In this document: piece by piece, positions 1 through 64,000 of the stretch
Layout: each line of letters opens with the position of its first letter
Position numbering within the stretch: position 1 is the first letter of the stretch
Source: Alentia gelatinosa
Lineage: Eukaryota > Annelida > Polychaeta > Phyllodocida > Polynoidae
DNA: 64,000 nt
Direction of reading: 5' to 3'
Assembly: GCA_950022655.1 (NCBI GenBank)
Contig: OX465584.1
Span: 52,806,723-52,870,722, forward strand
Notes under the pieces: model-generated
Databases searched by the model: none
What the model was told of the DNA's origin: nothing
Seen by the model: the letters and a program-made list of their open reading frames with translations, nothing else
Translations under genes and position numbers: made by a program

Positions 1-250
1 CAGTATGATTATAAAGACCTCACAGTGCAATTATAGAGATTGTTCACAAAATGATTATAAAGACCCTCTCAAGGTATGATCATAAAGACATTCTCACAGT
101 ATTATCCTTAATACCTTCTCATAGTGTGATTATTAAGACCACAGTATTACCATCAAGACCTTCTCACAGTATCATTATAAAGCCCTTCGTACAGTATGAT
201 TATAAAGACCTTCTCATAGTATGATCATAAAGACCTTCTTACAGTATTAT
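1..250. repeat. Degenerate tandem repeat, about 30 bp unit
   Basis: Repeated variants of AGTATGATTATAAAGACC followed by TTCTCAC run from the left edge to about 250. Units differ in length and in several bases, so this is an old array. It probably lies in the last intron of whatever gene enters from the left. Confidence 0.75.
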
Positions 251-463
251 CACAAAGAGCTCATGTTATTGCGTAAAATCAACCACAAGCCAATGTGGGA
301 ACTTTTGATCCATTCAACATATCAGAAAAGGGTTTTCTATCCTTGTGGTCAAATGTACTATTATCTTAATCTCACTTTAGTATGTACCGTATATCATGCA
401 GTATCATAATCTGCCTATACCCCGGTCACATATTGAATATTCGTTCATGTTCTTCTTTTCTAG

Positions 464-540
464 CCATACAAGGACGGCCAGAAGCGGAGGTGAAGTACGG
501 CACAGACACCGAACAGCCGCGTAACGTGGTGAAGACCTAG
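464..540 (+). CDS. Possible 3'-terminal exon of a gene entering from the left (partial)
   Basis: A pyrimidine-rich tract ending in TTTTCTAG is followed by a GC-rich stretch that stands out from AT-rich surroundings. In one frame it reads 24 codons ending in PRNVVKT and then a TAG stop at 538-540; base composition drops again soon after. No other exon of the gene is in the window, so the family cannot be named. A competing frame stops after about nine codons. The call rests on the acceptor and on composition only. Confidence 0.35.
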
Positions 541-1252
541 ACGTTCTGCAGGTTACTCAGGCGGACAGTCGTCCCCCAGCATTTAGTTGCATTTAATGTC
601 TTTGTGAGGAGTGAATCGTGATTTTTCTGGCCTCACATTGTCAGGAGGGTTATGCTGTTAAAATACAGCAAGCTTTCAGTATATGTTCACAGTGAGTGTA
701 GCTCTCTGCATGGATACACGACCTCGAAGGTCAACAGTGAGAGAGTGCATAGCGAATATTGTTAAAGATACAAAGGGTTTAGTTTTCATATTTTATTGAA
801 TATTTTGTCATATGTTATGGATGAGGCTGTTGTAGGTCTACCTCCAGCTCGATGCAAAAAAAAAGTTTTCAGACAATGCGTTTACTTTGTCACCGCCTGA
901 ATTTTTGTTCGGGCAAGGATATTTTAGGCAAATAACAACAAATATCGCATCTTTTGATAGACCTTTCGTAGTTACAGAAAGTGCAATTCAAATTGCCATA
1001 TTTAGAGTACACTGCGGTCCATGAATAGGAAAGGAAAGATGAGATAAAAAAGAAATTTCCAGTGTTATAAAACCCCATCCCCTTCACTTGTTATTGTACA
1101 GAAAGTAATAGGTTCTCTTTAGCCTCTGCATGAAGGTCATGTCTAACATTTGCGGCTATTCGCAGTCGGGATCAACCATCGTCTTTCATACAAGTAATAT
1201 TTGTACATATATGATTGACGGCAAGGTGGAATAATGTGATGAAATTAACCCA

Positions 1253-1293
1253 CATATATATATATATATATATATAATATAATATATATATAT
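1253..1293. repeat. (TA)n microsatellite
   Basis: About 40 bases of almost pure TA dinucleotide with two one-base interruptions. Confidence 0.9.
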
Positions 1294-2696
1294 TCTATGT
1301 GTACAATGTACTTACGTACGTGTATGAGACCAGTTTACTTCCTAAAACCATGTTCATTCAAACTAATGAGTGCAAGCTTTCTTCTTCCAACCATACCACC
1401 ATATATTTTGGCATCTTTTGCAGCTAGATATTTTGTTCATATTAAGAGAAAACATAGTTAGTGAGCGCGTAGTAATTGCTGTTCAGGGTCTTTCGTCCCA
1501 TAAAATGCATCCCAATGGCAGAGGCCGAGGGATATTTTATGGGCAATAGGTCGAGAACGGAATCGCTGCAGGATCACTCACTATATATTCTTATTTTATA
1601 CACCTAACTTGTGAAGTATACACTATGGGCACAGTGTGCCAGAACATTCACTACGTCTCAGTGAGCCTGAATATTATTCATACTACACCCTTAGCAGTGG
1701 GTAGTATTTTATAGACGTTTGGCAATAGGGGTATCTTGATGATTGCCTGTTGGGATCAGAAAAAAAGACATTGAAATATTTTGTATTGCAATACAGGGTA
1801 TGTGCGGTACAGTGGGGAATCAAGGTAAATCTCAAATTTGTACATGGGTCAGTGACGAGGTTCAGTGGGGGATCATGGGCTGTGGTTGAATTGGGTAATT
1901 TAGCAGTTGGTATATCAACATTGCACGAATTCTTTTTTCATTCTGAATATGAAAACATTAATTTTGATAGAAACATCGAAAACTGGCATCCCTGACTGAT
2001 TGGACAATTTGTTCATGGTAGGCACCATAACAATTTTGACCTCTTGGTGGTTATTACAAGCTTGTTAGTGAAACCATTTACATTGATCATTAGGTCATCT
2101 TGCATTACATCAGCAATGATTGCCGGGTTCTTTCCACTAATGACCATGACCATGTTGCCTGCATACAATATCATTTTTGCATGTTCTATGCTGTTAACGA
2201 TGTCATCCAGGTATTAGAAGGAAACTCACGAGATGAAAATAACTTGGTGCGTACTCCACCAAGTTTGAGCACAGAGTAATTCACGAAGAGAAACTGAGTG
2301 AATTATGTAGCAGTCAAATGAAGTGGAGTGCAGACAAAATTATTTTCGTCGAGTGGGTTTCTGATTTTATCTCATATCGTATACATGTTCAGGAACATCA
2401 TAAATCGAAGTAACTCACCCAATACAGGTGTTGCCGTTCAGCACCGCCTAACGGCCCACTGCCTAGTTACGCGGCCGCTCGGACAAGCACTGCCAGGTCC
2501 GGCCATAAGTGTATAGGGAACACAGCAATCACACCTAAAGTGTGAACAGTGGCTATGATCACAGGAGTGTTGTTTTTTGACAGATTAAATTGTTGGAGCA
2601 AACTAGGGTATTGTATCATCGAGTCTGAGCTGTCTAAACTTTATAGTTGATAATCATCTTGGTTTTAACTTGGAAAAAGATAAGCATATTATAGCG

Positions 2697-2935
2697 AAAC
2701 CTGCCAATGTATTAGTGTGTATGCAGTTTTGGTGTCCCTGTGTTATCTAAGGTATATCTAAAGTATCATTGAGGTGATATGCATGTATGATACATCAAAT
2801 TATAGCTGGAATACCATAGAATACGATGAAATCATTGTTATTTCTCTGAAAATGTGATACATGGGTCTTATGAACGTATTACGCTCATATACTGATAGAT
2901 CCAATGCTAAAGAATATATTGCCAGGGATATGTTT
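2697..2935. repeat. Dispersed repeat R1, copy 1
   Basis: This segment aligns at moderate identity with 45895-46112. Shared blocks include GAGGTGATATGCATGT, ATACCATAGAAT and GCTAAAGAATAT. No terminal repeat or coding capacity was seen, so its class is unknown. Confidence 0.7.
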
Positions 2936-4270
2936 GGCTTCAGACATGGCGTAGCTAAGCAGATAACGTGCGACACCAGCCAGTAGAAAAAGGCCTATTA
3001 GCCATTGAATATTAGATATAATACCTTCACGGCTGTGGAGTATGGGTTCCTAATGTTAAGCCTATGGAAAAAGAGATAATAGGATAAACAGCACCGTCCC
3101 AAGCACTGAACCTAATCAGGAAGCAATCAAACAAATGGTATATTACTTAACTATAACCGCTCTTATTGGTTTCAGATGCTATTACTAACCTGAATTTTAA
3201 TATAGAATATTATCAGAATAAGAAACAAAAGAGAATGTCATTTTACCCAATGCGGGTTGGGTATTTTGTTTCACTACTCAAAAGAGCGTTAGGTGTGAGT
3301 GTCCTATAAAGAAAGGTAGCAGGATGGGCTGTGGAATACGTCCCATGTATAGGGAGGATTCGGCTGCTAACTACCATGGCCGCATTCTGTCGGTGCAGTG
3401 TGATATGTGTGACACCCTGTGGTGAAGGATATAGAATGTAACGTATGCAGTCAATATAGATATACAGGGATGCAAGTTTGTCGATGATTGACCTAATTCC
3501 GATATTTCCTACACGCCGGCAGTATCCTCAATATTAGAGTGGTATTTCCTGTTTAGTCCCAATCTCTCAAATACTAAAAGCTACAGTGTAATCAAGAGCA
3601 ATTTGAAGATCTCGAATATAATTTTAGATAATCATAATGCTTCCATTTTTACCGGTTGTAGATTTTCGATGTTTTACTGAGTCCCGACTTTCATACCTGT
3701 ATATATGATAGATTCAATCAAGGGAAACCTTCGGCATGTATGATTAATGTTTCTGGTGTGACCTTTTTTTGTTTTGCTTTTGGAACCAATATCCAGACTT
3801 AATATTTTTGTTCTGAACAATTCTTCATGATAGGCCTCATGTCCTCATTTGCTTTTGGATTTTTGTTATGTATACCAATGTATATGTATACTTTACTTTT
3901 GATGACGTGGTTGTGCTGAATGGGACACAGCATACGATCTTCCCCAAGTACAGTGAAGATACTAGTTTTTCGGGTCTCAGGCTAATTTTCAAGTTCTCCT
4001 GGCAGATATGTCACAGCATGTAAAATCTAGAATATACTACGTATTTTTTGTATCCATTTGGGGTAAAAGTCCCCAACAAGGTACCCCTGCTCCATGTTTG
4101 AGTGCTAGTGTGTCATTGGCTAAAGGGGGTGTTCCATTGGGCTGACAGCACAATCACAAAAGAGTATCACACAGGGACCGCACAATGGCTACACAGGTTC
4201 TTGTAACAATCGGTGTAGTGGAGGAGGCAACAAATCATGGCGGTGGCCAAACAGCCGCGTCACAGGCACT

Positions 4271-5692
4271 GGCCCATAAAACATAATAGATTAACTTTTG
4301 TCAGATGCCTACAGATGGCCCATAAAACATAATAGATTAACTTTTGTCAGATGCCTACAGATGGCCCATAAAACATAATAGATTAACTTTTGTCAGATGC
4401 CTACAGATGGCCCATAAAACATAATAGATTAACTTTTGTCAGATGCCTACAGATGGCCCATAAAACATAATAGATTAACTTTTGTAAGATGCCTACAGAT
4501 GGCCCATAAAACATAATAGATTAACTTTTGTCAGATGCCTACAGATGGCCCATGAAACATAATAGATTAACTTTTGTCAGATGCCTACAGATGGCCCATG
4601 AAACATAATAGATTAACTTTTGTCAGATGACTACAGATGGCCCATGAAACATAATAGATTAACTTTTGTTAGATGCGTACAGATGGCCCATAAAACATAA
4701 TAGATTAACTTTTGTAAGATGCCTACAGATGGCCCATAAAACATAATAGATTAACTTTTGTCAGATGCCTACAGATGGCCCATGAAACATAATAGATTAA
4801 CTTGTGTCAGATGCCTACAGATGGCCCATAAAACATAATAGATTAACTTTTGTCAGATGCCTACAGATGGCCCATAAAACATAATAGATTAACTTTTGTC
4901 AGATGCCTACAGATGGCCCATGAAACATAATAGATTAACTTTTGTCAGATGCCTACAGATGGCCCATGAAACATAATAGATTAACTTTTGTCAGATGCCT
5001 ACAGATGGTCCATAAAACATAATAGATTAACTTTTGTAAGATGCCTACAGATGGCCCATAAAACATAATAGATTAACTTTTGTCAGATGCCTACAGATGG
5101 CCCATAAAACATAATAGATTAACTTTTGTCAGATGCCTACAGATGGCCCATAAAACATAATAGATTAACTTTTGTCAGATGCCTACAGATGGCCCATGAA
5201 ACATAATAGATTAACTTTTGTGAGATGCGTACAGATGGCCCATGAAACATAATAGATTAACTTTTGTCAGATGCCTACAGATGGCCCATAAAACATAATA
5301 GATTAACTTTTGTCAGATGCCTACAGATGGCCCATGAAACATAATAGATTAACTTTTGTCAGATGCCTACAGATAGCCCATAAAACATAATAGATTAACT
5401 TTTGTCAGATGCCTACAGATGGCCCATAAAACATAATAGATTAACTTTTGTCAGATGCCTACAGATGGCCCATAAAACATAATAGATTAACTTTTGTTAG
5501 ATGCGTACAGATGGCCCATAAAACATAATAGATTAACTTTTGTCAGATGCCTACAGATGGCCCATAAAACATAATAGATTAACTTTTGTTAGATGCGTAC
5601 AGATGGCCCATAAAACATAATAGATTAACTTTTGTCAGATGCCTACAGATGGCCCATAAAACATAATAGATTAACTATTGTCAGATGCCTAC
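4271..5692. repeat. 46-bp satellite array, about 31 copies
   Basis: The unit begins GGCCCATAAAACATAATAG and ends GATGCCTACAGAT; it repeats with an exact 46-base period and only a few recurrent substitutions (CATAAAA or CATGAAA; GTCAG, GTAAG or GTTAG). Variants recur in blocks, which suggests spread by unequal exchange. The array is bracketed by inverted copies of GGGGGTGTTCCATTGGGCTG (near 4125-4145 and 5801-5822), so it may lie inside an older inverted-repeat element. Confidence 0.95.
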
Positions 5693-6081
5693 AAATGTAG
5701 CCCACATAGCAACCATGCAGTGTCACCCTTAGAATTCCCCTGTAGGTTTTTACATTATATGCATGTTTGACAGCCTTCCGATGGCATCAGATTCATGGCA
5801 GCCCAATGGAACACCCCCTTTGACAGTGGGTTTTTTTCTTGATGGAGGCTAACCTGTATATTTTACAACCTTGATTTACTGAACTGTGATTCCATGCAGA
5901 ATTACTGTATCTACTTACACATTCCTTAAAAGGAGGCTGGAGTGTAAATAAGTTTCCAAAAGGTTCTGAGAATAATGTGTTGCCTTTCAAAAGTGAATGC
6001 TCCTCCAGACCGAAGATATGGCATGAAAAGATTGCCATGTGCACAGCCGCCAAACGGTGCCCATACGACTGCCAAACGGCA

Positions 6082-6470
6082 CCAGTGTAGTGCTAAAATC
6101 GGTTACCCTGCCAAAAATGGTAATTATCGCCCACTAGTATCTTGTGCGCGTGCGCGAACATGCCCAGTGTTGAAGTCCACGATTGGAGAGTGAGAAATTC
6201 ATCGGCGCTCAAGCACTAGTTTGTACTTGCGCACTTCGCAAATCACAAGTTGAATCACAAGAGGATGAAGTACAACTATGGTTACTTTGAGTGGGAAAGA
6301 ATTTTAAGTGCGAAAATTGTACGTAATCATGACGTAATATCGTCATTTAACGACATGACCCCCAATAGTCCGTGAAATCTGCCTGGAAGAGGGTGTACAT
6401 AGGCATGCGCGTATAGAGTGGGCGATAATTACCATTTTTGGCAGGGTAACCGTTTTTGGCACTACACTGG
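6082..6470. mobile_element. MITE with about 55-bp terminal inverted repeats
   Basis: The left end (starts CCAGTGTAGTGC) and right end (stops GCACTACACTGG) are inverted copies through the block CCAAAAATGGTAATTATCGC with only a few mismatches. Length is 389 bp with no coding capacity, so it is a non-autonomous DNA transposon. CAGTG ends would suit hAT, but no matching 8-bp target duplication was found, so the superfamily is left open. Confidence 0.8.
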
Positions 6471-6474
6471 TAAT

Positions 6475-6957
6475 GCCCCAGTCACACTGACGTAAAAAAC
6501 CGCGTTTCTTCTACACATTTGAAAGGATGGGAGTTCCGCGTATTTGGTAAGCAAATTTAACGCATTTATATTTCAGTACGCAATCCAGTAACACTGGCGA
6601 AAATTCTGGCGTTTTTATTACGTATTTGGGATGGTGAGGACCACATATCGGCTACAGATTTGGAACGTACCTGTTTGCTTTGCTTCACGTTCTATTACGT
6701 TTCTCAACACTTATTTACGCTTCTGTATGCATTGTGGTGGTTTTTTTCGCGTTAATATACGCATTAGAAATGCGTAGAGATAAGTTTTAAAATTCTAAAA
6801 GTAAATCTGACGCAGCGTTTTTCCTATGTTTTGTCCACGTTCTTTTGAGCATTCCGACTTTCCTTTACGTATCTCCACGTTTTGCGGCGTATTTGTAAAA
6901 GAACGTAGACGTGCCTTACACGGAAAACGCCGATTTTTACGCCAGTGTGACTGGGGC
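6475..6957. mobile_element. MITE with GCCCCAGTCACAC terminal inverted repeats
   Basis: The ends are inverted copies: GCCCCAGTCACACTG at the left and CAGTGTGACTGGGGC at the right, extending into a run resembling ACGTAAAAA. The interior is non-coding and rich in ACG/CGT words. It lies four bases after the preceding MITE. TAAT flanks it on both sides and could be part of the target site. Confidence 0.75.
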
Positions 6958-8088
6958 ATAATTTATACCTCAAGTGCAGGGACCAGTGTGGTGGAGCAGG
7001 TCACATACACACCGACGTGGGCACGCACACGTCGATGAACCGCCGATGAACTGCCAAAACCTAATGAATTAGCTTTTGTCAGTTACCACCGGTGGTAACT
7101 GGGCCAGTGGGTTTGTACACTATAAGCATGTTTGGCACACTCCTGTTTTTATGCCATACCGCAGGCCCCTTTAATTATTGTGTATGTGGGAGGTAGAGTG
7201 GGGATACTGACTTCCTTGTAAGTGTTTTTCTTGATTGTCTACCAATGAAAAGCGGTCATTTGTATCACATGGGGCCTGGTATGCCCGGGAGCGGCAGAGT
7301 CCGCCTCAGTCCAAAACTGACTGACTCTCATCTTCTACATAAGGATATCGGTGATTTACATGAATACTTGCATCATTGTGATATTGAAAACTGGCTTTTA
7401 TAATGGTCACAATAGAACATGAGTCACATATCTAGCCACGAGAGACAGGTTTGTTGTGGTAGGATCGCTCAACTTGTATATTGATGTCTGGGAACTTTTC
7501 TGGCATAAATCGGTACCCCGATTTGTGTCAATCGGTCCCCGATTTTATCCAAAATAAAAATTTCGGCATTTTTTGGGTTTTTTTTGTATATTAGTGATGG
7601 AAAAAGTAGTACCACACGACCAGACTAATTCCAATTTGATTAAAGTGATTTATTTATGATAAAAGGAACATGTACAGGCAACTTAATGAGATGGATAGAT
7701 TGGTTGGTCTTTATCAGGAGTAACATGTCAGCGTTTATCATCTTTTTGTCAACAATTCTTCGAGGTTATTTGTGCAATAGTTTATGGCACGTTGGTGCTA
7801 GTCAGTCCAACCAGACATAAAAACATCTTTTAAGTGGGATTACTTCGATCTTCACTTTGTAAAATGGCAGATTTATTTTGATATAATCTTTTCACTGATA
7901 TTACAGGGTTGATTATAATCCTACTCGATTGAGGTCAATGTCTGGATATTTCCTGATATATTTTATTTTACAGTTTAACTATCTTGTAAATGCGTCAGGT
8001 GTTGAAGACTCCACAAGCATTATGTGTGAAATAAAAAAATCTATAAGATACTCAACCCTTTATATTTTTGTCAGGGTTATACTCTCCT
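6958..8088. other. No gene seen
   Basis: Roughly 1.1 kb without a plausible coding frame or recognised repeat, apart from a short palindrome (ACCACCGGTGGT) near 7085. Confidence 0.5.
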
Positions 8089-8097
8089 AGTTTTAGG

Positions 8098-8606
8098 CAG
8101 AGGAGGTGTGAAGCACAGTGCCCCCTATACCGACCTGAAACATATATACAATCGCGACGGCCCCAGGTAGCCACTTTCAATCTGACATCGATAGTAAAAG
8201 CACCGCGTGCGGTGGTGGTAGGCAGCGGTAGGAGAGGTGGGTAGGACACAGGGACTGAGGCCAGTCTAGCCCTAGTCGAGAAACCCTGACTGCCTTGCGG
8301 ATAGCCTTCACAGTCAGAGCCTGTAGGACTAGTCTAGCCCAAGCCTAGTAATACTTGTGAGAAATAAGGCGTTATTCCACAACAAAAAAACAGGCATAAA
8401 ACATGGAGCTCTATTGAGCTCTATTGTGGTTTGGAATAGATTAGATATCACTCTATCAATATCTGAAAAGATTTTTGATAGAGCTCTAACAGTTTGTATG
8501 TAGTAGCTGTTACTAGTTAGCCTATTTTAGTATAGGAATCCGCATTCAGCTGTCATTTGAGACCATGCCAAAACGATAGGGGGCGCTACGCTTCACACCT
8601 CCTCTG
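8098..8606. mobile_element. Non-autonomous hAT-like MITE
   Basis: The element starts CAGAGGAGGTGTGAAGC and ends with the inverted copy GCTTCACACCTCCTCTG. It is flanked on both sides by AGTTTTAGG (8089-8097 and 8607-8615). An 8-bp duplication with CAGRG ends is the hAT signature; the ninth matching base may be chance. The 509-bp interior has no transposase frame. Confidence 0.85.
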
Positions 8607-8668
8607 AGTTTTAGGGTATGTTGTAATACCCGTGCCCCATATATGATTGTAAAATCATTTTCCTCATA

Positions 8669-8747
8669 TCAAAGTACAGTACCCTGGCAGCAGATGCCAG
8701 GTAATGCTGGAGAGGCTAATCTGAAGACCGGAGTCTCAGACTTGCCT
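8669..8747. repeat. Dispersed repeat R2, copy 1
   Basis: About 80 bases (AAAGTACAGTACCCTGGCAG onward, through GGAGAGGCTAATCTGAAGAC) recur in the same orientation at 9490-9570 with few differences. The two copies bracket a 127-base hairpin and foldback element A. Confidence 0.8.
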
Positions 8748-8771
8748 ATCAAGTTAATATTAGGAAACGTC

Positions 8772-8898
8772 CTTACTGTGGATGAAATGCTTCCTGTTCA
8801 AGGTCAATCATCGATTTCATACTGCCTGATGCCCTAGGTGGAAGGCAGTATGAAATTGATGACTGACCTGGAATGTGAACCATTTCATCCACAGTAAG
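8772..8898. repeat. Long hairpin, loop type GATGCC-TAGG
   Basis: The arms run from CTTACTGTGGATGAAATG to its complement CATTTCATCCACAGTAAG and pair over about 55 bases with few mismatches. The loop is GATGCCCTAGGTGGA (8828-8842). The same loop type with unrelated arms occurs at 34397-34526. Confidence 0.85.
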
Positions 8899-8986
8899 TA
8901 AGTTTGCTTATTATTATTTTCGGCAGGTATGAGCTAACCTAGTCACACAGAACTGCACAATTTTAATAAACAAACGGGTTGTTTAT

Positions 8987-9455
8987 TTCATCCTACCCCT
9001 AATAGCCCTTAGGGTTAACATTGTGAATCCGTATTCAACTATGAACTGGATACGGAGTTTCGTAACCCACTAGTGTATTACAGTATTTTAATCATGTAAG
9101 TAAAATATGGACCAATCATAGAGCAGCACCCCAGCATCTGCGAAAGTAGTTCCAGCAGTTTCGTGGGGTCCTCGATGACAAGCGAGATGGCAGAGGCTAC
9201 TACATTGCAGCCTTACCCTGGAATGCTTAATACGGTTTTAAATGAAATACTCATTTAATAGTAATTTAATCATTTTTACATTCAGTGGGGGGTAGGATAA
9301 AATCAAAACCTTATTCGTTTTGATATTGGCTCCCGTATTCGACGACTGGAGTTTTGGCTCCGGATTTCACTCGGCTCCGCCTCGTGAAATCACTATGCCA
9401 AACTCCAGTCGTCGAATACGGGAGCAAATATCAAAACTCATCCAGTTTTACAATA
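8987..9455 (+). mobile_element. Foldback element family FB, copy A
   Basis: It starts TTCATCCTACCCCTAATA, has an internal GGGGTAGGATAAAATC, and ends in a 41-base-arm hairpin (9317-9437) around the loop core CTCGGCTCCGCCTCG, then CATCCAGTTTTACAATA. The two arms differ from each other by one mismatch and one indel. A foreign 178-base segment (9096-9273) between copies of TTTAATCAT interrupts it; without that segment it aligns with copy B. There is no coding capacity. Confidence 0.8.
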
Positions 9456-9489
9456 GTAACTTCCCGGAGTGATCCCGGTTAGATCACTC

Positions 9490-9570
9490 TCAAAGTACAG
9501 TACCCTGGCAGTGGGTGCCAGGTAATGCTGGAGAGGCTAATCTGAAGACCAGAGTCTCAGACTTACCTAC
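9490..9570. repeat. Dispersed repeat R2, copy 2
   Basis: Direct repeat of 8669-8747. The following 270 bases contain only short overlapping frames and no recognised gene. Confidence 0.8.
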
Positions 9571-9573
9571 CAC

Positions 9574-10400
9574 CAAGAGGGTTTGGAAAACAGTATCAAC
9601 CATGAGGGTTCAAGGGTCTACTCTTCATGGAGAGACTCACGAGGACAGCCTGTCGACCCACTGCAAACCCGGCCTACATATATGCCGAGTTATGCAATCC
9701 CAGGTTCCGCCGCGCCACTCTCGTGTGCGGCGTTACCTGGAACCACTACACAGCGGGAATTGACTCAGCGCCACCTTCCGAAGAGTGAACAAAACACCGC
9801 TAGATCACCCTGCCCCCTACAATTATATATCTCAAATCAATGAAAAATGTCATTTTAATGACTTATTAAGTCACAGTCACAGTGGGCACGAACATTATTA
9901 TTACTGCACCCCTGGCAGTTGGCAGTATTGATAAGACATTCGCACACAGGTATATGATATTAAAAATATAAAAGACAAAATTCACCAGGATATTTACAAG
10001 AACGCATCAAATTATAAGTAGAGCTACTTTCCCTGCAAATTTCATCGCTAGTAAAATCCAACCCAATGATTTTCATTAAAGGCATATTGGACAATTCAGC
10101 TTGGACATTGAAACCCATGTCAGTCTCCTAAAAACAGAATATGATCTCCAAGTTTAAATAGAACATATATATATCTTAAAAAGGACCACCGTGCTATTTC
10201 TTTCTTTTTTTAATTTGGAGATCAATATCATGATCATTTTATAATAGAATATATATAGAAATTCTAAAGATTAGTTTTTCACACAGTGAATATCTACAGA
10301 ATACATGGAAATTAGTGGCCGACCACTGTCCCCCCAGATCTTTCGCGGCGCTAGCGCTTGCTTAGTCTCTGCCCCAACCCACTGGCGTCAGAGTGGACCA
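9574..10400. other. No gene seen
   Basis: Short overlapping open frames near 9580-9840 lack any recognisable domain; the rest is AT-rich and featureless. Confidence 0.5.
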
Positions 10401-10463
10401 GGAAGTGGGACTACATTCCAATTCTGTTTGTAAACAGACTGCTGAGAGCATGGCCACTTTGTA

Positions 10464-11960
10464 TGAAGGTTCCCCACAACAACTGATGATATTTTATTGC
10501 AAAGAAATATTGGTAACAACACCACTGCTGTTTATATTGACTTCCAAAAGGCCTTTGACACTGTAAACCAGGATATTTTATTGAGGAAACTTGAAAGATA
10601 TGGTGTTCATGACCGGAACCTGCAGTGGTTTTGTGAATATTTGTCAAATCGTAAACAAGTTGTCAAAGCAAATAATATAAACTCTGAGGTAGGAATGGTT
10701 AGTTGTGGTGTCACCCAAGGATTGATATTGGGGCCTCTTCTGTTTCTTATATATGTGAACGATCTCGTCTGTGTTATTATGAATTCGAAGATATGTCTCT
10801 TTGTGGATGATACTGTAGTTTATGGTTCTGGAAAGAATGCAAATTCTTTTATTAGTAAATTGCAAACAGACTTGGATAATCTGTTTCTATGGTGTGAGCA
10901 GAACCGGCTAACAATTAATGCCTCCAAAACAAAAGTGATGCACTTTAATCAGAAGAATCGTAGGTTTGAACCCCGTTTGGATTTAAAAATAGGATATAAT
11001 GTTCTTCAAAATGTATCGAGCTATAATTACTTAGGTATTATTCTCAACTCAAATTTAGATTATACTACTCATCTAAATAGGGTTTTTAAAACTGTATCTC
11101 ACAGGCTGTACCAATTGACTAAATTGAGGCCTTACTTGACCAAAAAGGCAGCTCTGAGAATATATAAAAGCTGCATTCTTCCGTACCTCGACTATGGGGA
11201 CATACTGTATATGAATTCACAGAGGAGCTATATCAACAAACTGCAACTGTTTCAGAACAAATGTATAAGAACATGTTTAAAACTTGGTAAACTTACACCA
11301 ACTGCTTACTTGCATGCAAAAGCTGGTATGACTCAACTTAAACATCGTAGAGATCATCATTTAAGATGCTTTATGTTTAAAAGGGCACAGCGGATTGAGT
11401 ATCTTGACAATGCCCCAGGTCGTACTAGAAACTTTGATGCCCTATAATGTTTTTGCCACAGCCAAATAATAACTCTTTCTTAAATTCCATCCTTTATCAT
11501 GGGGGGCGAAGTTGGAACTTACTGTCGCCCATTACTAGAAATATTCCTACTTATTAGTTTAAGGGTATATCAAAAAACTGTATGAATGAAAATATCCCTC
11601 TGCTCATAGAAGGGTGACTATTACTTTTGAGATGTGATCATCTTGCTATTAAATCTATGTGATGAGGATCTCTCTCAGGTACCTTCCTGTAGTTTGTGTC
11701 TGAATTCTCTTATCCATTGTATACCTAGTCAATTTGACATGTAACTGTAACACAAATTCAAAGTTAACTGATTCAGTTTTGTTATGGCATCTTGTCGCAT
11801 ATCTCTTTGTTTGTTGGGAGGCCCAGCGATGAAAAACAGCCTACTATAAGGCTGACGCAATCGGCCACTTTATTTGATGCAACTGGATTACTGATACTCT
11901 GTACTACCTATGTTTTAGCATCAATAAAGAAAATTTTGAAAAAAAAACAAAAAACCTTGC
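10464..11960 (+). pseudogene. 5'-truncated non-LTR retrotransposon (LINE), reverse transcriptase remnant
   Basis: An open frame at 10497-11447 gives 316 residues with reverse transcriptase blocks: DFQKAFDTVNQDILL, the GVTQGLILGPLLFLIYVNDL turn, and FVDD where the catalytic YADD is expected. The thumb follows, with YNYLGIILNSNLDYTTH and ILPYLDYGD. The frame continues a little upstream (about 10467) before a stop; the N-terminal endonuclease half is missing. A 3' UTR ends with AATAAAG and an A-rich tail at 11925-11958. The domain order fits the Jockey/CR1 group. Y to F and A to V in the catalytic box suggest it is dead, although the frame is intact over 950 bases. Confidence 0.9.
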
Positions 11961-12596
11961 CCTCATATATTAACCTCAAATAGTCAACCTGCTTGTTCTT
12001 CAGGATAGTGGGCATCCAAAGTTGAAGTCAGTGCATCCTCAAATGAGCACATGGTACCTTTGTTTATAGACAGCTGTCAAAACCCTGTCACATATGGTGT
12101 CCACCACCCCAAAAAAATAGGCCTAGATACCAAGCCAGATTTCAAGACGCAAACAACAAAATTGTTGTTAAATCCATGTTTGTACTCTTGTCACAGTAAA
12201 ATTTATAAACACCAACAAATTGATCAATGAGATCAGAAATAATTATATCTTAAAACTGGCCTATGGGCCAGATTTGAGCCCAAACAGGCAGGTTTTGGGT
12301 AGAGATAGAAGCGGCCACAGGAAGTAGAGCGCAAGATCTCTGCTGGGAGAGTGGCGGTCCACCCGCGAAACGTACTCAAGCATAGCCGAGGCGATGAAAT
12401 AGTTGAACACGGCGCTCGCCCGCGTTTCACACCCATAGGTATAGGTCCGTGATACCAGCGATTTAGTTATCATAACAGGCAAATTCTTCTCTTTGAGATT
12501 CAATTTTTTCCTTATCATTATTGTTCGGTATTCGCGCTCTCGCGACTGATTAGGCCTACTACGCGGTATATCTCTTAAGAAACACATATTTTCCAT
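11961..12596. other. No gene seen
   Basis: About 640 bases with only short frames. A frame of some 130 codons on the minus strand (12261-12653) has no recognisable motif and runs into a dispersed repeat. Confidence 0.5.
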
Positions 12597-12796
12597 TACA
12601 TTTCCTATGCAAATCAAGTACGGTACCCGGTACCAGTAAATGTAAAATGGCATATTTAACCTACTAAGGCTGAATAAATTGGACGTAGAATTAAATTTAC
12701 TATTTTGGAATTAGACGGACAAGAACCCCGTTTAACTGATAATTGCCTGTATTTGAAACTCACCAAGTGACGCCACCGTGAATTGTAGGATATGCC
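12597..12796. repeat. Dispersed repeat R3, copy 1
   Basis: It aligns with 53800-54062; shared blocks include TTTCCTATG-AAATCAAG, AACTGATAATT-like text and CCGTGAATTGTAGGATATGC. The class is unknown. Confidence 0.65.
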
Positions 12797-12799
12797 TCT

Positions 12800-12893
12800 A
12801 AAATACTTAAATATGAAACGACCTGACCATGCCGTACAAGCTACAGAACGAGATGATAATTTACGGTTTTTACTATTTACTATATACCCATGC
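12800..12893. repeat. Left fragment of foldback repeat FB3, split by the gypsy insertion
   Basis: The text ACCATGCCGTACAAGCTACA, then GAACGAGATGATAATTTACGG, TACTATATACCCATGC matches FB3 units at 18074-18230 and 34527-35083. The match breaks at 12893 where the gypsy 5' LTR begins and resumes after the 3' LTR. Confidence 0.75.
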
Positions 12894-13240
12894 TGTTGTA
12901 TTGTGTATTACATATACTGCCATCTGGTGTTAACTGTAATAATAACACATACATACATTGTTATTATCTATTAGTTGTTGCTGCAATGGCTTGCCATAGC
13001 TCCCCACGCCTGTGGTTTCACATCCCTACACTTCTAGGGTTTTGGTTTCGTTTCTGCTACACACCACCATCTTGTAAGACATTACTCTGCACAACTGTGA
13101 GTATTAAACTCTAAGTACTCAATCAAACTGATTCCCATGTTCACTTCATGCCAGTACTACTAAAGATTGTGGGGGAGAATAAAACTCACTTCCAGTTTTG
13201 CCTAGTCATGTGTTCAGACTCAATACTTGATAACACAACA
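12894..13240 (+). repeat. 5' LTR of the gypsy element
   Basis: It starts TGTTGT and ends ACAACA, a perfect terminal inverted pair, with length 347 bp. AATAAA near 13179 is a plausible polyadenylation signal. The sequence TGGTGGCAGCGG at 13241 directly after it is the expected primer-binding site. Confidence 0.9.
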
Positions 13241-13637
13241 TGGTGGCAGCGGTTTTGTGATGAATTTACAGGATAAGTACCCACTCTAAATGGTATTTGC
13301 TCCCTAAGACTTTGATCTACCTACTGGTATGTTTGTTGGTTGTTGAAACTCACCAGGTTTCTTGTAAAACTCTGTCAACGTGCCAACTGCACGCATTATC
13401 ACTCAGCAGCATGGTTTAGCTGGAAGTCTTGACAGTCATTGGGAATTGTCACTGGTATTTCTGCAGGACTCAGTGACTCTGTAGGATTCTCATAGACGTG
13501 TGTGTCTACATCATCTCTGTGCTGTCAGCAGTTGGCAGTGTGTTGTTCAAGTGACAGTACTAAACTCAGTGACAGTGTAATCTGTGTGCTGGCTTGTGTC
13601 AGCCTACTACTATCAGTTTCCCATCTCTTGGATCACC

Positions 13638-16600
13638 ATGGCCACTGCACTTCCTAACTACCCATCCTTTGAGGGTCAAGAGGGCCCTTCTCTTGCCACT
13701 GAGTGGGAGGATTGGTTGGAGGGGTTGGATTCTATGTTGGCTGCAATGAAAGTGACTGAAAATAATGAAAAGTTTGAAAAGCTCTACCACTATCTAGGTT
13801 CTACTAGAAAAGTTTTGAAGAAATTAGATGCAAATGGCATTCAGGGTAAGGATTATGCTTTAGCAGTAGCAGCCCTCACCAAGCACTATAGTCCCCAGAG
13901 GAACTCTATCTATCTCCTCAATCAGTTGTATCACATGAGGCAAAATCCTGATGAATCTATGGATCACTTCTATATGAGAGTAAAGGAGCAGATCCAGTTG
14001 ATAGATATTCAAGCTAAAACAGCTGCTCAAATTGAGGAACTCTTAACTCTTGCACAACTTGTGAACTCCACAAATGATGCAACTCTCAGAACAAGAGCTC
14101 TTAGGGATGGTGACTTGAAGCTAAAGAACTTTCTCGAAAATGCACGTGCTCATGAGATGGCTAAGCGCCAGTCAAATGAGATAGGTGGAACTGCTGAATC
14201 ACTAGCAGTCAAAAAGAAGTTCATACCTCAAAAGAAAAAGCCTAACCCTCAAATTGCCAAGAAGACCCATGGTACTTCCCAGACATCATCAGAATGTCAG
14301 TTTTGTGGTAGAGGGTCACATCCTCGTGCAACCTGTCCTGCAAAGAATTCTGTCTGTCATCACTGCAAACTCAAAGGACATTTTGCAAAGGTATGCCAGA
14401 AAAAGTCTGTCAACCACGTTGCAAGTAGCATGTCTGATGACACCTCATGCGAAGACTCATCTCAACTGCAACAAGAGTTTTTCTTGGGTATGGTGATAAC
14501 CGACAACGAGCCAGTTTCGAAGAAAATCGTTGAAGTCAGTGTCAATGGCGTCTCAGTTCCCTTGCGCATTGATACTGGTGCAGAAGCAACTCTAATTGAC
14601 ACCAATCTGTTCAAGAGACATTTCTCGAAGGAAATACTGAAACCATCAAATTGTATCTTCAGAGGTGCAAAGCAGCAGGAATTCTACGCTCACGGGTATT
14701 TCCCTGCAACACTCAGATATCAGGACCACACTCATGTGGAAGATATCTATGTCATCAACGATGCCTCTCATTTGCTCAGTTGCAAGGCCTCAACTGCTCT
14801 TGGCCTTGTAAAATTCACCTGTTCAGTGTATTCTGAGAAATTTCCTTCACTCTTTAATGGTCTAGGTAAGATGGTGCACCCCTACGAAATAAAACTCATG
14901 GACAATGCTGAGCCGTATGCAGTTCACACTCCACGTCGTGTGCCCCATCCAATCTTGCCTAAGCTGGAAAAGGAACTCAAGCGACTCCAGGACCTCGATG
15001 TCATATCTCCAGTGACCAGTCCCACAGAGTGGTGTGCTCCAATTGTGGTCGTTCCTAAGCCTAATGGGAAAGACGTTAGACTCTGTGTGGACTTGACGAA
15101 ACTCAACAAAGCTGTGCTCCGTCCACGTTATATCTTGCCTTCCGTTGACTATGTGTTAGGTCAACTTGGGAATGCCAAGGTGTTCTCGAAGCTCGACGCC
15201 AATAGTGGATTCCACCAAGTAGTGCTCACAGAGGAATCAAAGCTCCTCACTACATTCATTACGCCATTTGGTCGTTATGCTTATAATCGACTGCCATTCG
15301 GTATTACATTAGCACCCCAATTCTACCAGAGGCAGGTAACACAGATACTGGCAGGACTGCCTGGGACAGTCTGCCTGATGGATGACATTCTAGTCGCTGG
15401 CTGCGATGAGGCCGAACATGATCAACGACTCCAAGCAACTCTTAGCACGCTTGCAGCTGCAGGAGTTACCCTCAATAAGGAAAAGTGTGAGTTCAAGAAA
15501 ACGGAAATCAGCTTCCTTGGTCAAATCGTTTCTGGAGATGGTATCAGAGCTGATCCTGGTAAGGTAGCTGCCATCACCGAAATGGATACTCCGAGTGACA
15601 TTTCAGAACTACGGAGGTTCCTGGGTATGGTCAACCAGTTAGGGAAGTTCACTCCTGACATCACGTCTCTCTCCCGACCTCTACGTGAACTTCTCAGTAC
15701 CAAGAACAATTGGCACTGGGGACCATCCCAACAGGAAGCGTTTGTGAAAATCAAGGATGTGCTCACTAAAACTCCAGTTCTCGCTCTCTACAGTCCAGAA
15801 GCCGAGACCAAAATCTCAGCAGACGCATCGTCTTATGGCCTTGGCGCAGTGCTTTTGCAGCAGAAAGGCACTCAATGGCACCCTGTTGCCTATGCCTCAA
15901 GAGCCATGTCAGACACCGAACAACGATATGCCCAAATAGAAAAGGAGGCCTTGGCGCTCACATGGGCATGTGAAAAGTTCCGTGTCTATCTGGTCGGTAA
16001 TAAGTTTCTCATCGAGACTGACCACAAACCACTTGTACCTCTCTTAGGAGGGCGTGACTTAGACCAACTCCCAGTGCGAGTCCAACGGTTCAGGATGCGC
16101 CTGATGTGGTTTGATTATGACATAATTCATGTTCCTGGGAAGGAGCTCTACACTGCAGATACACTCTCAAGAGCCCCAAGAAATGGTCCATCTGTCGCTG
16201 ATATATCACTCCAGGAGGAAGTGACAGCATATGTTAATGCTGTGCATGCATCCCTCCCCGCATCTGATCGCCGTCTCGATCACATCTGTGATCATCAGTG
16301 GGAGGATGACATCTGTCGTCAAGTATGTATGTACGTACAGGAAGGGTGGCCTGATAACTCTTCACTGAAGGGTATTGTGAAGAAATATGCACCCTACAAG
16401 TCTGATCTCACCATCGTCAATGACCTTCTTCTTATGGGAACTCGGATACTCATTCCCTCAAGCTTGCGACCAGAAATGCTCTGCAAGTTGCACGAAGGTC
16501 ATCAGGGCATAACTAAATGCCGTCAACTCGCCCGTGATGCAATTTGGTGGCCAGGCATCAGTTCTGACATCGAGGAACTAGTCAGTAGCTGCCACCATTG

Positions 16601-17327
16601 CAGAAAGAACAGACCAACTCAGTTTGAACCATTGATTCCATCAACTCCTCCGGAGCAGGCATGGTTCAAAGTCGCCACAGATCTCTTTCAACTTGGCAAA
16701 GACCAGTATATTGTTCTAGTGGACATGTACTCAAGATTCCCAGAATATGCCAAGCTGGAGGAGACTACATCTCGTTGTGTGATTAACCATCTGAAGTCAT
16801 TCTTCGCCCGCCATGGTATTCCACGAATACTGTGCTCTGACAATGGTCCCCAATACAGCAGTCAAGAATTTGCTGCATTTGCTACAGACTATGGCTTCAC
16901 TCACATAACTAGCTCTCCTTACCATCCCTCAGGAAACGGTGCTGCTGAGAGAGCCGTCCGCACTGTGAAAGACCTTGTGAAGCAACCGGATCCATACATC
17001 GCCTTGCTCAACTATAGGAATGCTCCTCTACACAATGGGTTCAGCCCAGCCCAATTGCTGATGAGTCGTCGCCTAAACACCAAGGTGCCAGTTCTTCCAT
17101 CTAAACTGGAACCGGATCTGCCAGAGAAAGTGACAGTCCTTGTCCGTGAGGACAAGTACAGGGAAAATATGAGTTCTAATTATGACCAGCGTCATAATAC
17201 TAGGCCACTCAAAACCCTCCACCCAGGCAGTCCTGTATGGATAAAGGATAGGGGTGAGACAGGTACTGTTGAGGACAAAGGTGGGCATGATAGGGCATAT
17301 GTGATCAGTACCCCCAAGAAGACATAA
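13638..17327 (+). CDS. Gag-Pol polyprotein of the Ty3/gypsy element
   Basis: The ATG at 13638 lies in a good initiation context (ATCACCATGG) and begins MATALPNYPSFEG; 1229 codons run to a TAA at 17325-17327. In order: Gag capsid-like region (about residues 1-190), two CCHC knuckles (CQFCGRGSHPRATC and CHHCKLKGHFAKVC, near 220-255), protease LRIDTGAEATLID, reverse transcriptase with LMDDILV in the catalytic box, RNase H starting SADASSYGLGAVLL, then integrase with an HHCC finger and D, D, E residues in ATDLFQ, CSDNGPQ and GAAERAV. Gag and Pol are in one frame without a shift. The TAA looks premature: the same frame stays open for 62 more codons to a second stop at 17514-17516, reading like a normal basic integrase tail. 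Reverse transcription could still be functional; integration may be impaired. Confidence 0.95.
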   Translation: MATALPNYPSFEGQEGPSLATEWEDWLEGLDSMLAAMKVTENNEKFEKLYHYLGSTRKVLKKLDANGIQGKDYALAVAALTKHYSPQRNSIYLLNQLYHMRQNPDESMDHFYMRVKEQIQLIDIQAKTAAQIEELLTLAQLVNSTNDATLRTRALRDGDLKLKNFLENARAHEMAKRQSNEIGGTAESLAVKKKFIPQKKKPNPQIAKKTHGTSQTSSECQFCGRGSHPRATCPAKNSVCHHCKLKGHFAKVCQKKSVNHVASSMSDDTSCEDSSQLQQEFFLGMVITDNEPVSKKIVEVSVNGVSVPLRIDTGAEATLIDTNLFKRHFSKEILKPSNCIFRGAKQQEFYAHGYFPATLRYQDHTHVEDIYVINDASHLLSCKASTALGLVKFTCSVYSEKFPSLFNGLGKMVHPYEIKLMDNAEPYAVHTPRRVPHPILPKLEKELKRLQDLDVISPVTSPTEWCAPIVVVPKPNGKDVRLCVDLTKLNKAVLRPRYILPSVDYVLGQLGNAKVFSKLDANSGFHQVVLTEESKLLTTFITPFGRYAYNRLPFGITLAPQFYQRQVTQILAGLPGTVCLMDDILVAGCDEAEHDQRLQATLSTLAAAGVTLNKEKCEFKKTEISFLGQIVSGDGIRADPGKVAAITEMDTPSDISELRRFLGMVNQLGKFTPDITSLSRPLRELLSTKNNWHWGPSQQEAFVKIKDVLTKTPVLALYSPEAETKISADASSYGLGAVLLQQKGTQWHPVAYASRAMSDTEQRYAQIEKEALALTWACEKFRVYLVGNKFLIETDHKPLVPLLGGRDLDQLPVRVQRFRMRLMWFDYDIIHVPGKELYTADTLSRAPRNGPSVADISLQEEVTAYVNAVHASLPASDRRLDHICDHQWEDDICRQVCMYVQEGWPDNSSLKGIVKKYAPYKSDLTIVNDLLLMGTRILIPSSLRPEMLCKLHEGHQGITKCRQLARDAIWWPGISSDIEELVSSCHHCRKNRPTQFEPLIPSTPPEQAWFKVATDLFQLGKDQYIVLVDMYSRFPEYAKLEETTSRCVINHLKSFFARHGIPRILCSDNGPQYSSQEFAAFATDYGFTHITSSPYHPSGNGAAERAVRTVKDLVKQPDPYIALLNYRNAPLHNGFSPAQLLMSRRLNTKVPVLPSKLEPDLPEKVTVLVREDKYRENMSSNYDQRHNTRPLKTLHPGSPVWIKDRGETGTVEDKGGHDRAYVISTPKKT

Positions 17328-17770
17328 GTCCGTAATCGTGTTCAGTTGAATGAACTACCACCAACAGTGAATGAACTCCCCTCAAGTGTGCCTCAGGCAG
17401 TGCCAATGCATGAGAAGGCTGTAGAGAACAGTCCCAAACCTGTATCTAGCCCAAAGACTGTTGTAAAGACTAGGAGTGGGAGAGAAATAAAAACTCCCGT
17501 GCGCTACCAAGACTAATGAGACTGTCCATAATTTGATTTCAGCTTGAAAGATTTTAGACATATGGTTTATGTTTAGTTCACTATATTTTAATCTCAGAGT
17601 TTATAAACTCAAGTAAACCCATATGGTAATACCTTATGCAAATACTTATAAGTCATATTTCATTAGTCAACAGTATTATATACTATCTCATATCGCTGTA
17701 TCTATCAAAACCTTAAATGGTTATTAGCCGTTGGTGCTACATATAAAGTTGGATTCTCCTAGTCATCTTC

Positions 17771-17784
17771 GAAAAAAAGGGAGA
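17771..17784 (+). promoter_or_regulatory. Polypurine tract of the gypsy element
   Basis: GAAAAAAAGGGAGA lies directly before the 3' LTR start TGTTGT, the position required for priming plus-strand DNA synthesis. Confidence 0.85.
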
Positions 17785-17909
17785 TGTTGTATTGTGTATT
17801 ACATATACTGCCATCTGGTGTTAACTGCCAGTACTACTAAAGATTGTGGGGGAGAATAAAACTCACTTCCAGTTTTGCCTAGTCATGTGTTCAGACTCAA
17901 TACTTGATA
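17785..17909 (+). repeat. 3' LTR of the gypsy element, internally deleted
   Basis: The first 43 bases and the last about 82 shared bases match the 5' LTR exactly. The roughly 214-base middle (12937-13150 in the 5' copy) and the terminal ACACAACA are missing. An 18-base duplicated piece (CTTGATATACTCTAAATA) follows at the junction. Confidence 0.85.
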
Positions 17910-18810
17910 TACTCTAAATACTTGATATACTCTAAATACGCACCGTTTCGGCATATGACGTAAAAATACTGTACGGACCGCCGGTCCGTACACTATTATA
18001 CGGACTACCTACCCATACTCGTTTATTAAAATATTGATTGTTAAGCCAAATGAATTTTTTTTTAAATTTCAGGTATATAGAACGACCTACCATGCTTGTA
18101 CAAGCCACAAAACTCGATGATAATTCACGGTTTGTACGGAACTCGGCGTAAACGCCTGGTTCCGTACGAACCGTGAATTATCATCTCGTTTTGTAGCTTG
18201 TACAGCATGGTCAGGACGTTCTATATAATTACCCATGCCGTATATATATACTGTAAATACACACTGTTTTGCCATATAACATAAAAATACTGTACGGACC
18301 ACTGGTCCGTACACTAAAATACGGACCACCTTGCCATACACGTTTATTAAGATATTGGTTGTTAAGCTAAATGAAAAAAAAAAATTTTAATTTAGTAAAT
18401 ATATAACGTCCAACCATGCTTGTACAAGCCACAGAACTCGATGATAATTTACCGTTTGTACGGAACTCGGCGTAAACGCCTCAGTCCGTACAAACCGTAA
18501 ATTAGCATCTCGTTCTGTGACTTGTACAGCATAGTCAGGACGTTCTATATATAAGGCATTTATGCCAATTTCCGTACAAACCGTAAATTAGCATCGAGTT
18601 TGTAGCTTGTACAAGCATGGTGGGTCGTTTTATATTTACTATAGGGCCTACCCAAGGTCAATGAAATAATTGTTAATAACTAATAATTTAACTAATATTT
18701 TAAATGACGTGTACGGAACAGTGTTCCGTATTTTCCCGTACGGAACATTTTTACGTTATGTGGCAAAACGGTGCGTATTTACAGTACATACCGCATGGGC
18801 ATAGATGATA
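17910..18810. repeat. FB3 foldback repeat cluster
   Basis: Two long hairpins (18074-18226 and 18400-18550) have arms of about 65 bases around the loop GGCGTAAACGCC. Short palindromes of the GTACGGACC-GGTCCGTAC type lie between them. The left text (TAAATACGCACCGTTTCGGC) reappears inverted near 18760-18790, so the cluster has inverted ends. It is the right part of the repeat into which the gypsy element inserted. Confidence 0.85.
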
Positions 18811-19088
18811 GAGTAATTGACATACTTGTTATTTTCGTATAATTCCCCTTTGCCATGCGTCATAGAACGTGGACCCCCACCCCCCGCCGTATGACATCTT
18901 TGTGAACAATACGTGTCCTCTTTCTGACGTTGACTCAGTGACTGTGTGTTCCCTCGCGAGGCGCTACGCTTCAGAGAGTTTGCTTTCATCAAGTATCCTG
19001 TATCTAGGGCAAGTTGGGGCCACAGGGGTCAAACAGTGGGTCGGACTCTGCGTCGGAACCGTTTGACTACGGGGTTCACTGGTGCAGC

Positions 19089-19094
19089 TATATA
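19089..19094 (+). promoter_or_regulatory. Candidate TATA box
   Basis: TATATA in GCAGCTATATATTCC lies 55 bases upstream of the ATG at 19144, compatible with a short 5' UTR. No experimental start is known. Confidence 0.45.
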
Positions 19095-19143
19095 TTCCTG
19101 ACAGCTCCCAGGCAGACTAGACACCAGCCAGACATCTGCCAAC

Positions 19144-20167
19144 ATGGAAGGGAAGACAGTTACCAATCTCCGCCTCCCACTGATATTAGCAGTGATACTG
19201 TGTGTTGGAGGAAGTAGCGCCGTCACAGTTCACTTCACTAGCCCCGGAGGTGGATTCCAATCATACGTTGCAGGACTTTACAGATTGACTTTCGATGTTG
19301 ACAGTTTCCTAGAAGACAGCTCGGCCTTTGCTAACGACAGTCGACGCCAGCCAGACTTCATCTGTGCTACTGTCGGCAATACGGGCCACACCGGGCTCTC
19401 TATTGCTTCATCGTCATACGACCCAACTACAGAAAGAGTGACTTTATTACAATATCAGTCCCCCCGTACGTTCTTCTCTGGAGAGATTTGCAAACCACAG
19501 GAATCTTGTCGCGATAGACAAAAACTGACATTGTTTGCGCCGAAGGTGAAAACCACAGACGGTGGCGACATCTCGTCTGCAGCGTCTTGGGATGGCATCC
19601 ACTACTTTATTTACACTCCTGACACATCAAATGCCGTATATTTCGGCTATAAACCCTATCTCCAACTCAGACAGATTAAAACCGACTTCAAATTCTCTCG
19701 GGCAAACTACCCCGACGCAATTGACGTTGACAGCTTCTCTTTGTTGCTTGCAAACTTGACAACGGATGACCCGTCGAGGCGCTTGCTGCAGGCCGGAAGC
19801 TCTCTGGCCGTCTTTCCGGCCGAATCCCAGGGCCTTATTTTCGTGACCGTGGTTCGTGAAGCCCTCTATCCCAACCCGCCCTACGTTACGGACCTCCTGG
19901 AGTTCGGCTTTGCCCTGGCAGTGGGCAAAATCGGGACAACGGAAGAGGACGAAATGAAGATCTTGCACGTAACTGATAACACGTGGAAAGGATGGTACTC
20001 GCACTCTATCGGCCATGAGGGTTCGGTCAGTTATAAAGACGGGGTACTTTGCTGGACGGCCGTCGACACAATCCTCTGTGGAACATGGTCCCCGGAACAG
20101 CCCCTCACCCCACCCACCGATTTGCTGACCGTGCTAAGCCCTGGCCAGGCTGCCTCTGTCTGTGGAG
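19144..20167 (+). CDS. Secreted protein gene, exon 1
   Basis: The ATG at 19144 is the first in frame and is directly followed by the signal peptide. Reading past the donor would give a tail (KLSTLFNMPS) and a stop at 20214; intron retention would thus yield a secreted form without the C-terminal anchor. Confidence 0.88.
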
Positions 20168-21377
20168 GTAAGCTTTCCACCTTGTTTAATATGCCTAGTC
20201 GTTCCATAAATTAACTAGAGCACATATATATCTTGCATAATTGAAATTCCTAGAGATATTGGTGTCCTATTTGCATGATGATAAATTGATATTGACAGAA
20301 TGATTAGCCCATGGGAAGTCCTGGAGCTGTTTCAAAACCATAGACTTAACCCACGTTTTGAAACAGCTCCCTGTTCATGGACGCCTTGAGCCCTGGACGC
20401 CTTGAGCCTTTCTGTGGACGCCTTGAGCCTTTCTGTGGACACCTTGAACCTACCCTGTGGACGCCTTGAGCCTACCCCATTTTGGTTTCCTTGAGCATCT
20501 AGATGTAAAAACTTTGAAAAGTGTACTTATAAATACTGGTTTATAATCATATATACTCAACCCTAACCCTGTCCCAACCCTATTTCTAACCCTAACCCGC
20601 TAATCAGAACTAAAATGAGGTAGGCTCAAGGCGTCCATGGGGTAGGCTCAAGGCGTCCACGTTTTCGCGCTGACAGGAGGCTCAAACGGTAAAAGGCTCA
20701 AGGCGTCCAATTCCCGGAAGTCCTATTACAAATTACCGTCCACCGCCCGCATGCTTCTGAAGGGGAATTGAACAAATCTCACTATATCTGGTGTTTTGGT
20801 GGAACCAGCCCTTGAGCCTCCTGGCAGATTCTCACACTAAATCTGTGGCTGACACCAATGTGTTTCCATATTTTCTATGTCTCTCATGAGGTAGAAAATT
20901 CGAGAAATTATTTCCACTTTCTTTTTCTGACCACAACTGACTTCCCTGTAAATCATATCCTCAATTTGTGTCTTGTTTATTGCTGTTTCAGAGAACTGGT
21001 CCACCAAGTTCTACACTAACGTGACAACAGGAGTGACCATCCTGCAGACCCCAGAACAAGATGGCCGCCTATCTCTGCTCTTCGGCTGCTTCTCGTCAGT
21101 TACGAATGCCGGGGGGATGGGGCTGCTTGTCCGGCAGCCGGACGATGGCAGCACTGAGATCGTGTCTGTATCGGATCAGTATGGCAAGGTGCTGGCTGGG
21201 TCTCTCTTCACCACACCTGACACCCTCTGCCCCGCACCAACCTCTGACAACAGTGGGTCAAACACAGGGCCAGCCACAGTGGCGGCCACAGTGTCTGGGG
21301 CGAGTCGTAGAGTGACTGGAGAGTGTATCATGAGCCTGCTGCTTGTAGTGCTTTGCTTCTGCTGGTTCAGCAGTTAA
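19144..21377 (+). CDS. Unrecognised secreted, possibly GPI-anchored protein (two exons)
   Basis: Exons 19144-20167 and 20992-21377 join in frame (donor AG|GTAAGC, acceptor TTTCAG|AG, a split Glu codon) to give 469 residues. The N-terminus has a classic signal peptide: LPLILAVILCVGGSSA, cleavage likely near residue 26. The body is acidic and rich in Ser, Thr, Gly and aromatic residues, with several sequons (NDS, NLT, NWS, NVT) and scattered cysteines that suggest an extracellular fold. A Ser/Thr/Gly-rich stalk leads to a C-terminal hydrophobic run (IMSLLLVVLCFCWFSS) with nothing after it, as in GPI-anchored proteins; a tail anchor is the alternative. I recognise no domain. Codon usage and GC content in both exons are clearly above the neighbourhood. 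Confidence is high that it is a gene, low for any function. Confidence 0.85.
20379..20708. mobile_element. Inverted-end element with GGACGCCTTGAGCC sub-repeats, copy 1 (in intron)
   Basis: Four near copies of GGACGCCTTGAGCC in tandem form the left end and three inverted copies (GGCTCAAGGCGTCC) form the right end. Between them lies degenerate telomere-like text with repeated CCCTAA. A close copy lies at 57980-58300 in a synaptojanin intron. Both copies share flanks TTCAT and AATTCCC, so the true ends may lie a few bases further out. No coding capacity. Confidence 0.85.
20992..21377 (+). CDS. Secreted protein gene, exon 2
   Basis: It opens after TGCTGTTTCAG and ends with TAA at 21375-21377. 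It encodes the last 128 residues, including the S/T-rich stalk and the hydrophobic tail. Confidence 0.85.
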
Positions 21378-21464
21378 GTGCAGATTCTTCCCGCACAATA
21401 TGCTATTTTGCCTTGTAGAATCAGGCTGTGTCTTGCAGTGTCTGGCTGCACCTTGCCGGATTAT

Positions 21465-21470
21465 ATTAAA
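21465..21470 (+). terminator. Candidate polyadenylation signal of the secreted-protein gene
   Basis: ATTAAA about 90 bases after the stop codon is the nearest variant signal; no AATAAA lies closer. Confidence 0.4.
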
Positions 21471-21984
21471 TATTGTAAGGCCATTTGCCGAGTCATTTGG
21501 TGACTTCCGGTTTTAGAAATACCCTCCGAATTCCCTTAACAACGGACATATCCGCCATATTGCTGGTGAATACAAAGCGCTGTCAGAGTGTAAAATAGGG
21601 GAAAATTCTAACAATATACTTTATAATGTAAAATTTACACACGCAATAGTTGAAATAAGGTTATTTGCATTATCCAGACATGATTTTAGTGTGCCAACTC
21701 GAAGAAAATCGTTGTTTCGACGATTTGTTGACATCGATTTCGAAGGCTAAACTGAGGCCATCACATAATCACTTGAGCTAAATCTGTCAGGGTGTTCTGG
21801 TTTTGTCAAAAGATAGGCTTGAGGGTTACTTTAAACATCCTCACATATGAAATAATATCAGAAATTAACGTTTGAATTCGCATAGGCTTCACACTGTGTA
21901 GGTGCCCTGCTAAAATGGCCTCGGAGGTGTTTTGAAGCGCCACCTACTTCCAGGCTGACTCAACGAATTGCCTTTGTGTGTGGA

Positions 21985-22195
21985 GCCCCTATTATCGCTT
22001 CATATCTGTCGTATCTCCGTTGTCGCAAAACAGCCGTGCTGTCTCGGGTATGTTTTGGTGCTCCACCACCGTGACACCGCAAGACACATTGCGTCAAATA
22101 GGCACGTGATTATTCAAACCTAGCCCGACTTAGCAAGACACCCAAATCATGGCTAATTTCGCTAGATCTTGTGTATTAGTGGAATCCCCACTTAA
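21985..22195. repeat. Dispersed repeat R5, partial copy
   Basis: It aligns with 49331-49590 through GTTGTCGCAAAACA, GTATGTTTTGGTGCTCCACC, CAAACCTAGCCCGA and CACCCAAATCATGGCTAA. The right inverted end (TAGTGGAATC) is present; the left end is lost. Confidence 0.8.
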
Positions 22196-24775
22196 TCCTT
22201 TAAGAATATCAAGGTTTTGTTATGCTCTAATCAGATTCTGGCCGACAAATATTGTCTGATCAGTTATAGGTGGTATTCCTTACAGTGCATACACACTTCA
22301 CTGATCCAATTTTATTGCTCCACCAATGATCATTTCTGGGATATATGCCTTACTTTTCCTCAGTTTCCAGCATGGCCTAGTCTGTTGCAGACCAAAAAGC
22401 ATAATTCTGCTGCCATGTTGGCACTGCCAATGTTGCAATTACCATTTGCACTGCCTCATACAGAGCATATAATTTTTAAGGATATATATAGATCTCTGAC
22501 CATAACTGATTTGGTCCTAACCATTTTTTTCACAGACATTACCATGGGGTGCTTGCATGGATCTAATTCAGATTGGGGTAGAACAGAATTACGCGATTCT
22601 CAACTCTCGATAGGGAATGATGTAAGTGCAACACCTCAACCTCACATTGTCTCACATTTAACCCATGTGTGTTACACTTTAAAGGCATGGTCCACCGGGC
22701 AGTCTCTATGGCACCCCAAGGCTGCCGCACAGCGATAAATGCATTTCCTAGTGGTATTTGCCTCTAGACAAAGTCACCGATTTGATTTTTTGTAAAGTTT
22801 CTTTGCTATACATGTATGTGATAAGTCTAAAGCCTCATCTCAATGTTAGTAGTGACAGCTGCGAAATGTTGATGTGTCGAGAGAATATCATGAGGTGAAG
22901 GTGGGATATTCAACGGACAACCACCTATGATTATCTGACTAGGCAAAAGCAGTATTACCTCCAGCTAGATGCTACTCTGAAAAAGAAAATCACCAACACG
23001 TTCAATTTCTTCCTTAAACGTGTGATAAAGTTGTTTCTTTTTGTAATAATACTCTCATGTCAGTGCTGGGAAGGATGGGTTTTGATTCAATTTGCTAAGA
23101 AATGTGCCTAATTCAGTTTATAATGTCACTCAGATGCCTGTATGATTAAAGCTGAATCTATTTTACCTGATTGTATAATGTTTTATGTAAAGAAAGTGTT
23201 CCATTGGCCTGACAAAACGGAAAAGATGATTTCTGACAACCTGCCATGATCACCTGCCATCGACGATTGTTCTGAATATGAACACCAATGTAATGGAGCA
23301 GCGCTGCCGGACGACCTGCGGTGATCTCCGGGTATGTGATTCACCCACAGTATTCATGCGCAACCTAACCACACACTCTAATGGCATTGCCATTTTGAAG
23401 TAATCCTTGCGCAGTTTCTCACATATAAATATATTAAGATTTCAAAACATAGTAGGTCATTGAAAGAAAACTAGATGAATGTAAAACTAGGTTTTGTAAT
23501 TGCTTATTATCAAAACAATACTGCCAACAGAACTTTTTGAAGTGAATATTTAATAATTGGATATTGTTGGATTTCTGAAACCGGCGATTGCAGAATGTCG
23601 GTTAGTACTGTTTTCTGTTGGATTGTACACTAACCATGTATAGCACATACCCAACTATGTTAGATTTTCTTCAGGTCAATGGACCACTTTCTTTACGGAT
23701 AACCCTTAAGTACACATATGAATACTCCCTTAAGACAATCTATTTTGCCTTGTTGAATAATGTTTTATGTAAGGCTGAGTCGATTTCTATTTTGTCAGCT
23801 GAGTGCCTCTAGTGCGACCCGTGCAAATTTCTAGTGGTTGTATAACGTGCTTAGGCAACCTTGCAACATGTCAGCGACGGTATGTGATATTTATTTGTCA
23901 TGGTCAGTGTCAGGTCGGCCTCTCAAACCTGATTAAAATGATCAAGAAGTGAGGTGTGTGTTCCACAACGAATAGAAAATCTTTTCCTCACTGAAGTTAT
24001 AAGTTATACATGTATACATCAAGTGTCCGACCCATATTAAACATTTGTCCAGGTGAAGATGTTTGGGTCCCATCTTGTGATAGTGCATAGCCAATTTTTA
24101 GCAGTATTTTCAACCTTTATAGCATCAGTTTTTTTTACCAATGACCAAAAATATCGCATTATCGCCAGCCATTTTACTTTTGCACGCTTGTATTTATGAA
24201 ATTGAATGTCGGTCGATTTTCCACCTAAAGCAAGTATTTTATGGCATTTATGGATATTTCAAGTTTTTACTATTCTATTTTTAGGATATATATAATATGC
24301 GCGCTATATGCAGTCAAAAAGGATACAGAACTCGCGTTCAGGTGCTGTTTGCTTGATCATCAATTTTGTGATTATTCAGTGAATAAATATGATGCTTTTA
24401 GATGAAAACGGTGTTTTTGATTTTGTTGATAGTTAGACACTGGCATGAATAAGCCCCTGTGGGCGTCAGGTAAGGTAAATGTATATCATGCTGCGGATAA
24501 AATGATTTGTGAAACTATTGAGTTTTTGAGGTGATATTGGTAAAAACAAAACAAATTTGGATTTTCGAGGCCAATAATTCTATTTTAAAAAGCACACTTC
24601 TTGTTTAGTGATCTTGTTTGGATTCAGAGGTTGAGGGGTTGCAATTCATGTCGGCTCTGGTAGGGATATTCCCTTGACTCCGTTGGGTATTTTCCTCATT
24701 TGGTAGCATTTTTTTATTAGCAGGTGGACGGTTGGTCTTTAGGTTATGGCTATAGCCTACTGGAGTACTTATATA

Positions 24776-25109
24776 GAACTACATCGAGAATTGTATAAAT
24801 ACACAATACTCCACGAGTTTGGATGTGACGCAATCGTCATCGAGGCGAAGCCGAGTGGCGATTACGGTACATCCAAACAATTTTACGATTCGAGTGTGGT
24901 TCTGGATTTATCTCACCCCTTTCTCTGCCATTAAATAGCATCACAACATCAAAATCGTTAAAATATACTTAGCAAATCCATATGACGTCATCTCACATAC
25001 ACTACTCCACGGCCATGGCGTAGTATAGTTACTTTATTGGGGTGATCGTTGAGTATTTTTTTCTAATGGTATTTCTATGTCTAAGCTTGTACCAGGGGTG
25101 AGATAAAAC
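24776..25109 (-). mobile_element. Foldback element family FB, copy E
   Basis: On the minus strand it starts TTTTATCTCACCCCTGG, has an internal GGGGTGAGATAAATCC, then a hairpin (24817-24878, arms GTTTGGATGT / ACATCCAAAC continuing to AATCG) around CTCGGCTTCGCCTCG. Outer text GAACTACATCGAGAATTGT pairs with a degenerate inner copy. The architecture matches copies A-D although most of the sequence differs. Confidence 0.65.
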
Positions 25110-25469
25110 TGCTTGTAGGGTCACTAAGTGACCTGACCACATTTTTGCCTTTTATAGCTAACTAAGTACAGATAGGAATATCATTTCTGTTTTGGACAAG
25201 GTTTTATAGTGGTACAATGCCTTATAGTTTTGATATTTAGTATTTTGGTATGGATTTAAAAAAAATAGTGAATTTAGTTGGGGGGGACTTCTGTAGTCAC
25301 ATGTCCATTCTTAAGAACTCCTTTATGCACATATTTCTACCCCTTAAACTGGTTGAATCAGAATATGATATGCCTCATTTGAAAGACAATAAAAAAACAG
25401 TAGATGCTAGGAAGTCGAATTTTCTAGGTGGATTCTATATTTACTGAGATATTCAAGTATTTGTTAAAA

Positions 25470-25690
25470 GTGGGGGGGGGGGGGGGGTCAGTGAAATTGG
25501 CATACTCAAACACATGTTTACTCAATATTGATTTACATTCAGCATTAGTGTAACATTTACCATCTCCATATGTAGCACTGACAGTTGCTTACACCCTAGA
25601 AAGTGTCATTATTAAGGTGAAATGTATGTTTGTTGTGCTATTCATGTATTTTTGCCAAAACTCATAATGGGAGGGGGGGGGGGGGAGGCA
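25470..25690. repeat. Two poly-G tracts
   Basis: A run of about 17 G lies near 25471-25487 and a second one, broken by single A bases, near 25670-25687. Such runs can form quadruplexes and are prone to length errors. Confidence 0.85.
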
Positions 25691-28069
25691 GAAGGTGTAT
25701 GAGAAGATATTTTATTCATCATATTTACACACAAACAGAAGTCAAAATGGTTTATAACTTTATTTAGGAATCAGTCAAGACCCAGTCAAATGATATTGTT
25801 TTATAAAATCATTTGTAATGTCATTTACCACCAGATATTGGCTTGACCTACTTTATTGGTGTATATAGGAACAAAGTTTTTGTTGGACCACATGGGCAGG
25901 CAGCATACAGACAGGTCTGTGTGCACTCATCCATGAGGCAAATTGCCAATTGAATCCCCTACAGGTAGCTAAATATATGTGTGCACTGATCCATGAAGTA
26001 CTGTGTTCACAGAGGAATAGGCCTTTAAATAGCCAATCAATGCAGGTCCTTCCCTAGTCATGGATTCCCTCCCTCCCTCCCTTCATTAGAATTAAGAAAT
26101 CAAAATATTTTCAATCAACCATTTTAAACATGTGTTAAGCTACTTGTAGTGAGTTTATTTGGCCTTTTAAAGGCCAATGATTCCATTTGAAAATGCACAC
26201 TTAGCTCTTGTTTATTTCATTTTCACCTTTGTCTATCTCCCTTTCATAATAAGCACCACCTTCTAACCTCAGTATTCCTGTGTTGATAGCTTCTTTTCGT
26301 ACATGACTGTGATTGGTCAAATTGTACCAGAACTGTGAGGGGAGAGTGATAGGCTCTTTCGACATGGCTAACAATCTGTAGGCTGAGTTTTTACCGTTGC
26401 TTGCTTTCAATATTCTAAAAATAATTTGTATTTGAACCATATTCATCTTTCAGAATACTATATTCTAAGTAATTTTTATCTAAGATGACAACCAAATAAT
26501 GAGCGAAAATAAATACAAAATGTCGTGCAAAAGTTAGTATAATTAACCAGAGAGGGCATTATTTTACCCTGGAACGTAAATGTAATTTAATTATTATAGA
26601 TGTTATTTTTAAATGAGCGAGAAGAAATAAATACATAACACGTACACTCTGACGAACTTTTTATGGGAAGAATAGTTTATTGACAGAAAAATTGTCACTA
26701 AATATATATACATTCAAATTTATTTTCCCAATTACATCATGTATCTTTAAAGATAAATACCTTTAGAAGAATAAAATTAAGTAGTATACACTTTTTTCAG
26801 ATTTTTTATCACCTCTCCAGTTCTCTGATTCGGCAGGTTTAGGTAGAGATCGGTCGCTCATTGGAATCCATGCTTTAGCCTGTTACATGTTGCATTTAAC
26901 TAAATTTATCCTAATAAACTATACTGGGTTACAGATCACGACAGGGAGGTGAGCAGGGTATTTTTATAGCAATATAAAGGGCAGCAACTTGTATGTCTGG
27001 ACATGAATTGAGTGAATACACTGCATATTACCCGTCATTATACATACCCATATTTATATTTACCTAAATGTATACCAGAAGCAGGTCTTATTCATGAGAC
27101 AATTATGGTTAAATGTACATGTAGTTGCAAACACATCCTGCCTGAGCACTATTTTGACAGTTATGTAGAAGACCGTAGACGGAAAATAAACAGTGTTTTC
27201 CTGACACATGATATATTGATCATGGAAAATTGATTGGAATAACAATATATATCACTGAATGCAATAGATGTTTGTTCAGAACGAATATACGTGTATTCTT
27301 GTCGGCGAAAAAAAGGCAATAAATGGTTATGTAATTAAAAGATACCCCTCCCCCTCTAGGGATCCCACTGCCCCTACCCCCCCCCCCCCCCCCCATTTCC
27401 GCAGGAGCCTCCTTTTGATTGCTGGATTTATTAAGTAAATTTCTCAGGAGCCCAAAAAGTATAGGAGAATATTAAGCTGTATAGATATAAATAACACTCG
27501 ATGATGAGGAATATTCATTTACACATAAAGGAGTGAAATGACCGCAAAAAGCAAGTAACTTATGAAAACCCACACAACAATAGCCGTAGGCATTTATCAC
27601 TCCAGTGGAACATCAAGGACAAATGGAAACATAATCTAATTGAAACTGTAGACACCGACGACCAATAAGCGAAAGATCAAACTCCATGATGAAAAACAGG
27701 ACTTATGTTTCTCAACTGTAAACAAGTATTTCTGATGCCGTATGAAGATGTTATATTGTAACGAATCCGTTGACGTCTTTTCTTGACTGTCTGATTGAAA
27801 TTGGCTCATAAGTGGGCAACTGTAATATTAACCGCCGTAACTCCATACCTCATACGTCATCAATTTATCCAAGGATACTCATACCTTATACATAAATTTG
27901 TATATCAATTATACTGTACCACTATAATGTATGAAGACAAAATTTAACCCTGTACTCTCCAGATTTGTATACAACGTTCTGCCCAAGCAGCATGATCGAC
28001 ATTGTTCAACATTGAATGCAATAAAGATCCTTAAAAAAGAATTCCTTGGATAATAGGAAAACTACCATT

Positions 28070-28276
28070 TCAGTGGTGGCGTGTGTTGGTGTAAGGAATG
28101 GCGCCCCACATCTCCCGCCTCTGCTGGTCCCCAGCAGGCGTGTCACTGTAGTCAATGGCGTCGGCGTTCCACATGCCGACACCCAGCAGCCCGCGGGACG
28201 CCGCGTAATTGTATTTGTACGTCAGACTTCGCGGGTTGTCGTACCAGATCTGACGCAACACACCTGAGGTAGGGTC
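28070..28276 (-). CDS. CTBS: CTBS exon 7 (last)
   Basis: Follows the acceptor TTTTACAG and encodes DPTSGVLRQIWYDNP through GVGMWNAD to the stop at 28070-28072. Phase 0 start. No AATAAA was seen close downstream on the minus strand. Confidence 0.93.
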   Translation of the reverse strand, partial: DPTSGVLRQIWYDNPRSLTYKYNYAASRGLLGVGMWNADAIDYSDTPAGDQQRREMWGAIPYTNTRHH

Positions 28277-31200
28277 CTGTAAAAGGGAAAAGCAACTGAT
28301 TATTTATCATCCACATTCTACGGAGTCACTTTACTAAACACAGTAAAAACCCCGCGTAAGCGGACAACCTCTATTCCAAGCCAAAGTGTGTACTTGCACA
28401 GGATGCCCGCTTAAGTGGGGTATTCAGGTTTCCTCCAGTCCCATATGCACGTGTTATATTGATTTGTAAGGGAGAAAGAGGTGATGATAGATCTGCAATC
28501 CATTTTCCATTATCTTAATTGGGTCCGAAGTTATAAACTTTGAATTAAAAAATTTATTTTGTATGAATATACTCACACACATTCATAAAAAAACACAAAT
28601 TAATCTATTGTTGGTGGGGTGTCCATCGGAGGTCTCTGCTTACATGGGGTTTTAGGCCTTTTCGAACCGAAATAAGCAGTAGCCACGCCTACCACACAAT
28701 GGCCACGCCCACCACACAATAGCCACACCCACCACGCAGTAGTCATGCCCAGCATGCAGTAGCCACATCCACCACGCAATAACCATGCCTAGTGTGCAAT
28801 AATGTCCATCAATAATGTGCAATAATGTCCACCACCCAGTAGTCTAGCCTACCAGGCAGTAGCCACACCCGCCACACAGTAGCCACATCTACCATGCAGT
28901 AGCCACACCAACCACCCAGTAGCCACATCAACCATGCAGTAGCCACATTTACCACGCAGTATCCACGCCCACCACACAGTAGCCACGCCCATCACACAGT
29001 AGCCACGCCCATCACACAGTAGCCACGCCCACCACACAGTAGCCACGCCCACAACACAATAGCCGCAACCACCATGCAGTAACCACATCTACCACGCAGT
29101 AGCCACATTTAGCACGCAGTAGCCACGCCCACCACACAGGAGCCACGCCCACCACGCAGTAGCCACGCCCACCACACAGTAGCCACGCCCACCACACAGT
29201 AGCCACGCCCATCACACAGTAGCCACGCCCACCACACAGTAGCCACGCCCACCACACAGGAGCCACGCCCACCACGCAGTAGCCACGCCCACCACGCAGT
29301 AGCCACGCCCACCACACAGTAGCCACGCCCATCACACAGTAGCCACGCCCACCACACAGTAGCCACGCCCACCACACAGGAGCCACGCCCACCACGCAGG
29401 AGCCACGCCCACCACACAATAGCCGCAACCACCATGCAGTAACCACATCTACCACGCAGTAGCCACATTTACCACGCAGTAGCCACGCCCACCACACAGG
29501 AGCCACGCCCACCACGCAGGAGCCACGCCCACCACACAATAGCCGCAACCACCATGCAGTAACCACATCTACCACGCAGTAGCCACATTTACCACGCAGT
29601 AGCCACGCCCACCACACAGGAGCCACGCCCACCACGCAGTAGCCACGCCTGCTATTCCCGTTTGCCTACCTTCCAGTTGAAGTAGGGAGACTGGGCAGGC
29701 AGGTTCCACTGGGGCCCAGTGGAGGCTGCCGGCAGGAAGTCGGCCACGATGGACGAGTAGTTGATCTGAGATCCGGCGGCGTCGCTGCACTCAACGCCGC
29801 GGAAGGGCACTTTCTTAATGCTGCACGTGTTGTTCTGAAAAACGTAGAGTTTTCTCACCTACATGTTGTGTATTACTATACGGGCGTATGACTTACACAT
29901 ACTGCCTGCTGCTACCTATGACGTAACACTATATTAACTAATGTATTCGATGATTTGTTATGTAGCAGATATTGTTTGGTAGAGGCTATTACCATTAGGT
30001 CCATTATGACAGGTAGAAGAAAACCAGCCTTATGGCTGACGACCTTGTCACTTTATTGGATAGGACGGTAAGGAAATAAAGCTGTAAAATGTAAATGTAA
30101 ATGGATCAGTAAAGAATTTATTAAAGAAAAAAAATATATATATGTATATATAGCCGTATATCACACTGTGACGAACGGGGTATGACCTTATGAAGCTAGA
30201 TAAAATTTCGCCATTTTAGGTATATATAACGATAAGAAAACGGTCTGACTGTCTTAGTATGTTCAAATACTTGTCAAAATTATAAATCAGAAAATACATT
30301 CTAATTTCTCTTGATTACATTGTTACTTTTAAATCCCGCACCCACTCCTCCGATTCACCACGGTAGATCTCCCGATATATTATGATTAGAAATACCTAAC
30401 ACTATGGCCGATGAATAATTTTTTTTTAATTGAATCGGGAAGTCAATCGTTAGGCCAATCGGCATGTATCGGGAGTGCAGTGGGTTCACGGTTTAAGTAT
30501 CTGGAGATAAATAAATGTGAAACTAAACAGATGCCACTGTAACAATGTCATAGTTGTATGAAGTTGATATAAACTTTGCGTACATGAGTTACGCATGAAC
30601 AGTAGGCTAGACCATGGAAACCAGCCTTATGAACAGGTTGAGGTCTCAGCCCCTTTATTGAGTACTATTATTGTTACTAAAATTTGTGATATGCTACCTG
30701 ACTGTAAAAGAGAGTCTCAATAAAGAAATTTTACCTAAAAAAATGGCGATGGTGTCGGAGTGTAGGAAATGTGGGAATTCCATCATTTGGTTTACCTTGT
30801 CATGTGTGAGACACTGTAGTTTAAATGTAAGTGTGTAGAAACGGTGCTTACCTTGTCGAGAGTGATACAGGGGTAACTGTAGCCGTACCATGGGATGCCT
30901 AGAACTAGCTTACGTGGGCTGATTCCTAGAGACAAGTAACGCTCAACTCCTGCAGCAGAAGAATAATATGTAATCAAGAACGTTTTCCGTTCACTTAAAT
31001 CAATTGATATAGAATGAGTCTTTGATAAAGAAACAGCCATATAACCATACTCAATGTACATGGTTTCCTATAAGTCAGGACTCTAATCCAGTCTCTATCA
31101 TAATATTCAGTTTCTGGCGTTTCCAGGTGATATGGAAAATCAAAGTCATAGCACCAATACAAAACTCATACAGAGATTCGTTCGTGCATTATGTCAATTA

Positions 31201-34200
31201 CCTCCATATTTAGTTGTAACACATGTTTCAGCATTACAGGGAGTTTATAAAAAATATAAGAACTACTGAAGTGAGAGATGTTCACCGTTTTAAACCTACT
31301 GCCGTGCCAACTGCTTCGGCCTTTCAGAAAACCAGATTGTGTTGGTTTTAAAGTGAGCAGTATGTCAATCAAAGAGAGCAGTATTTCATACGGGCATGTT
31401 CCAACTGGCTTATTACTGAACAGTGCCGCATGGTTGTCGTGTTAATGGCTGTCAGGGGGATATATATTAAAATAGGTACAGTGGAGCAGACCACATGGGG
31501 ACCGGCGGCGAGCGTATGACGGCAGTATGGCCAAAGCCGAGTTTGTGCATAGTTACATGTATATATTAATATAACTTGATTTTAATATTGTGGACAATAA
31601 CTGCATTCTTAACTGATTAATGTATTAAAAGACAGTATTTTAGAATATATTGTTTTCTACCTGATGACGGATTGCAAATAATCCGAAACGTTGTATTCTA
31701 ACAGCAAATAAATATAACCTGTTACTGCTACTTTATTTCTTTGTCTCTGGTTGTGCCTTCTCTCAAAATTTTTAATAGTTTTTAAAGTTTTTAAAGTGAT
31801 TCTTATGCCAATGAAATATGTATATATTTATATACACACAATATATTGTAGTATCTGTCGGTAAGACAGCCTCCGACGAGTGGAGGTGCCTCCAGCCAGC
31901 CGGAGTTACCGGAGTGGCGAAAGGTTCCGGGGTCGTTGGAGGCAGGCTGCCAATCTGGGGGCTGTTTCACTAGGAGCTATAAGTCTCGCTTTTTGTAACA
32001 GTGGCACCAAAGCGGCAGTGTGCGTTTCATTAGTAGGTGCACTCAAGCGTGAACGGCACTTGGGACACAAGCGGCACCAACAGTGGCAGAACCCGTTTCA
32101 TCAGTACAGTGGCTCTCGCTGTTAGTGCCACTGTAGAGCCACTACAAGTTTAGGGTCAGAACTCGACCCCATATCCTTTGAATCGGTATGTAATTCACGT
32201 AGCTTCGCTTTGTGAATTACTACGCGATTAAAAATCGATGGAATACGACCTCTGACGGTAAACTTTCATAGGATTCCTCTATAGTTTTTCAAAGCACACA
32301 TTGATTTATTCTGGGAACTACCTCGAGTGAAAAATCGGGCCTCCCATTTTTTTTTAGTAAATCGGTTAGCCGCAACGTCTTCCACTGCACACATTGATTG
32401 ATGTTAAGATTCTAGCGTACCATGTATAGTGGTGTTGGCGGCAGAGTTTGCGAATGCTACACAGTCTCCATATATCTGACTCCGCTCATCGTAGGACATG
32501 ATGAAAATGAAGTCCGTTATGGCAGCTATCGCAGCATAATCAAAGCAGCGCTTGTCGATGCAGTCGGGCGACCAGGCTACGTCCAACGTTATCTGAATCG
32601 GCAACACCAAAAGTACACATGTATTATATAAGAAAATGAAGATATATGATTCAGTGGAAAGGAAAAATCATAAATAAATTGTGAGGAACTATGGTTATAT
32701 TAATGAAATGTACAAAGTCACTTGAATAATCCCTATTTATTATTTGAACGCGGCTGAAACACCTCTGCTGCAAGCAACAACAACAACAAAATTTGAATAA
32801 GTCCTAATAAGTCCGAATAACATCATCTTAGACTCTTGTTACCTTAGTACGACTTATGATTTGGGATTATACTATTTGTTTTTTTTAGAATTATACAATT
32901 CCATTGGAGTTATGCCCTCTTTACTCTTCTCTAAGCGTTTCACGAGCCACTTACCACCAAATATCAGTAATATTATACATATGTGTATATAACTTCTTTC
33001 TAAAAAAACAACCAAAAAAACCCAAGAGATTATAGAAAAGAGCAATTGCACCTTTTTACCGTATTTGCTAAAAAGACAAACATTTATTATGAAAAAATTG
33101 ATCAGTTTCCTGTAACTATTCTCGACTCCTTATAAGGAGTTAAGGGGCCTATAGGGTAGATAGGTAATGTTTCCTAGGGGATGCAATTTTGCCCCAAGAG
33201 GGTGGAGGTAAAAAACAGTAGGTACATAGCGTTACAGTGTGGATGGTGGTGGCAGAACTAGCAATCACTCAAGACCTGCGGATTGTAGACGTCTTAGCTG
33301 CGGCCTGTGGAAGCTGGCTCGGATATTGTATTGCCGCTGTTACATATACAGTAAAACCTCGCTTAAGGGGTAGCCTCCGTTCCAAGCAAAGTGTCCCCTT
33401 TAGTGGGGTGTCCCCTTAAGCGGGTTAAAATAAACTAAATACAAATTGTTGTTCCGATTAAATTGTTCCCTTAAGCGGGGTGTCCCTTTAAGAGAGGTGT
33501 CCCAGAAGAGGGGATATACTGTACACTGTAAAATAGTAGCTATAACGTCTACTATGGCCCTACTGAAAAAAAATAGGAGTCTCTCTTATCCGAGTAGCTT
33601 ACTCCAGAATGAATAATGAAAACAAAAAAAATCTATGCGCTTTAGATGTTATGGACAGTTTGTGATCAACCTGTCACTGTGACCTGTCATATTGACCTGT
33701 CCCTTATGACTTACGAAACACTTTGTATGGGCAACCGTTTTGTTCTTTGTTCTTTTGTGTGCCCCCTTGACGGGATCGGCTGAAAATCACATACCATGTA
33801 TGCATATGAACCGTTCTCGTCAATAAACAAAATTAAAAAAATCAAATCCTGACGAAGATAAATGAATTTATCGAAACGTTGAGTTTTTAATAATCATCAT
33901 CTACCGCTCATCTCATCAGCTTACCTGTACTCATCAAGTATCATCAATAAAATTGGATTTAATTGAAACGGAACGAGTCTGGTTTTGTGTGGTTACCTTC
34001 CAACATACAAATTTAAAAAAAAAAAAAAAAAAAGTAGATATCGTACCTGCGGCCTGTGGAAGCTGGCTCGGAAGGCGGCGGCCAACTGGCGCATGAGGCT
34101 GGTGAGACCGGACCGCCTCGCCGTGTCGTTCCTGTCGATCTCCGACTCAAAGTCCACATTGATGCCGTCCAGAAAATGATCCCTGGCAAAGCTGACCTTC

Positions 34201-37200
34201 TGCTTGACCCACCTCGTCCGATCAGCTTCATTTGTCAAGTTGGCCGCAGGGAAATTAGCTGCAACATCAAACATCTATTTTACTCCTCCATTTCTATCCA
34301 TCAGTCATAGGGTCATGATGGCAGTTACATTTCAACCCAATTTGTTATCAGTACTGACCTGGGAAATTTGATTGATTTAAGTAATATACGGAAAGTGGCT
34401 TACTGTCTTCGTACGTCAAAAATATGTGGTGAAATTATTGATCACAAACATCCCGATGCCGTAGGCAGAGGGAAGTATGTGATCAATAATTTGACCAAGT
34501 ATTTTGACGTACTAAGACAGTCAGCCTGTTTTCGTATTATTATTTACTATACCCATGCCGTATATACTGTAAATACGCACCATTTTGGCATATGACGTAA
34601 AAATATTGTACGGACCACTGGTCCGTACACTAAAATACAGACCACCTAGCCATACACATTTATCAAAATTTTATGTTGTTATGAAAAATGAAATTGATTT
34701 TTTTTTTAATTTCGGGTATATAGTAATGTTTATGTTTTCGTATTATTATTTACTATACCCATGCCGTATATACTGTAAATACGCACCATTTTGGCATATG
34801 ACGTAAAAATATTGTACGGACCACTGGTCCGTACACTAAAATACAGACCACCTAGCCATACACATTTATCAAAATTTTATGTTGTTATGAAAAATGAAAT
34901 TGATTTTTTTTTTAATTTCGGGTATATAGTAAATATATAACGTCCAACCATGCTTGTACAAGTCACAGAACTCGATGCTAATTTACCGTTTGTACGGAAC
35001 TCGGCTTAAAAGCCTCAGTCCGTACAAACGGTAAATTAGCATCTCGTTCTGTGACTTGTACAGCATGGTCAGGACGTTCTATATAATTACCTAAAAATGG
35101 GGACATTTTACCTAGTCACGTGATCATATACCCCGTACGTCACAGTGTGGTGTACGGGTAAAAATATGCCATGGGTAGGAGCGGGTAGTATACATAGTTC
35201 ATACAGCCACAGGTATATAATAACATCACCTACTCACCGTTCAGGATTGCCAACAACTAATTACTATGAGTCTCTTCTTTTCCGTAGAAAATTACGCATA
35301 CAAAAAAAGCATGTCAAATTGCAATGATAAACTTTGGACCCAGTGGATGAACTATCAAGAAAAAGAAGATATTATAAGAACCATAAAAAAGAAGATATGT
35401 TGTCTATGTTCAGACTATGATGTTAATCTAAACGTAGTCTATTGCTTACAGTGTTATCAAAATGCCACCACATCTTTTACCTGCGTACACACTCCTGGCG
35501 CCTTTACTGTGAGCGTAGCACGTCAGGGAATCGTTGATGGCCATGAACTGAACGACTGTCGTCACCTTCGACCAGTCATACAGTGCAAAGTTCACTTCAG
35601 ATAGAACGAATATAAAAACCTGGAAACAAAAGCATTTGAGTATTAGTGATAGCATTAGTTTGTTTGTAGTTTTGATTTAACATCCAGTTAATCATTACAT
35701 GTCCTCTCAAGTTTGTTTTACACCACAAGGGGATTTTTTTTTTTTTTTTTTTTTACTCAGGAAAAGGTTCGCTACACTTTATGTGCACAGAATCATTATA
35801 ATCAGCTACTCACAGGTAGCGTACATTTACTACATTCTGCGGTCTTGGAATAAGAAAAGTACAGTATCAAGAACACATATTACACAATATTATACACAAA
35901 ATGAGACCAAGTTCAAAGTACAAGGTATTATGTGCAATATAGCACAGTGTTCAGCATACAAGTATAGAACACCAATACAAATCCACACAAGGTAGGTAGG
36001 CGTATTTATATGTCAATCAGCTCCGGCAAGCATTGCTCGGGTAACCCTCAGTTTGTTATATTACATTCTGTAAGATATGTCTATATAATTATACTTAAGG
36101 AGGCCAATTATCTTATCAGGTTCCGTTTCATGAGTTCCTTAATAACCTTTTGAATGTGTTTTTTGTTTCAGCTGTTTTTATATGTTCCACTGAATGATTC
36201 CATAGGACTATGCCCTAGTATTTGGTTGCTCTTTTCAGCATCTCAGTCTTTGGCCTGGGTAGACCAAATATAGACTCATCTCTGGATCTTTTTTTTTTTT
36301 ATTGTGGAGAATATTTTATTGTCAACTAGTCATGAAAATCATGTTTCAATGTGAATTGTACAGGATATATACACACAACTATTCTAGCAGCCATAAAGAA
36401 AGACTCATCTCTGGATCTTGTGTCTGGCCTTACATGTTGATTGGGCTGATGTTCCCCATTAAGGATTCCCTCCTTTGATGCAACTCTCCTCATATAAGTT
36501 GCCAATAATTCCCTTCTTCTACTATCTAGTTTGGGTATATTGGCCAATTTATGAAGTTTGTCGACAGTGTGCACCATGGGCCCCACCCCCAAGCAAATCC
36601 TCAAGCCCCTCTTTTGGATGCGTTGCAGTTTCTCTAACTGTGTTTTACTAGAGCATGAATGTATGTTATTAGCATAGTCCGACACAGGCATGATCGTCTG
36701 CTTGTACACCCTACAAGCAGTGCTCTTCGTCATCAAATGTCGAATTTTGCCCAATAGATACATCTTCCTATTTAATTTCTTTTTTACCATATTTATGTTA
36801 TTATCAAAGTTCAAGTGCTTGTCAATATGGACTCCTAAGTATAAGTAACAATCCACAATACTTAGCTTGTCCAAGCCTATATATATAACTCTGGTGACCT
36901 TATCAGCCCATTTAATTCCTTTTTTTTGAGCCATACCAACAGGCTTTTGTCTTCTAACAGTTGATTGTTAAGAAAATACTTCTAGTCCATGACTACAAGG
37001 CATCCAGACCATCTTGCAGGCTTCGTGCAACTGATAGTGGGTCTGCAGCTGAACATCAGCATACATTTTAACCGATAAACCTAACTGCTCCAGCATTTCA
37101 ATGACACCATTAATAAAAAAGATAAACACCAAGGATGACTGAATCTAGTTGATGAATACTGGTAGAAATCTCACCCCTAAACGTTTACCGAGGTGAGAGT

Positions 37201-37855
37201 TCTTTTACTTCCCACACCACATAGACATGGTATGAGAAAGACTGGCCTTTGATATAGCAGTAAATCTACCACTGTGGGGATGAAGGAGAGAGGTGGTTCC
37301 ACACCACACCACATAGACATGGTATGAGAAGGTATGATATAGCAGGAATTTTACCACTACTGGGGATGAAGAGAAACGTAGCTGCAATTGATTTGGCTAA
37401 TGTTAAGGCATGCGATATCACTTTTGGGGACTAAGCGTTTCACCTAGCCCCATCCCAATTCATTAAAAATGAAAACAAAATCTAGAGAATAAGTAACCAA
37501 ACTAATCTCTCATGAAAATTGCCATTGGTGACTTTGCCATTGGTGACTTCTTTTTCCGAAAAAAAAAATGGGTCGATTTTTTTTTGAAAGATTTTTACCA
37601 CAGACCTCGCCATTTCGTGTCTCAATCCGAAACAACTGCCATCCCTATAGCTTATAGGGTAATAGGGTAAAGAATAATATGAATTATAACCATACATACC
37701 TCATTCCGGACGCTTCCGGTGGGCGTCTTGCACCAGGCCGGGGACGCGCACGGACACGTCGGTGTAATGACGTCATCTATACGACGTGAGTACAGCGCGT
37801 CAACGCTGACGAGGGTGAGGACGCATCCCAACAGAAGTGACGTGAAATGTGACAT
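28070..37855 (-). CDS. CTBS: Di-N-acetylchitobiase (GH18), complete, seven exons
   Basis: Exons in coding order: 37855-37700, 35619-35481, 34258-34047, 32592-32421, 30949-30852, 29834-29670, 28276-28070. All have GT-AG borders and compatible phases and give 382 residues, about the length of the vertebrate enzyme. The first ATG opens a signal peptide (FTSLLLGCVLTLVSVDA), then the Cys-rich start (CPCASPAWC). The active-site motif DGINVDFE is at residues 129-136, with Glu136 the expected proton donor; Asn replaces the middle Asp as in known chitobiases. Other family blocks: LTCYAHSKGAR, LDVAWSPDCIDKRC, MSYDE, LVLGIPWYGYSYPC, KVPFRG-ECSDAAG, IWYDNP and GVGMWNAD. The enzyme removes the reducing-end GlcNAc from chitobiose cores in lysosomal glycoprotein breakdown. 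Introns are full of repeats, but the coding sequence shows no break. Confidence 0.96.
28345..28665. mobile_element. Pogo-like MITE in CTBS intron 6
   Basis: The left end CAGTAAAAACCCCGCGTAAG and the inverted right end (CTTACATGGGGTTTTA) match the common CAGTAAAACC...TTAAGCGG invertebrate pogo-type terminus, also seen at 33349-33521. Ends are degenerate, so the right boundary is approximate. Confidence 0.6.
28681..29650. repeat. 20-bp minisatellite with 120-bp higher-order repeats, CTBS intron 6
   Basis: About 48 units of AGCCACGCCCACCACACAGT. The left part is degenerate; from about 29041 onward six-unit blocks (120 bases) recur almost exactly, for example 29421-29540 and 29541-29640. Because 20 is not a multiple of three, all frames of the minus strand stay open and give Trp/Cys-rich 20-residue repeats; these are not genes. 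Confidence 0.95.
29670..29834 (-). CDS. CTBS: CTBS exon 6
   Basis: Encodes NNTCSIKKVPFRG, ECSDAAG and ends SPYFNWK before donor GTAGGC; 55 codons, phase 0 at both ends. It lies only 20 bases from the minisatellite. Confidence 0.93.
29985..30105 (+). mobile_element. LINE 3'-end fragment
   Basis: AACCAGCCTTATGGCTGACG, TCACTTTATTGG and a downstream AATAAAG followed by an A-rich stretch resemble the tail of the 10464-11960 LINE. Only the untranslated end is present. Confidence 0.5.
30600..30745 (+). mobile_element. LINE 3'-end fragment
   Basis: GAAACCAGCCTTATG and CAATAAAGAAATTTTACC plus an A-run match the same LINE tail. It lies within CTBS intron 5, opposite to the gene's orientation. Confidence 0.55.
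30852..30949 (-). CDS. CTBS: CTBS exon 5
   Basis: Enters in phase 1 after CTGCTGCAG and encodes VERYLSLGISPRKLVLGIPW through CITLDK before GTAAGC. The substrate-pocket block IPWYGYSY is here. Confidence 0.93.
31661..31693 (+). repeat. CTGATGA-stem-CGAAACGTTG hairpin motif, copy 1
   Basis: CTGATGA, then CGGATT paired with AATCCG, then AAACGTTG. It is one of three such motifs in the window with different stems. It resembles the hairpin near ends of Penelope-like elements. Confidence 0.55.
32140..32286 (+). mobile_element. Foldback element family FB, partial copy F
   Basis: GGGTCAGAACTCGA, the hairpin 32181-32229 (arms GTAATTCAC/GTGAATTAC, loop containing GCTTCGC) and the end ACTTTCATAGGATTCCTCTA match the reverse complement of copy G. 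The outer stem bases differ from G but still pair within F. Confidence 0.6.
32421..32592 (-). CDS. CTBS: CTBS exon 4
   Basis: Encodes ITLDVAWSPDCIDKRC and FIFIMSYDE through NTTIH; ends in phase 1 before the donor GTACGC, a weaker than usual site. The joined reading across exons 4 and 5 aligns without gaps to the family. Confidence 0.93.
33298..33323 (-). pseudogene. 26-base duplicate of the 3' end of CTBS exon 3
   Basis: CTGCGGCCTGTGGAAGCTGG continuing to CTCGGA is identical to 34047-34072, the last 26 coding bases of exon 3. The match starts exactly at the exon edge; the splice donor is not copied. Confidence 0.8.
33349..33521. mobile_element. Pogo-like MITE with TA target duplication
   Basis: It starts CAGTAAAACCTCGCTTAAG and ends TATACTG, flanked by TA on both sides (33347-33348 and 33522-33523). 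The interior repeats GTGTCCC-CTTAAGCGGG text. It is 173 bp and non-coding, in CTBS intron 3. Confidence 0.75.
33849..33881 (+). repeat. CTGACGA-stem-CGAAACGTTG hairpin motif, copy 2
   Basis: CTGACGAA, then GATAAAT paired with ATTTATC across a two-base loop, then GAAACGTTG. Same layout as 31661-31693 with an unrelated stem. Confidence 0.55.
34047..34258 (-). CDS. CTBS: CTBS exon 3 (active site)
   Basis: Acceptor GTTGCAG, split Ala codon, then NFPAANLTNEADRTRW, the catalytic DGINVDFESE and an end at ASFHRPQ before GTACGA. It carries Glu136. Confidence 0.94.
34397..34526. repeat. Long hairpin, loop type GATGCC-TAGG
   Basis: The arms GGCTTACTGTCTTCGTACGT and ACGTACTAAGACAGTCAGCC continue inward to TTATTGATCACA/TGTGATCAATAA. 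The loop contains GATGCCGTAGGCAGAGGG. The loop matches that of 8772-8898; the arms do not. Confidence 0.85.
34527..35083. repeat. FB3 foldback repeat with 206-bp tandem duplication
   Basis: The blocks 34527-34732 and 34733-34938 are nearly identical (TGTTTTCGTATTATTATTTA start; both contain GTACGGACCACTGGTCCGTA). They are followed by a hairpin (34935-35083) with about 65-base arms and the loop GGCTTAAAAGCC. It is homologous to 17910-18810. Confidence 0.88.
35481..35619 (-). CDS. CTBS: CTBS exon 2
   Basis: Encodes VFIFVLSEVNFALYDWSKVT and LTCYAHSKGARSVYA, ending in phase 1 before GTAAAA. Phase 0 entry after TGTTTCCAG. Confidence 0.93.
35737..37130 (-). pseudogene. 5'-truncated LINE with nested insertion (CTBS intron 1)
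   Basis: On the minus strand, [20 protein letters not shown] and YADV (reverse transcriptase catalytic area, YADD lost) are followed by an open frame 36934-36326 with thumb text YLYLGVHIDKHLNFD and CLGVGPMVHTVDKLHKLANI. The natural C-terminus is broken by an insertion at 36291-36400. The 3' UTR ends in a poly(A), seen as about 18 T at 35737-35754. A second tail of the same family is at 38855-39130. Confidence 0.85.
36291..36400 (-). mobile_element. Short retro-insertion inside the LINE, 19-bp target duplication
   Basis: A 110-base segment with an A-run (T-run 36291-36300) and an AATAAA-like signal is flanked by identical AGACTCATCTCTGGATCTT at 36272-36290 and 36401-36419. It is a typical L1-type integration of a short 3' end. 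Confidence 0.88.
37185..37390 (-). mobile_element. SINE family S2, minus-strand copies
   Basis: CTACCACTGTGGGGATGAAG, CATAGACATGGTATGAGAA and AACTCTCACCTCGG-type text occur twice in tandem and match 47095-47295 and 60105-60335 in inverse orientation. Confidence 0.65.
37700..37855 (-). CDS. CTBS: CTBS exon 1
   Basis: The first ATG (37853-37855) starts MSHFTSLLLGCVLTL; the exon ends TGSVRNE before GTATGT. Upstream in-frame codons lack an ATG, so this start is preferred. 52 codons, phase 0 exit. Confidence 0.92.
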
Positions 37856-38854
37856 CGCGCCGGTGACAAAGAACTGAAGAACATAAAGCAATTCCGTGTC
37901 GGCCACGTATCTACAGCGGAGCGGTGGACAGCACCACGGGACGGTATTGACTGAACAACGATCTCTCCAGGGCCCTGATAAAAGAATATCTCACGTGAGA
38001 GAATAATGATTATTGGTTTACTAAACTGTGCCACAATTTCATCAAATCCGGCTGAAGAAAAATAATTTGGAATGTTAACATAATTCATCGTTGAAATAAG
38101 ACCAGAAAAAGTTTTGTGTGTGCTTTTCCTTATTTAGAAATAAGGGACAGTTAAAATCACCCATAATCGGGCATTCTTCCTTGTGGCGTTCTTAACACAT
38201 ATACATACATGTAGACAGGAACAGAAAACAAGATTTACAGTTGACACACAGAACATACAGATAATGGGAGGGGATTGCTCTTGGATCCGGTATATCAGGA
38301 TATACTCAGTATCAGTGCAAATAGTAACTCTTAGTTTCATAAATAGGTTCCTAGTAAAACTCAAACTCTATAAAAAGCACCTGCCCCTATAAACTGATGT
38401 TGTGCCCAACCACCCCACCTGACCTCACGGTTCCTCACATTGAGACGCTAGCATCCTTCGGATCCACCACTTTTGAAGAGCTCAAGCTCGCTTAAGAGGG
38501 CCCACTATGTCTGACGAACCAACTAATAAATGAACAAGACTTCATAATCAGTGAGTATCATTTGGTTTGTGGCATAATTAACATCATCAAACTCTATAAG
38601 GTTTGAAAACTTAAAAAAAGAGGAGAAGCATTTGAATAGAACGACCAAGGGCCACAGAGAAGTACTTAAAATCATGCAGATAAAGATGTTGACACCCATG
38701 CACATATATCATAATTACAGCATGCAATGTGATAAAAGGAGAGTATCTGAGCAATGCTTGCATGAGCTGACTGTCTTGCATACCACCTACGTTGCGTGGG
38801 ATTTGTATTAGTATTGGTATGCTATACTTGTATGCTTAACTCTGTGCTATATTG

Positions 38855-39130
38855 CACACAATACCTTGTACTTTGAGTTTTGAACTTATAATTGTACTTT
38901 GTCTCATTTTCTATGTATAATATTGTGTAATATATGTTCTTGAAATTGTACTTTTCTCATTCCAAGACCGCAGAATGTAGTAAATTCGCAGCTAATGATC
39001 TGCTTGAAGTTATACATATGTCATAAATATGTGCTGCCTACGAGTAGCTGAATATAATGATTCTGTGTATATAAAGAGGAGGGTGGTAGACCGCAACAGA
39101 AGTGTAGCAAACCTGTTCCTGAATAAAAAA
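38855..39130 (+). mobile_element. LINE 3'-UTR fragment
   Basis: Inverse match of 35755-35960 through CACAATACCTTGTAC, ATTCCAAGACCGCAGAATGT and GTAGCAAACCTGTTCCTGAA, ending in an A-rich tail. It is the same LINE family in the opposite orientation. Confidence 0.75.
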
Positions 39131-39639
39131 GAAGAAAAAAATCGTTCCCAGAATAAGGCATGGCACTGATACCCGGTATGGTCACAACTTGCGACAATCG
39201 CCATCCGATGGCACAGTAGCTACATGTTGTAAGGGTAACTTGTGACCACTTAATATCAGAGGCCTTACCTTAGTGGAGGGCGAGACTATTCTTGGGCAGC
39301 GTGTATCCGTGTGGAGAGATCAGGGACGTCTGATCTATAACTCTACATGGCCCAAGGAAGTCTGACCACGGGGACTTCCCATGATACTATCACAACACAA
39401 GAATGCAAGTTCCCTTTAACCAGAGTGGATCCCCAGTACTGCCATATATAGCCATGACTGTGAATATGATATTCTCCCCGATTCTATACTTAGAGGGATG
39501 TGAGAGTTCTGGAATTCTACAAAACACAAACATATCCTCCTCACTATCTAAAAATCACAATAGAGCCTGTGTATTTCAATCCCATATCAGTTCTAGAGCT
39601 CCCTATATCTGACTTCCTTGTAAAGTGAGTGTTCCACCA

Positions 39640-40262
39640 AATATGCCTTTGAAAGGTGGCCAGGCCGAACTGCTGAGCTGGTGCTGAGCTGGGAATGTGC
39701 AAAAAGTGCATGAAGTGTCTGAGCTCTTCCAAAAACCAAGTACACGAAATACAAGAGCAATGGATAAAATTGTCCTTAAGAAAGCAAATCCAAAAACCGA
39801 AAAATATAAACGATCGCCACTGTATGTGGGGATAGACATCTGGGATAAATTATCGGAATCCATACAAAAAACACCCGATAGCTCATTCTTTAAAATCCAA
39901 GTAAAAGATTACTTACTGAAAACCTGTAAAGATATAACGGAAATATGACTACCTGCCCAGCCATTCGACACGACCATATAGTTTAGTTGAAAATCAATAT
40001 GATGCCATATTGTATATAATATTGTAAATATGCCTGCGGACAAGGAACATTATCTAAGTCACTACATGTACATAGAGAAACCCAAATCCGCTTCTGTCTG
40101 TAATTGTCCTGTCCTGTCCTGTGATGTCCTATATCTTTGTTTGCAATACTTCCTGTGGAAGCATATATATGCACATCTTGTTGATATCGCTGCATGTAAA
40201 AACGCCTAATTTTTGGTGAATGTATGCTGTTTATCTGAATAAAAAAAAAAAAAAAAAAAAAC
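39640..40262 (+). pseudogene. LINE C-terminal fragment with poly(A) tail
   Basis: The frame 39697-39948 encodes SPLYVGIDIWDKLSESIQKT and FFKIQVKDYL, the usual last block of LINE ORF2. An untranslated tail and about 20 A residues follow at 40238-40260. Confidence 0.7.
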
Positions 40263-41999
40263 CCTGCCTAATTCTAGCTGGCTGATGACCACATGGCACA
40301 CACATGGCGCTCGACTGGCACCCAGCAACCGTTTCACCAAGCCGGGCAGTCGGCTGGTGCCAGTGGGGCATTGAACAAGCAGGGGCAATGTCACTGCCGT
40401 CTGGTAGACAATGGCAACATTATCATGCTTCACTTTTCCCCTGTTGTTCATTTGATAGGGGGTGCCTTGAACGCTCCCCCATATACTACGTTGCTCAGGC
40501 TTTGCAAAACCAAGGGATCAAGCGAAGGAATGTGCTGCCATGTTGGGAACTGCAGCATTGTACAATTTAGTGCCCATAACTGCTGGCCGGCTCAGTGGCG
40601 AAGCTGGGTTTTAAGCCTTCCGCTGGCCCGCCAACCAGCGGCGGTACATTCTACCAGGAATGAGGACCCTGCACTGCTGGCCAACACCACCAGTGCTATC
40701 TTCCGTGCTCTTCCACACAGAAGATCGTCGCCAGCGACACTCTAAATTTACTGGCGACGACCATACATGCATCGGCTGTGGCTAGCGCTGGCTTGAGGAA
40801 CAGTCGCTTAAATGTGTGTATCGTTCATTACCCCCATAATCTTCATAGTTTTCCATGAAAAGCTGCCCATAGATAATGTATGGAGTCATAATTAGGCCTG
40901 ACGCGACAGATCCATTGAGAAAAGTGTGTTTGGGAAGAGTTGGCGTGTCATTGTCTTACTGGCTTTAAGACATTTCACATAAATTATAATTTTTTTTTCA
41001 TAAGGTATAAAGTCTGCATAACCAAATTCAAGCCAAGAATTGAAGCACTCATGCAAAGGCTATTACAGATGAAACTTTTATATCAGAGACCTTACCTTGG
41101 AAAGCTTGTATCTGTATTGAAAATTCAGGACGCAGATCTATCACACCACATGACCCAACTACAAGGAAGTCTGGGAAGATTCCATGTGAACACACCATGG
41201 AGAATCCCCGACAGGCACCTTGTCAGGTCTACACCGCCGCGACCAACGATTATCATTAAATTTTTCTTTAAAAAACCAACAAAAAAACAACTGCCTGGTT
41301 CGTCTTCTTGGCCATTTTTCTGTAAACTATATCACAACTCGTCTGGGTATTCACCACGGTTCTCGAACCCTTGGTGGAGCCTCTACTCTTCTACTTGTAC
41401 ATTTGAGCCTGTATTTAACTAGCCATTAGAACCACTCCTGCCTGGCAGTTCACCCCTCATCTCCATTGACTTGAATGGTGATTACTGAACAGCTGTTGGG
41501 GACAGGGCTAGGTAATATATTTACCCTCCAGTTACGCCAAATACGCTCCACAATCTCCCCTTCCCACAATATTTTGGTTTATATGCGTCTGGGCCCTGTT
41601 TCATAAGCGGCGGAAGGTTCGTTAAAAAGCGGTTCATTCATTGATAACGTGAGCATCCGTTGCATAAGCAAATAGGTTTTACGGGGTCGTTTGTTTCTCG
41701 AGTGAGCAGGATCTGCTGCTCGGCTACACGTCCGCTATTTGGGCGGAAAAACTCCCGCTATGTGCGAGAGGGTCCACCCCATACCGTACTCTCGCTATTT
41801 ACGGCAGGTGCCCTCTTAAGCGGGGTCTTCAGTCTGACGATGGTTAGGCTATTCAGGGGCGTCAGAACATTTAGAAAATGGGGGGGGGGGGGGGGGCAAC
41901 TGAAAAATTGCTGACTTTTTTCTTGGTACGGTATGAAGTCAGACTTGGACATTGGCATGTTCCACTGTATCGTAAATCTGCAAAAAGTCAGGTCTTACC

Positions 42000-42930
42000 C
42001 TTCATTACACGCCAAAAAATCTGACTTTGACATTTTTCCACAGTGATAAGTCACTTAGCCATCATTGCACGCTTAAAAGTCAGACTTTGACATTTTTTGA
42101 CAGTGAAAAGTCAGGGCTTGGCCATCATCACATGCTAAAGAATCATACCTTGACATTTTTCTACAGTGAAAAGTCAGAGCTTAGCCATCATTGCATTCTA
42201 AGAAGTCAGACTTTGACATTTTTCCAGGGTGAAAAGTCAGGGCTTAGCCATCATTGCATGCTTAAGAGTCAGACCTTGACATTTTCCAGGGTGAAAAGTC
42301 AGGGCTTAGCCATCATTGCATTCTAAGAAGTCAGACTTTGACATTTTTCCAGGGTGAAAAGTCAGGGCTTAGCCATCATTGCATGCTTAACCCTTTAAAG
42401 GCGGGGGTCTGTGGCAGAGCCCTATTGGTTGGGGCGGGTACTTTGGACTGGTATAACCGTAGGGGACGGGCCGATTTTTGTCTAAACCCATATTCCATTG
42501 TTTGATCACGTGATATGATACATCATTCTTATTTATATTATTTGGTTTACCAAATAATATCAAATACTATATCATAGGTATATTCTCTGAAAGTTTCAGA
42601 TGCATTGATCAATTATTTCTTCATAAAACAATGAAATGTTAAATATTACTAAATTTCATAAATAATGCCTCAAGGCATTATCCGGTCTCCGCGGGGGAAT
42701 GCCTCAAGGCATTATCCGGTCTATGCTGGGGAATGCCTCAAGGCATTATCCGCCTTGAAAGGGTTAAGAGTCAGACCTTGACATTTTCCCACAGTGAAAA
42801 GTCAGAGCTTAGCAATCATTGCATGAACAGTGAAAAGTCAGAGCTTAGCCATCATTGCATGCTAAGAAGTCAGACTTTGACATTTTTCCTTGGTGAAAAG
42901 TCAGGGCTTGGCCATCATCGCATGCTAAAG
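42000..42930. repeat. Minisatellite, about 61-bp unit, split by a MITE
   Basis: The unit contains AAGTCAGACTTTGACATTTT, GTGAAAAGTCAGGGCTTAGC and CATCATTGCATGC. Six or more units lie left of the MITE insertion (to 42390) and about three resume at 42764. Confidence 0.92.
42391..42763. mobile_element. piggyBac-type MITE with TTAA duplication
   Basis: It starts CCCTTTAAAGGCGG and ends CCGCCTTGAAAGGG, flanked on both sides by TTAA, inside the minisatellite. Neighbouring units show the empty site (GCATGCTTAAGAGTCAGACC). Three copies of AATGCCTCAAGGCATTATCC lie near the right end. It is 373 bp and non-coding. Confidence 0.92.
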
Positions 42931-43474
42931 TAAGAGTAGAGCCTAGAGGAGAACGCGGCTCGCTGCCCGATATAAATGCGGCCCGCGACCCGCAGTAAAG
43001 AAAGGGACAGGAATAACGTCTATAAAACACATAGTTATCTCCATTGCCACATTTCTGAAAGTCCACTTATGATGAAAACAAACTGATGTTTCTTGGCGTT
43101 AAAAAACCTACAATTACAGTGATACTGGCCTGAATTGCGCTTCGCGGTTCAGCGATTTCCTGTTGATAAACAAACCATGGGCGCCGCCATTTTGAATAAG
43201 TCACATGACCTTATTCATTTATCTTCAAAACAAGAATCCTACTAACTGATACACATCTGAATTCATCTATAATATAGAACACATATCTATGTTTATTCAT
43301 ATGAAATGGAATGATTAGAATAATTTCTAGTCACCGGTTGATTTGAGACACCAGACATCCTGTTAAATACGAGGCTATAACGAGATTATTTTTTCTACTT
43401 CCGCAAGTTGGAAAGATCCGTGAGATCGATAGGCAGCCACAGCATCTGTCAGATTTTCAAGAACGGGATAGAAA

Positions 43475-43595
43475 ATGGCTATGAGGAAGGATTTCCGTGT
43501 GTATCACAAATTGGAACCCCCCTACAGTGTTATAATGGAATGTAGGGGTCGAGAAGAGACGCTGATGTTTGAGTCCAATGCAGTCGCCGTTTTGT
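43475..43595 (+). CDS. SYNJ: SYNJ exon 1
   Basis: ATG in AGAAAATGG context; encodes the N-terminus through [11 protein letters not shown] and ends in phase 1 before GTGAGT. A 4.7-kb intron follows. Confidence 0.92.
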
Positions 43596-46500
43596 GTGAG
43601 TATGATTCCCTGACCTGTCACTCGTATCCCGATATACGGTACACCGTAGTGTCAATGTAAATAGAGCACTCACGGGATAATGCCTTAAATTACAGTCAGT
43701 AGTCATACAGACTGGCCAAGTAGAAGTAGTACAACCCTCATCCCGTGAGTTAGTGACTGTCTGTTGTTCCGTGCCGCACAACAATATCAAGTGTTATCAA
43801 TGTTACTTTGTTTAATTTTAAATGCCCCCCCCCCCTCCCAATAGTAGAATTGGAGTCCACGCACATAGCCTCATGCTGAGTCACAGGCCTACTATTCCTC
43901 ATATTTCTACAATGCATTTAGATTCGTGATAAAGTGGACGGTACAGCTGGCCAGTTTCTCTTTTTGTCAAGAACAACTGGTCTGGTGTGGAAGGCCTAGC
44001 CAATGGTTTCAGGTCTTCAGGGCCTATCACTCGAAAGTCGGGTTTCTAGGGCTCACCCTCTCCCGGGGGATGAAAGCCATAAAACACTTCTCACCCCAGC
44101 TTTCTGTGTGGGGACCCTGTAGTCAGTGTAACCAACCATGTCTCCAAACAGGGCTGGTTTGCTGTCATTGCTGAGCACAGGAAATCGCCATCGATACTTG
44201 CTCTCATAACCACTTAACATAATAAAACAAATTGATAACCAATGAATCTATACCGATTGCTTGTACGCCACTACTAGACAATGTGCCCTTACATTATGAC
44301 TGTGTATTTAGAGTTGGTTTTGCAGTGGAGCTTCCCTGCCTCTGAAGTCAAGCCATTTTGTTTATTCTTTATCGCTGGTAAAAAAGCCTGGTTCCCTAAA
44401 GGCCCATTCCCACTTAGCGATTCCTGCCCCTGAGACTACTGCCAGGCATAGTCGCTTGGAAATGACAGTCGCACAGCGGGTGGGAGGGCATATTATCCTA
44501 CCCCTAATAAAAAACGTCATAGGCTTAACATGGGATTCGTTTATGTCACGGGTGTGACATAAAGTGTTGTATGTGCCACTACATTCTGATACAGTACTGA
44601 AAAATATGGAAACAGGGTAGGATCAAATCTAGACGCCACTCGTTTGAGTTTGAGCTTATTTATGCCACTCATTTTGTTGGCTTCGTAATGTCACTCGTCT
44701 TCGACTCATGAAATTATGGAGCCAACAAAATGCGTGGCATAAATAAACTCAGACTCAAACTCGTGACGTCTCTTCATAGTCTGCGACTCGGTCTAGGACA
44801 CAACAGGGTGTCAGTGACTATGCCCTGATAATATTTCAAACATGTCTGAAATTGAATCACAAGAGACTGGTGCCCTTTTTAGCAGGATTCCAGTCACCAA
44901 CTCAAGCCCAAACAATGGGCTGTAGGGCAATAGTCGCTGATGATTTTGTCATTTTGTATTCCCACTTCGTCACTGGGCAAATTCCTAGAAATTTTGGCTG
45001 ATAGTCGGCGACAGGTGCCCTCTGAATAGCCCCAAATCGCTTAGTGGTAATGAGGACAGTACCTCGCGTGTTGATATAGAACAGCTGTTCACCCCTCAGT
45101 GGAGATGAGGTGAGAATACTCTACCTAGGGGCTTGTTTTTTTGTGGGTTTTTTTTGTGTGTGTACAATTTCCTTTATTGAATCTTTATGGAGGATACAGT
45201 GAAGAGAATTCTTTTTTTTTTTGTGAAAAGACAATCACGATTCAATTCAGGTGGCACATAGCCTCAGTTGTTGAACAACTGGTTTTCTTGGCTAGGCCAG
45301 AAAGTAGTATACCCCTGTTACATGTATAATAATTTTAGGGTGACATATATACATCTAAGGCTCATAACTTTCAAGGGAGCAACAGTGTTTTCTTGTATAT
45401 AATAGTCAGAAAGATCTGTGGTGGGTCCTTTAGAAAGTTGGTTGGTGGCACGAGGGGTGCGGGGGCTTGTAAAGGAGGAACATTATCTGTACACCGTCTG
45501 AGCAAAGAGTGTAGACACTCCGATATAGACCCTGGACATTTGTCCACCATTCATGATAAACAAAATAACTTAGACTCTGTGGATATGGTAAAAAAAATCT
45601 TCATTGATTTCTTATTCATTCTTTCAGTCAATTATTCATTCATGCATATATTTCTTGTCTGAATATAAGACAGAAATAGAGAAGCAGAGACAACCATTTT
45701 AGTAAATGCTTTGATTTTCCAATTATTAAAGATGCCCCATCCCAATTCAAAATTGATTGCGGTTATTGGTTAAAGCCATACAAGGGCAGGACATGGGAAC
45801 GGTGCTTTGTTTCGTTCAGCCACCGCTCGGTTAAAAACACAGCTGAGTCTGGCCTCACACTTTAGTGATATACAGCAATCACAGTATCTGATGGCTAGGC
45901 TTGCCAATGTGTTATTGTGCATCCAGTTATCAAAGCTATATCTAAAGTATTACTGAGGTGATATGCATGTTTGACACACCAACTTGGATCTGGGATACCA
46001 TAGAATGCAATACAATCTCTGAACTTTCTCAAAAAATAATATACGAGAGTATTATAAACGTATGACCCTCATACACCCAGTCATCCATTGCTAAAGAATA
46101 TGTTGCCAGGTGTCTATAGGGCATATAGCCTATGACCCATGGGGGCTGCCATGACGCCCCCCGAGTGGGTGTTCTATACTAATGGAGGTGAAAAAGTAGG
46201 TGTTCTTCACTAATGGAGGTGGAAAAGAAGTGAGTGATAATTGGGAAAAGTCACAACTCTAGCCTTGCTCACATATGTATATAAAGTGTTCCATGTGAAA
46301 AAAACTCATGTTCTGGGTTTAATCATTATGTCATCCTGCTTTAGGATGGGTGTAGAGAGTCAAGGGAACCATGGTAAAACATTGAAAGGCAGTTGAATTT
46401 TGTAAGAACAAAGAGCCAGAATATAGATATGTCCCTCCCAAGGGGCCTGCCATACTGCTGGCCACCTAGTGACTGCTTCATGAACTAACAATGGCTCTAT

Positions 46501-49500
46501 CCCCTATATTGCGGCAGGCATTGAATAACCAAGCAGATAAGGCTCATTGGCGGCCTGTGGAAAACTCTCCAGTATAGAGTCCATGTGACATGCCAGTGAC
46601 CAGGACACTACCTAGCACCACATCGCGTTGTTATTTATACAGGCTACTCATCATGCCTGTAAATAGATAAATTATGTATGTATAATCAGTAAAGGTCACA
46701 CAGTTTCTGGGTATCCGACCATAGTGACCGTCAGTGTCCAGGCCTGAAAACAGGGACCCGTTCCATAAACAAGGCTCGACAAATGTTCAATTTCGTCTTT
46801 TTTTATTGACTGTGCTCAGAACGGAGGTGAATGGCAATATAATGTACATCATTCTACAGTGATACACATGTTCCCCACAAATAAATCTAAAAGTTTCATA
46901 AACAAAATTTTATTGGTGTTCAGCAATTTCAGTTTTTGCTCTGAATGCAAGTCAGAAATATATTATGATTCATCACGTATTTGACTAGAGTTGCTCATGT
47001 AGAACAGTGAAAGTTAGAAGTAACATGTTCCTGGTCAGATGTTAGAAGTCATCTGAGTCTCATAGCTTCCTAGTAGTTGGGGGCTGGGAAGTTAGCTCTG
47101 TGGTTAAGAGCGCTGGACTTCTAATCACAATTGCAGCCACTTTTCCCCTTCATCCCTAGCAGTGGTAGACATACTGATATATATCAAAGGCCAGTCTTTC
47201 TCATACCATGTCTATATAGTGTGGGAACTTAAAGAACTCTCACCTCTGTAAATATGTAGGGGAGATTTCTATCTAAATTCACCTCATAGAATCAATCACC
47301 ATCAAGCTCGGTGGCCAAGTGGTAGCGGTGTTCGCCTCGAGCATGGGAGGTCATGGATTCAAACCAAACCGGTCAGGTCATACCAAAGACTTACACAAAA
47401 ATGGTACCCACTGCCCATTTGTTTTAACACCCACCATTAGAATGAGGAGTAGGGGCAAGGGCCCGAATGGAAGAACAGCTCTATAGCCGAATTCGGTGAT
47501 TGTGTACACAAATATTCCCTAAAAAAATTGCCAAAAAAAACCCCAAAATGGTAAACAAGTCTTATAAAACATATTGGACATTAAACTAAACAAACAAATA
47601 AAGAAAACAAAAGGAATTAACAACAGGACCATGCCTTATGGCACTTTTCCGGGTTTTTTTTTAATAAATGGATGTATTGTTGAATGAGGCTCTGTTTACC
47701 CCTATCACTGACTTAACCACTTCTAGAGCGAAAAACTGTGGGCTTTTGTTCTCACCCTTTTAGGAGGCTTCCCATTGGCTACTTTCTCCTTTTCCTTTGT
47801 TAGTTCATCTCTGATTTCTTTGTGTACTTCCCACATTTTCTGTGAGCTCTCGCCTTCAGGTGGGGCCTGTTTCATACCATTATGTGTAAAGAAGGTTTTC
47901 CTTTTTCGTCGTGGTTCTTTGTTTTCACAGAAAGTCTCGATTACTAGGGACAATTCGTTTTGTTTGTTAGGTTTGACGAGGACTAAACGCAACGTCTCTT
48001 CACAAAGCCTATTTCATACCATGTTTATATTTTTGATGCTCTCTTTCATTTGTTGGCATTTGAGTTTTGTTTTTTGTTGTTAATTCTTTTTATTCTATTT
48101 TGTTTGTATCTATTGGAATTATTTCCTATGGGTTGTTGTGCGGATTTTTGTTAGTGCATTGCCTTTTTATCGCCTTGTTTCATTTTTGTTTGTTATTTCA
48201 TGGGGGGAAGTAATTTCTGGTTATTGAAAGTATTTTTTCTTTTCTTTCTCATTGACTTCTTATTCTAGCCAAACAAGAATAAATTGGTTGACAGAAAACA
48301 TTTCACCTGTATTTCATCTTTTTTTTTCTCTTTTCGATTGTAGCGCAACTGGAAACAGAAACTGTGAAGAAGCAATATACGAAGGTGCTGGATGCGTACG
48401 GGTGTCTAGGCGTACTGAGCCTTAGCATTGGTAAGTCCCAGATTGCATAGTGAAATAACCCGATTTGATTTGCGTGTGGAAAGGCACACATATAAGAAGT
48501 CAATATCAACTACATCCTTGGGGTAGAATAAAGGACATATTTAGAGGCATATCTACTTCGATATCCTATGTGTTATAATTACTTTTTAAATTGTTAGGTT
48601 TGTAGTGATTATGCATTTACTTTACTGTCTTTAACCCCATACGGACGGGTGATGCCTTGAGGCACTATTTCCCCAATGTTTATGAAATTGTATTTGATAA
48701 GGTAATAATGGACCAATAAACATGGAATTTTCACAGATTGTAGGTATAACATATTTATGATTTGTAGATAAAACAAGTAATATTAAGGATGACGCATCAT
48801 GTCACGTTGTAAAGTTCAGGTCTATACATCGCTAGTGTGGCCAGTAAATATTGTTTTCTATTAGAAAAATTGCCCGTGTTTATTTGTAACAAAATGACTG
48901 AGTTGGAACAGTCACCATCTTAGACTCTCTTCCTCACTCCCTGATGTTTACAGTTCAACTGCCATACTTTGAATGGCGTGTCCACTCCCATTATCTCTCG
49001 CTATTTTTCTTAACCTGGCCACATGATGGCAAGCTGCTCTAACAATAACTCTGAGATGTTAGTATCAGGAACACCCTCACAGGGATGTGCAGTATGCCGG
49101 AATGAGACTGGTCATCCCCTATTGGCTTATGGTTCAGCATCCAACCAAAGCGTAGAGCACACAAGCCCAAACCTGCCCCCTTTAAGTTCCATAAAAGCGC
49201 TGTCTCTGAATAAAATCAGTCTGCTCTGGCTCATAATTGTACCCTGCACTCCTGTGTCCAAGTTCTGACTCCACCCTACTCTTAAGGTCTATACCTGGCT
49301 AGTCCCTAGACTTTATTAAGTCTGAAGGGCTGATTCCACCAACATGATAGATTTGTCGTGATGTATCATGGTATATCTTGCAATATCTTACAGTGTTGCG
49401 ATATGTCGTACCTCTGTTGTCGCAAAACATACCCCTGCGGTGTCAGGTGTATGTTTTGGTGCTCCACCACCACCGAGACACTTCAAGGTACAACGCGACA

Positions 49501-52500
49501 AATAGGCACACAATTATTCAAACCTAGCCCGATTTAGTAAGACACCCAAATCATGGCTAAACTGCTAAATCTTGTGTGTTGGTGGAATCACCACTTTATT
49601 GAACAAATTGGACGTTAAAGTACCCAAACAAACAAACCTAAACTTTCCAACGTGACAAAACCATCGAATTATTAGTGCAGACGACAATTCACCCATCCCT
49701 GAGCGTTATAACCCCATGCACCCGCCCTTATGCATGTAGCTCTGCCGCAGGCGCCCGTCCATATAGGGGTAAAAGGGTCGTAGCAAGAGAATATCATTTT
49801 ATCCTACCCCTAATATAAAATCCCATAGGCTTAACATTGAGTTTCCATATGCCACGCTGACTGGCATATGGAGTTTTATATGCCACTAGTGGCATACAGA
49901 ATTGTTAGCACGTAATATTCCAAAATCGAGGAGACAGGGTAGGATAAAATCAAAACCTGGTTCGTTTTAATATTGGCCACCACATGCCACTCCTGGAGTT
50001 TTGGCTCCAGACTTCACTCGGCTTCACCTCATGAAGTCACTATGCCAAACTCCAGTCGTGGCATACAGTGGCCAAGATTAAAACTCATCCAGTTTTACGA
50101 TAGAACTATTTTTTTATGTAATGCCTAATTTATATTCCACAATAAGGACCGGAGATTGGTATGTATCGGTCTGTTATGTTCACTGAAATAGGGGTTGTCC
50201 ATAAATGATGTCATGCTATTTTTGACCCCACACCCCTTTTCATATTTTGTCATACAACCCTTGTCATGCTTGGGCATGGAGACTGATACCTAACCCCCAC
50301 CCCTCTGCTACATGACGTAATTTATGGACGGCCCCCTAGTCTAGGGTATCTAGTTTGATATACAGTCCACAGAACCAATACACCACCATGGCTAGTGTTG
50401 GTCTGATGTGACCATGGTGCGAAGTACTCTCGATCCTGACACTAAGCCTATACGACATTGACTTGCTGATGTTTACGATCCGATCCTAGCTGACAACTTT
50501 GTCGGATCGTTAACAATCAGTGACATTCTTTTTTAAGTATGTATTTTACCGAGTTGATTCTAATGTTCCACTAGCAGCTGTTGGTCAATCGCTCTGTCTG
50601 ACTGCCTGCAGCCTGGGCTGACCTATGGCGGCATCCTTTGATCTCAGTCTTGTCGCTTTACTACAATGTACTTTCTTTTAAGACGAGGCATAAACAGTCC
50701 AGACCTTGATACGGCCACTAAAGGCTTGATTCCATGTGGCCGATTATAATCCCGATGTGGTCCAGATGTACTCCAGTTTTTGATACATACGTATCTTATG
50801 CCATTGGGCTGATAGGCTCTAGACAGAGGCCAGTTTTGGTGCCAGAACCTAAACTGGAGTACATCTGGACCACATCGGGAGTGAAATCGGTTATACGGAA
50901 TCCAGCTGTCTGATGAATCTGATCCAGATGAAACTTTGAATTGCTGCCCGCAGAAAATGACAAATTTCTGTTTACCATACCGAATAACACTCACCCACTA
51001 CACTCAATATATACTAGGAGAATGTGGATCCAGACTACGTTCGGTTTCCAGGGCATTACCAATATTATTGAGTTTTCACAATGGTTGCTAGGACATTACA
51101 TGGCGACAGTTTGCTATCAGATTTCTGGTTACAATTCAAGGTAGCGTCAGTCGGAGAGGAGATGTTCCTGCCTCGTTTTAACAGATATAATATTCACTCT
51201 ACATTGATGCTTATTGTTACTTCATCATGGCCATCAGCTTGGTGAGAATCAGGGATCGGTGCTCATATCTAAGGCCTTAGAGAGAAGAGAAATATATATA
51301 TCTGTGATATATATCCTGAACTAGTCTTAAACGTGGAGTATGTAGAGAGGTGTTGACATTACTTAGTTCTGACTCGTTGATGCCAACCTCCACTCTGTAA
51401 ACCTTAGTAACTAGATTTTTTGTCTCCTGCTGAGGTCACGTAAGTACAATGACGCTCACTGATTGGTTTGTCGTGAGTAACTGTGATGGTAAAAAGAACC
51501 GACCTTTTATTACAAATGGACGCTACAAATATTTCAGATAGTAAAGAGTTATTTCAAATATCATTAATAGAGCTACCGTCTATCCAAAGAGAAATTATTT
51601 TTCTATCTGAAATAGTATATGTTTATAAAGGTATGGAATAAAGGTAAGTAAAGAGTAGAAAATATCGTCAGATTGACATCATTATTTTGTCAATTTGAAG
51701 AGGACATTATTACTTTTTGTCATTATACCTTAGTGATAACTGGACTATGACGGTCACACATGAGCACACATGTCAACACTTCTGTAGCCTCTTCTTTGTA
51801 AACAAATGCCCTTTACGATGAACTAAAGTAATCAGGCTCTGTGAACTTTGTGAATTTTAAAGACGAAGCCCCGCCCACCACGCCCATGAGCATGCGCAGA
51901 GCGGGGCTAGCAGGTATTATTCTCAGTAAGGTGGTCAGAGGCAATTGTTAGGTCAATGATATCTTTCCTCTGAAATAGTTTATGCCACGAATTGTCTTGG
52001 GTGGCAGCAATCACTTTTTGGAGAATTTCATATTTTTTTGTCTCTTTTGACTTCTTCTAGTGTGATAGCCACTCCAGTAGATGATGTAGCAGCAAAGTTC
52101 ACATATACATCTAAATCAAGTTTATCTAGTGATGGCTTGGCAGGGATATCTTGCCAGGTAGTCAGCGATGTTGTCTTTGCCAGATTCATACTCTACAGTG
52201 ATGTTGTACCTCTGTGACATCCATCTCTCGATCCTCACAGTTGTGTCAGACTGAGACTTGTTGAAAATAGGAGTCAAGAGGCTTGTGATTGGTTACTTAA
52301 AGATGGAACAAGCAAATACCACAGCAAGAGCTTCTTGATCTGTCATAGAATATCCTTATTTTTGTTGACCTTTCAGCTTTCTTAGTAAAGTGTTTTTTGA
52401 AGATGTCACAGGTCCCCAGGCAATTTTGGTCTTGAGTTTGTTCACTGTGGCTTCACCTTTCTTGATGCTCACAGCTTGTTGCTCTTCTAGTTCCATGGAT

Positions 52501-55500
52501 CTTCCTTTCTGCATGAGTTGTTCAAATGTAAAATGTCTGTTCTCAAGAACTTTTGTTCTCAAAACTGATGATCTGCAGTTCTGCATTACTTTGTACATCA
52601 ATTCTCTGTTGAAATTGTCGAAGTTGCAGTATTTAGCAATCGTCTTCAGTTTAGTGATTTATACATGTGAAGAGTTTCGCCTTGTCCCTGAACCTTCATT
52701 CGGAATCCATAGATTGCATATTCTGTGTTAACCAGAGGCTGGAAGTATCTTTTAAGAGAATCACGTAGCAGAGTATAGATATCTTAAGCAGCAGCATCTT
52801 GCTGTTGACCATCTTGTGGTTGTAGACCAGCTGGACATTGAGCAGCGGGTGGTTCAGCAATACGCCCTTCAGACGTTACTAAACTCCCTATTATCGCCTC
52901 GGGTCAGTAAAGGTTCCGCTCCCGACTAGCTGGCCACACCAAGACCGCATGTCCCCCGATGAACCACAGTTTACCGATTTATAATAGGAGGAACTGAATA
53001 TAGTTTCGGATGCACATGTAGAAATAGCTGAAATTTCTATTTTGGGCATCGAATTCCCGATTTCAAGACATTTAAAAACCGTTTAACCACAATAATCAAG
53101 GGATATGGGTTAAGGTCTATGACTGTACAATGACGGCAACCAGCTAACACCGGATCCTGTAAACGCACTGTATTATGGGGTACCTCAATAGGGTCTATAT
53201 CAACCAAGGAGGCTTCAGAAAGGGGCATTCAACCATCTCCACAGTTGCATCATTTACTGACGATTTAATCTTAGGCCTGAATAATAGACTGCTGACTGTA
53301 GCTGCCTTCATTGATCTGTCAAAGTCATTTGACACTGTTCCACAATTCATCCTTATTGATAATTGTAAAGTGCACTGGCTTGGTAATCATATCGTTAAAT
53401 GGATTGAGAAAACACTATACTATGATAAATGGATGACTTTCTAATATGAGAGAAACTAGCTGTGGTGTGCCCCAAGGTTCAATCATGGGGCCACTGTTGT
53501 TTCTACTGTACATCAATGACCTAAATGGAGTATTAGCTAACGCATCATCCAAAATATACGCTGATGATATGGTTCTATATACCACTAGCAAAAATCCAGC
53601 AGATGCAACTGAGGTAGGTTGGGTTCTACTGTATAGAAATTTTAAAAAGTTACGTTTTACATAGTAAAACCCATGTCATTTTCATCAAACTTTCACAGAA
53701 TACAGCAATTGTATAGTATTACACGTTTAAGTTTTAAAACTCACAGGATACTGTCCTCTTTTTTTTTTAAAGAATTGAAGTAACCATATTTTTCAGTATA
53801 TTTCCTATGTAAATCAAGCTAATGTTAATTGGCTTATTTTACCTAATAAGTTTGGATAAACTGGACAAATCGTTAAATTACTCATTTAGAATTAGAGCGA
53901 ATTACAAAGAGCCATTTTTGACTGATAATTAAGAATAATATATATATATATTACGTGGCTAGGCCTAACTGCACTCTATCGCAGCAAAAAAAAAAAAAAA
54001 ATGATAATTAAGAATAATTAAAAATCAATAGGTGAAGCTACCGTGAATTGTAGGATATGCTTTAATAACCACAGCAGTCTGATAACAGTTAATGTAATTA
54101 GAAATTACATTGTAGGTTGACAGTACAACTAAGAGGCGGTCAAGTTGGCTTTATGGCGTTTATTTTGAACCGACATTTCGGGCTACAATTGCCCTTTATC
54201 AAGGTTAACTTTACTTGGTATTATAGATGGTTAGGTAGCTTGTGAGTCATAAGCGACTTATAGGTACTTACATTGATAATTATAAGTAATGTAACGTGAA
54301 TACACTAACATCTAATTGATTGTAGATCGTTCAGAACATTACATGGTGATATTTCTGATGTCTAAAAAGGTGTCTAATTTTTTTTTAACTCGTACACATA
54401 CGAAGATATAAGCTCGTGTTCGTATAATTATTGAACGATAAATCAACCAGTTCAAACCAAACACACCTGGGCTATCTATGTCTTCCCGTGGTTGAACAGG
54501 TGACTCAGATCTGACTGCTCCTAGCAGCAGCGCTACCCGAGAAAACATACAAAGAAGTGTTTCCTGGTTGGACGGAGGCCAGGAGGCCCCGGGGCGGCTC
54601 GAGGCCGGCTCTGAGGTCATCCTTCCCCGGCACTCAGTGAGGGGAGGGCCGGCGAGACAGGCGGAGGGTGCGTGCTCACAGACGGGGCCCTCTCCACGTC
54701 TTCACACACATACCATAGACGTCTATGCACATACTAAACACTCATTAGATAAACCCCCTTTGAATGGAAGTCCTTAAGAACATAAAAGAGTATTTACAGG
54801 ACTTGAACATAAAAGAGTATTTACAGTATTTGATGATTGTAAAAGACGAGTCCTGGGATATTAACCTAGCTTTCAGAGTAACTGGTGCATGTCGACCTCT
54901 TTATTTCGTTTCTCATTAGGATATATTCATCGAGCATGGATTATGGGTGCGACTTGTGGTAAACTGTGTCTGAGGCATGTCGCCTCCAGACTGCCATGTT
55001 AAAAGCATATCCTACAATAAAGAATGGCGGCACCTGGTTATTTTCAAGTACTGGCAATCATCAATTCAAACTGGTTCCTTTAATCTATTCTAATACCAAA
55101 TGAGTGAAATATAAAATATTATAGAGTTTGACATTTGGTTGAATTATATTGAAAATGTACTGAAAAATATAGTTTTCTTCAATTCTTTCGAAAACAAGGA
55201 CAATGACCTCTAGCTTTTAAAACTTAAATGGGTAGTACTCCATATTTGCTATAATCTGTGAAAGATTGAAGAAAATGACATGTGTTTTATCATGTGAAAT
55301 TTTTTTTTTAAGAACTTCTATATATTCTGTTATGATATTATCATTTTTATTTCTAAATCAGAAACTAACATGGTGACCCCCAATTCTTAAATAAGATATG
55401 TGTTCTACAACACCTTGACATTATCATATCCAACTTTCAGGAAAGTGACATGGGTTTTTATTTTCAAGACAAATTGTTCAATGTGCCTTTAATGACACTA

Positions 55501-57484
55501 TAAATGTTTTCGTCCTTTAGCCCAAGAACAACATTGAATGAGGGCACAAATATAATGATGAATAAGTATTCATGATAGATATGTGCTGATTAGAAAAATT
55601 ATTCGTGAAAAATCAAACCAACTTCACACATATCCAGGAGAGGTAACATGTGGGCAGAATGTAAAGTTTGATTAAAAAAAAAATCACAATGTATTATGTA
55701 GAATGCAGATTTTACACATATTATGGATATGTGTCCAAACTGCATTTTTTATATTGACTGAAACTCTTTGAAGGTAGGTATACTACGAGTTATTGGAGGA
55801 AAGATATTCCAGGTCACTGTTCCTTAATAACTTAGAGAGTTATAGTGTGGATTATTGCAGGTTATTGAGTTCCTCAAGTTTAATAAGAAAAATATCTCCT
55901 TTGTTGATACCTTTCTGTTATTTTTGCAGGAGATGAGACCATCTTGTACCTGGTCACGGTTACTGGCTGCATATCGGTCGGGAAGGTTGGGGATTCGGAG
56001 ATCTTCCGCATTAATGCAGTTCACTTCATGTCGCTGCGGAATGTGATGATGGACGAGGAGAGGATCGTTGAGGTTCGCAAACTGCTCAGCTCGGGGACCT
56101 TCTACTTCTCGTGGTCTGCCTCGGGTGCAGACTTTGACCTCAGCCTCTGTGGACAGCGATTCTACCAATCCCGCGAGACTGACAACCGCTTCTTCTGGTA
56201 AGTACGGACTGCTGTATGAGTACAGATTATTATGTGGGTACAGACTAATGTGAATATAGACTATTGTATGAATACAGACTGGTGTATGGGTACAGACCAC
56301 TGTATGGAAACAGACTTCTGTATGAGTACAGATTATTATGTGGGTACAGACTAATGTGAATATAGACTATTGTATGAATACAGACTGGTGTATGGGTACA
56401 GACCACTGTATGGATACAGACTACTGTATGAGGGCATATTATTATGTGGGTACAGACTAATGTGAATGTAGACTATTGTATGAGTACAGACTTGTGTATG
56501 GGTGCAGACCACTGTATGGATACTATTGTATAACTGGATGTTTTGACTCCGGACTTCACTCAGCTTCGCCTCATGAAGTCACTATGCCAAACTCCAGTCG
56601 TGGCATACGGTGGTCAAGATTAAAACGAATCAGGTTTTGATTTTATCCTGCCCTGTCTCCTCGATTTTGGAATATCACGTGATAACAATTCTGTATGCTA
56701 CTAGTGGCATATAAAACTCCGTATGCCAGTCAGTGTGGCATATGGAAACTTAATGTTAAGCCTATTGAATTTTATATTAGGGGTAGGATAAAGACTGCTG
56801 TATGGATACAGACTATTATATGAGTACAGACTGTTTTATGAGTACAGACGGGTGTATGAGTACAGACTGGTATATGAGTATAGACTGCCATATGAGTACT
56901 AAAGAGGAAACCTATGAAAGTTTAAGTTCAAAGCTTGTATCCTATCGAGTTTGCATCACATAGTAATTCACAATCCGAAGCCACATGAATTACGTGACGA
57001 TGCAAACAAGATGCTATTGAGCTCTGACCCAGAACATTCATAGGTTTCTGAATTTATCTCACCCTTCACATTGACTAATAGGATAACATTTGTGTCATAA
57101 TCCCCCATTGGATATTTTTCCTAAATATCTCATGGGCGTTGGATACAAGTTCCCAATGTTGAATCTATGGAGAGAAAATATCAGGGGTGATGAGATAAAG
57201 ATTGCTATATGATTACAGACTGTTAGTACAGACTGCTGCCTGATTATACACCTCTTTGTAAGTCATGCTATTGTTTTTCCCCGGAAGTAACTGAGGCCCA
57301 AATAGAAAAAAAATCCTTTTGCTTTTTCGTTAGGCTGGAAATAAAACAATCGTTATATCAGCGCATTCCTTTCATGGTAGATATCTATAACATATGAAAT
57401 AATGTCTATATTGCTGCGGTTGATTGTATATGTTGCTGACATGCCAGGAACCGCACTTTCATGGTAAATATGAGTAATATAAGA

Positions 57485-57563
<79 letters not shown>

Positions 57564-60500
57564 TTTAAAAAATGTCTATATTGCTGCCGTTCATTGTATA
57601 CAGGAATCGGACGCTGCACCTGCACCTGCAGCGCTACAACATCGAGGCGTCGGACTGGCTGCTGAAGGTGATGTGTGGCGGCGTGGAGATCCGCACCATC
57701 TACGCGGCGCAGCACCAGGGCAAGGCGTGCCTCATCTCCCGACTCAGCTCGGAGCGTGCCGGCACGCGCTTCAACGTGCGCGGCGTCAACGACGACGGGC
57801 ACGTCGCCAACTTCGTCGAGACGGAGCAGGTACAACACCTATCGCATTTACCACATACTGTATGACATTGAATGCTTATTGGGAGCTGATGGAAACCAGC
57901 GTACTCTTCACTGAGCAGCGTACCCTCTTTATGTTACAAGGAACTGTGGAAAATGATGATGTAGTAGTAAACGGTTCATGGACGCCTTGAGCCCGGGACG
58001 ATTTGAGCCCTGGACGCCTTGAGCCTTTCTGTGGACGCCTTGAGCCCACCCTGTGGACGCCTTGAGCCTACCCCATTTTGGTTTCCTTGAGCATCTACAT
58101 GTAAAAAACTTTGAAAAGTGTACTTATACTGGTTTATAGTCATATATATACAACCCTAAACCTTACCCAACCCTTTTCTAACCCTAACCCGCTATTCAGA
58201 ACTAAAATGAGGTAGGCTCAAGGCGTCCGCGGGGTAGGCTCAAGGCGTCCACGTTTTCGCGCTGACAGGAGGCTCAAACGGTAAAAGGCTCAAGGCGTCC
58301 AATTCCCCTAGTGAACCTATAGGAACTCTGCATACCCGGTGCATACAGATATGTCGTATGCGATGGGTTGCAATAAAATAGTGCATACGAAAAATAGTGC
58401 GTGCATAAAGCGAATTCGTATTGGCATGCCACCTGCCCGGAAAAGGTGGATGATAAATACACTATAGACTGGTTTCGGATAAAAGCGCTTGCATGCTCCT
58501 CGGATTTGACGGTACACAATAACGAATATCGTCGCATGCGCTCGGATATTACTATGCGTCAACTGCTCACCGCATGCTGCTGCTTGCATCTGAAACCGGT
58601 CAATATTGTGTATTTAGGGTCACGAGGCAAAACATCTCGTGTTTACCCGGGTGCTATATTGAATTTTAAAAAAGAGAATAATTACATCGCCAGTTGCTAA
58701 AGTGTCTCCTGGCCAACATCACACTGTTTCTGTATCATTATTTGGTTTCATAAATACTAATTGGGCAATATTCTATCGCCTTCATTCTCCAAGTGTCAGC
58801 ATGTCCATCGACCTGAATAATTCGACGAAGACGTTCAGTTTCTATGTACTTATGCAGTATCTTGCATACTTAACGCACGTAGCTTCATTGTATCTTATCT
58901 CATTTTTTTAAACTTTTTTTTAAAAAATTATTATTATTTTTTATTATTTTTTTTGGCTGTGTTTAGAAGTGTATGTGCCTCGTATCTTTAATTCTTATCT
59001 CATTTCTAATTCTGATAAATCCAGGTGATATTCTTGGACGATCACGTGGCGTCCTACGTACAGTGCCGAGGCTCAGTGCCTCTCTTCTGGGAACAGCCAG
59101 GATTTCAGGTACACAAAATATGTTTCACATTTACATCAATTTCAATTAGTAATAAATAGTCTATTTAGATGATCGCAAAGACTTAAAACAATGAAATCTG
59201 GAAAGGACGGGAAATCACTCAAACAATCAATTACATGGGGTCACACTATACTAGTTCCGATGTTACTTTACCGATATTGCTCTTGTCCCTTTAGGTGGGG
59301 TCACACTATACTAGTTCAGATGTTACTTTACCAATATTGTTCTTGTCCCTTTAGGTGGGGGGCACACTATACTAGTTCAGATGTTACTTTACCGATATTG
59401 TTCTCGTCCCTTTAGGTGGGGGTCACACCATACTAGTTCAGATGTTACTATACTGATATTATTCTCATCCCTTTAGGTGGGGGTCACACTATACTAGTTC
59501 AGATGTTACTATACCGATATTGTTCTCGTCCCTTTAGGTGGGGGTCACACTATACTAGTTCAGATGTTACTATACCGATATTGTTCTTGTACCTTTAGGT
59601 GGGGGTCACACCATACTAGTTCAGATGTTACTATACCGATATTATTCTCATCCCTTTAGGTGGGGGTCACACTATACTAGTTCAGATGTTACTTTACTGA
59701 TATTGTTCTCGTCCCTTTAGGTGGGGGTCACACTATACTAGTTCAGATGTTTCTTTACTGATATTATTCTCGTCCCTTTAGGTGGGGTCACACAAGGTGA
59801 AGATGTCGCGTGGCTACGAAGCTTCGGCTCCAGCCTTTGACCGTCACATATCCCTACTGAAACAGCACTACGGCCATCAGGTTATTGTCAATCTGCTCGG
59901 CATCAAGGAGGGCGAACACATGCTCAGTCAAATGTACCAGGTGAGTCACTAGTTAGCTATCCCCTCATTGGACTAAATTATGATAGCAATTCTGCAGCTC
60001 TCTGTTTTGTTAATGTGTCAAAAATGATTTGGCAGCTGCCTGGGTCAAATGATACCAAGATCGAAACTATGAGATGAGGACGACAGACAAGTAGGAAACA
60101 CAGTGGCATGGCTGAGCCTCAGATCCTGACATCCCTGGACTTGCTATTCCAAGATTGTGGTTTTGAGTCCTACTGCAGCCACTCTTCTGCATCATCCCCG
60201 GCAGTGGTAGATTCACTACTATATCAAAGGCCAATGCTTCTCATACCATGTCTGTGTGGTGTGGGAAGTAAAAGAACTCTCACCTTGGTAAATGTGTAGG
60301 GGTGAGATTTCTACCTAAATTCATCACATAGTTTCTATCATCCTTGGGGCCACTGCTGTTTATCTTTTTTATTAATGGTGTCATTGAAATGCTGGAGCAG
60401 TTAGGTTTGTCGGTTAAATTTATTGCTGATCTAAATTCATCACATAGATTCGATCACCAACCTTGTGGTGTAGAAGAACCTTGAGAAAGTCTGTGTTTGA

Positions 60501-62913
60501 ACGAGGCTTAGCTGTCGAAATAGGTCCTACTCCCACCGCGTGAAAAAAACACAAGGTCTGGTAAGAACCTGTAATGGTTAACTTGACGTTAAACATTTTT
60601 CCGTGGTAATCCACTTTTTCATATTCAGTATATGTAATTGCTTTTCATTGTGTCAAACAAAAATAATATTGATTCAGCCTCATTTATACCAATAAAACGG
60701 TGGTTTTAACCTCCCCACAGACCCTCAGCCCCATGCCATGGCTGACAAGAACATATTATCTAAGTTTTCTCGATGTCTCTGAGGCAGAAAAATCCACATG
60801 AAAATAGTTCCACTTTTTCCCTTGACCCTTACTGACATCCTTGGTTAAATCAAACCAACCAAACAACTGACATCCCTGTGATCTAAATTATCAATAAAGA
60901 ATTTAAAAAAAAAAAAAAAAAATTTAAAAAGCAAGCTGAATTGAACTCGTATGTTTTGTTGTCGTTGGCAGAACCACCACAAGGCGTCGTCACACAAGGA
61001 CGACGTGCCGCACGTCCTGTTTGACTATCACTCGGAGATCCGGGGCGGCAGTCTCAAGAACCTGGTCAAGCTGCGGGACCGCGTCAACAAACAGCTCAAA
61101 GAGTTCGGCTACTTCCACTGCTACAAACAAAACGTCACCTGGTATGCTCTCACACCACCTTGATGTCCAGAGATGGTAGCTTCCCCCTTTTTCATAGAAA
61201 TCCACATTTTTGATTGTCAAGCTTGGTGGCCAAATGGTAGGGGTGTTCGCCTCGAGCATGGGAGGTCGTGGGATCAAACCCCGGTCGGGTCATACCAAAG
61301 ACTTACACAAAAATGGTACCCACTGCCCATTCGGTTTAACACCCGCCATTAGAATGAGGAGATGGGGCAAGGGCCTGAGTGGAAGAACAGCTCTATAGCC
61401 GAATTCGGTGATTGTGAACACACAATAGTCCCTAATAAAAATTGCCAAAAAAACCCAAAAAGTATAAGGGACAGAGCCATTGTTAGTTCATGAAGCAGTC
61501 ACCAGGTGGCCAGCAGTATGGCGCCCCAACTCGGGGAACAGAACCTGTATTCTGGCTCTTTTTCTTACAAGATTCAACTGGCTTTCAATGTTTTACCATG
61601 GTTCCCTTGACTCTCTACACCCATCCCAGAGGAAGATGACATAATGATTGAACCCAGGACGTGATGTTTTTCACAAGGAACACTTTATATACATATGTGA
61701 GCAAGGTTAGAGTTGTGACACTTCCCAGTTATCATTCACTTTTTTTCAACTCCATTAGTGAAGAACACCTACTCGGGGGGGAGGGGGTCAAAATGGTGGC
61801 ACCTATGGATTATTCCCTATCTGCCCTATAGGCCTGTTGAACAATTCATGCTCGTACATACAAAACCCTTTTCTCTACGCCAATGAGACCCAGGGACGAT
61901 GTGGGTCAACTTTATTCAATACCCGACCTTTTATCAGCTAGGACTGTCTTAGTGAGAGAGCTTGAAAAGTTTCAAACAATAAACCTCATACAAGTTTTCC
62001 TTATACCGTGTACTTTCGTCAGTATAAGTTATCCAATAGATCCCGAGCTTGTAAATGTAATTGAAAGAGGCAATTGAGGTAAAATTGTTCGACATATAAT
62101 AGTATAATATTCTGGTTTCAGCCACCAGACAGGGTCCATCCGAACAAACTGCGTCGACTGTTTGGACAGAACAAATGCAGTTCAGGCCATGTTTGGTCTC
62201 GAGGTGAGTAAATTCATGTAGTATGATGTGCAATTGTTTGTTACCTTTTTTGTAATAATATTAATATCAGATTATGTTATATACCTTAAAAAATTTGGAG
62301 AGTCCGGCCTGGATCAAAAACCTCAGATGAAATTAGCGTTATGTGTATTTCAGGTAAACTGTAAACATCTCACTGCAGATTCTGCTGTGGGTGCTGAAAA
62401 GTCTGGCCTAGATCAGAAACCTCAGATGACATTAACATTATGTGTATTTCAGGTAAACTGTAAACATCTCACTGCAGATCTTACCGCGGATGCTGGAGAG
62501 TCTGGGCCTGGATCAGAAACCTCAGATAACATTAGCGTTATGTGTATTCGGGGTAAACAGTAAACATCTTGCTGCAGTTATGTGTATTCGGGGTAAACCG
62601 TAAACATCTCGTTGCAGATCTTACCGCGGATGCTGTAGAGTCTGGGCCTGGATCAGAAACCTCAGATAACATTAGCGTTATGTGTATTCGGGGTAAACAG
62701 TAAACATCTTGCTGCAGTTATGTGTATTCGGGGTAAACCGTAAACATCTCGTTGCAGATCTTACCGCGGATGCTGGAGAGTCTGGGCCTGGACCAGAAAC
62801 CTCAGATGAAGACGCGCTTCGTGGAGGTGTACAAACAGATGTGGGCCCTGAATGGCGACCATGTAAGCCGCATCTACGCCGGCACAGGCGCCATGGGTGG
62901 CGGCAAGTCCAAG
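43475..62913 (+). CDS. SYNJ: Synaptojanin, Sac-domain exons 1-9 (3' part beyond the window)
   Basis: Exons 43475-43595, 48344-48430, 55930-56197, 57604-57829, 59025-59108, 59782-59940, 60972-61141, 62122-62203 and 62758-62913 join in phase to 451 residues. The start [20 protein letters not shown] and blocks [66 protein letters not shown] and KEGEHMLSQ match synaptojanins rather than Sac1 or Fig4. The catalytic loop [12 protein letters not shown] puts the active Cys at residue 382, followed by [18 protein letters not shown]. Synaptojanin dephosphorylates phosphoinositides on endocytic vesicles and releases clathrin adaptors at synapses. The 5-phosphatase and Pro-rich domains must lie to the right. 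One invertebrate-type gene is likely, so SYNJ1 versus SYNJ2 is not assigned. Confidence 0.96.
44493..44770 (+). mobile_element. Foldback element family FB, copy C (SYNJ intron 1)
   Basis: Starts TTATCCTACCCCTAATA, contains a small hairpin (TTATGTCAC/GTGACATAA), an internal GGGTAGGATCAAATC and the long hairpin 44632-44770 with about 55-base arms around CTCGTCTTCGACTC. The arm sequence is unrelated to copies A and B but pairs well with its partner. Confidence 0.8.
45895..46112. repeat. Dispersed repeat R1, copy 2
   Basis: Direct match of 2697-2935. It directly precedes repeat R4, so R1 and R4 might be parts of one element. Confidence 0.7.
46140..46503. repeat. Dispersed repeat R4, copy 1
   Basis: Inverse match of 61468-61835 through GTGTTCTTCACTAATGGAGG, CACATATGTATATAAAGTGT, GAGTCAAGGGAACCATGGTA and GTGACTGCTTCATGAACTAA. 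Non-coding. Confidence 0.85.
47095..47295 (+). mobile_element. SINE family S2
   Basis: The head TTAGCTCTGTGGTTAAGAGC is a good tRNA A-box region; the body has ATCCCTAGCAGTGGTAGAC and CTTTCTCATACCATGTCTAT and ends AACTCTCACC-GGTAAATNTGTAGGG. It is shared with 60105-60335. Confidence 0.75.
47303..47545 (+). mobile_element. tRNA-derived SINE family S1, copy 1
   Basis: A-box-like GTGGCCAAGTGGTAGCGG and B-box-like GGATTCAAACC are spaced as in a tRNA. The body has CATACCAAAGACTTACACAA and GCTCTATAGCCGAATTCGGT, with an A-rich tail. It is closely similar to 61217-61455. Confidence 0.9.
48344..48430 (+). CDS. SYNJ: SYNJ exon 2
   Basis: Acceptor TTCGATTGTAG; encodes [20 protein letters not shown] and LGVLSLSI; phase 1 at both ends, donor GTAAGT. 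Confidence 0.92.
49331..49590. mobile_element. Dispersed repeat R5, full copy with inverted ends (MITE)
   Basis: Ends TGATTCCACCAACA and TGTTGGTGGAATCA are inverted copies. The interior matches 21985-22195. 260 bp, non-coding, no clear target duplication. Confidence 0.8.
49799..50102 (+). mobile_element. Foldback element family FB, copy B
   Basis: Starts TTATCCTACCCCTAATA and ends CATCCAGTTTTACGATA. It has hairpins CCATATGCC/GGCATATGG and TATGC-CACTAGTG-GCATA, an internal GGGTAGGATAAAATC and the long hairpin 49964-50084 around CTCGGCTTCACCTCA. 304 bp, uninterrupted; it is the best reference copy. Confidence 0.85.
50751..50879. repeat. Perfect 29-bp inverted repeat
   Basis: 50751-50779 (starts CCCGATGTGGTCCAGATG) is the exact complement of 50851-50879, with a 71-base spacer. 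No loop motif from the other hairpin families was seen. Confidence 0.92.
52070..52860 (-). pseudogene. Decayed Ty3/gypsy fragment (gag and RNase H)
   Basis: On the minus strand a gag-like frame (52601-52356; [20 protein letters not shown]) is followed after a gap by RNase H C-terminal text [20 protein letters not shown] and [12 protein letters not shown]. Protease and reverse transcriptase are absent, so a large internal deletion separates the two parts. It is unrelated at the sequence level to the 13.6-kb gypsy element. Confidence 0.75.
53205..53664 (+). pseudogene. LINE reverse transcriptase fragment
   Basis: [20 protein letters not shown] and [11 protein letters not shown], then a break near 53440, then [20 protein letters not shown] and an intact YADD. 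Both ends are missing. It differs from the LINE at 10464. Confidence 0.85.
53800..54062. repeat. Dispersed repeat R3, copy 2
   Basis: Aligns with 12597-12796 and ends in the same CCGTGAATTGTAGGATATGC. A TA run and an A-run interrupt it near 53935-54000. Confidence 0.65.
54170..54204 (-). repeat. CTTGATAAAGGGC-stem-GCCCGAAATG hairpin motif, copy 3
   Basis: On the minus strand CTTGATAAAGGGC pairs through GGGC/GCCC and is followed by GAAATGTCGG. It is the third motif of the 31661 type. Confidence 0.55.
55930..56197 (+). CDS. SYNJ: SYNJ exon 3
   Basis: Acceptor TTTTTGCAG; encodes [20 protein letters not shown] through [16 protein letters not shown] and TDNRFF; exits in phase 2 before GTAAGT. 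Confidence 0.94.
56524..56791 (-). mobile_element. Foldback element family FB, copy D
   Basis: Its reverse complement starts TTATCCTGCCC/TTATCCTACCCC-type text and closely follows copy B, including CACTAGTG and the long-hairpin right arm. The other arm is mostly lost. It sits between TAC and AGACTG of the minisatellite with no duplicated target. Confidence 0.85.
56900..57198 (-). mobile_element. Foldback element family FB, copy G
   Basis: The reverse complement starts TTATCTCATCACCCC, has an internal GGGTGAGATAAATTC, a hairpin (56949-57007; arms GTTTGCATC/GATGCAAAC and TAGTAATTCA/TGAATTACG) around GGCTTCGGATTG, and ends TTCCTCTTTA. It lies between TAC and AGATTG of the array, the same phase as copy D. 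Confidence 0.8.
57485..57557. repeat. (AAT)n microsatellite
   Basis: About 24 perfect AAT triplets, ending some 46 bases upstream of the exon 4 acceptor. Confidence 0.95.
57604..57829 (+). CDS. SYNJ: SYNJ exon 4
   Basis: Acceptor TTGTATACAG; encodes [32 protein letters not shown] and [10 protein letters not shown] through NFVETEQ; phase 0 exit, donor GTACAA. Strongly GC-rich compared with the introns. Confidence 0.94.
57980..58300. mobile_element. Inverted-end element with GGACGCCTTGAGCC sub-repeats, copy 2 (SYNJ intron 4)
   Basis: Closely similar to 20379-20708, including the telomere-like middle and both ends. Confidence 0.88.
59025..59108 (+). CDS. SYNJ: SYNJ exon 5
   Basis: Acceptor AAATCCAG; 28 codons [20 protein letters not shown] to WEQPGFQ; donor GTACAC. 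Phase 0 at both ends. Confidence 0.93.
59235..59781 (+). repeat. Tandem repeat that amplifies the exon 6 splice acceptor
   Basis: About nine units of 60-62 bases, each ending TCCCTTTAG|GTGGGG and continuing TCACAC-ATACTAGTTCAGA. TCCCTTTAG with GTGGGGTCACAC is exactly the border of exon 6, so each unit carries a copy of the acceptor and the first exon bases. Most copies have one extra G. Confidence 0.92.
59782..59940 (+). CDS. SYNJ: SYNJ exon 6
   Basis: Starts after CCCTTTAG; 53 codons [20 protein letters not shown] to [12 protein letters not shown]; donor GTGAGT. Phase 0 at both ends. Confidence 0.94.
60105..60335 (+). mobile_element. SINE family S2, copy in SYNJ intron 6
   Basis: GGTTTTGAGTCCTACTGCAG (B-box-like), CCGGCAGTGGTAGATTCACT and TTCTCATACCATGTCTGTGT follow the 47095 copy. 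Confidence 0.7.
60350..60430 (+). pseudogene. LINE reverse transcriptase fragment
   Basis: [20 protein letters not shown] then LSVKFIAD, the same LINE family as 35737-37130. It directly follows the S2 SINE, as S2 text also adjoins that LINE at 37130-37200. Confidence 0.75.
60972..61141 (+). CDS. SYNJ: SYNJ exon 7
   Basis: Acceptor GTTGGCAG; encodes [20 protein letters not shown] through [13 protein letters not shown]; phase 2 exit before GTATGC. Confidence 0.93.
61217..61455 (+). mobile_element. tRNA-derived SINE family S1, copy 2
   Basis: A-box-like TGGTGGCCAAATGGTAGGGG and B-box-like GGGATCAAACCCC; the rest matches 47303-47545 closely. Confidence 0.9.
61468..61835. repeat. Dispersed repeat R4, copy 2 (inverted)
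   Basis: Inverse copy of 46140-46503, adjoining the S1 SINE. Confidence 0.85.
62122..62203 (+). CDS. SYNJ: SYNJ exon 8 (catalytic loop)
   Basis: Acceptor GGTTTCAG; encodes [20 protein letters not shown] to MFGLE; donor GTGAGT. It carries the CX5R(T) signature of Sac phosphatases with Cys382. Confidence 0.95.
62285..62757 (+). repeat. Tandem duplications of the exon 9 splice acceptor and exon start
   Basis: Four partial units precede the true exon. Each has a GTAAACATCT-GCAG acceptor and/or a copy of the first about 50 exon bases (GGAGAGTCTGGGCCTGGA, CAGAAACCTCAGAT), then diverges into ACATTAGCGTTATGTGTATT. The copies nearest the exon (from 62479 and from 62619) begin ATCTTACCGCGGATGCTG as the real exon does; one of them has GAG changed to TAG. 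Confidence 0.92.
62758..62913 (+). CDS. SYNJ: SYNJ exon 9
   Basis: Acceptor TCTCGTTGCAG; encodes [40 protein letters not shown] and [12 protein letters not shown]; donor GTGAGT. Only this copy of the duplicated start continues into conserved Sac-domain text. Phase 0. Confidence 0.93.
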
Positions 62914-64000
62914 GTGAGTCTCCACAATAACACTGTCGTGTGGAACAACCCTAATGACAGCCACTCTAGTCTGTAGAGCCAGGCGGTTAAAATCAAGGTA
63001 TTTATTTCTTGACCTGCAGTCTTCTCCGATGTGATCTATTCGTCAGTATGGGCAGAGGATTTAGGTTTTTTATATCAATAGTGGTCATAAGAAGAACTAG
63101 TGTGAAACGTATAAAGCTGAGTAAAGTATAGTATACAGTAAATATAGCTAAATGAATTCATGAATGATAGTTTTAACAAATCCTCTGAAAAAAAAGACAC
63201 ACTATCATATGCCTTCTTTCAATACAGCGAGAAATAGGGGAAGTATTTTTTTAAAAATACATCCATACATTAACTAAAGAATATTTAGTACATGGTATAA
63301 GTGTACACCCTCTGCTGTACCGATGTGTTCCACTGCTTGCTTAGCATCTCTAGATTCAATCGTGACCGTGGCTTTGGGTGTGACATAAAACAATTGATAA
63401 GACTCCTCATGTCGCTTAACCCATCAGAGACTAAGGTCTGCGTGTTACGAGTCTGCCTTCAGTTACAGGTCTCACAGATCACACAGTGATCCTGTGATCG
63501 CCGGCTTCGGGAATCCAACAAAATCTAATTCATCAGATATTCAATTCAAAGAGTTCAGTTGCCGGTATTTTTTTGATTGTCAATAATTACAAAAAACTAA
63601 GGGTACATTCATCTAGCTTTTGTGATGATTTAAACCTTGAATATATTATATATGGAAAACAGATGTGGGCTATTTTCTACGCAAGGATAACTTTCCAAAT
63701 GCTAACGCTATTAGATTGTATGGTTAGGACGCGCATTGATATAACAGGATTACCTTGGCCAATACCGATGTCGGATGGTCGCCGCAGACTTCAGAAAAGC
63801 TGCTGCACTGTATATCAGGACACGGGCAACGATGTCAGGTGGTCATTGCCAAAGTCATTTGATGCACGCAGGCCGTCCTTTCTACACCTCCACCGTCTCA
63901 GTGGAACACCCGCTTTACACTCCCTTCGAGGCCATGGAGTATGAGTTCTTAATGTTAAGTCTGTGCAGATAAATTACGGGGTGAGATAAAACTGAGTACA
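62914..64000. other. SYNJ intron 9 (partial)
   Basis: The next exon, expected to encode a block near RSVTRT, was not found before the edge. The last 70 bases (CTTAATGTTAAGTCTGTGC ... GGGGTGAGATAAAACTG) look like the terminus of another FB-family element. Confidence 0.6.

Follow-up and report, generated by a model that had tools for sequence, protein, structure and literature searches.

The repeats dispersed through the window (the whole 64,000-nucleotide stretch analysed) belong to a single mobile, non-coding family that is abundant in an animal assembly of 1.23 Gb. We consider it probable that they are a high-copy HINE-like element mobilised by a rolling-circle mechanism, with a hairpin that is read by its tip and bubbles and whose arms change in step. 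The copies would be moved by a rolling-circle (HUH) transposase that a different element supplies, and the hairpin of ~150 nt, once single-stranded, may be the signal for recognition or termination at the 3' end. The tip and mismatch bubbles would be the parts read, the stem letters being free provided that pairing holds. In source elements both arms would then be altered together, chiefly through stepwise compensation; template switching between arms may help at times, and would also yield homogenised, flipped and deleted hairpins in single copies. Very many natural copies are present in one genome, with hairpin stem, bubbles and tip varying separately, and sequence versus shape reading of a rolling-circle transposon 3' hairpin thus becomes testable. 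Inside this one family, source elements that change by compensation can also be told apart from single insertions rewritten by template switching, two processes whose usual mixing obscures the evidence from covariation.

Copies of the element in the window

All seven copies (A to G) reported in an earlier note on this DNA were found. Full copies run TTATCYYACCCC…GGGTRRGATAAA, followed by the hairpin of 150-154 nt and then …ATA. Copy B (49799..50102, + strand) is a whole element with an intact hairpin, and its ends were set from 30 B-type rows. It consists of a 5' ATIR TTATCCTACCCC (49799..49810, +), a 3' ATIR GGGTAGGATAAA (49937..49948, +) and, directly downstream of the latter, the main 3' hairpin (49950..50102, +; 153 nt). 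The tip in this copy reads GGCTTCACC, the majority of B copies having GGCTTCGCC. Copy A (8988..9455, +) is likewise whole and has relatives in the assembly; it starts with TCATCC where other copies have TTATCC, and contains a subfamily-specific insert (roughly 9110-9280), the 3' ATIR (9290-9301) and the main hairpin (9303-9455). Copies C (44493..44778, +) and G (56900..57198, - strand) are whole elements too. Copy F (32146..32283, +) comprises the 3' part (main hairpin) only and is G-like, and copy E (24770..25106, -) belongs to another subfamily, its exact 3' end being uncertain and its hairpin having a shorter 5' arm than the relative L078.

Copy D (56524..56791, -) is B-type and interrupts an 18-bp tandem array (56202..56899, +) that supplies the empty site; G shares array, phase and direction with D. 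Where D begins and ends, and where G begins on the left, follows from the borders of the TRF array (56202-56523 and 56792-56899); the right end of G (57198) was read from the sequence. A common layout had been proposed for all copies; the main hairpin of D is inverted relative to that of B, and shortened.

The A, B, C and G stem types each have many close relatives in the assembly, and E- and H-type relatives are present in the flanking sequences read. Two partial copies additional to the seven also lie in the window, namely H (about 2212..2379, -), a degenerate 3' ATIR and main hairpin of the same type as L047:2218-2468, and I (about 63940..63989, -), an element 5' end. A protein search with the ORF at 19102-20214 gave no match.

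Shape of the hairpin across six subfamilies

With borders placed by hand, identity between the six subfamilies is 33-49% (0.33-0.49) in the stems, 0.89 in the bubble letters and 0.78 in the tip. On this hand-anchored division the true arm assignment tops 720 permutations for both stems, narrowly in the case of stem 2 (110.5 vs 107.5). In a MAFFT alignment the 18 hairpins were shifted by 1-2 columns from one subfamily to the next, and the counts were therefore taken from the hand-anchored division. Own-arm duplexes range from -46.3 to -64.0 kcal/mol across the six subfamilies, as against -8.6 to -32.8 kcal/mol with swapped arms. The hairpin sits at one constant place inside the element ends in the full copies read from all six, its stems measure 27-29 and 22-25 nt, and three TC/TC bubbles recur at about equal places, with 32 of the 36 dinucleotides kept. 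When hairpins were folded without hand placement, TC/TC accounted for 18 of the 30 symmetric 2x2 loops in the 18 hairpins; folding gave no TC/TC loop in four of these (B_L040, G_win, G_L115 and E_L041).

The claim that loops are kept thus holds for the tip and the TC/TC bubbles, which are widely shared; C, E and G lack the CACTAGTG loop, which was found only in A, B and D (one change). Near this loop lies a circovirus-like nonanucleotide that we take to be a chance likeness. Among viral contigs, a 16-mer from the 5' core matched two and the tip 19-mer matched one; the contig with the tip 19-mer has no element in its last 114 bases, and the 3'-ATIR pattern was without match in the viral contigs. 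A copy-specific word had further been reported to recur in the separate hairpins of one copy. Here, of 120 permutations across five subfamilies, the one matching each to its own subfamily scored highest; the effect is modest, the internal part of B fits the hairpin of C slightly better than that of B, and G contributes nothing.

Folding favours the strand opposite to that shown, in 17 of 18 hairpins with RNA parameters and in 16 of 18 with DNA parameters. Mismatches on the shown strand are skewed (A.C 13 vs G.T 4), A.C being equivalent to G.T or G.U on the opposite strand. There, 5'-YGAR-3' is found at 27 of the 32 TC sites, giving tandem G.A mismatches, and the tip becomes a C-GNA-G triloop; both motifs are unusually stable in single-stranded DNA. 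Literature searches on the tip letters returned, among the matches listed, none on transposons by title, and those on the tandem G.A mismatch/GCGAAGC none to the point by title. It is possible, if less probable than the reading given at the outset, that the signal is one of shape only: the enzyme would recognise the ladder of G.A bubbles and the tip, the stem of ~50 bp being neutral and replaceable. In that case the family would represent a branch of its own among rolling-circle elements, with a distinct kind of 3' terminator.

We regard it as unlikely that the hairpin is instead selected as RNA, with a transcript recognised or processed via the stem. Both the better folding of the opposite strand and the mismatch skew would suit a transcript of that strand, but the window is without Rfam match at the gathering score, the copies are laid out like a DNA element and the opposite-strand tip is of a kind especially stable in DNA.

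Covariation and rewriting of the arms

The hairpins of A and B share one frame and were compared over 58 pairs, 47 of which are unchanged and four changed on one side. The remaining seven differ on both sides yet still pair, where 1.4 such coincidences are expected (P = 4e-6), and four of the seven are transversion pairs; at unpaired sites, 2 of 37 are changed. This bears out the observation that stems differ between copies with both arms changing together. Own-arm pairing, the persistent tip and bubbles, and these two-sided changes therefore indicate that the folded strand is selected. Structural selection, one of two options put forward earlier, is supported by the retention of length, bubble places and tip in six subfamilies at such low stem identity.

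The second option, repeated rewriting of one arm from the other, is genuine but uneven: strong in A and weak in B. Nine of 35 copies of the A subfamily contain inverted segments and four are intact, and A copies carry GA in the place of TC as well as flips. Of 33 B copies, which were selected on nothing but the 5' part, 23 are intact and one (L120) has its main part inverted. A G copy (L115) has a rewritten 5' arm. A single inherited flip in A was considered and set aside, the flip label changing 8 times vs 7.2 when shuffled, although the tree is poorly resolved and one origin may still hold. Rewriting thus applies to single copies (A, L115, L120) and is not general; as the whole answer it is contradicted by the B and C copies. 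Two-sided changes among these, in sets chosen for similarity, are near expectation (2 vs 1.1 in B, 0 vs 0.23 in C); the B set so chosen contains one G.A copy.

Within B, the copies scorable at both sites of one pair, drawn from the same 33, form a series of G-C (8 copies), T.C (6) and T-A (7). This is consistent with stepwise compensation; descent can also give such an association, since the linkage between two unpaired sites of the 5' arm is stronger (P = 0.003) than that of the paired series (P = 0.018). Since close copies lack a two-sided excess and the mismatched B intermediate has spread, stepwise compensation in source lineages appears to be the main route.

It is improbable that template switching or conversion, copying one arm onto the other around a functionless fold, explains the pairing entirely. 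It is favoured by the A copies with inverted segments or GA-for-TC patches and by L115, L120 and window copy D, and homogenisation with spacer inversion is described in PMC8604942. However, pure rewriting would erase the TC/TC bubbles, yet three persist at about constant places across six subfamilies; it is also hardly visible in close B and C copies, and the mismatched state has spread in B.

More doubtful still is an origin of old subfamilies from unrelated founder palindromes, the pairing being merely inherited with no later selection on shape. The stem types do mark subfamilies of many copies, and linkage in B tracks descent no less than it does pairing, but bubble places, tip and length would not agree between separate founders, and within the one frame of A and B 7 of the 11 changed pairs are two-sided. 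The earlier note had held that arm types tracing to separate subfamilies would count against its reading; the arm types are indeed subfamily types, but pairing is kept.

Element ends, insertion site and relation to known systems

D and G insert into the one 18-bp array at identical phase with zero bases duplicated, the empty sites on the element strand being GTCT^GTAT (D) and ATCT^GTAC (G). The 30 B-type rows start with TTATCC and stop with CGATA, with few one-base exceptions; the preceding base is T in 24 of 30 and the next three bases are RTA in 23 of 30. The 3'-end pattern has 178 matches, window copies being counted twice; at 3 of them the 5' end of another element follows at once, as a zero-gap junction. 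Target-site duplication is absent from both the array insertions and the zero-gap junctions. The target is T^RTA-like and not T^T, the D and G sites being T^G. Canonical Helitron ends (A^TC...TAG^T) were considered from the window copies and rejected, as B and C copies show TTATCC and ...ATA.

The family resembles described Helitron2/Helentron elements (HINE, DINE-1) in some defining features and not in others. In these elements an inverted repeat of 8-15 bp lies within 0-4 nt of the 5' end; here it is 12 bp at the very 5' end; shared as well are an inverted partner repeat directly upstream of the 3' hairpin, the lack of target-site duplication and a T-biased 5' flank. In contrast to published HINE values (palindrome of 5-10 bp, 3' repeat 38-60 nt from the end, or 20-60 nt at the widest), the 3' hairpin here has two long stems with TC/TC bubbles over its 150-154 nt, and the 3' repeat lies ~155-165 nt from the end. 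The terminus ...ATA and the T^RTA-like target also differ from TT. The 5' hairpin expected of Helitron2 is weak, pairing of the 5' repeat with downstream nucleotides giving -2.1 kcal/mol in A and -0.3 to -1.3 kcal/mol in the five other subfamily heads. A PF14214 search of the assembly found no autonomous RepHel partner: three first-look candidates gave one match, without TTATCCTACCCC or TTATCTCACCCC (<=1 mismatch) in the 30 kb around it.

PMC3627910 describes Helitron2 ATIRs, hairpins and compensatory terminal-hairpin changes in two Culex elements, and among the matches listed for Helitron hairpin covariation only this source was to the point. Canonical Helitrons (Helraiser/Helibat) also have a hairpin near the 3' end. 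According to PMC4778049, stem exchange in Helraiser keeps ~90% activity, and a loop change acts like hairpin deletion; the loop is needed and the stem exchangeable, and Helraiser is a precedent in this respect. The present elements differ in having TTATCC and ...ATA ends rather than 5' TC and 3' CTRR, in having inverted repeats, and in a target that is not A^T. For quasi-palindromes, PMC8604942 and PMC8794818 describe template switching that homogenises the arms and inverts the spacer, which resembles the homogenised arms and inverted parts between arms seen here. The difference is that a transposon hairpin with arms of ~50 bp is concerned, and that one subfamily shows the effect strongly and another only weakly.

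A cut-and-paste MITE, moved by a DDE transposase via its terminal inverted repeats and with an accidental palindrome outside one repeat, is very improbable: the 12-bp inverted repeats and small size would suit it, and DINE-1 was reportedly once described as a MITE, but the hairpin is constantly placed within the element ends in the full copies read from six subfamilies, and the empty site without duplication, seen for the two insertions D and G in a known array, contradicts this reading.

Element layout and abundance

The coordinates that the earlier note had assigned to seven copies of a non-coding mobile element family (A, 8987-9455; B, 49799-50102; C, 44493-44770; D, 56524-56791; E, 24776-25109; G, 56900-57198; and the 3' part F, 32140-32286) were all borne out on re-reading of the window sequence (C6:52806723-52870722 of the 1.234-Gb assembly), and its overall observation, a family with a kept layout and self-matching stems, was confirmed. 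Two partial copies, H (~2212-2379) and I (~63940-63989), are additional. In element orientation, a full copy opens with the 5' end TTATCYYACCCC. A partly conserved core (…TAGRCTTAACATT…; absent from E) follows, then one or two short palindromes and the inverted repeat GGGTRRGATAAA, after which come the main 3' hairpin, 150-154 nt long when intact, and the closing …ATA. The assembly search gave 5248 first-look candidates for B, 2457 for C, 2662 for A and 5657 for G, 40 being scored for each. BLAST of the window and the fetched whole-genome loci yielded 200 clusters of family sequence. Of these, 53 were counted outside the places searched for (44 in ~260 kb of longer loci, 9 in the window), a density of approximately one cluster per 6-7 kb that is a rough guide only, as the flanks surround known insertions.

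Shape of the main hairpin

Folding with DNA parameters gave energies of -24.5 to -60.7 kcal/mol for 18 copies from six subfamilies (A, B, C, E, G and H). For a single representative of each subfamily, the 5' half paired with its own 3' half at -46.3 to -64.0 kcal/mol, compared with -8.6 to -32.8 kcal/mol for the 3' half of another subfamily. Six hairpins, one per subfamily, were divided by hand at their three internal mismatch loops (bubbles), giving stems of 27-29 and 22-25 nt and a tip of 9 nt. The bubble dinucleotides are TC in 32/36 cases, the exceptions being GC in the middle bubble of C, GC and TT in the tip bubble of G, and TT in the middle bubble of H. Identity between subfamilies is 33-49% in the stems, varying with the end chosen as anchor, as opposed to 89% for bubble letters and 78% for the tip. 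The true arm assignment was the best of 720 permutations for both stems, with a clear margin for stem 1 (144.5 vs 129.5) and a narrow one for stem 2 (110.5 vs 107.5), because the inner stems are alike in A and B and in G and H. Since hand division could favour TC, loops were also counted by folding alone: 18 of the 30 symmetric 2x2 internal loops in the 18 hairpins were TC/TC, at 13-14, 42-44 and 69. Folding placed no TC/TC loop in four of the 18 (the window copy of G and the copies B_L040, G_L115 and E_L041 from other loci), two of these, both from G, having their base bubble rewritten.

Read on the complementary strand, the bubbles are GA/GA, with a 5'-YGAR-3' context in 27/32, and single mismatches are G.T in 13 cases and A.C in 4 in the six subfamily sequences. 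In DNA, tandem G.A pairs in this context are unusually stable, as is the d(GCGAAGC) tip. The opposite strand folds better in 16/18 hairpins with DNA and 17/18 with RNA parameters.

Covariation between and within subfamilies

The A and B hairpins align without gaps over 58 pairs, of which 47 are unchanged, 4 changed on one side and 7 changed on both sides while remaining Watson-Crick (1.4 coincidences expected, P = 4e-6); only 2/37 unpaired positions changed. Transversion pairs, for which no G.T step is possible, make up four of the seven, and transitions three. Within subfamilies, for copies retrieved with the hairpin as part of the query, two-sided changes were close to expectation (2 vs 1.1 in 40 B copies; 0 vs 0.23 in 30 C copies). 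Single insertions therefore drift freely, and arms changing in step are a property of the source lineages.

Pair 37/113 was scored at both sites in 21 of 33 B copies picked by their 5' part (G-C 8, T.C 6, T-A 7, G.A 0), the other 12 being unscorable or carrying another base; 40 B copies picked by similarity gave G-C 31, T.C 4, T-A 1 and G.A 1. The mismatched T.C state is present in both sets and so has spread, consistent with stepwise compensation. The 37/113 association (P = 0.018) does not prove pairing: a stronger link (P = 0.003) exists between sites 37 and 46, which both lie in the 5' arm, and pair 46/104 falls short of significance (P = 0.24).

Probable structural selection, and rewriting in single copies

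The earlier note had proposed either structural selection on the stems or rewriting of one arm from the other. The two-sided A/B changes and the own-arm pairing argue for the former, which probably acts on source elements through their folded 3' hairpin. Rewriting, probably by template switching, is a second, uneven process: it is seen in A, in the G copy L115 and in the B copy L120, but not as a general process, 23 of 33 B hairpins being intact.

For A, 40 places were scored, 36 fetched and 35 extracted; the hairpin was part of the query, which favoured intact copies. The 5' parts of these copies hardly differ (median end branch 0.017 in a tree of 22), yet their hairpins are diverse: 4 are intact, 16 carry nothing but deletions (as small as 5 and 7 nt in two of them), 9 have inverted segments of at least 17 nt, 2 have shorter inverted pieces plus deletions, 1 has a duplicated piece and 3 are broken off, interrupted or absent. 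The deletions have differing end points and 0-6 nt of junction microhomology (mean 2.1 vs 0.7 for random junctions; 15 measured). The middle 5' TC reads GA in 10 of the 35, one mismatch being allowed, and TC in 6. In G, the 5' arm of L115, CTCGTATCCCAT, matches its own 3' arm, where the copies at L112, L113 and L116 have CTCAATCCCAT; GA replaces the base bubble TC in L113, L115 and the window copy. Two A-family hairpins (L089 and L090) break off at ~25 nt, that of L090 resuming beyond >100 nt of foreign sequence carrying a T run.

The 33 B copies were picked irrespective of the hairpin. Besides the 23 intact, 6 have deletions, 2 are cut off, L120 has its main part inverted and L136 has an exchanged terminus. 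This count omits the window copy and six copies already collected, all matched over the full hairpin; with these seven rows, 30/40 are intact. B copies, 97-98% identical to the window copy, are roughly as old as those of A, yet A hairpins rearrange far more. Outer stem pairing is perfect in A (27/27) and 25/27 in B.

The copy-specific word said to recur in separate hairpins of one copy is real, if weaker than claimed. Own-subfamily matching of internal part and main hairpin was the best of 120 permutations (sum 50.5, mean 41.7; five subfamilies), although the B internal part has a slightly better match in the C hairpin than in that of B, and G contributes nothing. The common piece is the stem adjoining the middle bubble (TATGCCAC|TC and similar).

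Ends, insertion sites and affinity

With few one-base exceptions, 30 B-type rows, window copy included, start with TTATCC and end with CGATA; T precedes 24/30 and RTA follows 23/30. C copies start as B does and end in GATA or CATA. The B-type copy D and copy G interrupt an 18-bp tandem array (56202-56899) in the same phase and direction, TRF setting both D borders and the left G border. Closing the gaps restores …GTCT^GTAT… and …ATCT^GTAC…, without a base duplicated at either site. The window and loci together gave 178 pattern matches to 3' ends, the window copies entering twice. Seven of these have a same-direction 5' end within 70 nt, including 3 zero-gap junctions (L072, L095 and L106) at which different subfamilies abut end to start; 2 others have an inverted 5' end next. 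At L011 (C6:31118736-31119375), two B elements lie head to head, ~20 bp apart.

The family is organised like a HINE (Helitron2/Helentron non-autonomous element), sharing the order of parts and the lack of duplications described for Helitron2 (PMC3627910), HINE/Helentron (PMC4067079) and oyster HINEs (PMC7492417). However, it differs in hairpin length, in 3' repeat distance and in its target, which is not TT, and no autonomous partner with the family ends was found by a PF14214 search of the assembly or in 30 kb around its sole match; it is therefore not classed as a HINE. That match (L092-L094, minus strand, ~C7:36821968-36825622) comprises a Rep piece together with helicase-like and OTU-like pieces assigned by eye; they are spread over several frames, which may reflect introns or breakage, and family ends were not found at this locus. 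The Helraiser experiments (PMC4778049) show how stems can be exchanged with the loop kept.

Other features of the window

A 370-residue plus-strand frame (19102-20214) with a signal-peptide-like start, by eye, has no Pfam match and no homologue at E 0.001. Tandem repeats comprise a 46-bp array (4270-5697; 31 copies, 97% matches), a 20/40-bp minisatellite (TAGCCACGCCCACCACACAA; 28680-29649, ~48 units) and an exact 206-bp duplication (34527-34932) with weaker relatives near 17890-18551. A Gypsy-type retrotransposon frame on the plus strand (13581-17327) is uninterrupted over 1248 codons and encodes RT, RNase H and integrase; its best listed species-named relatives are 37-50% identical, and those without a species name at most 71%.
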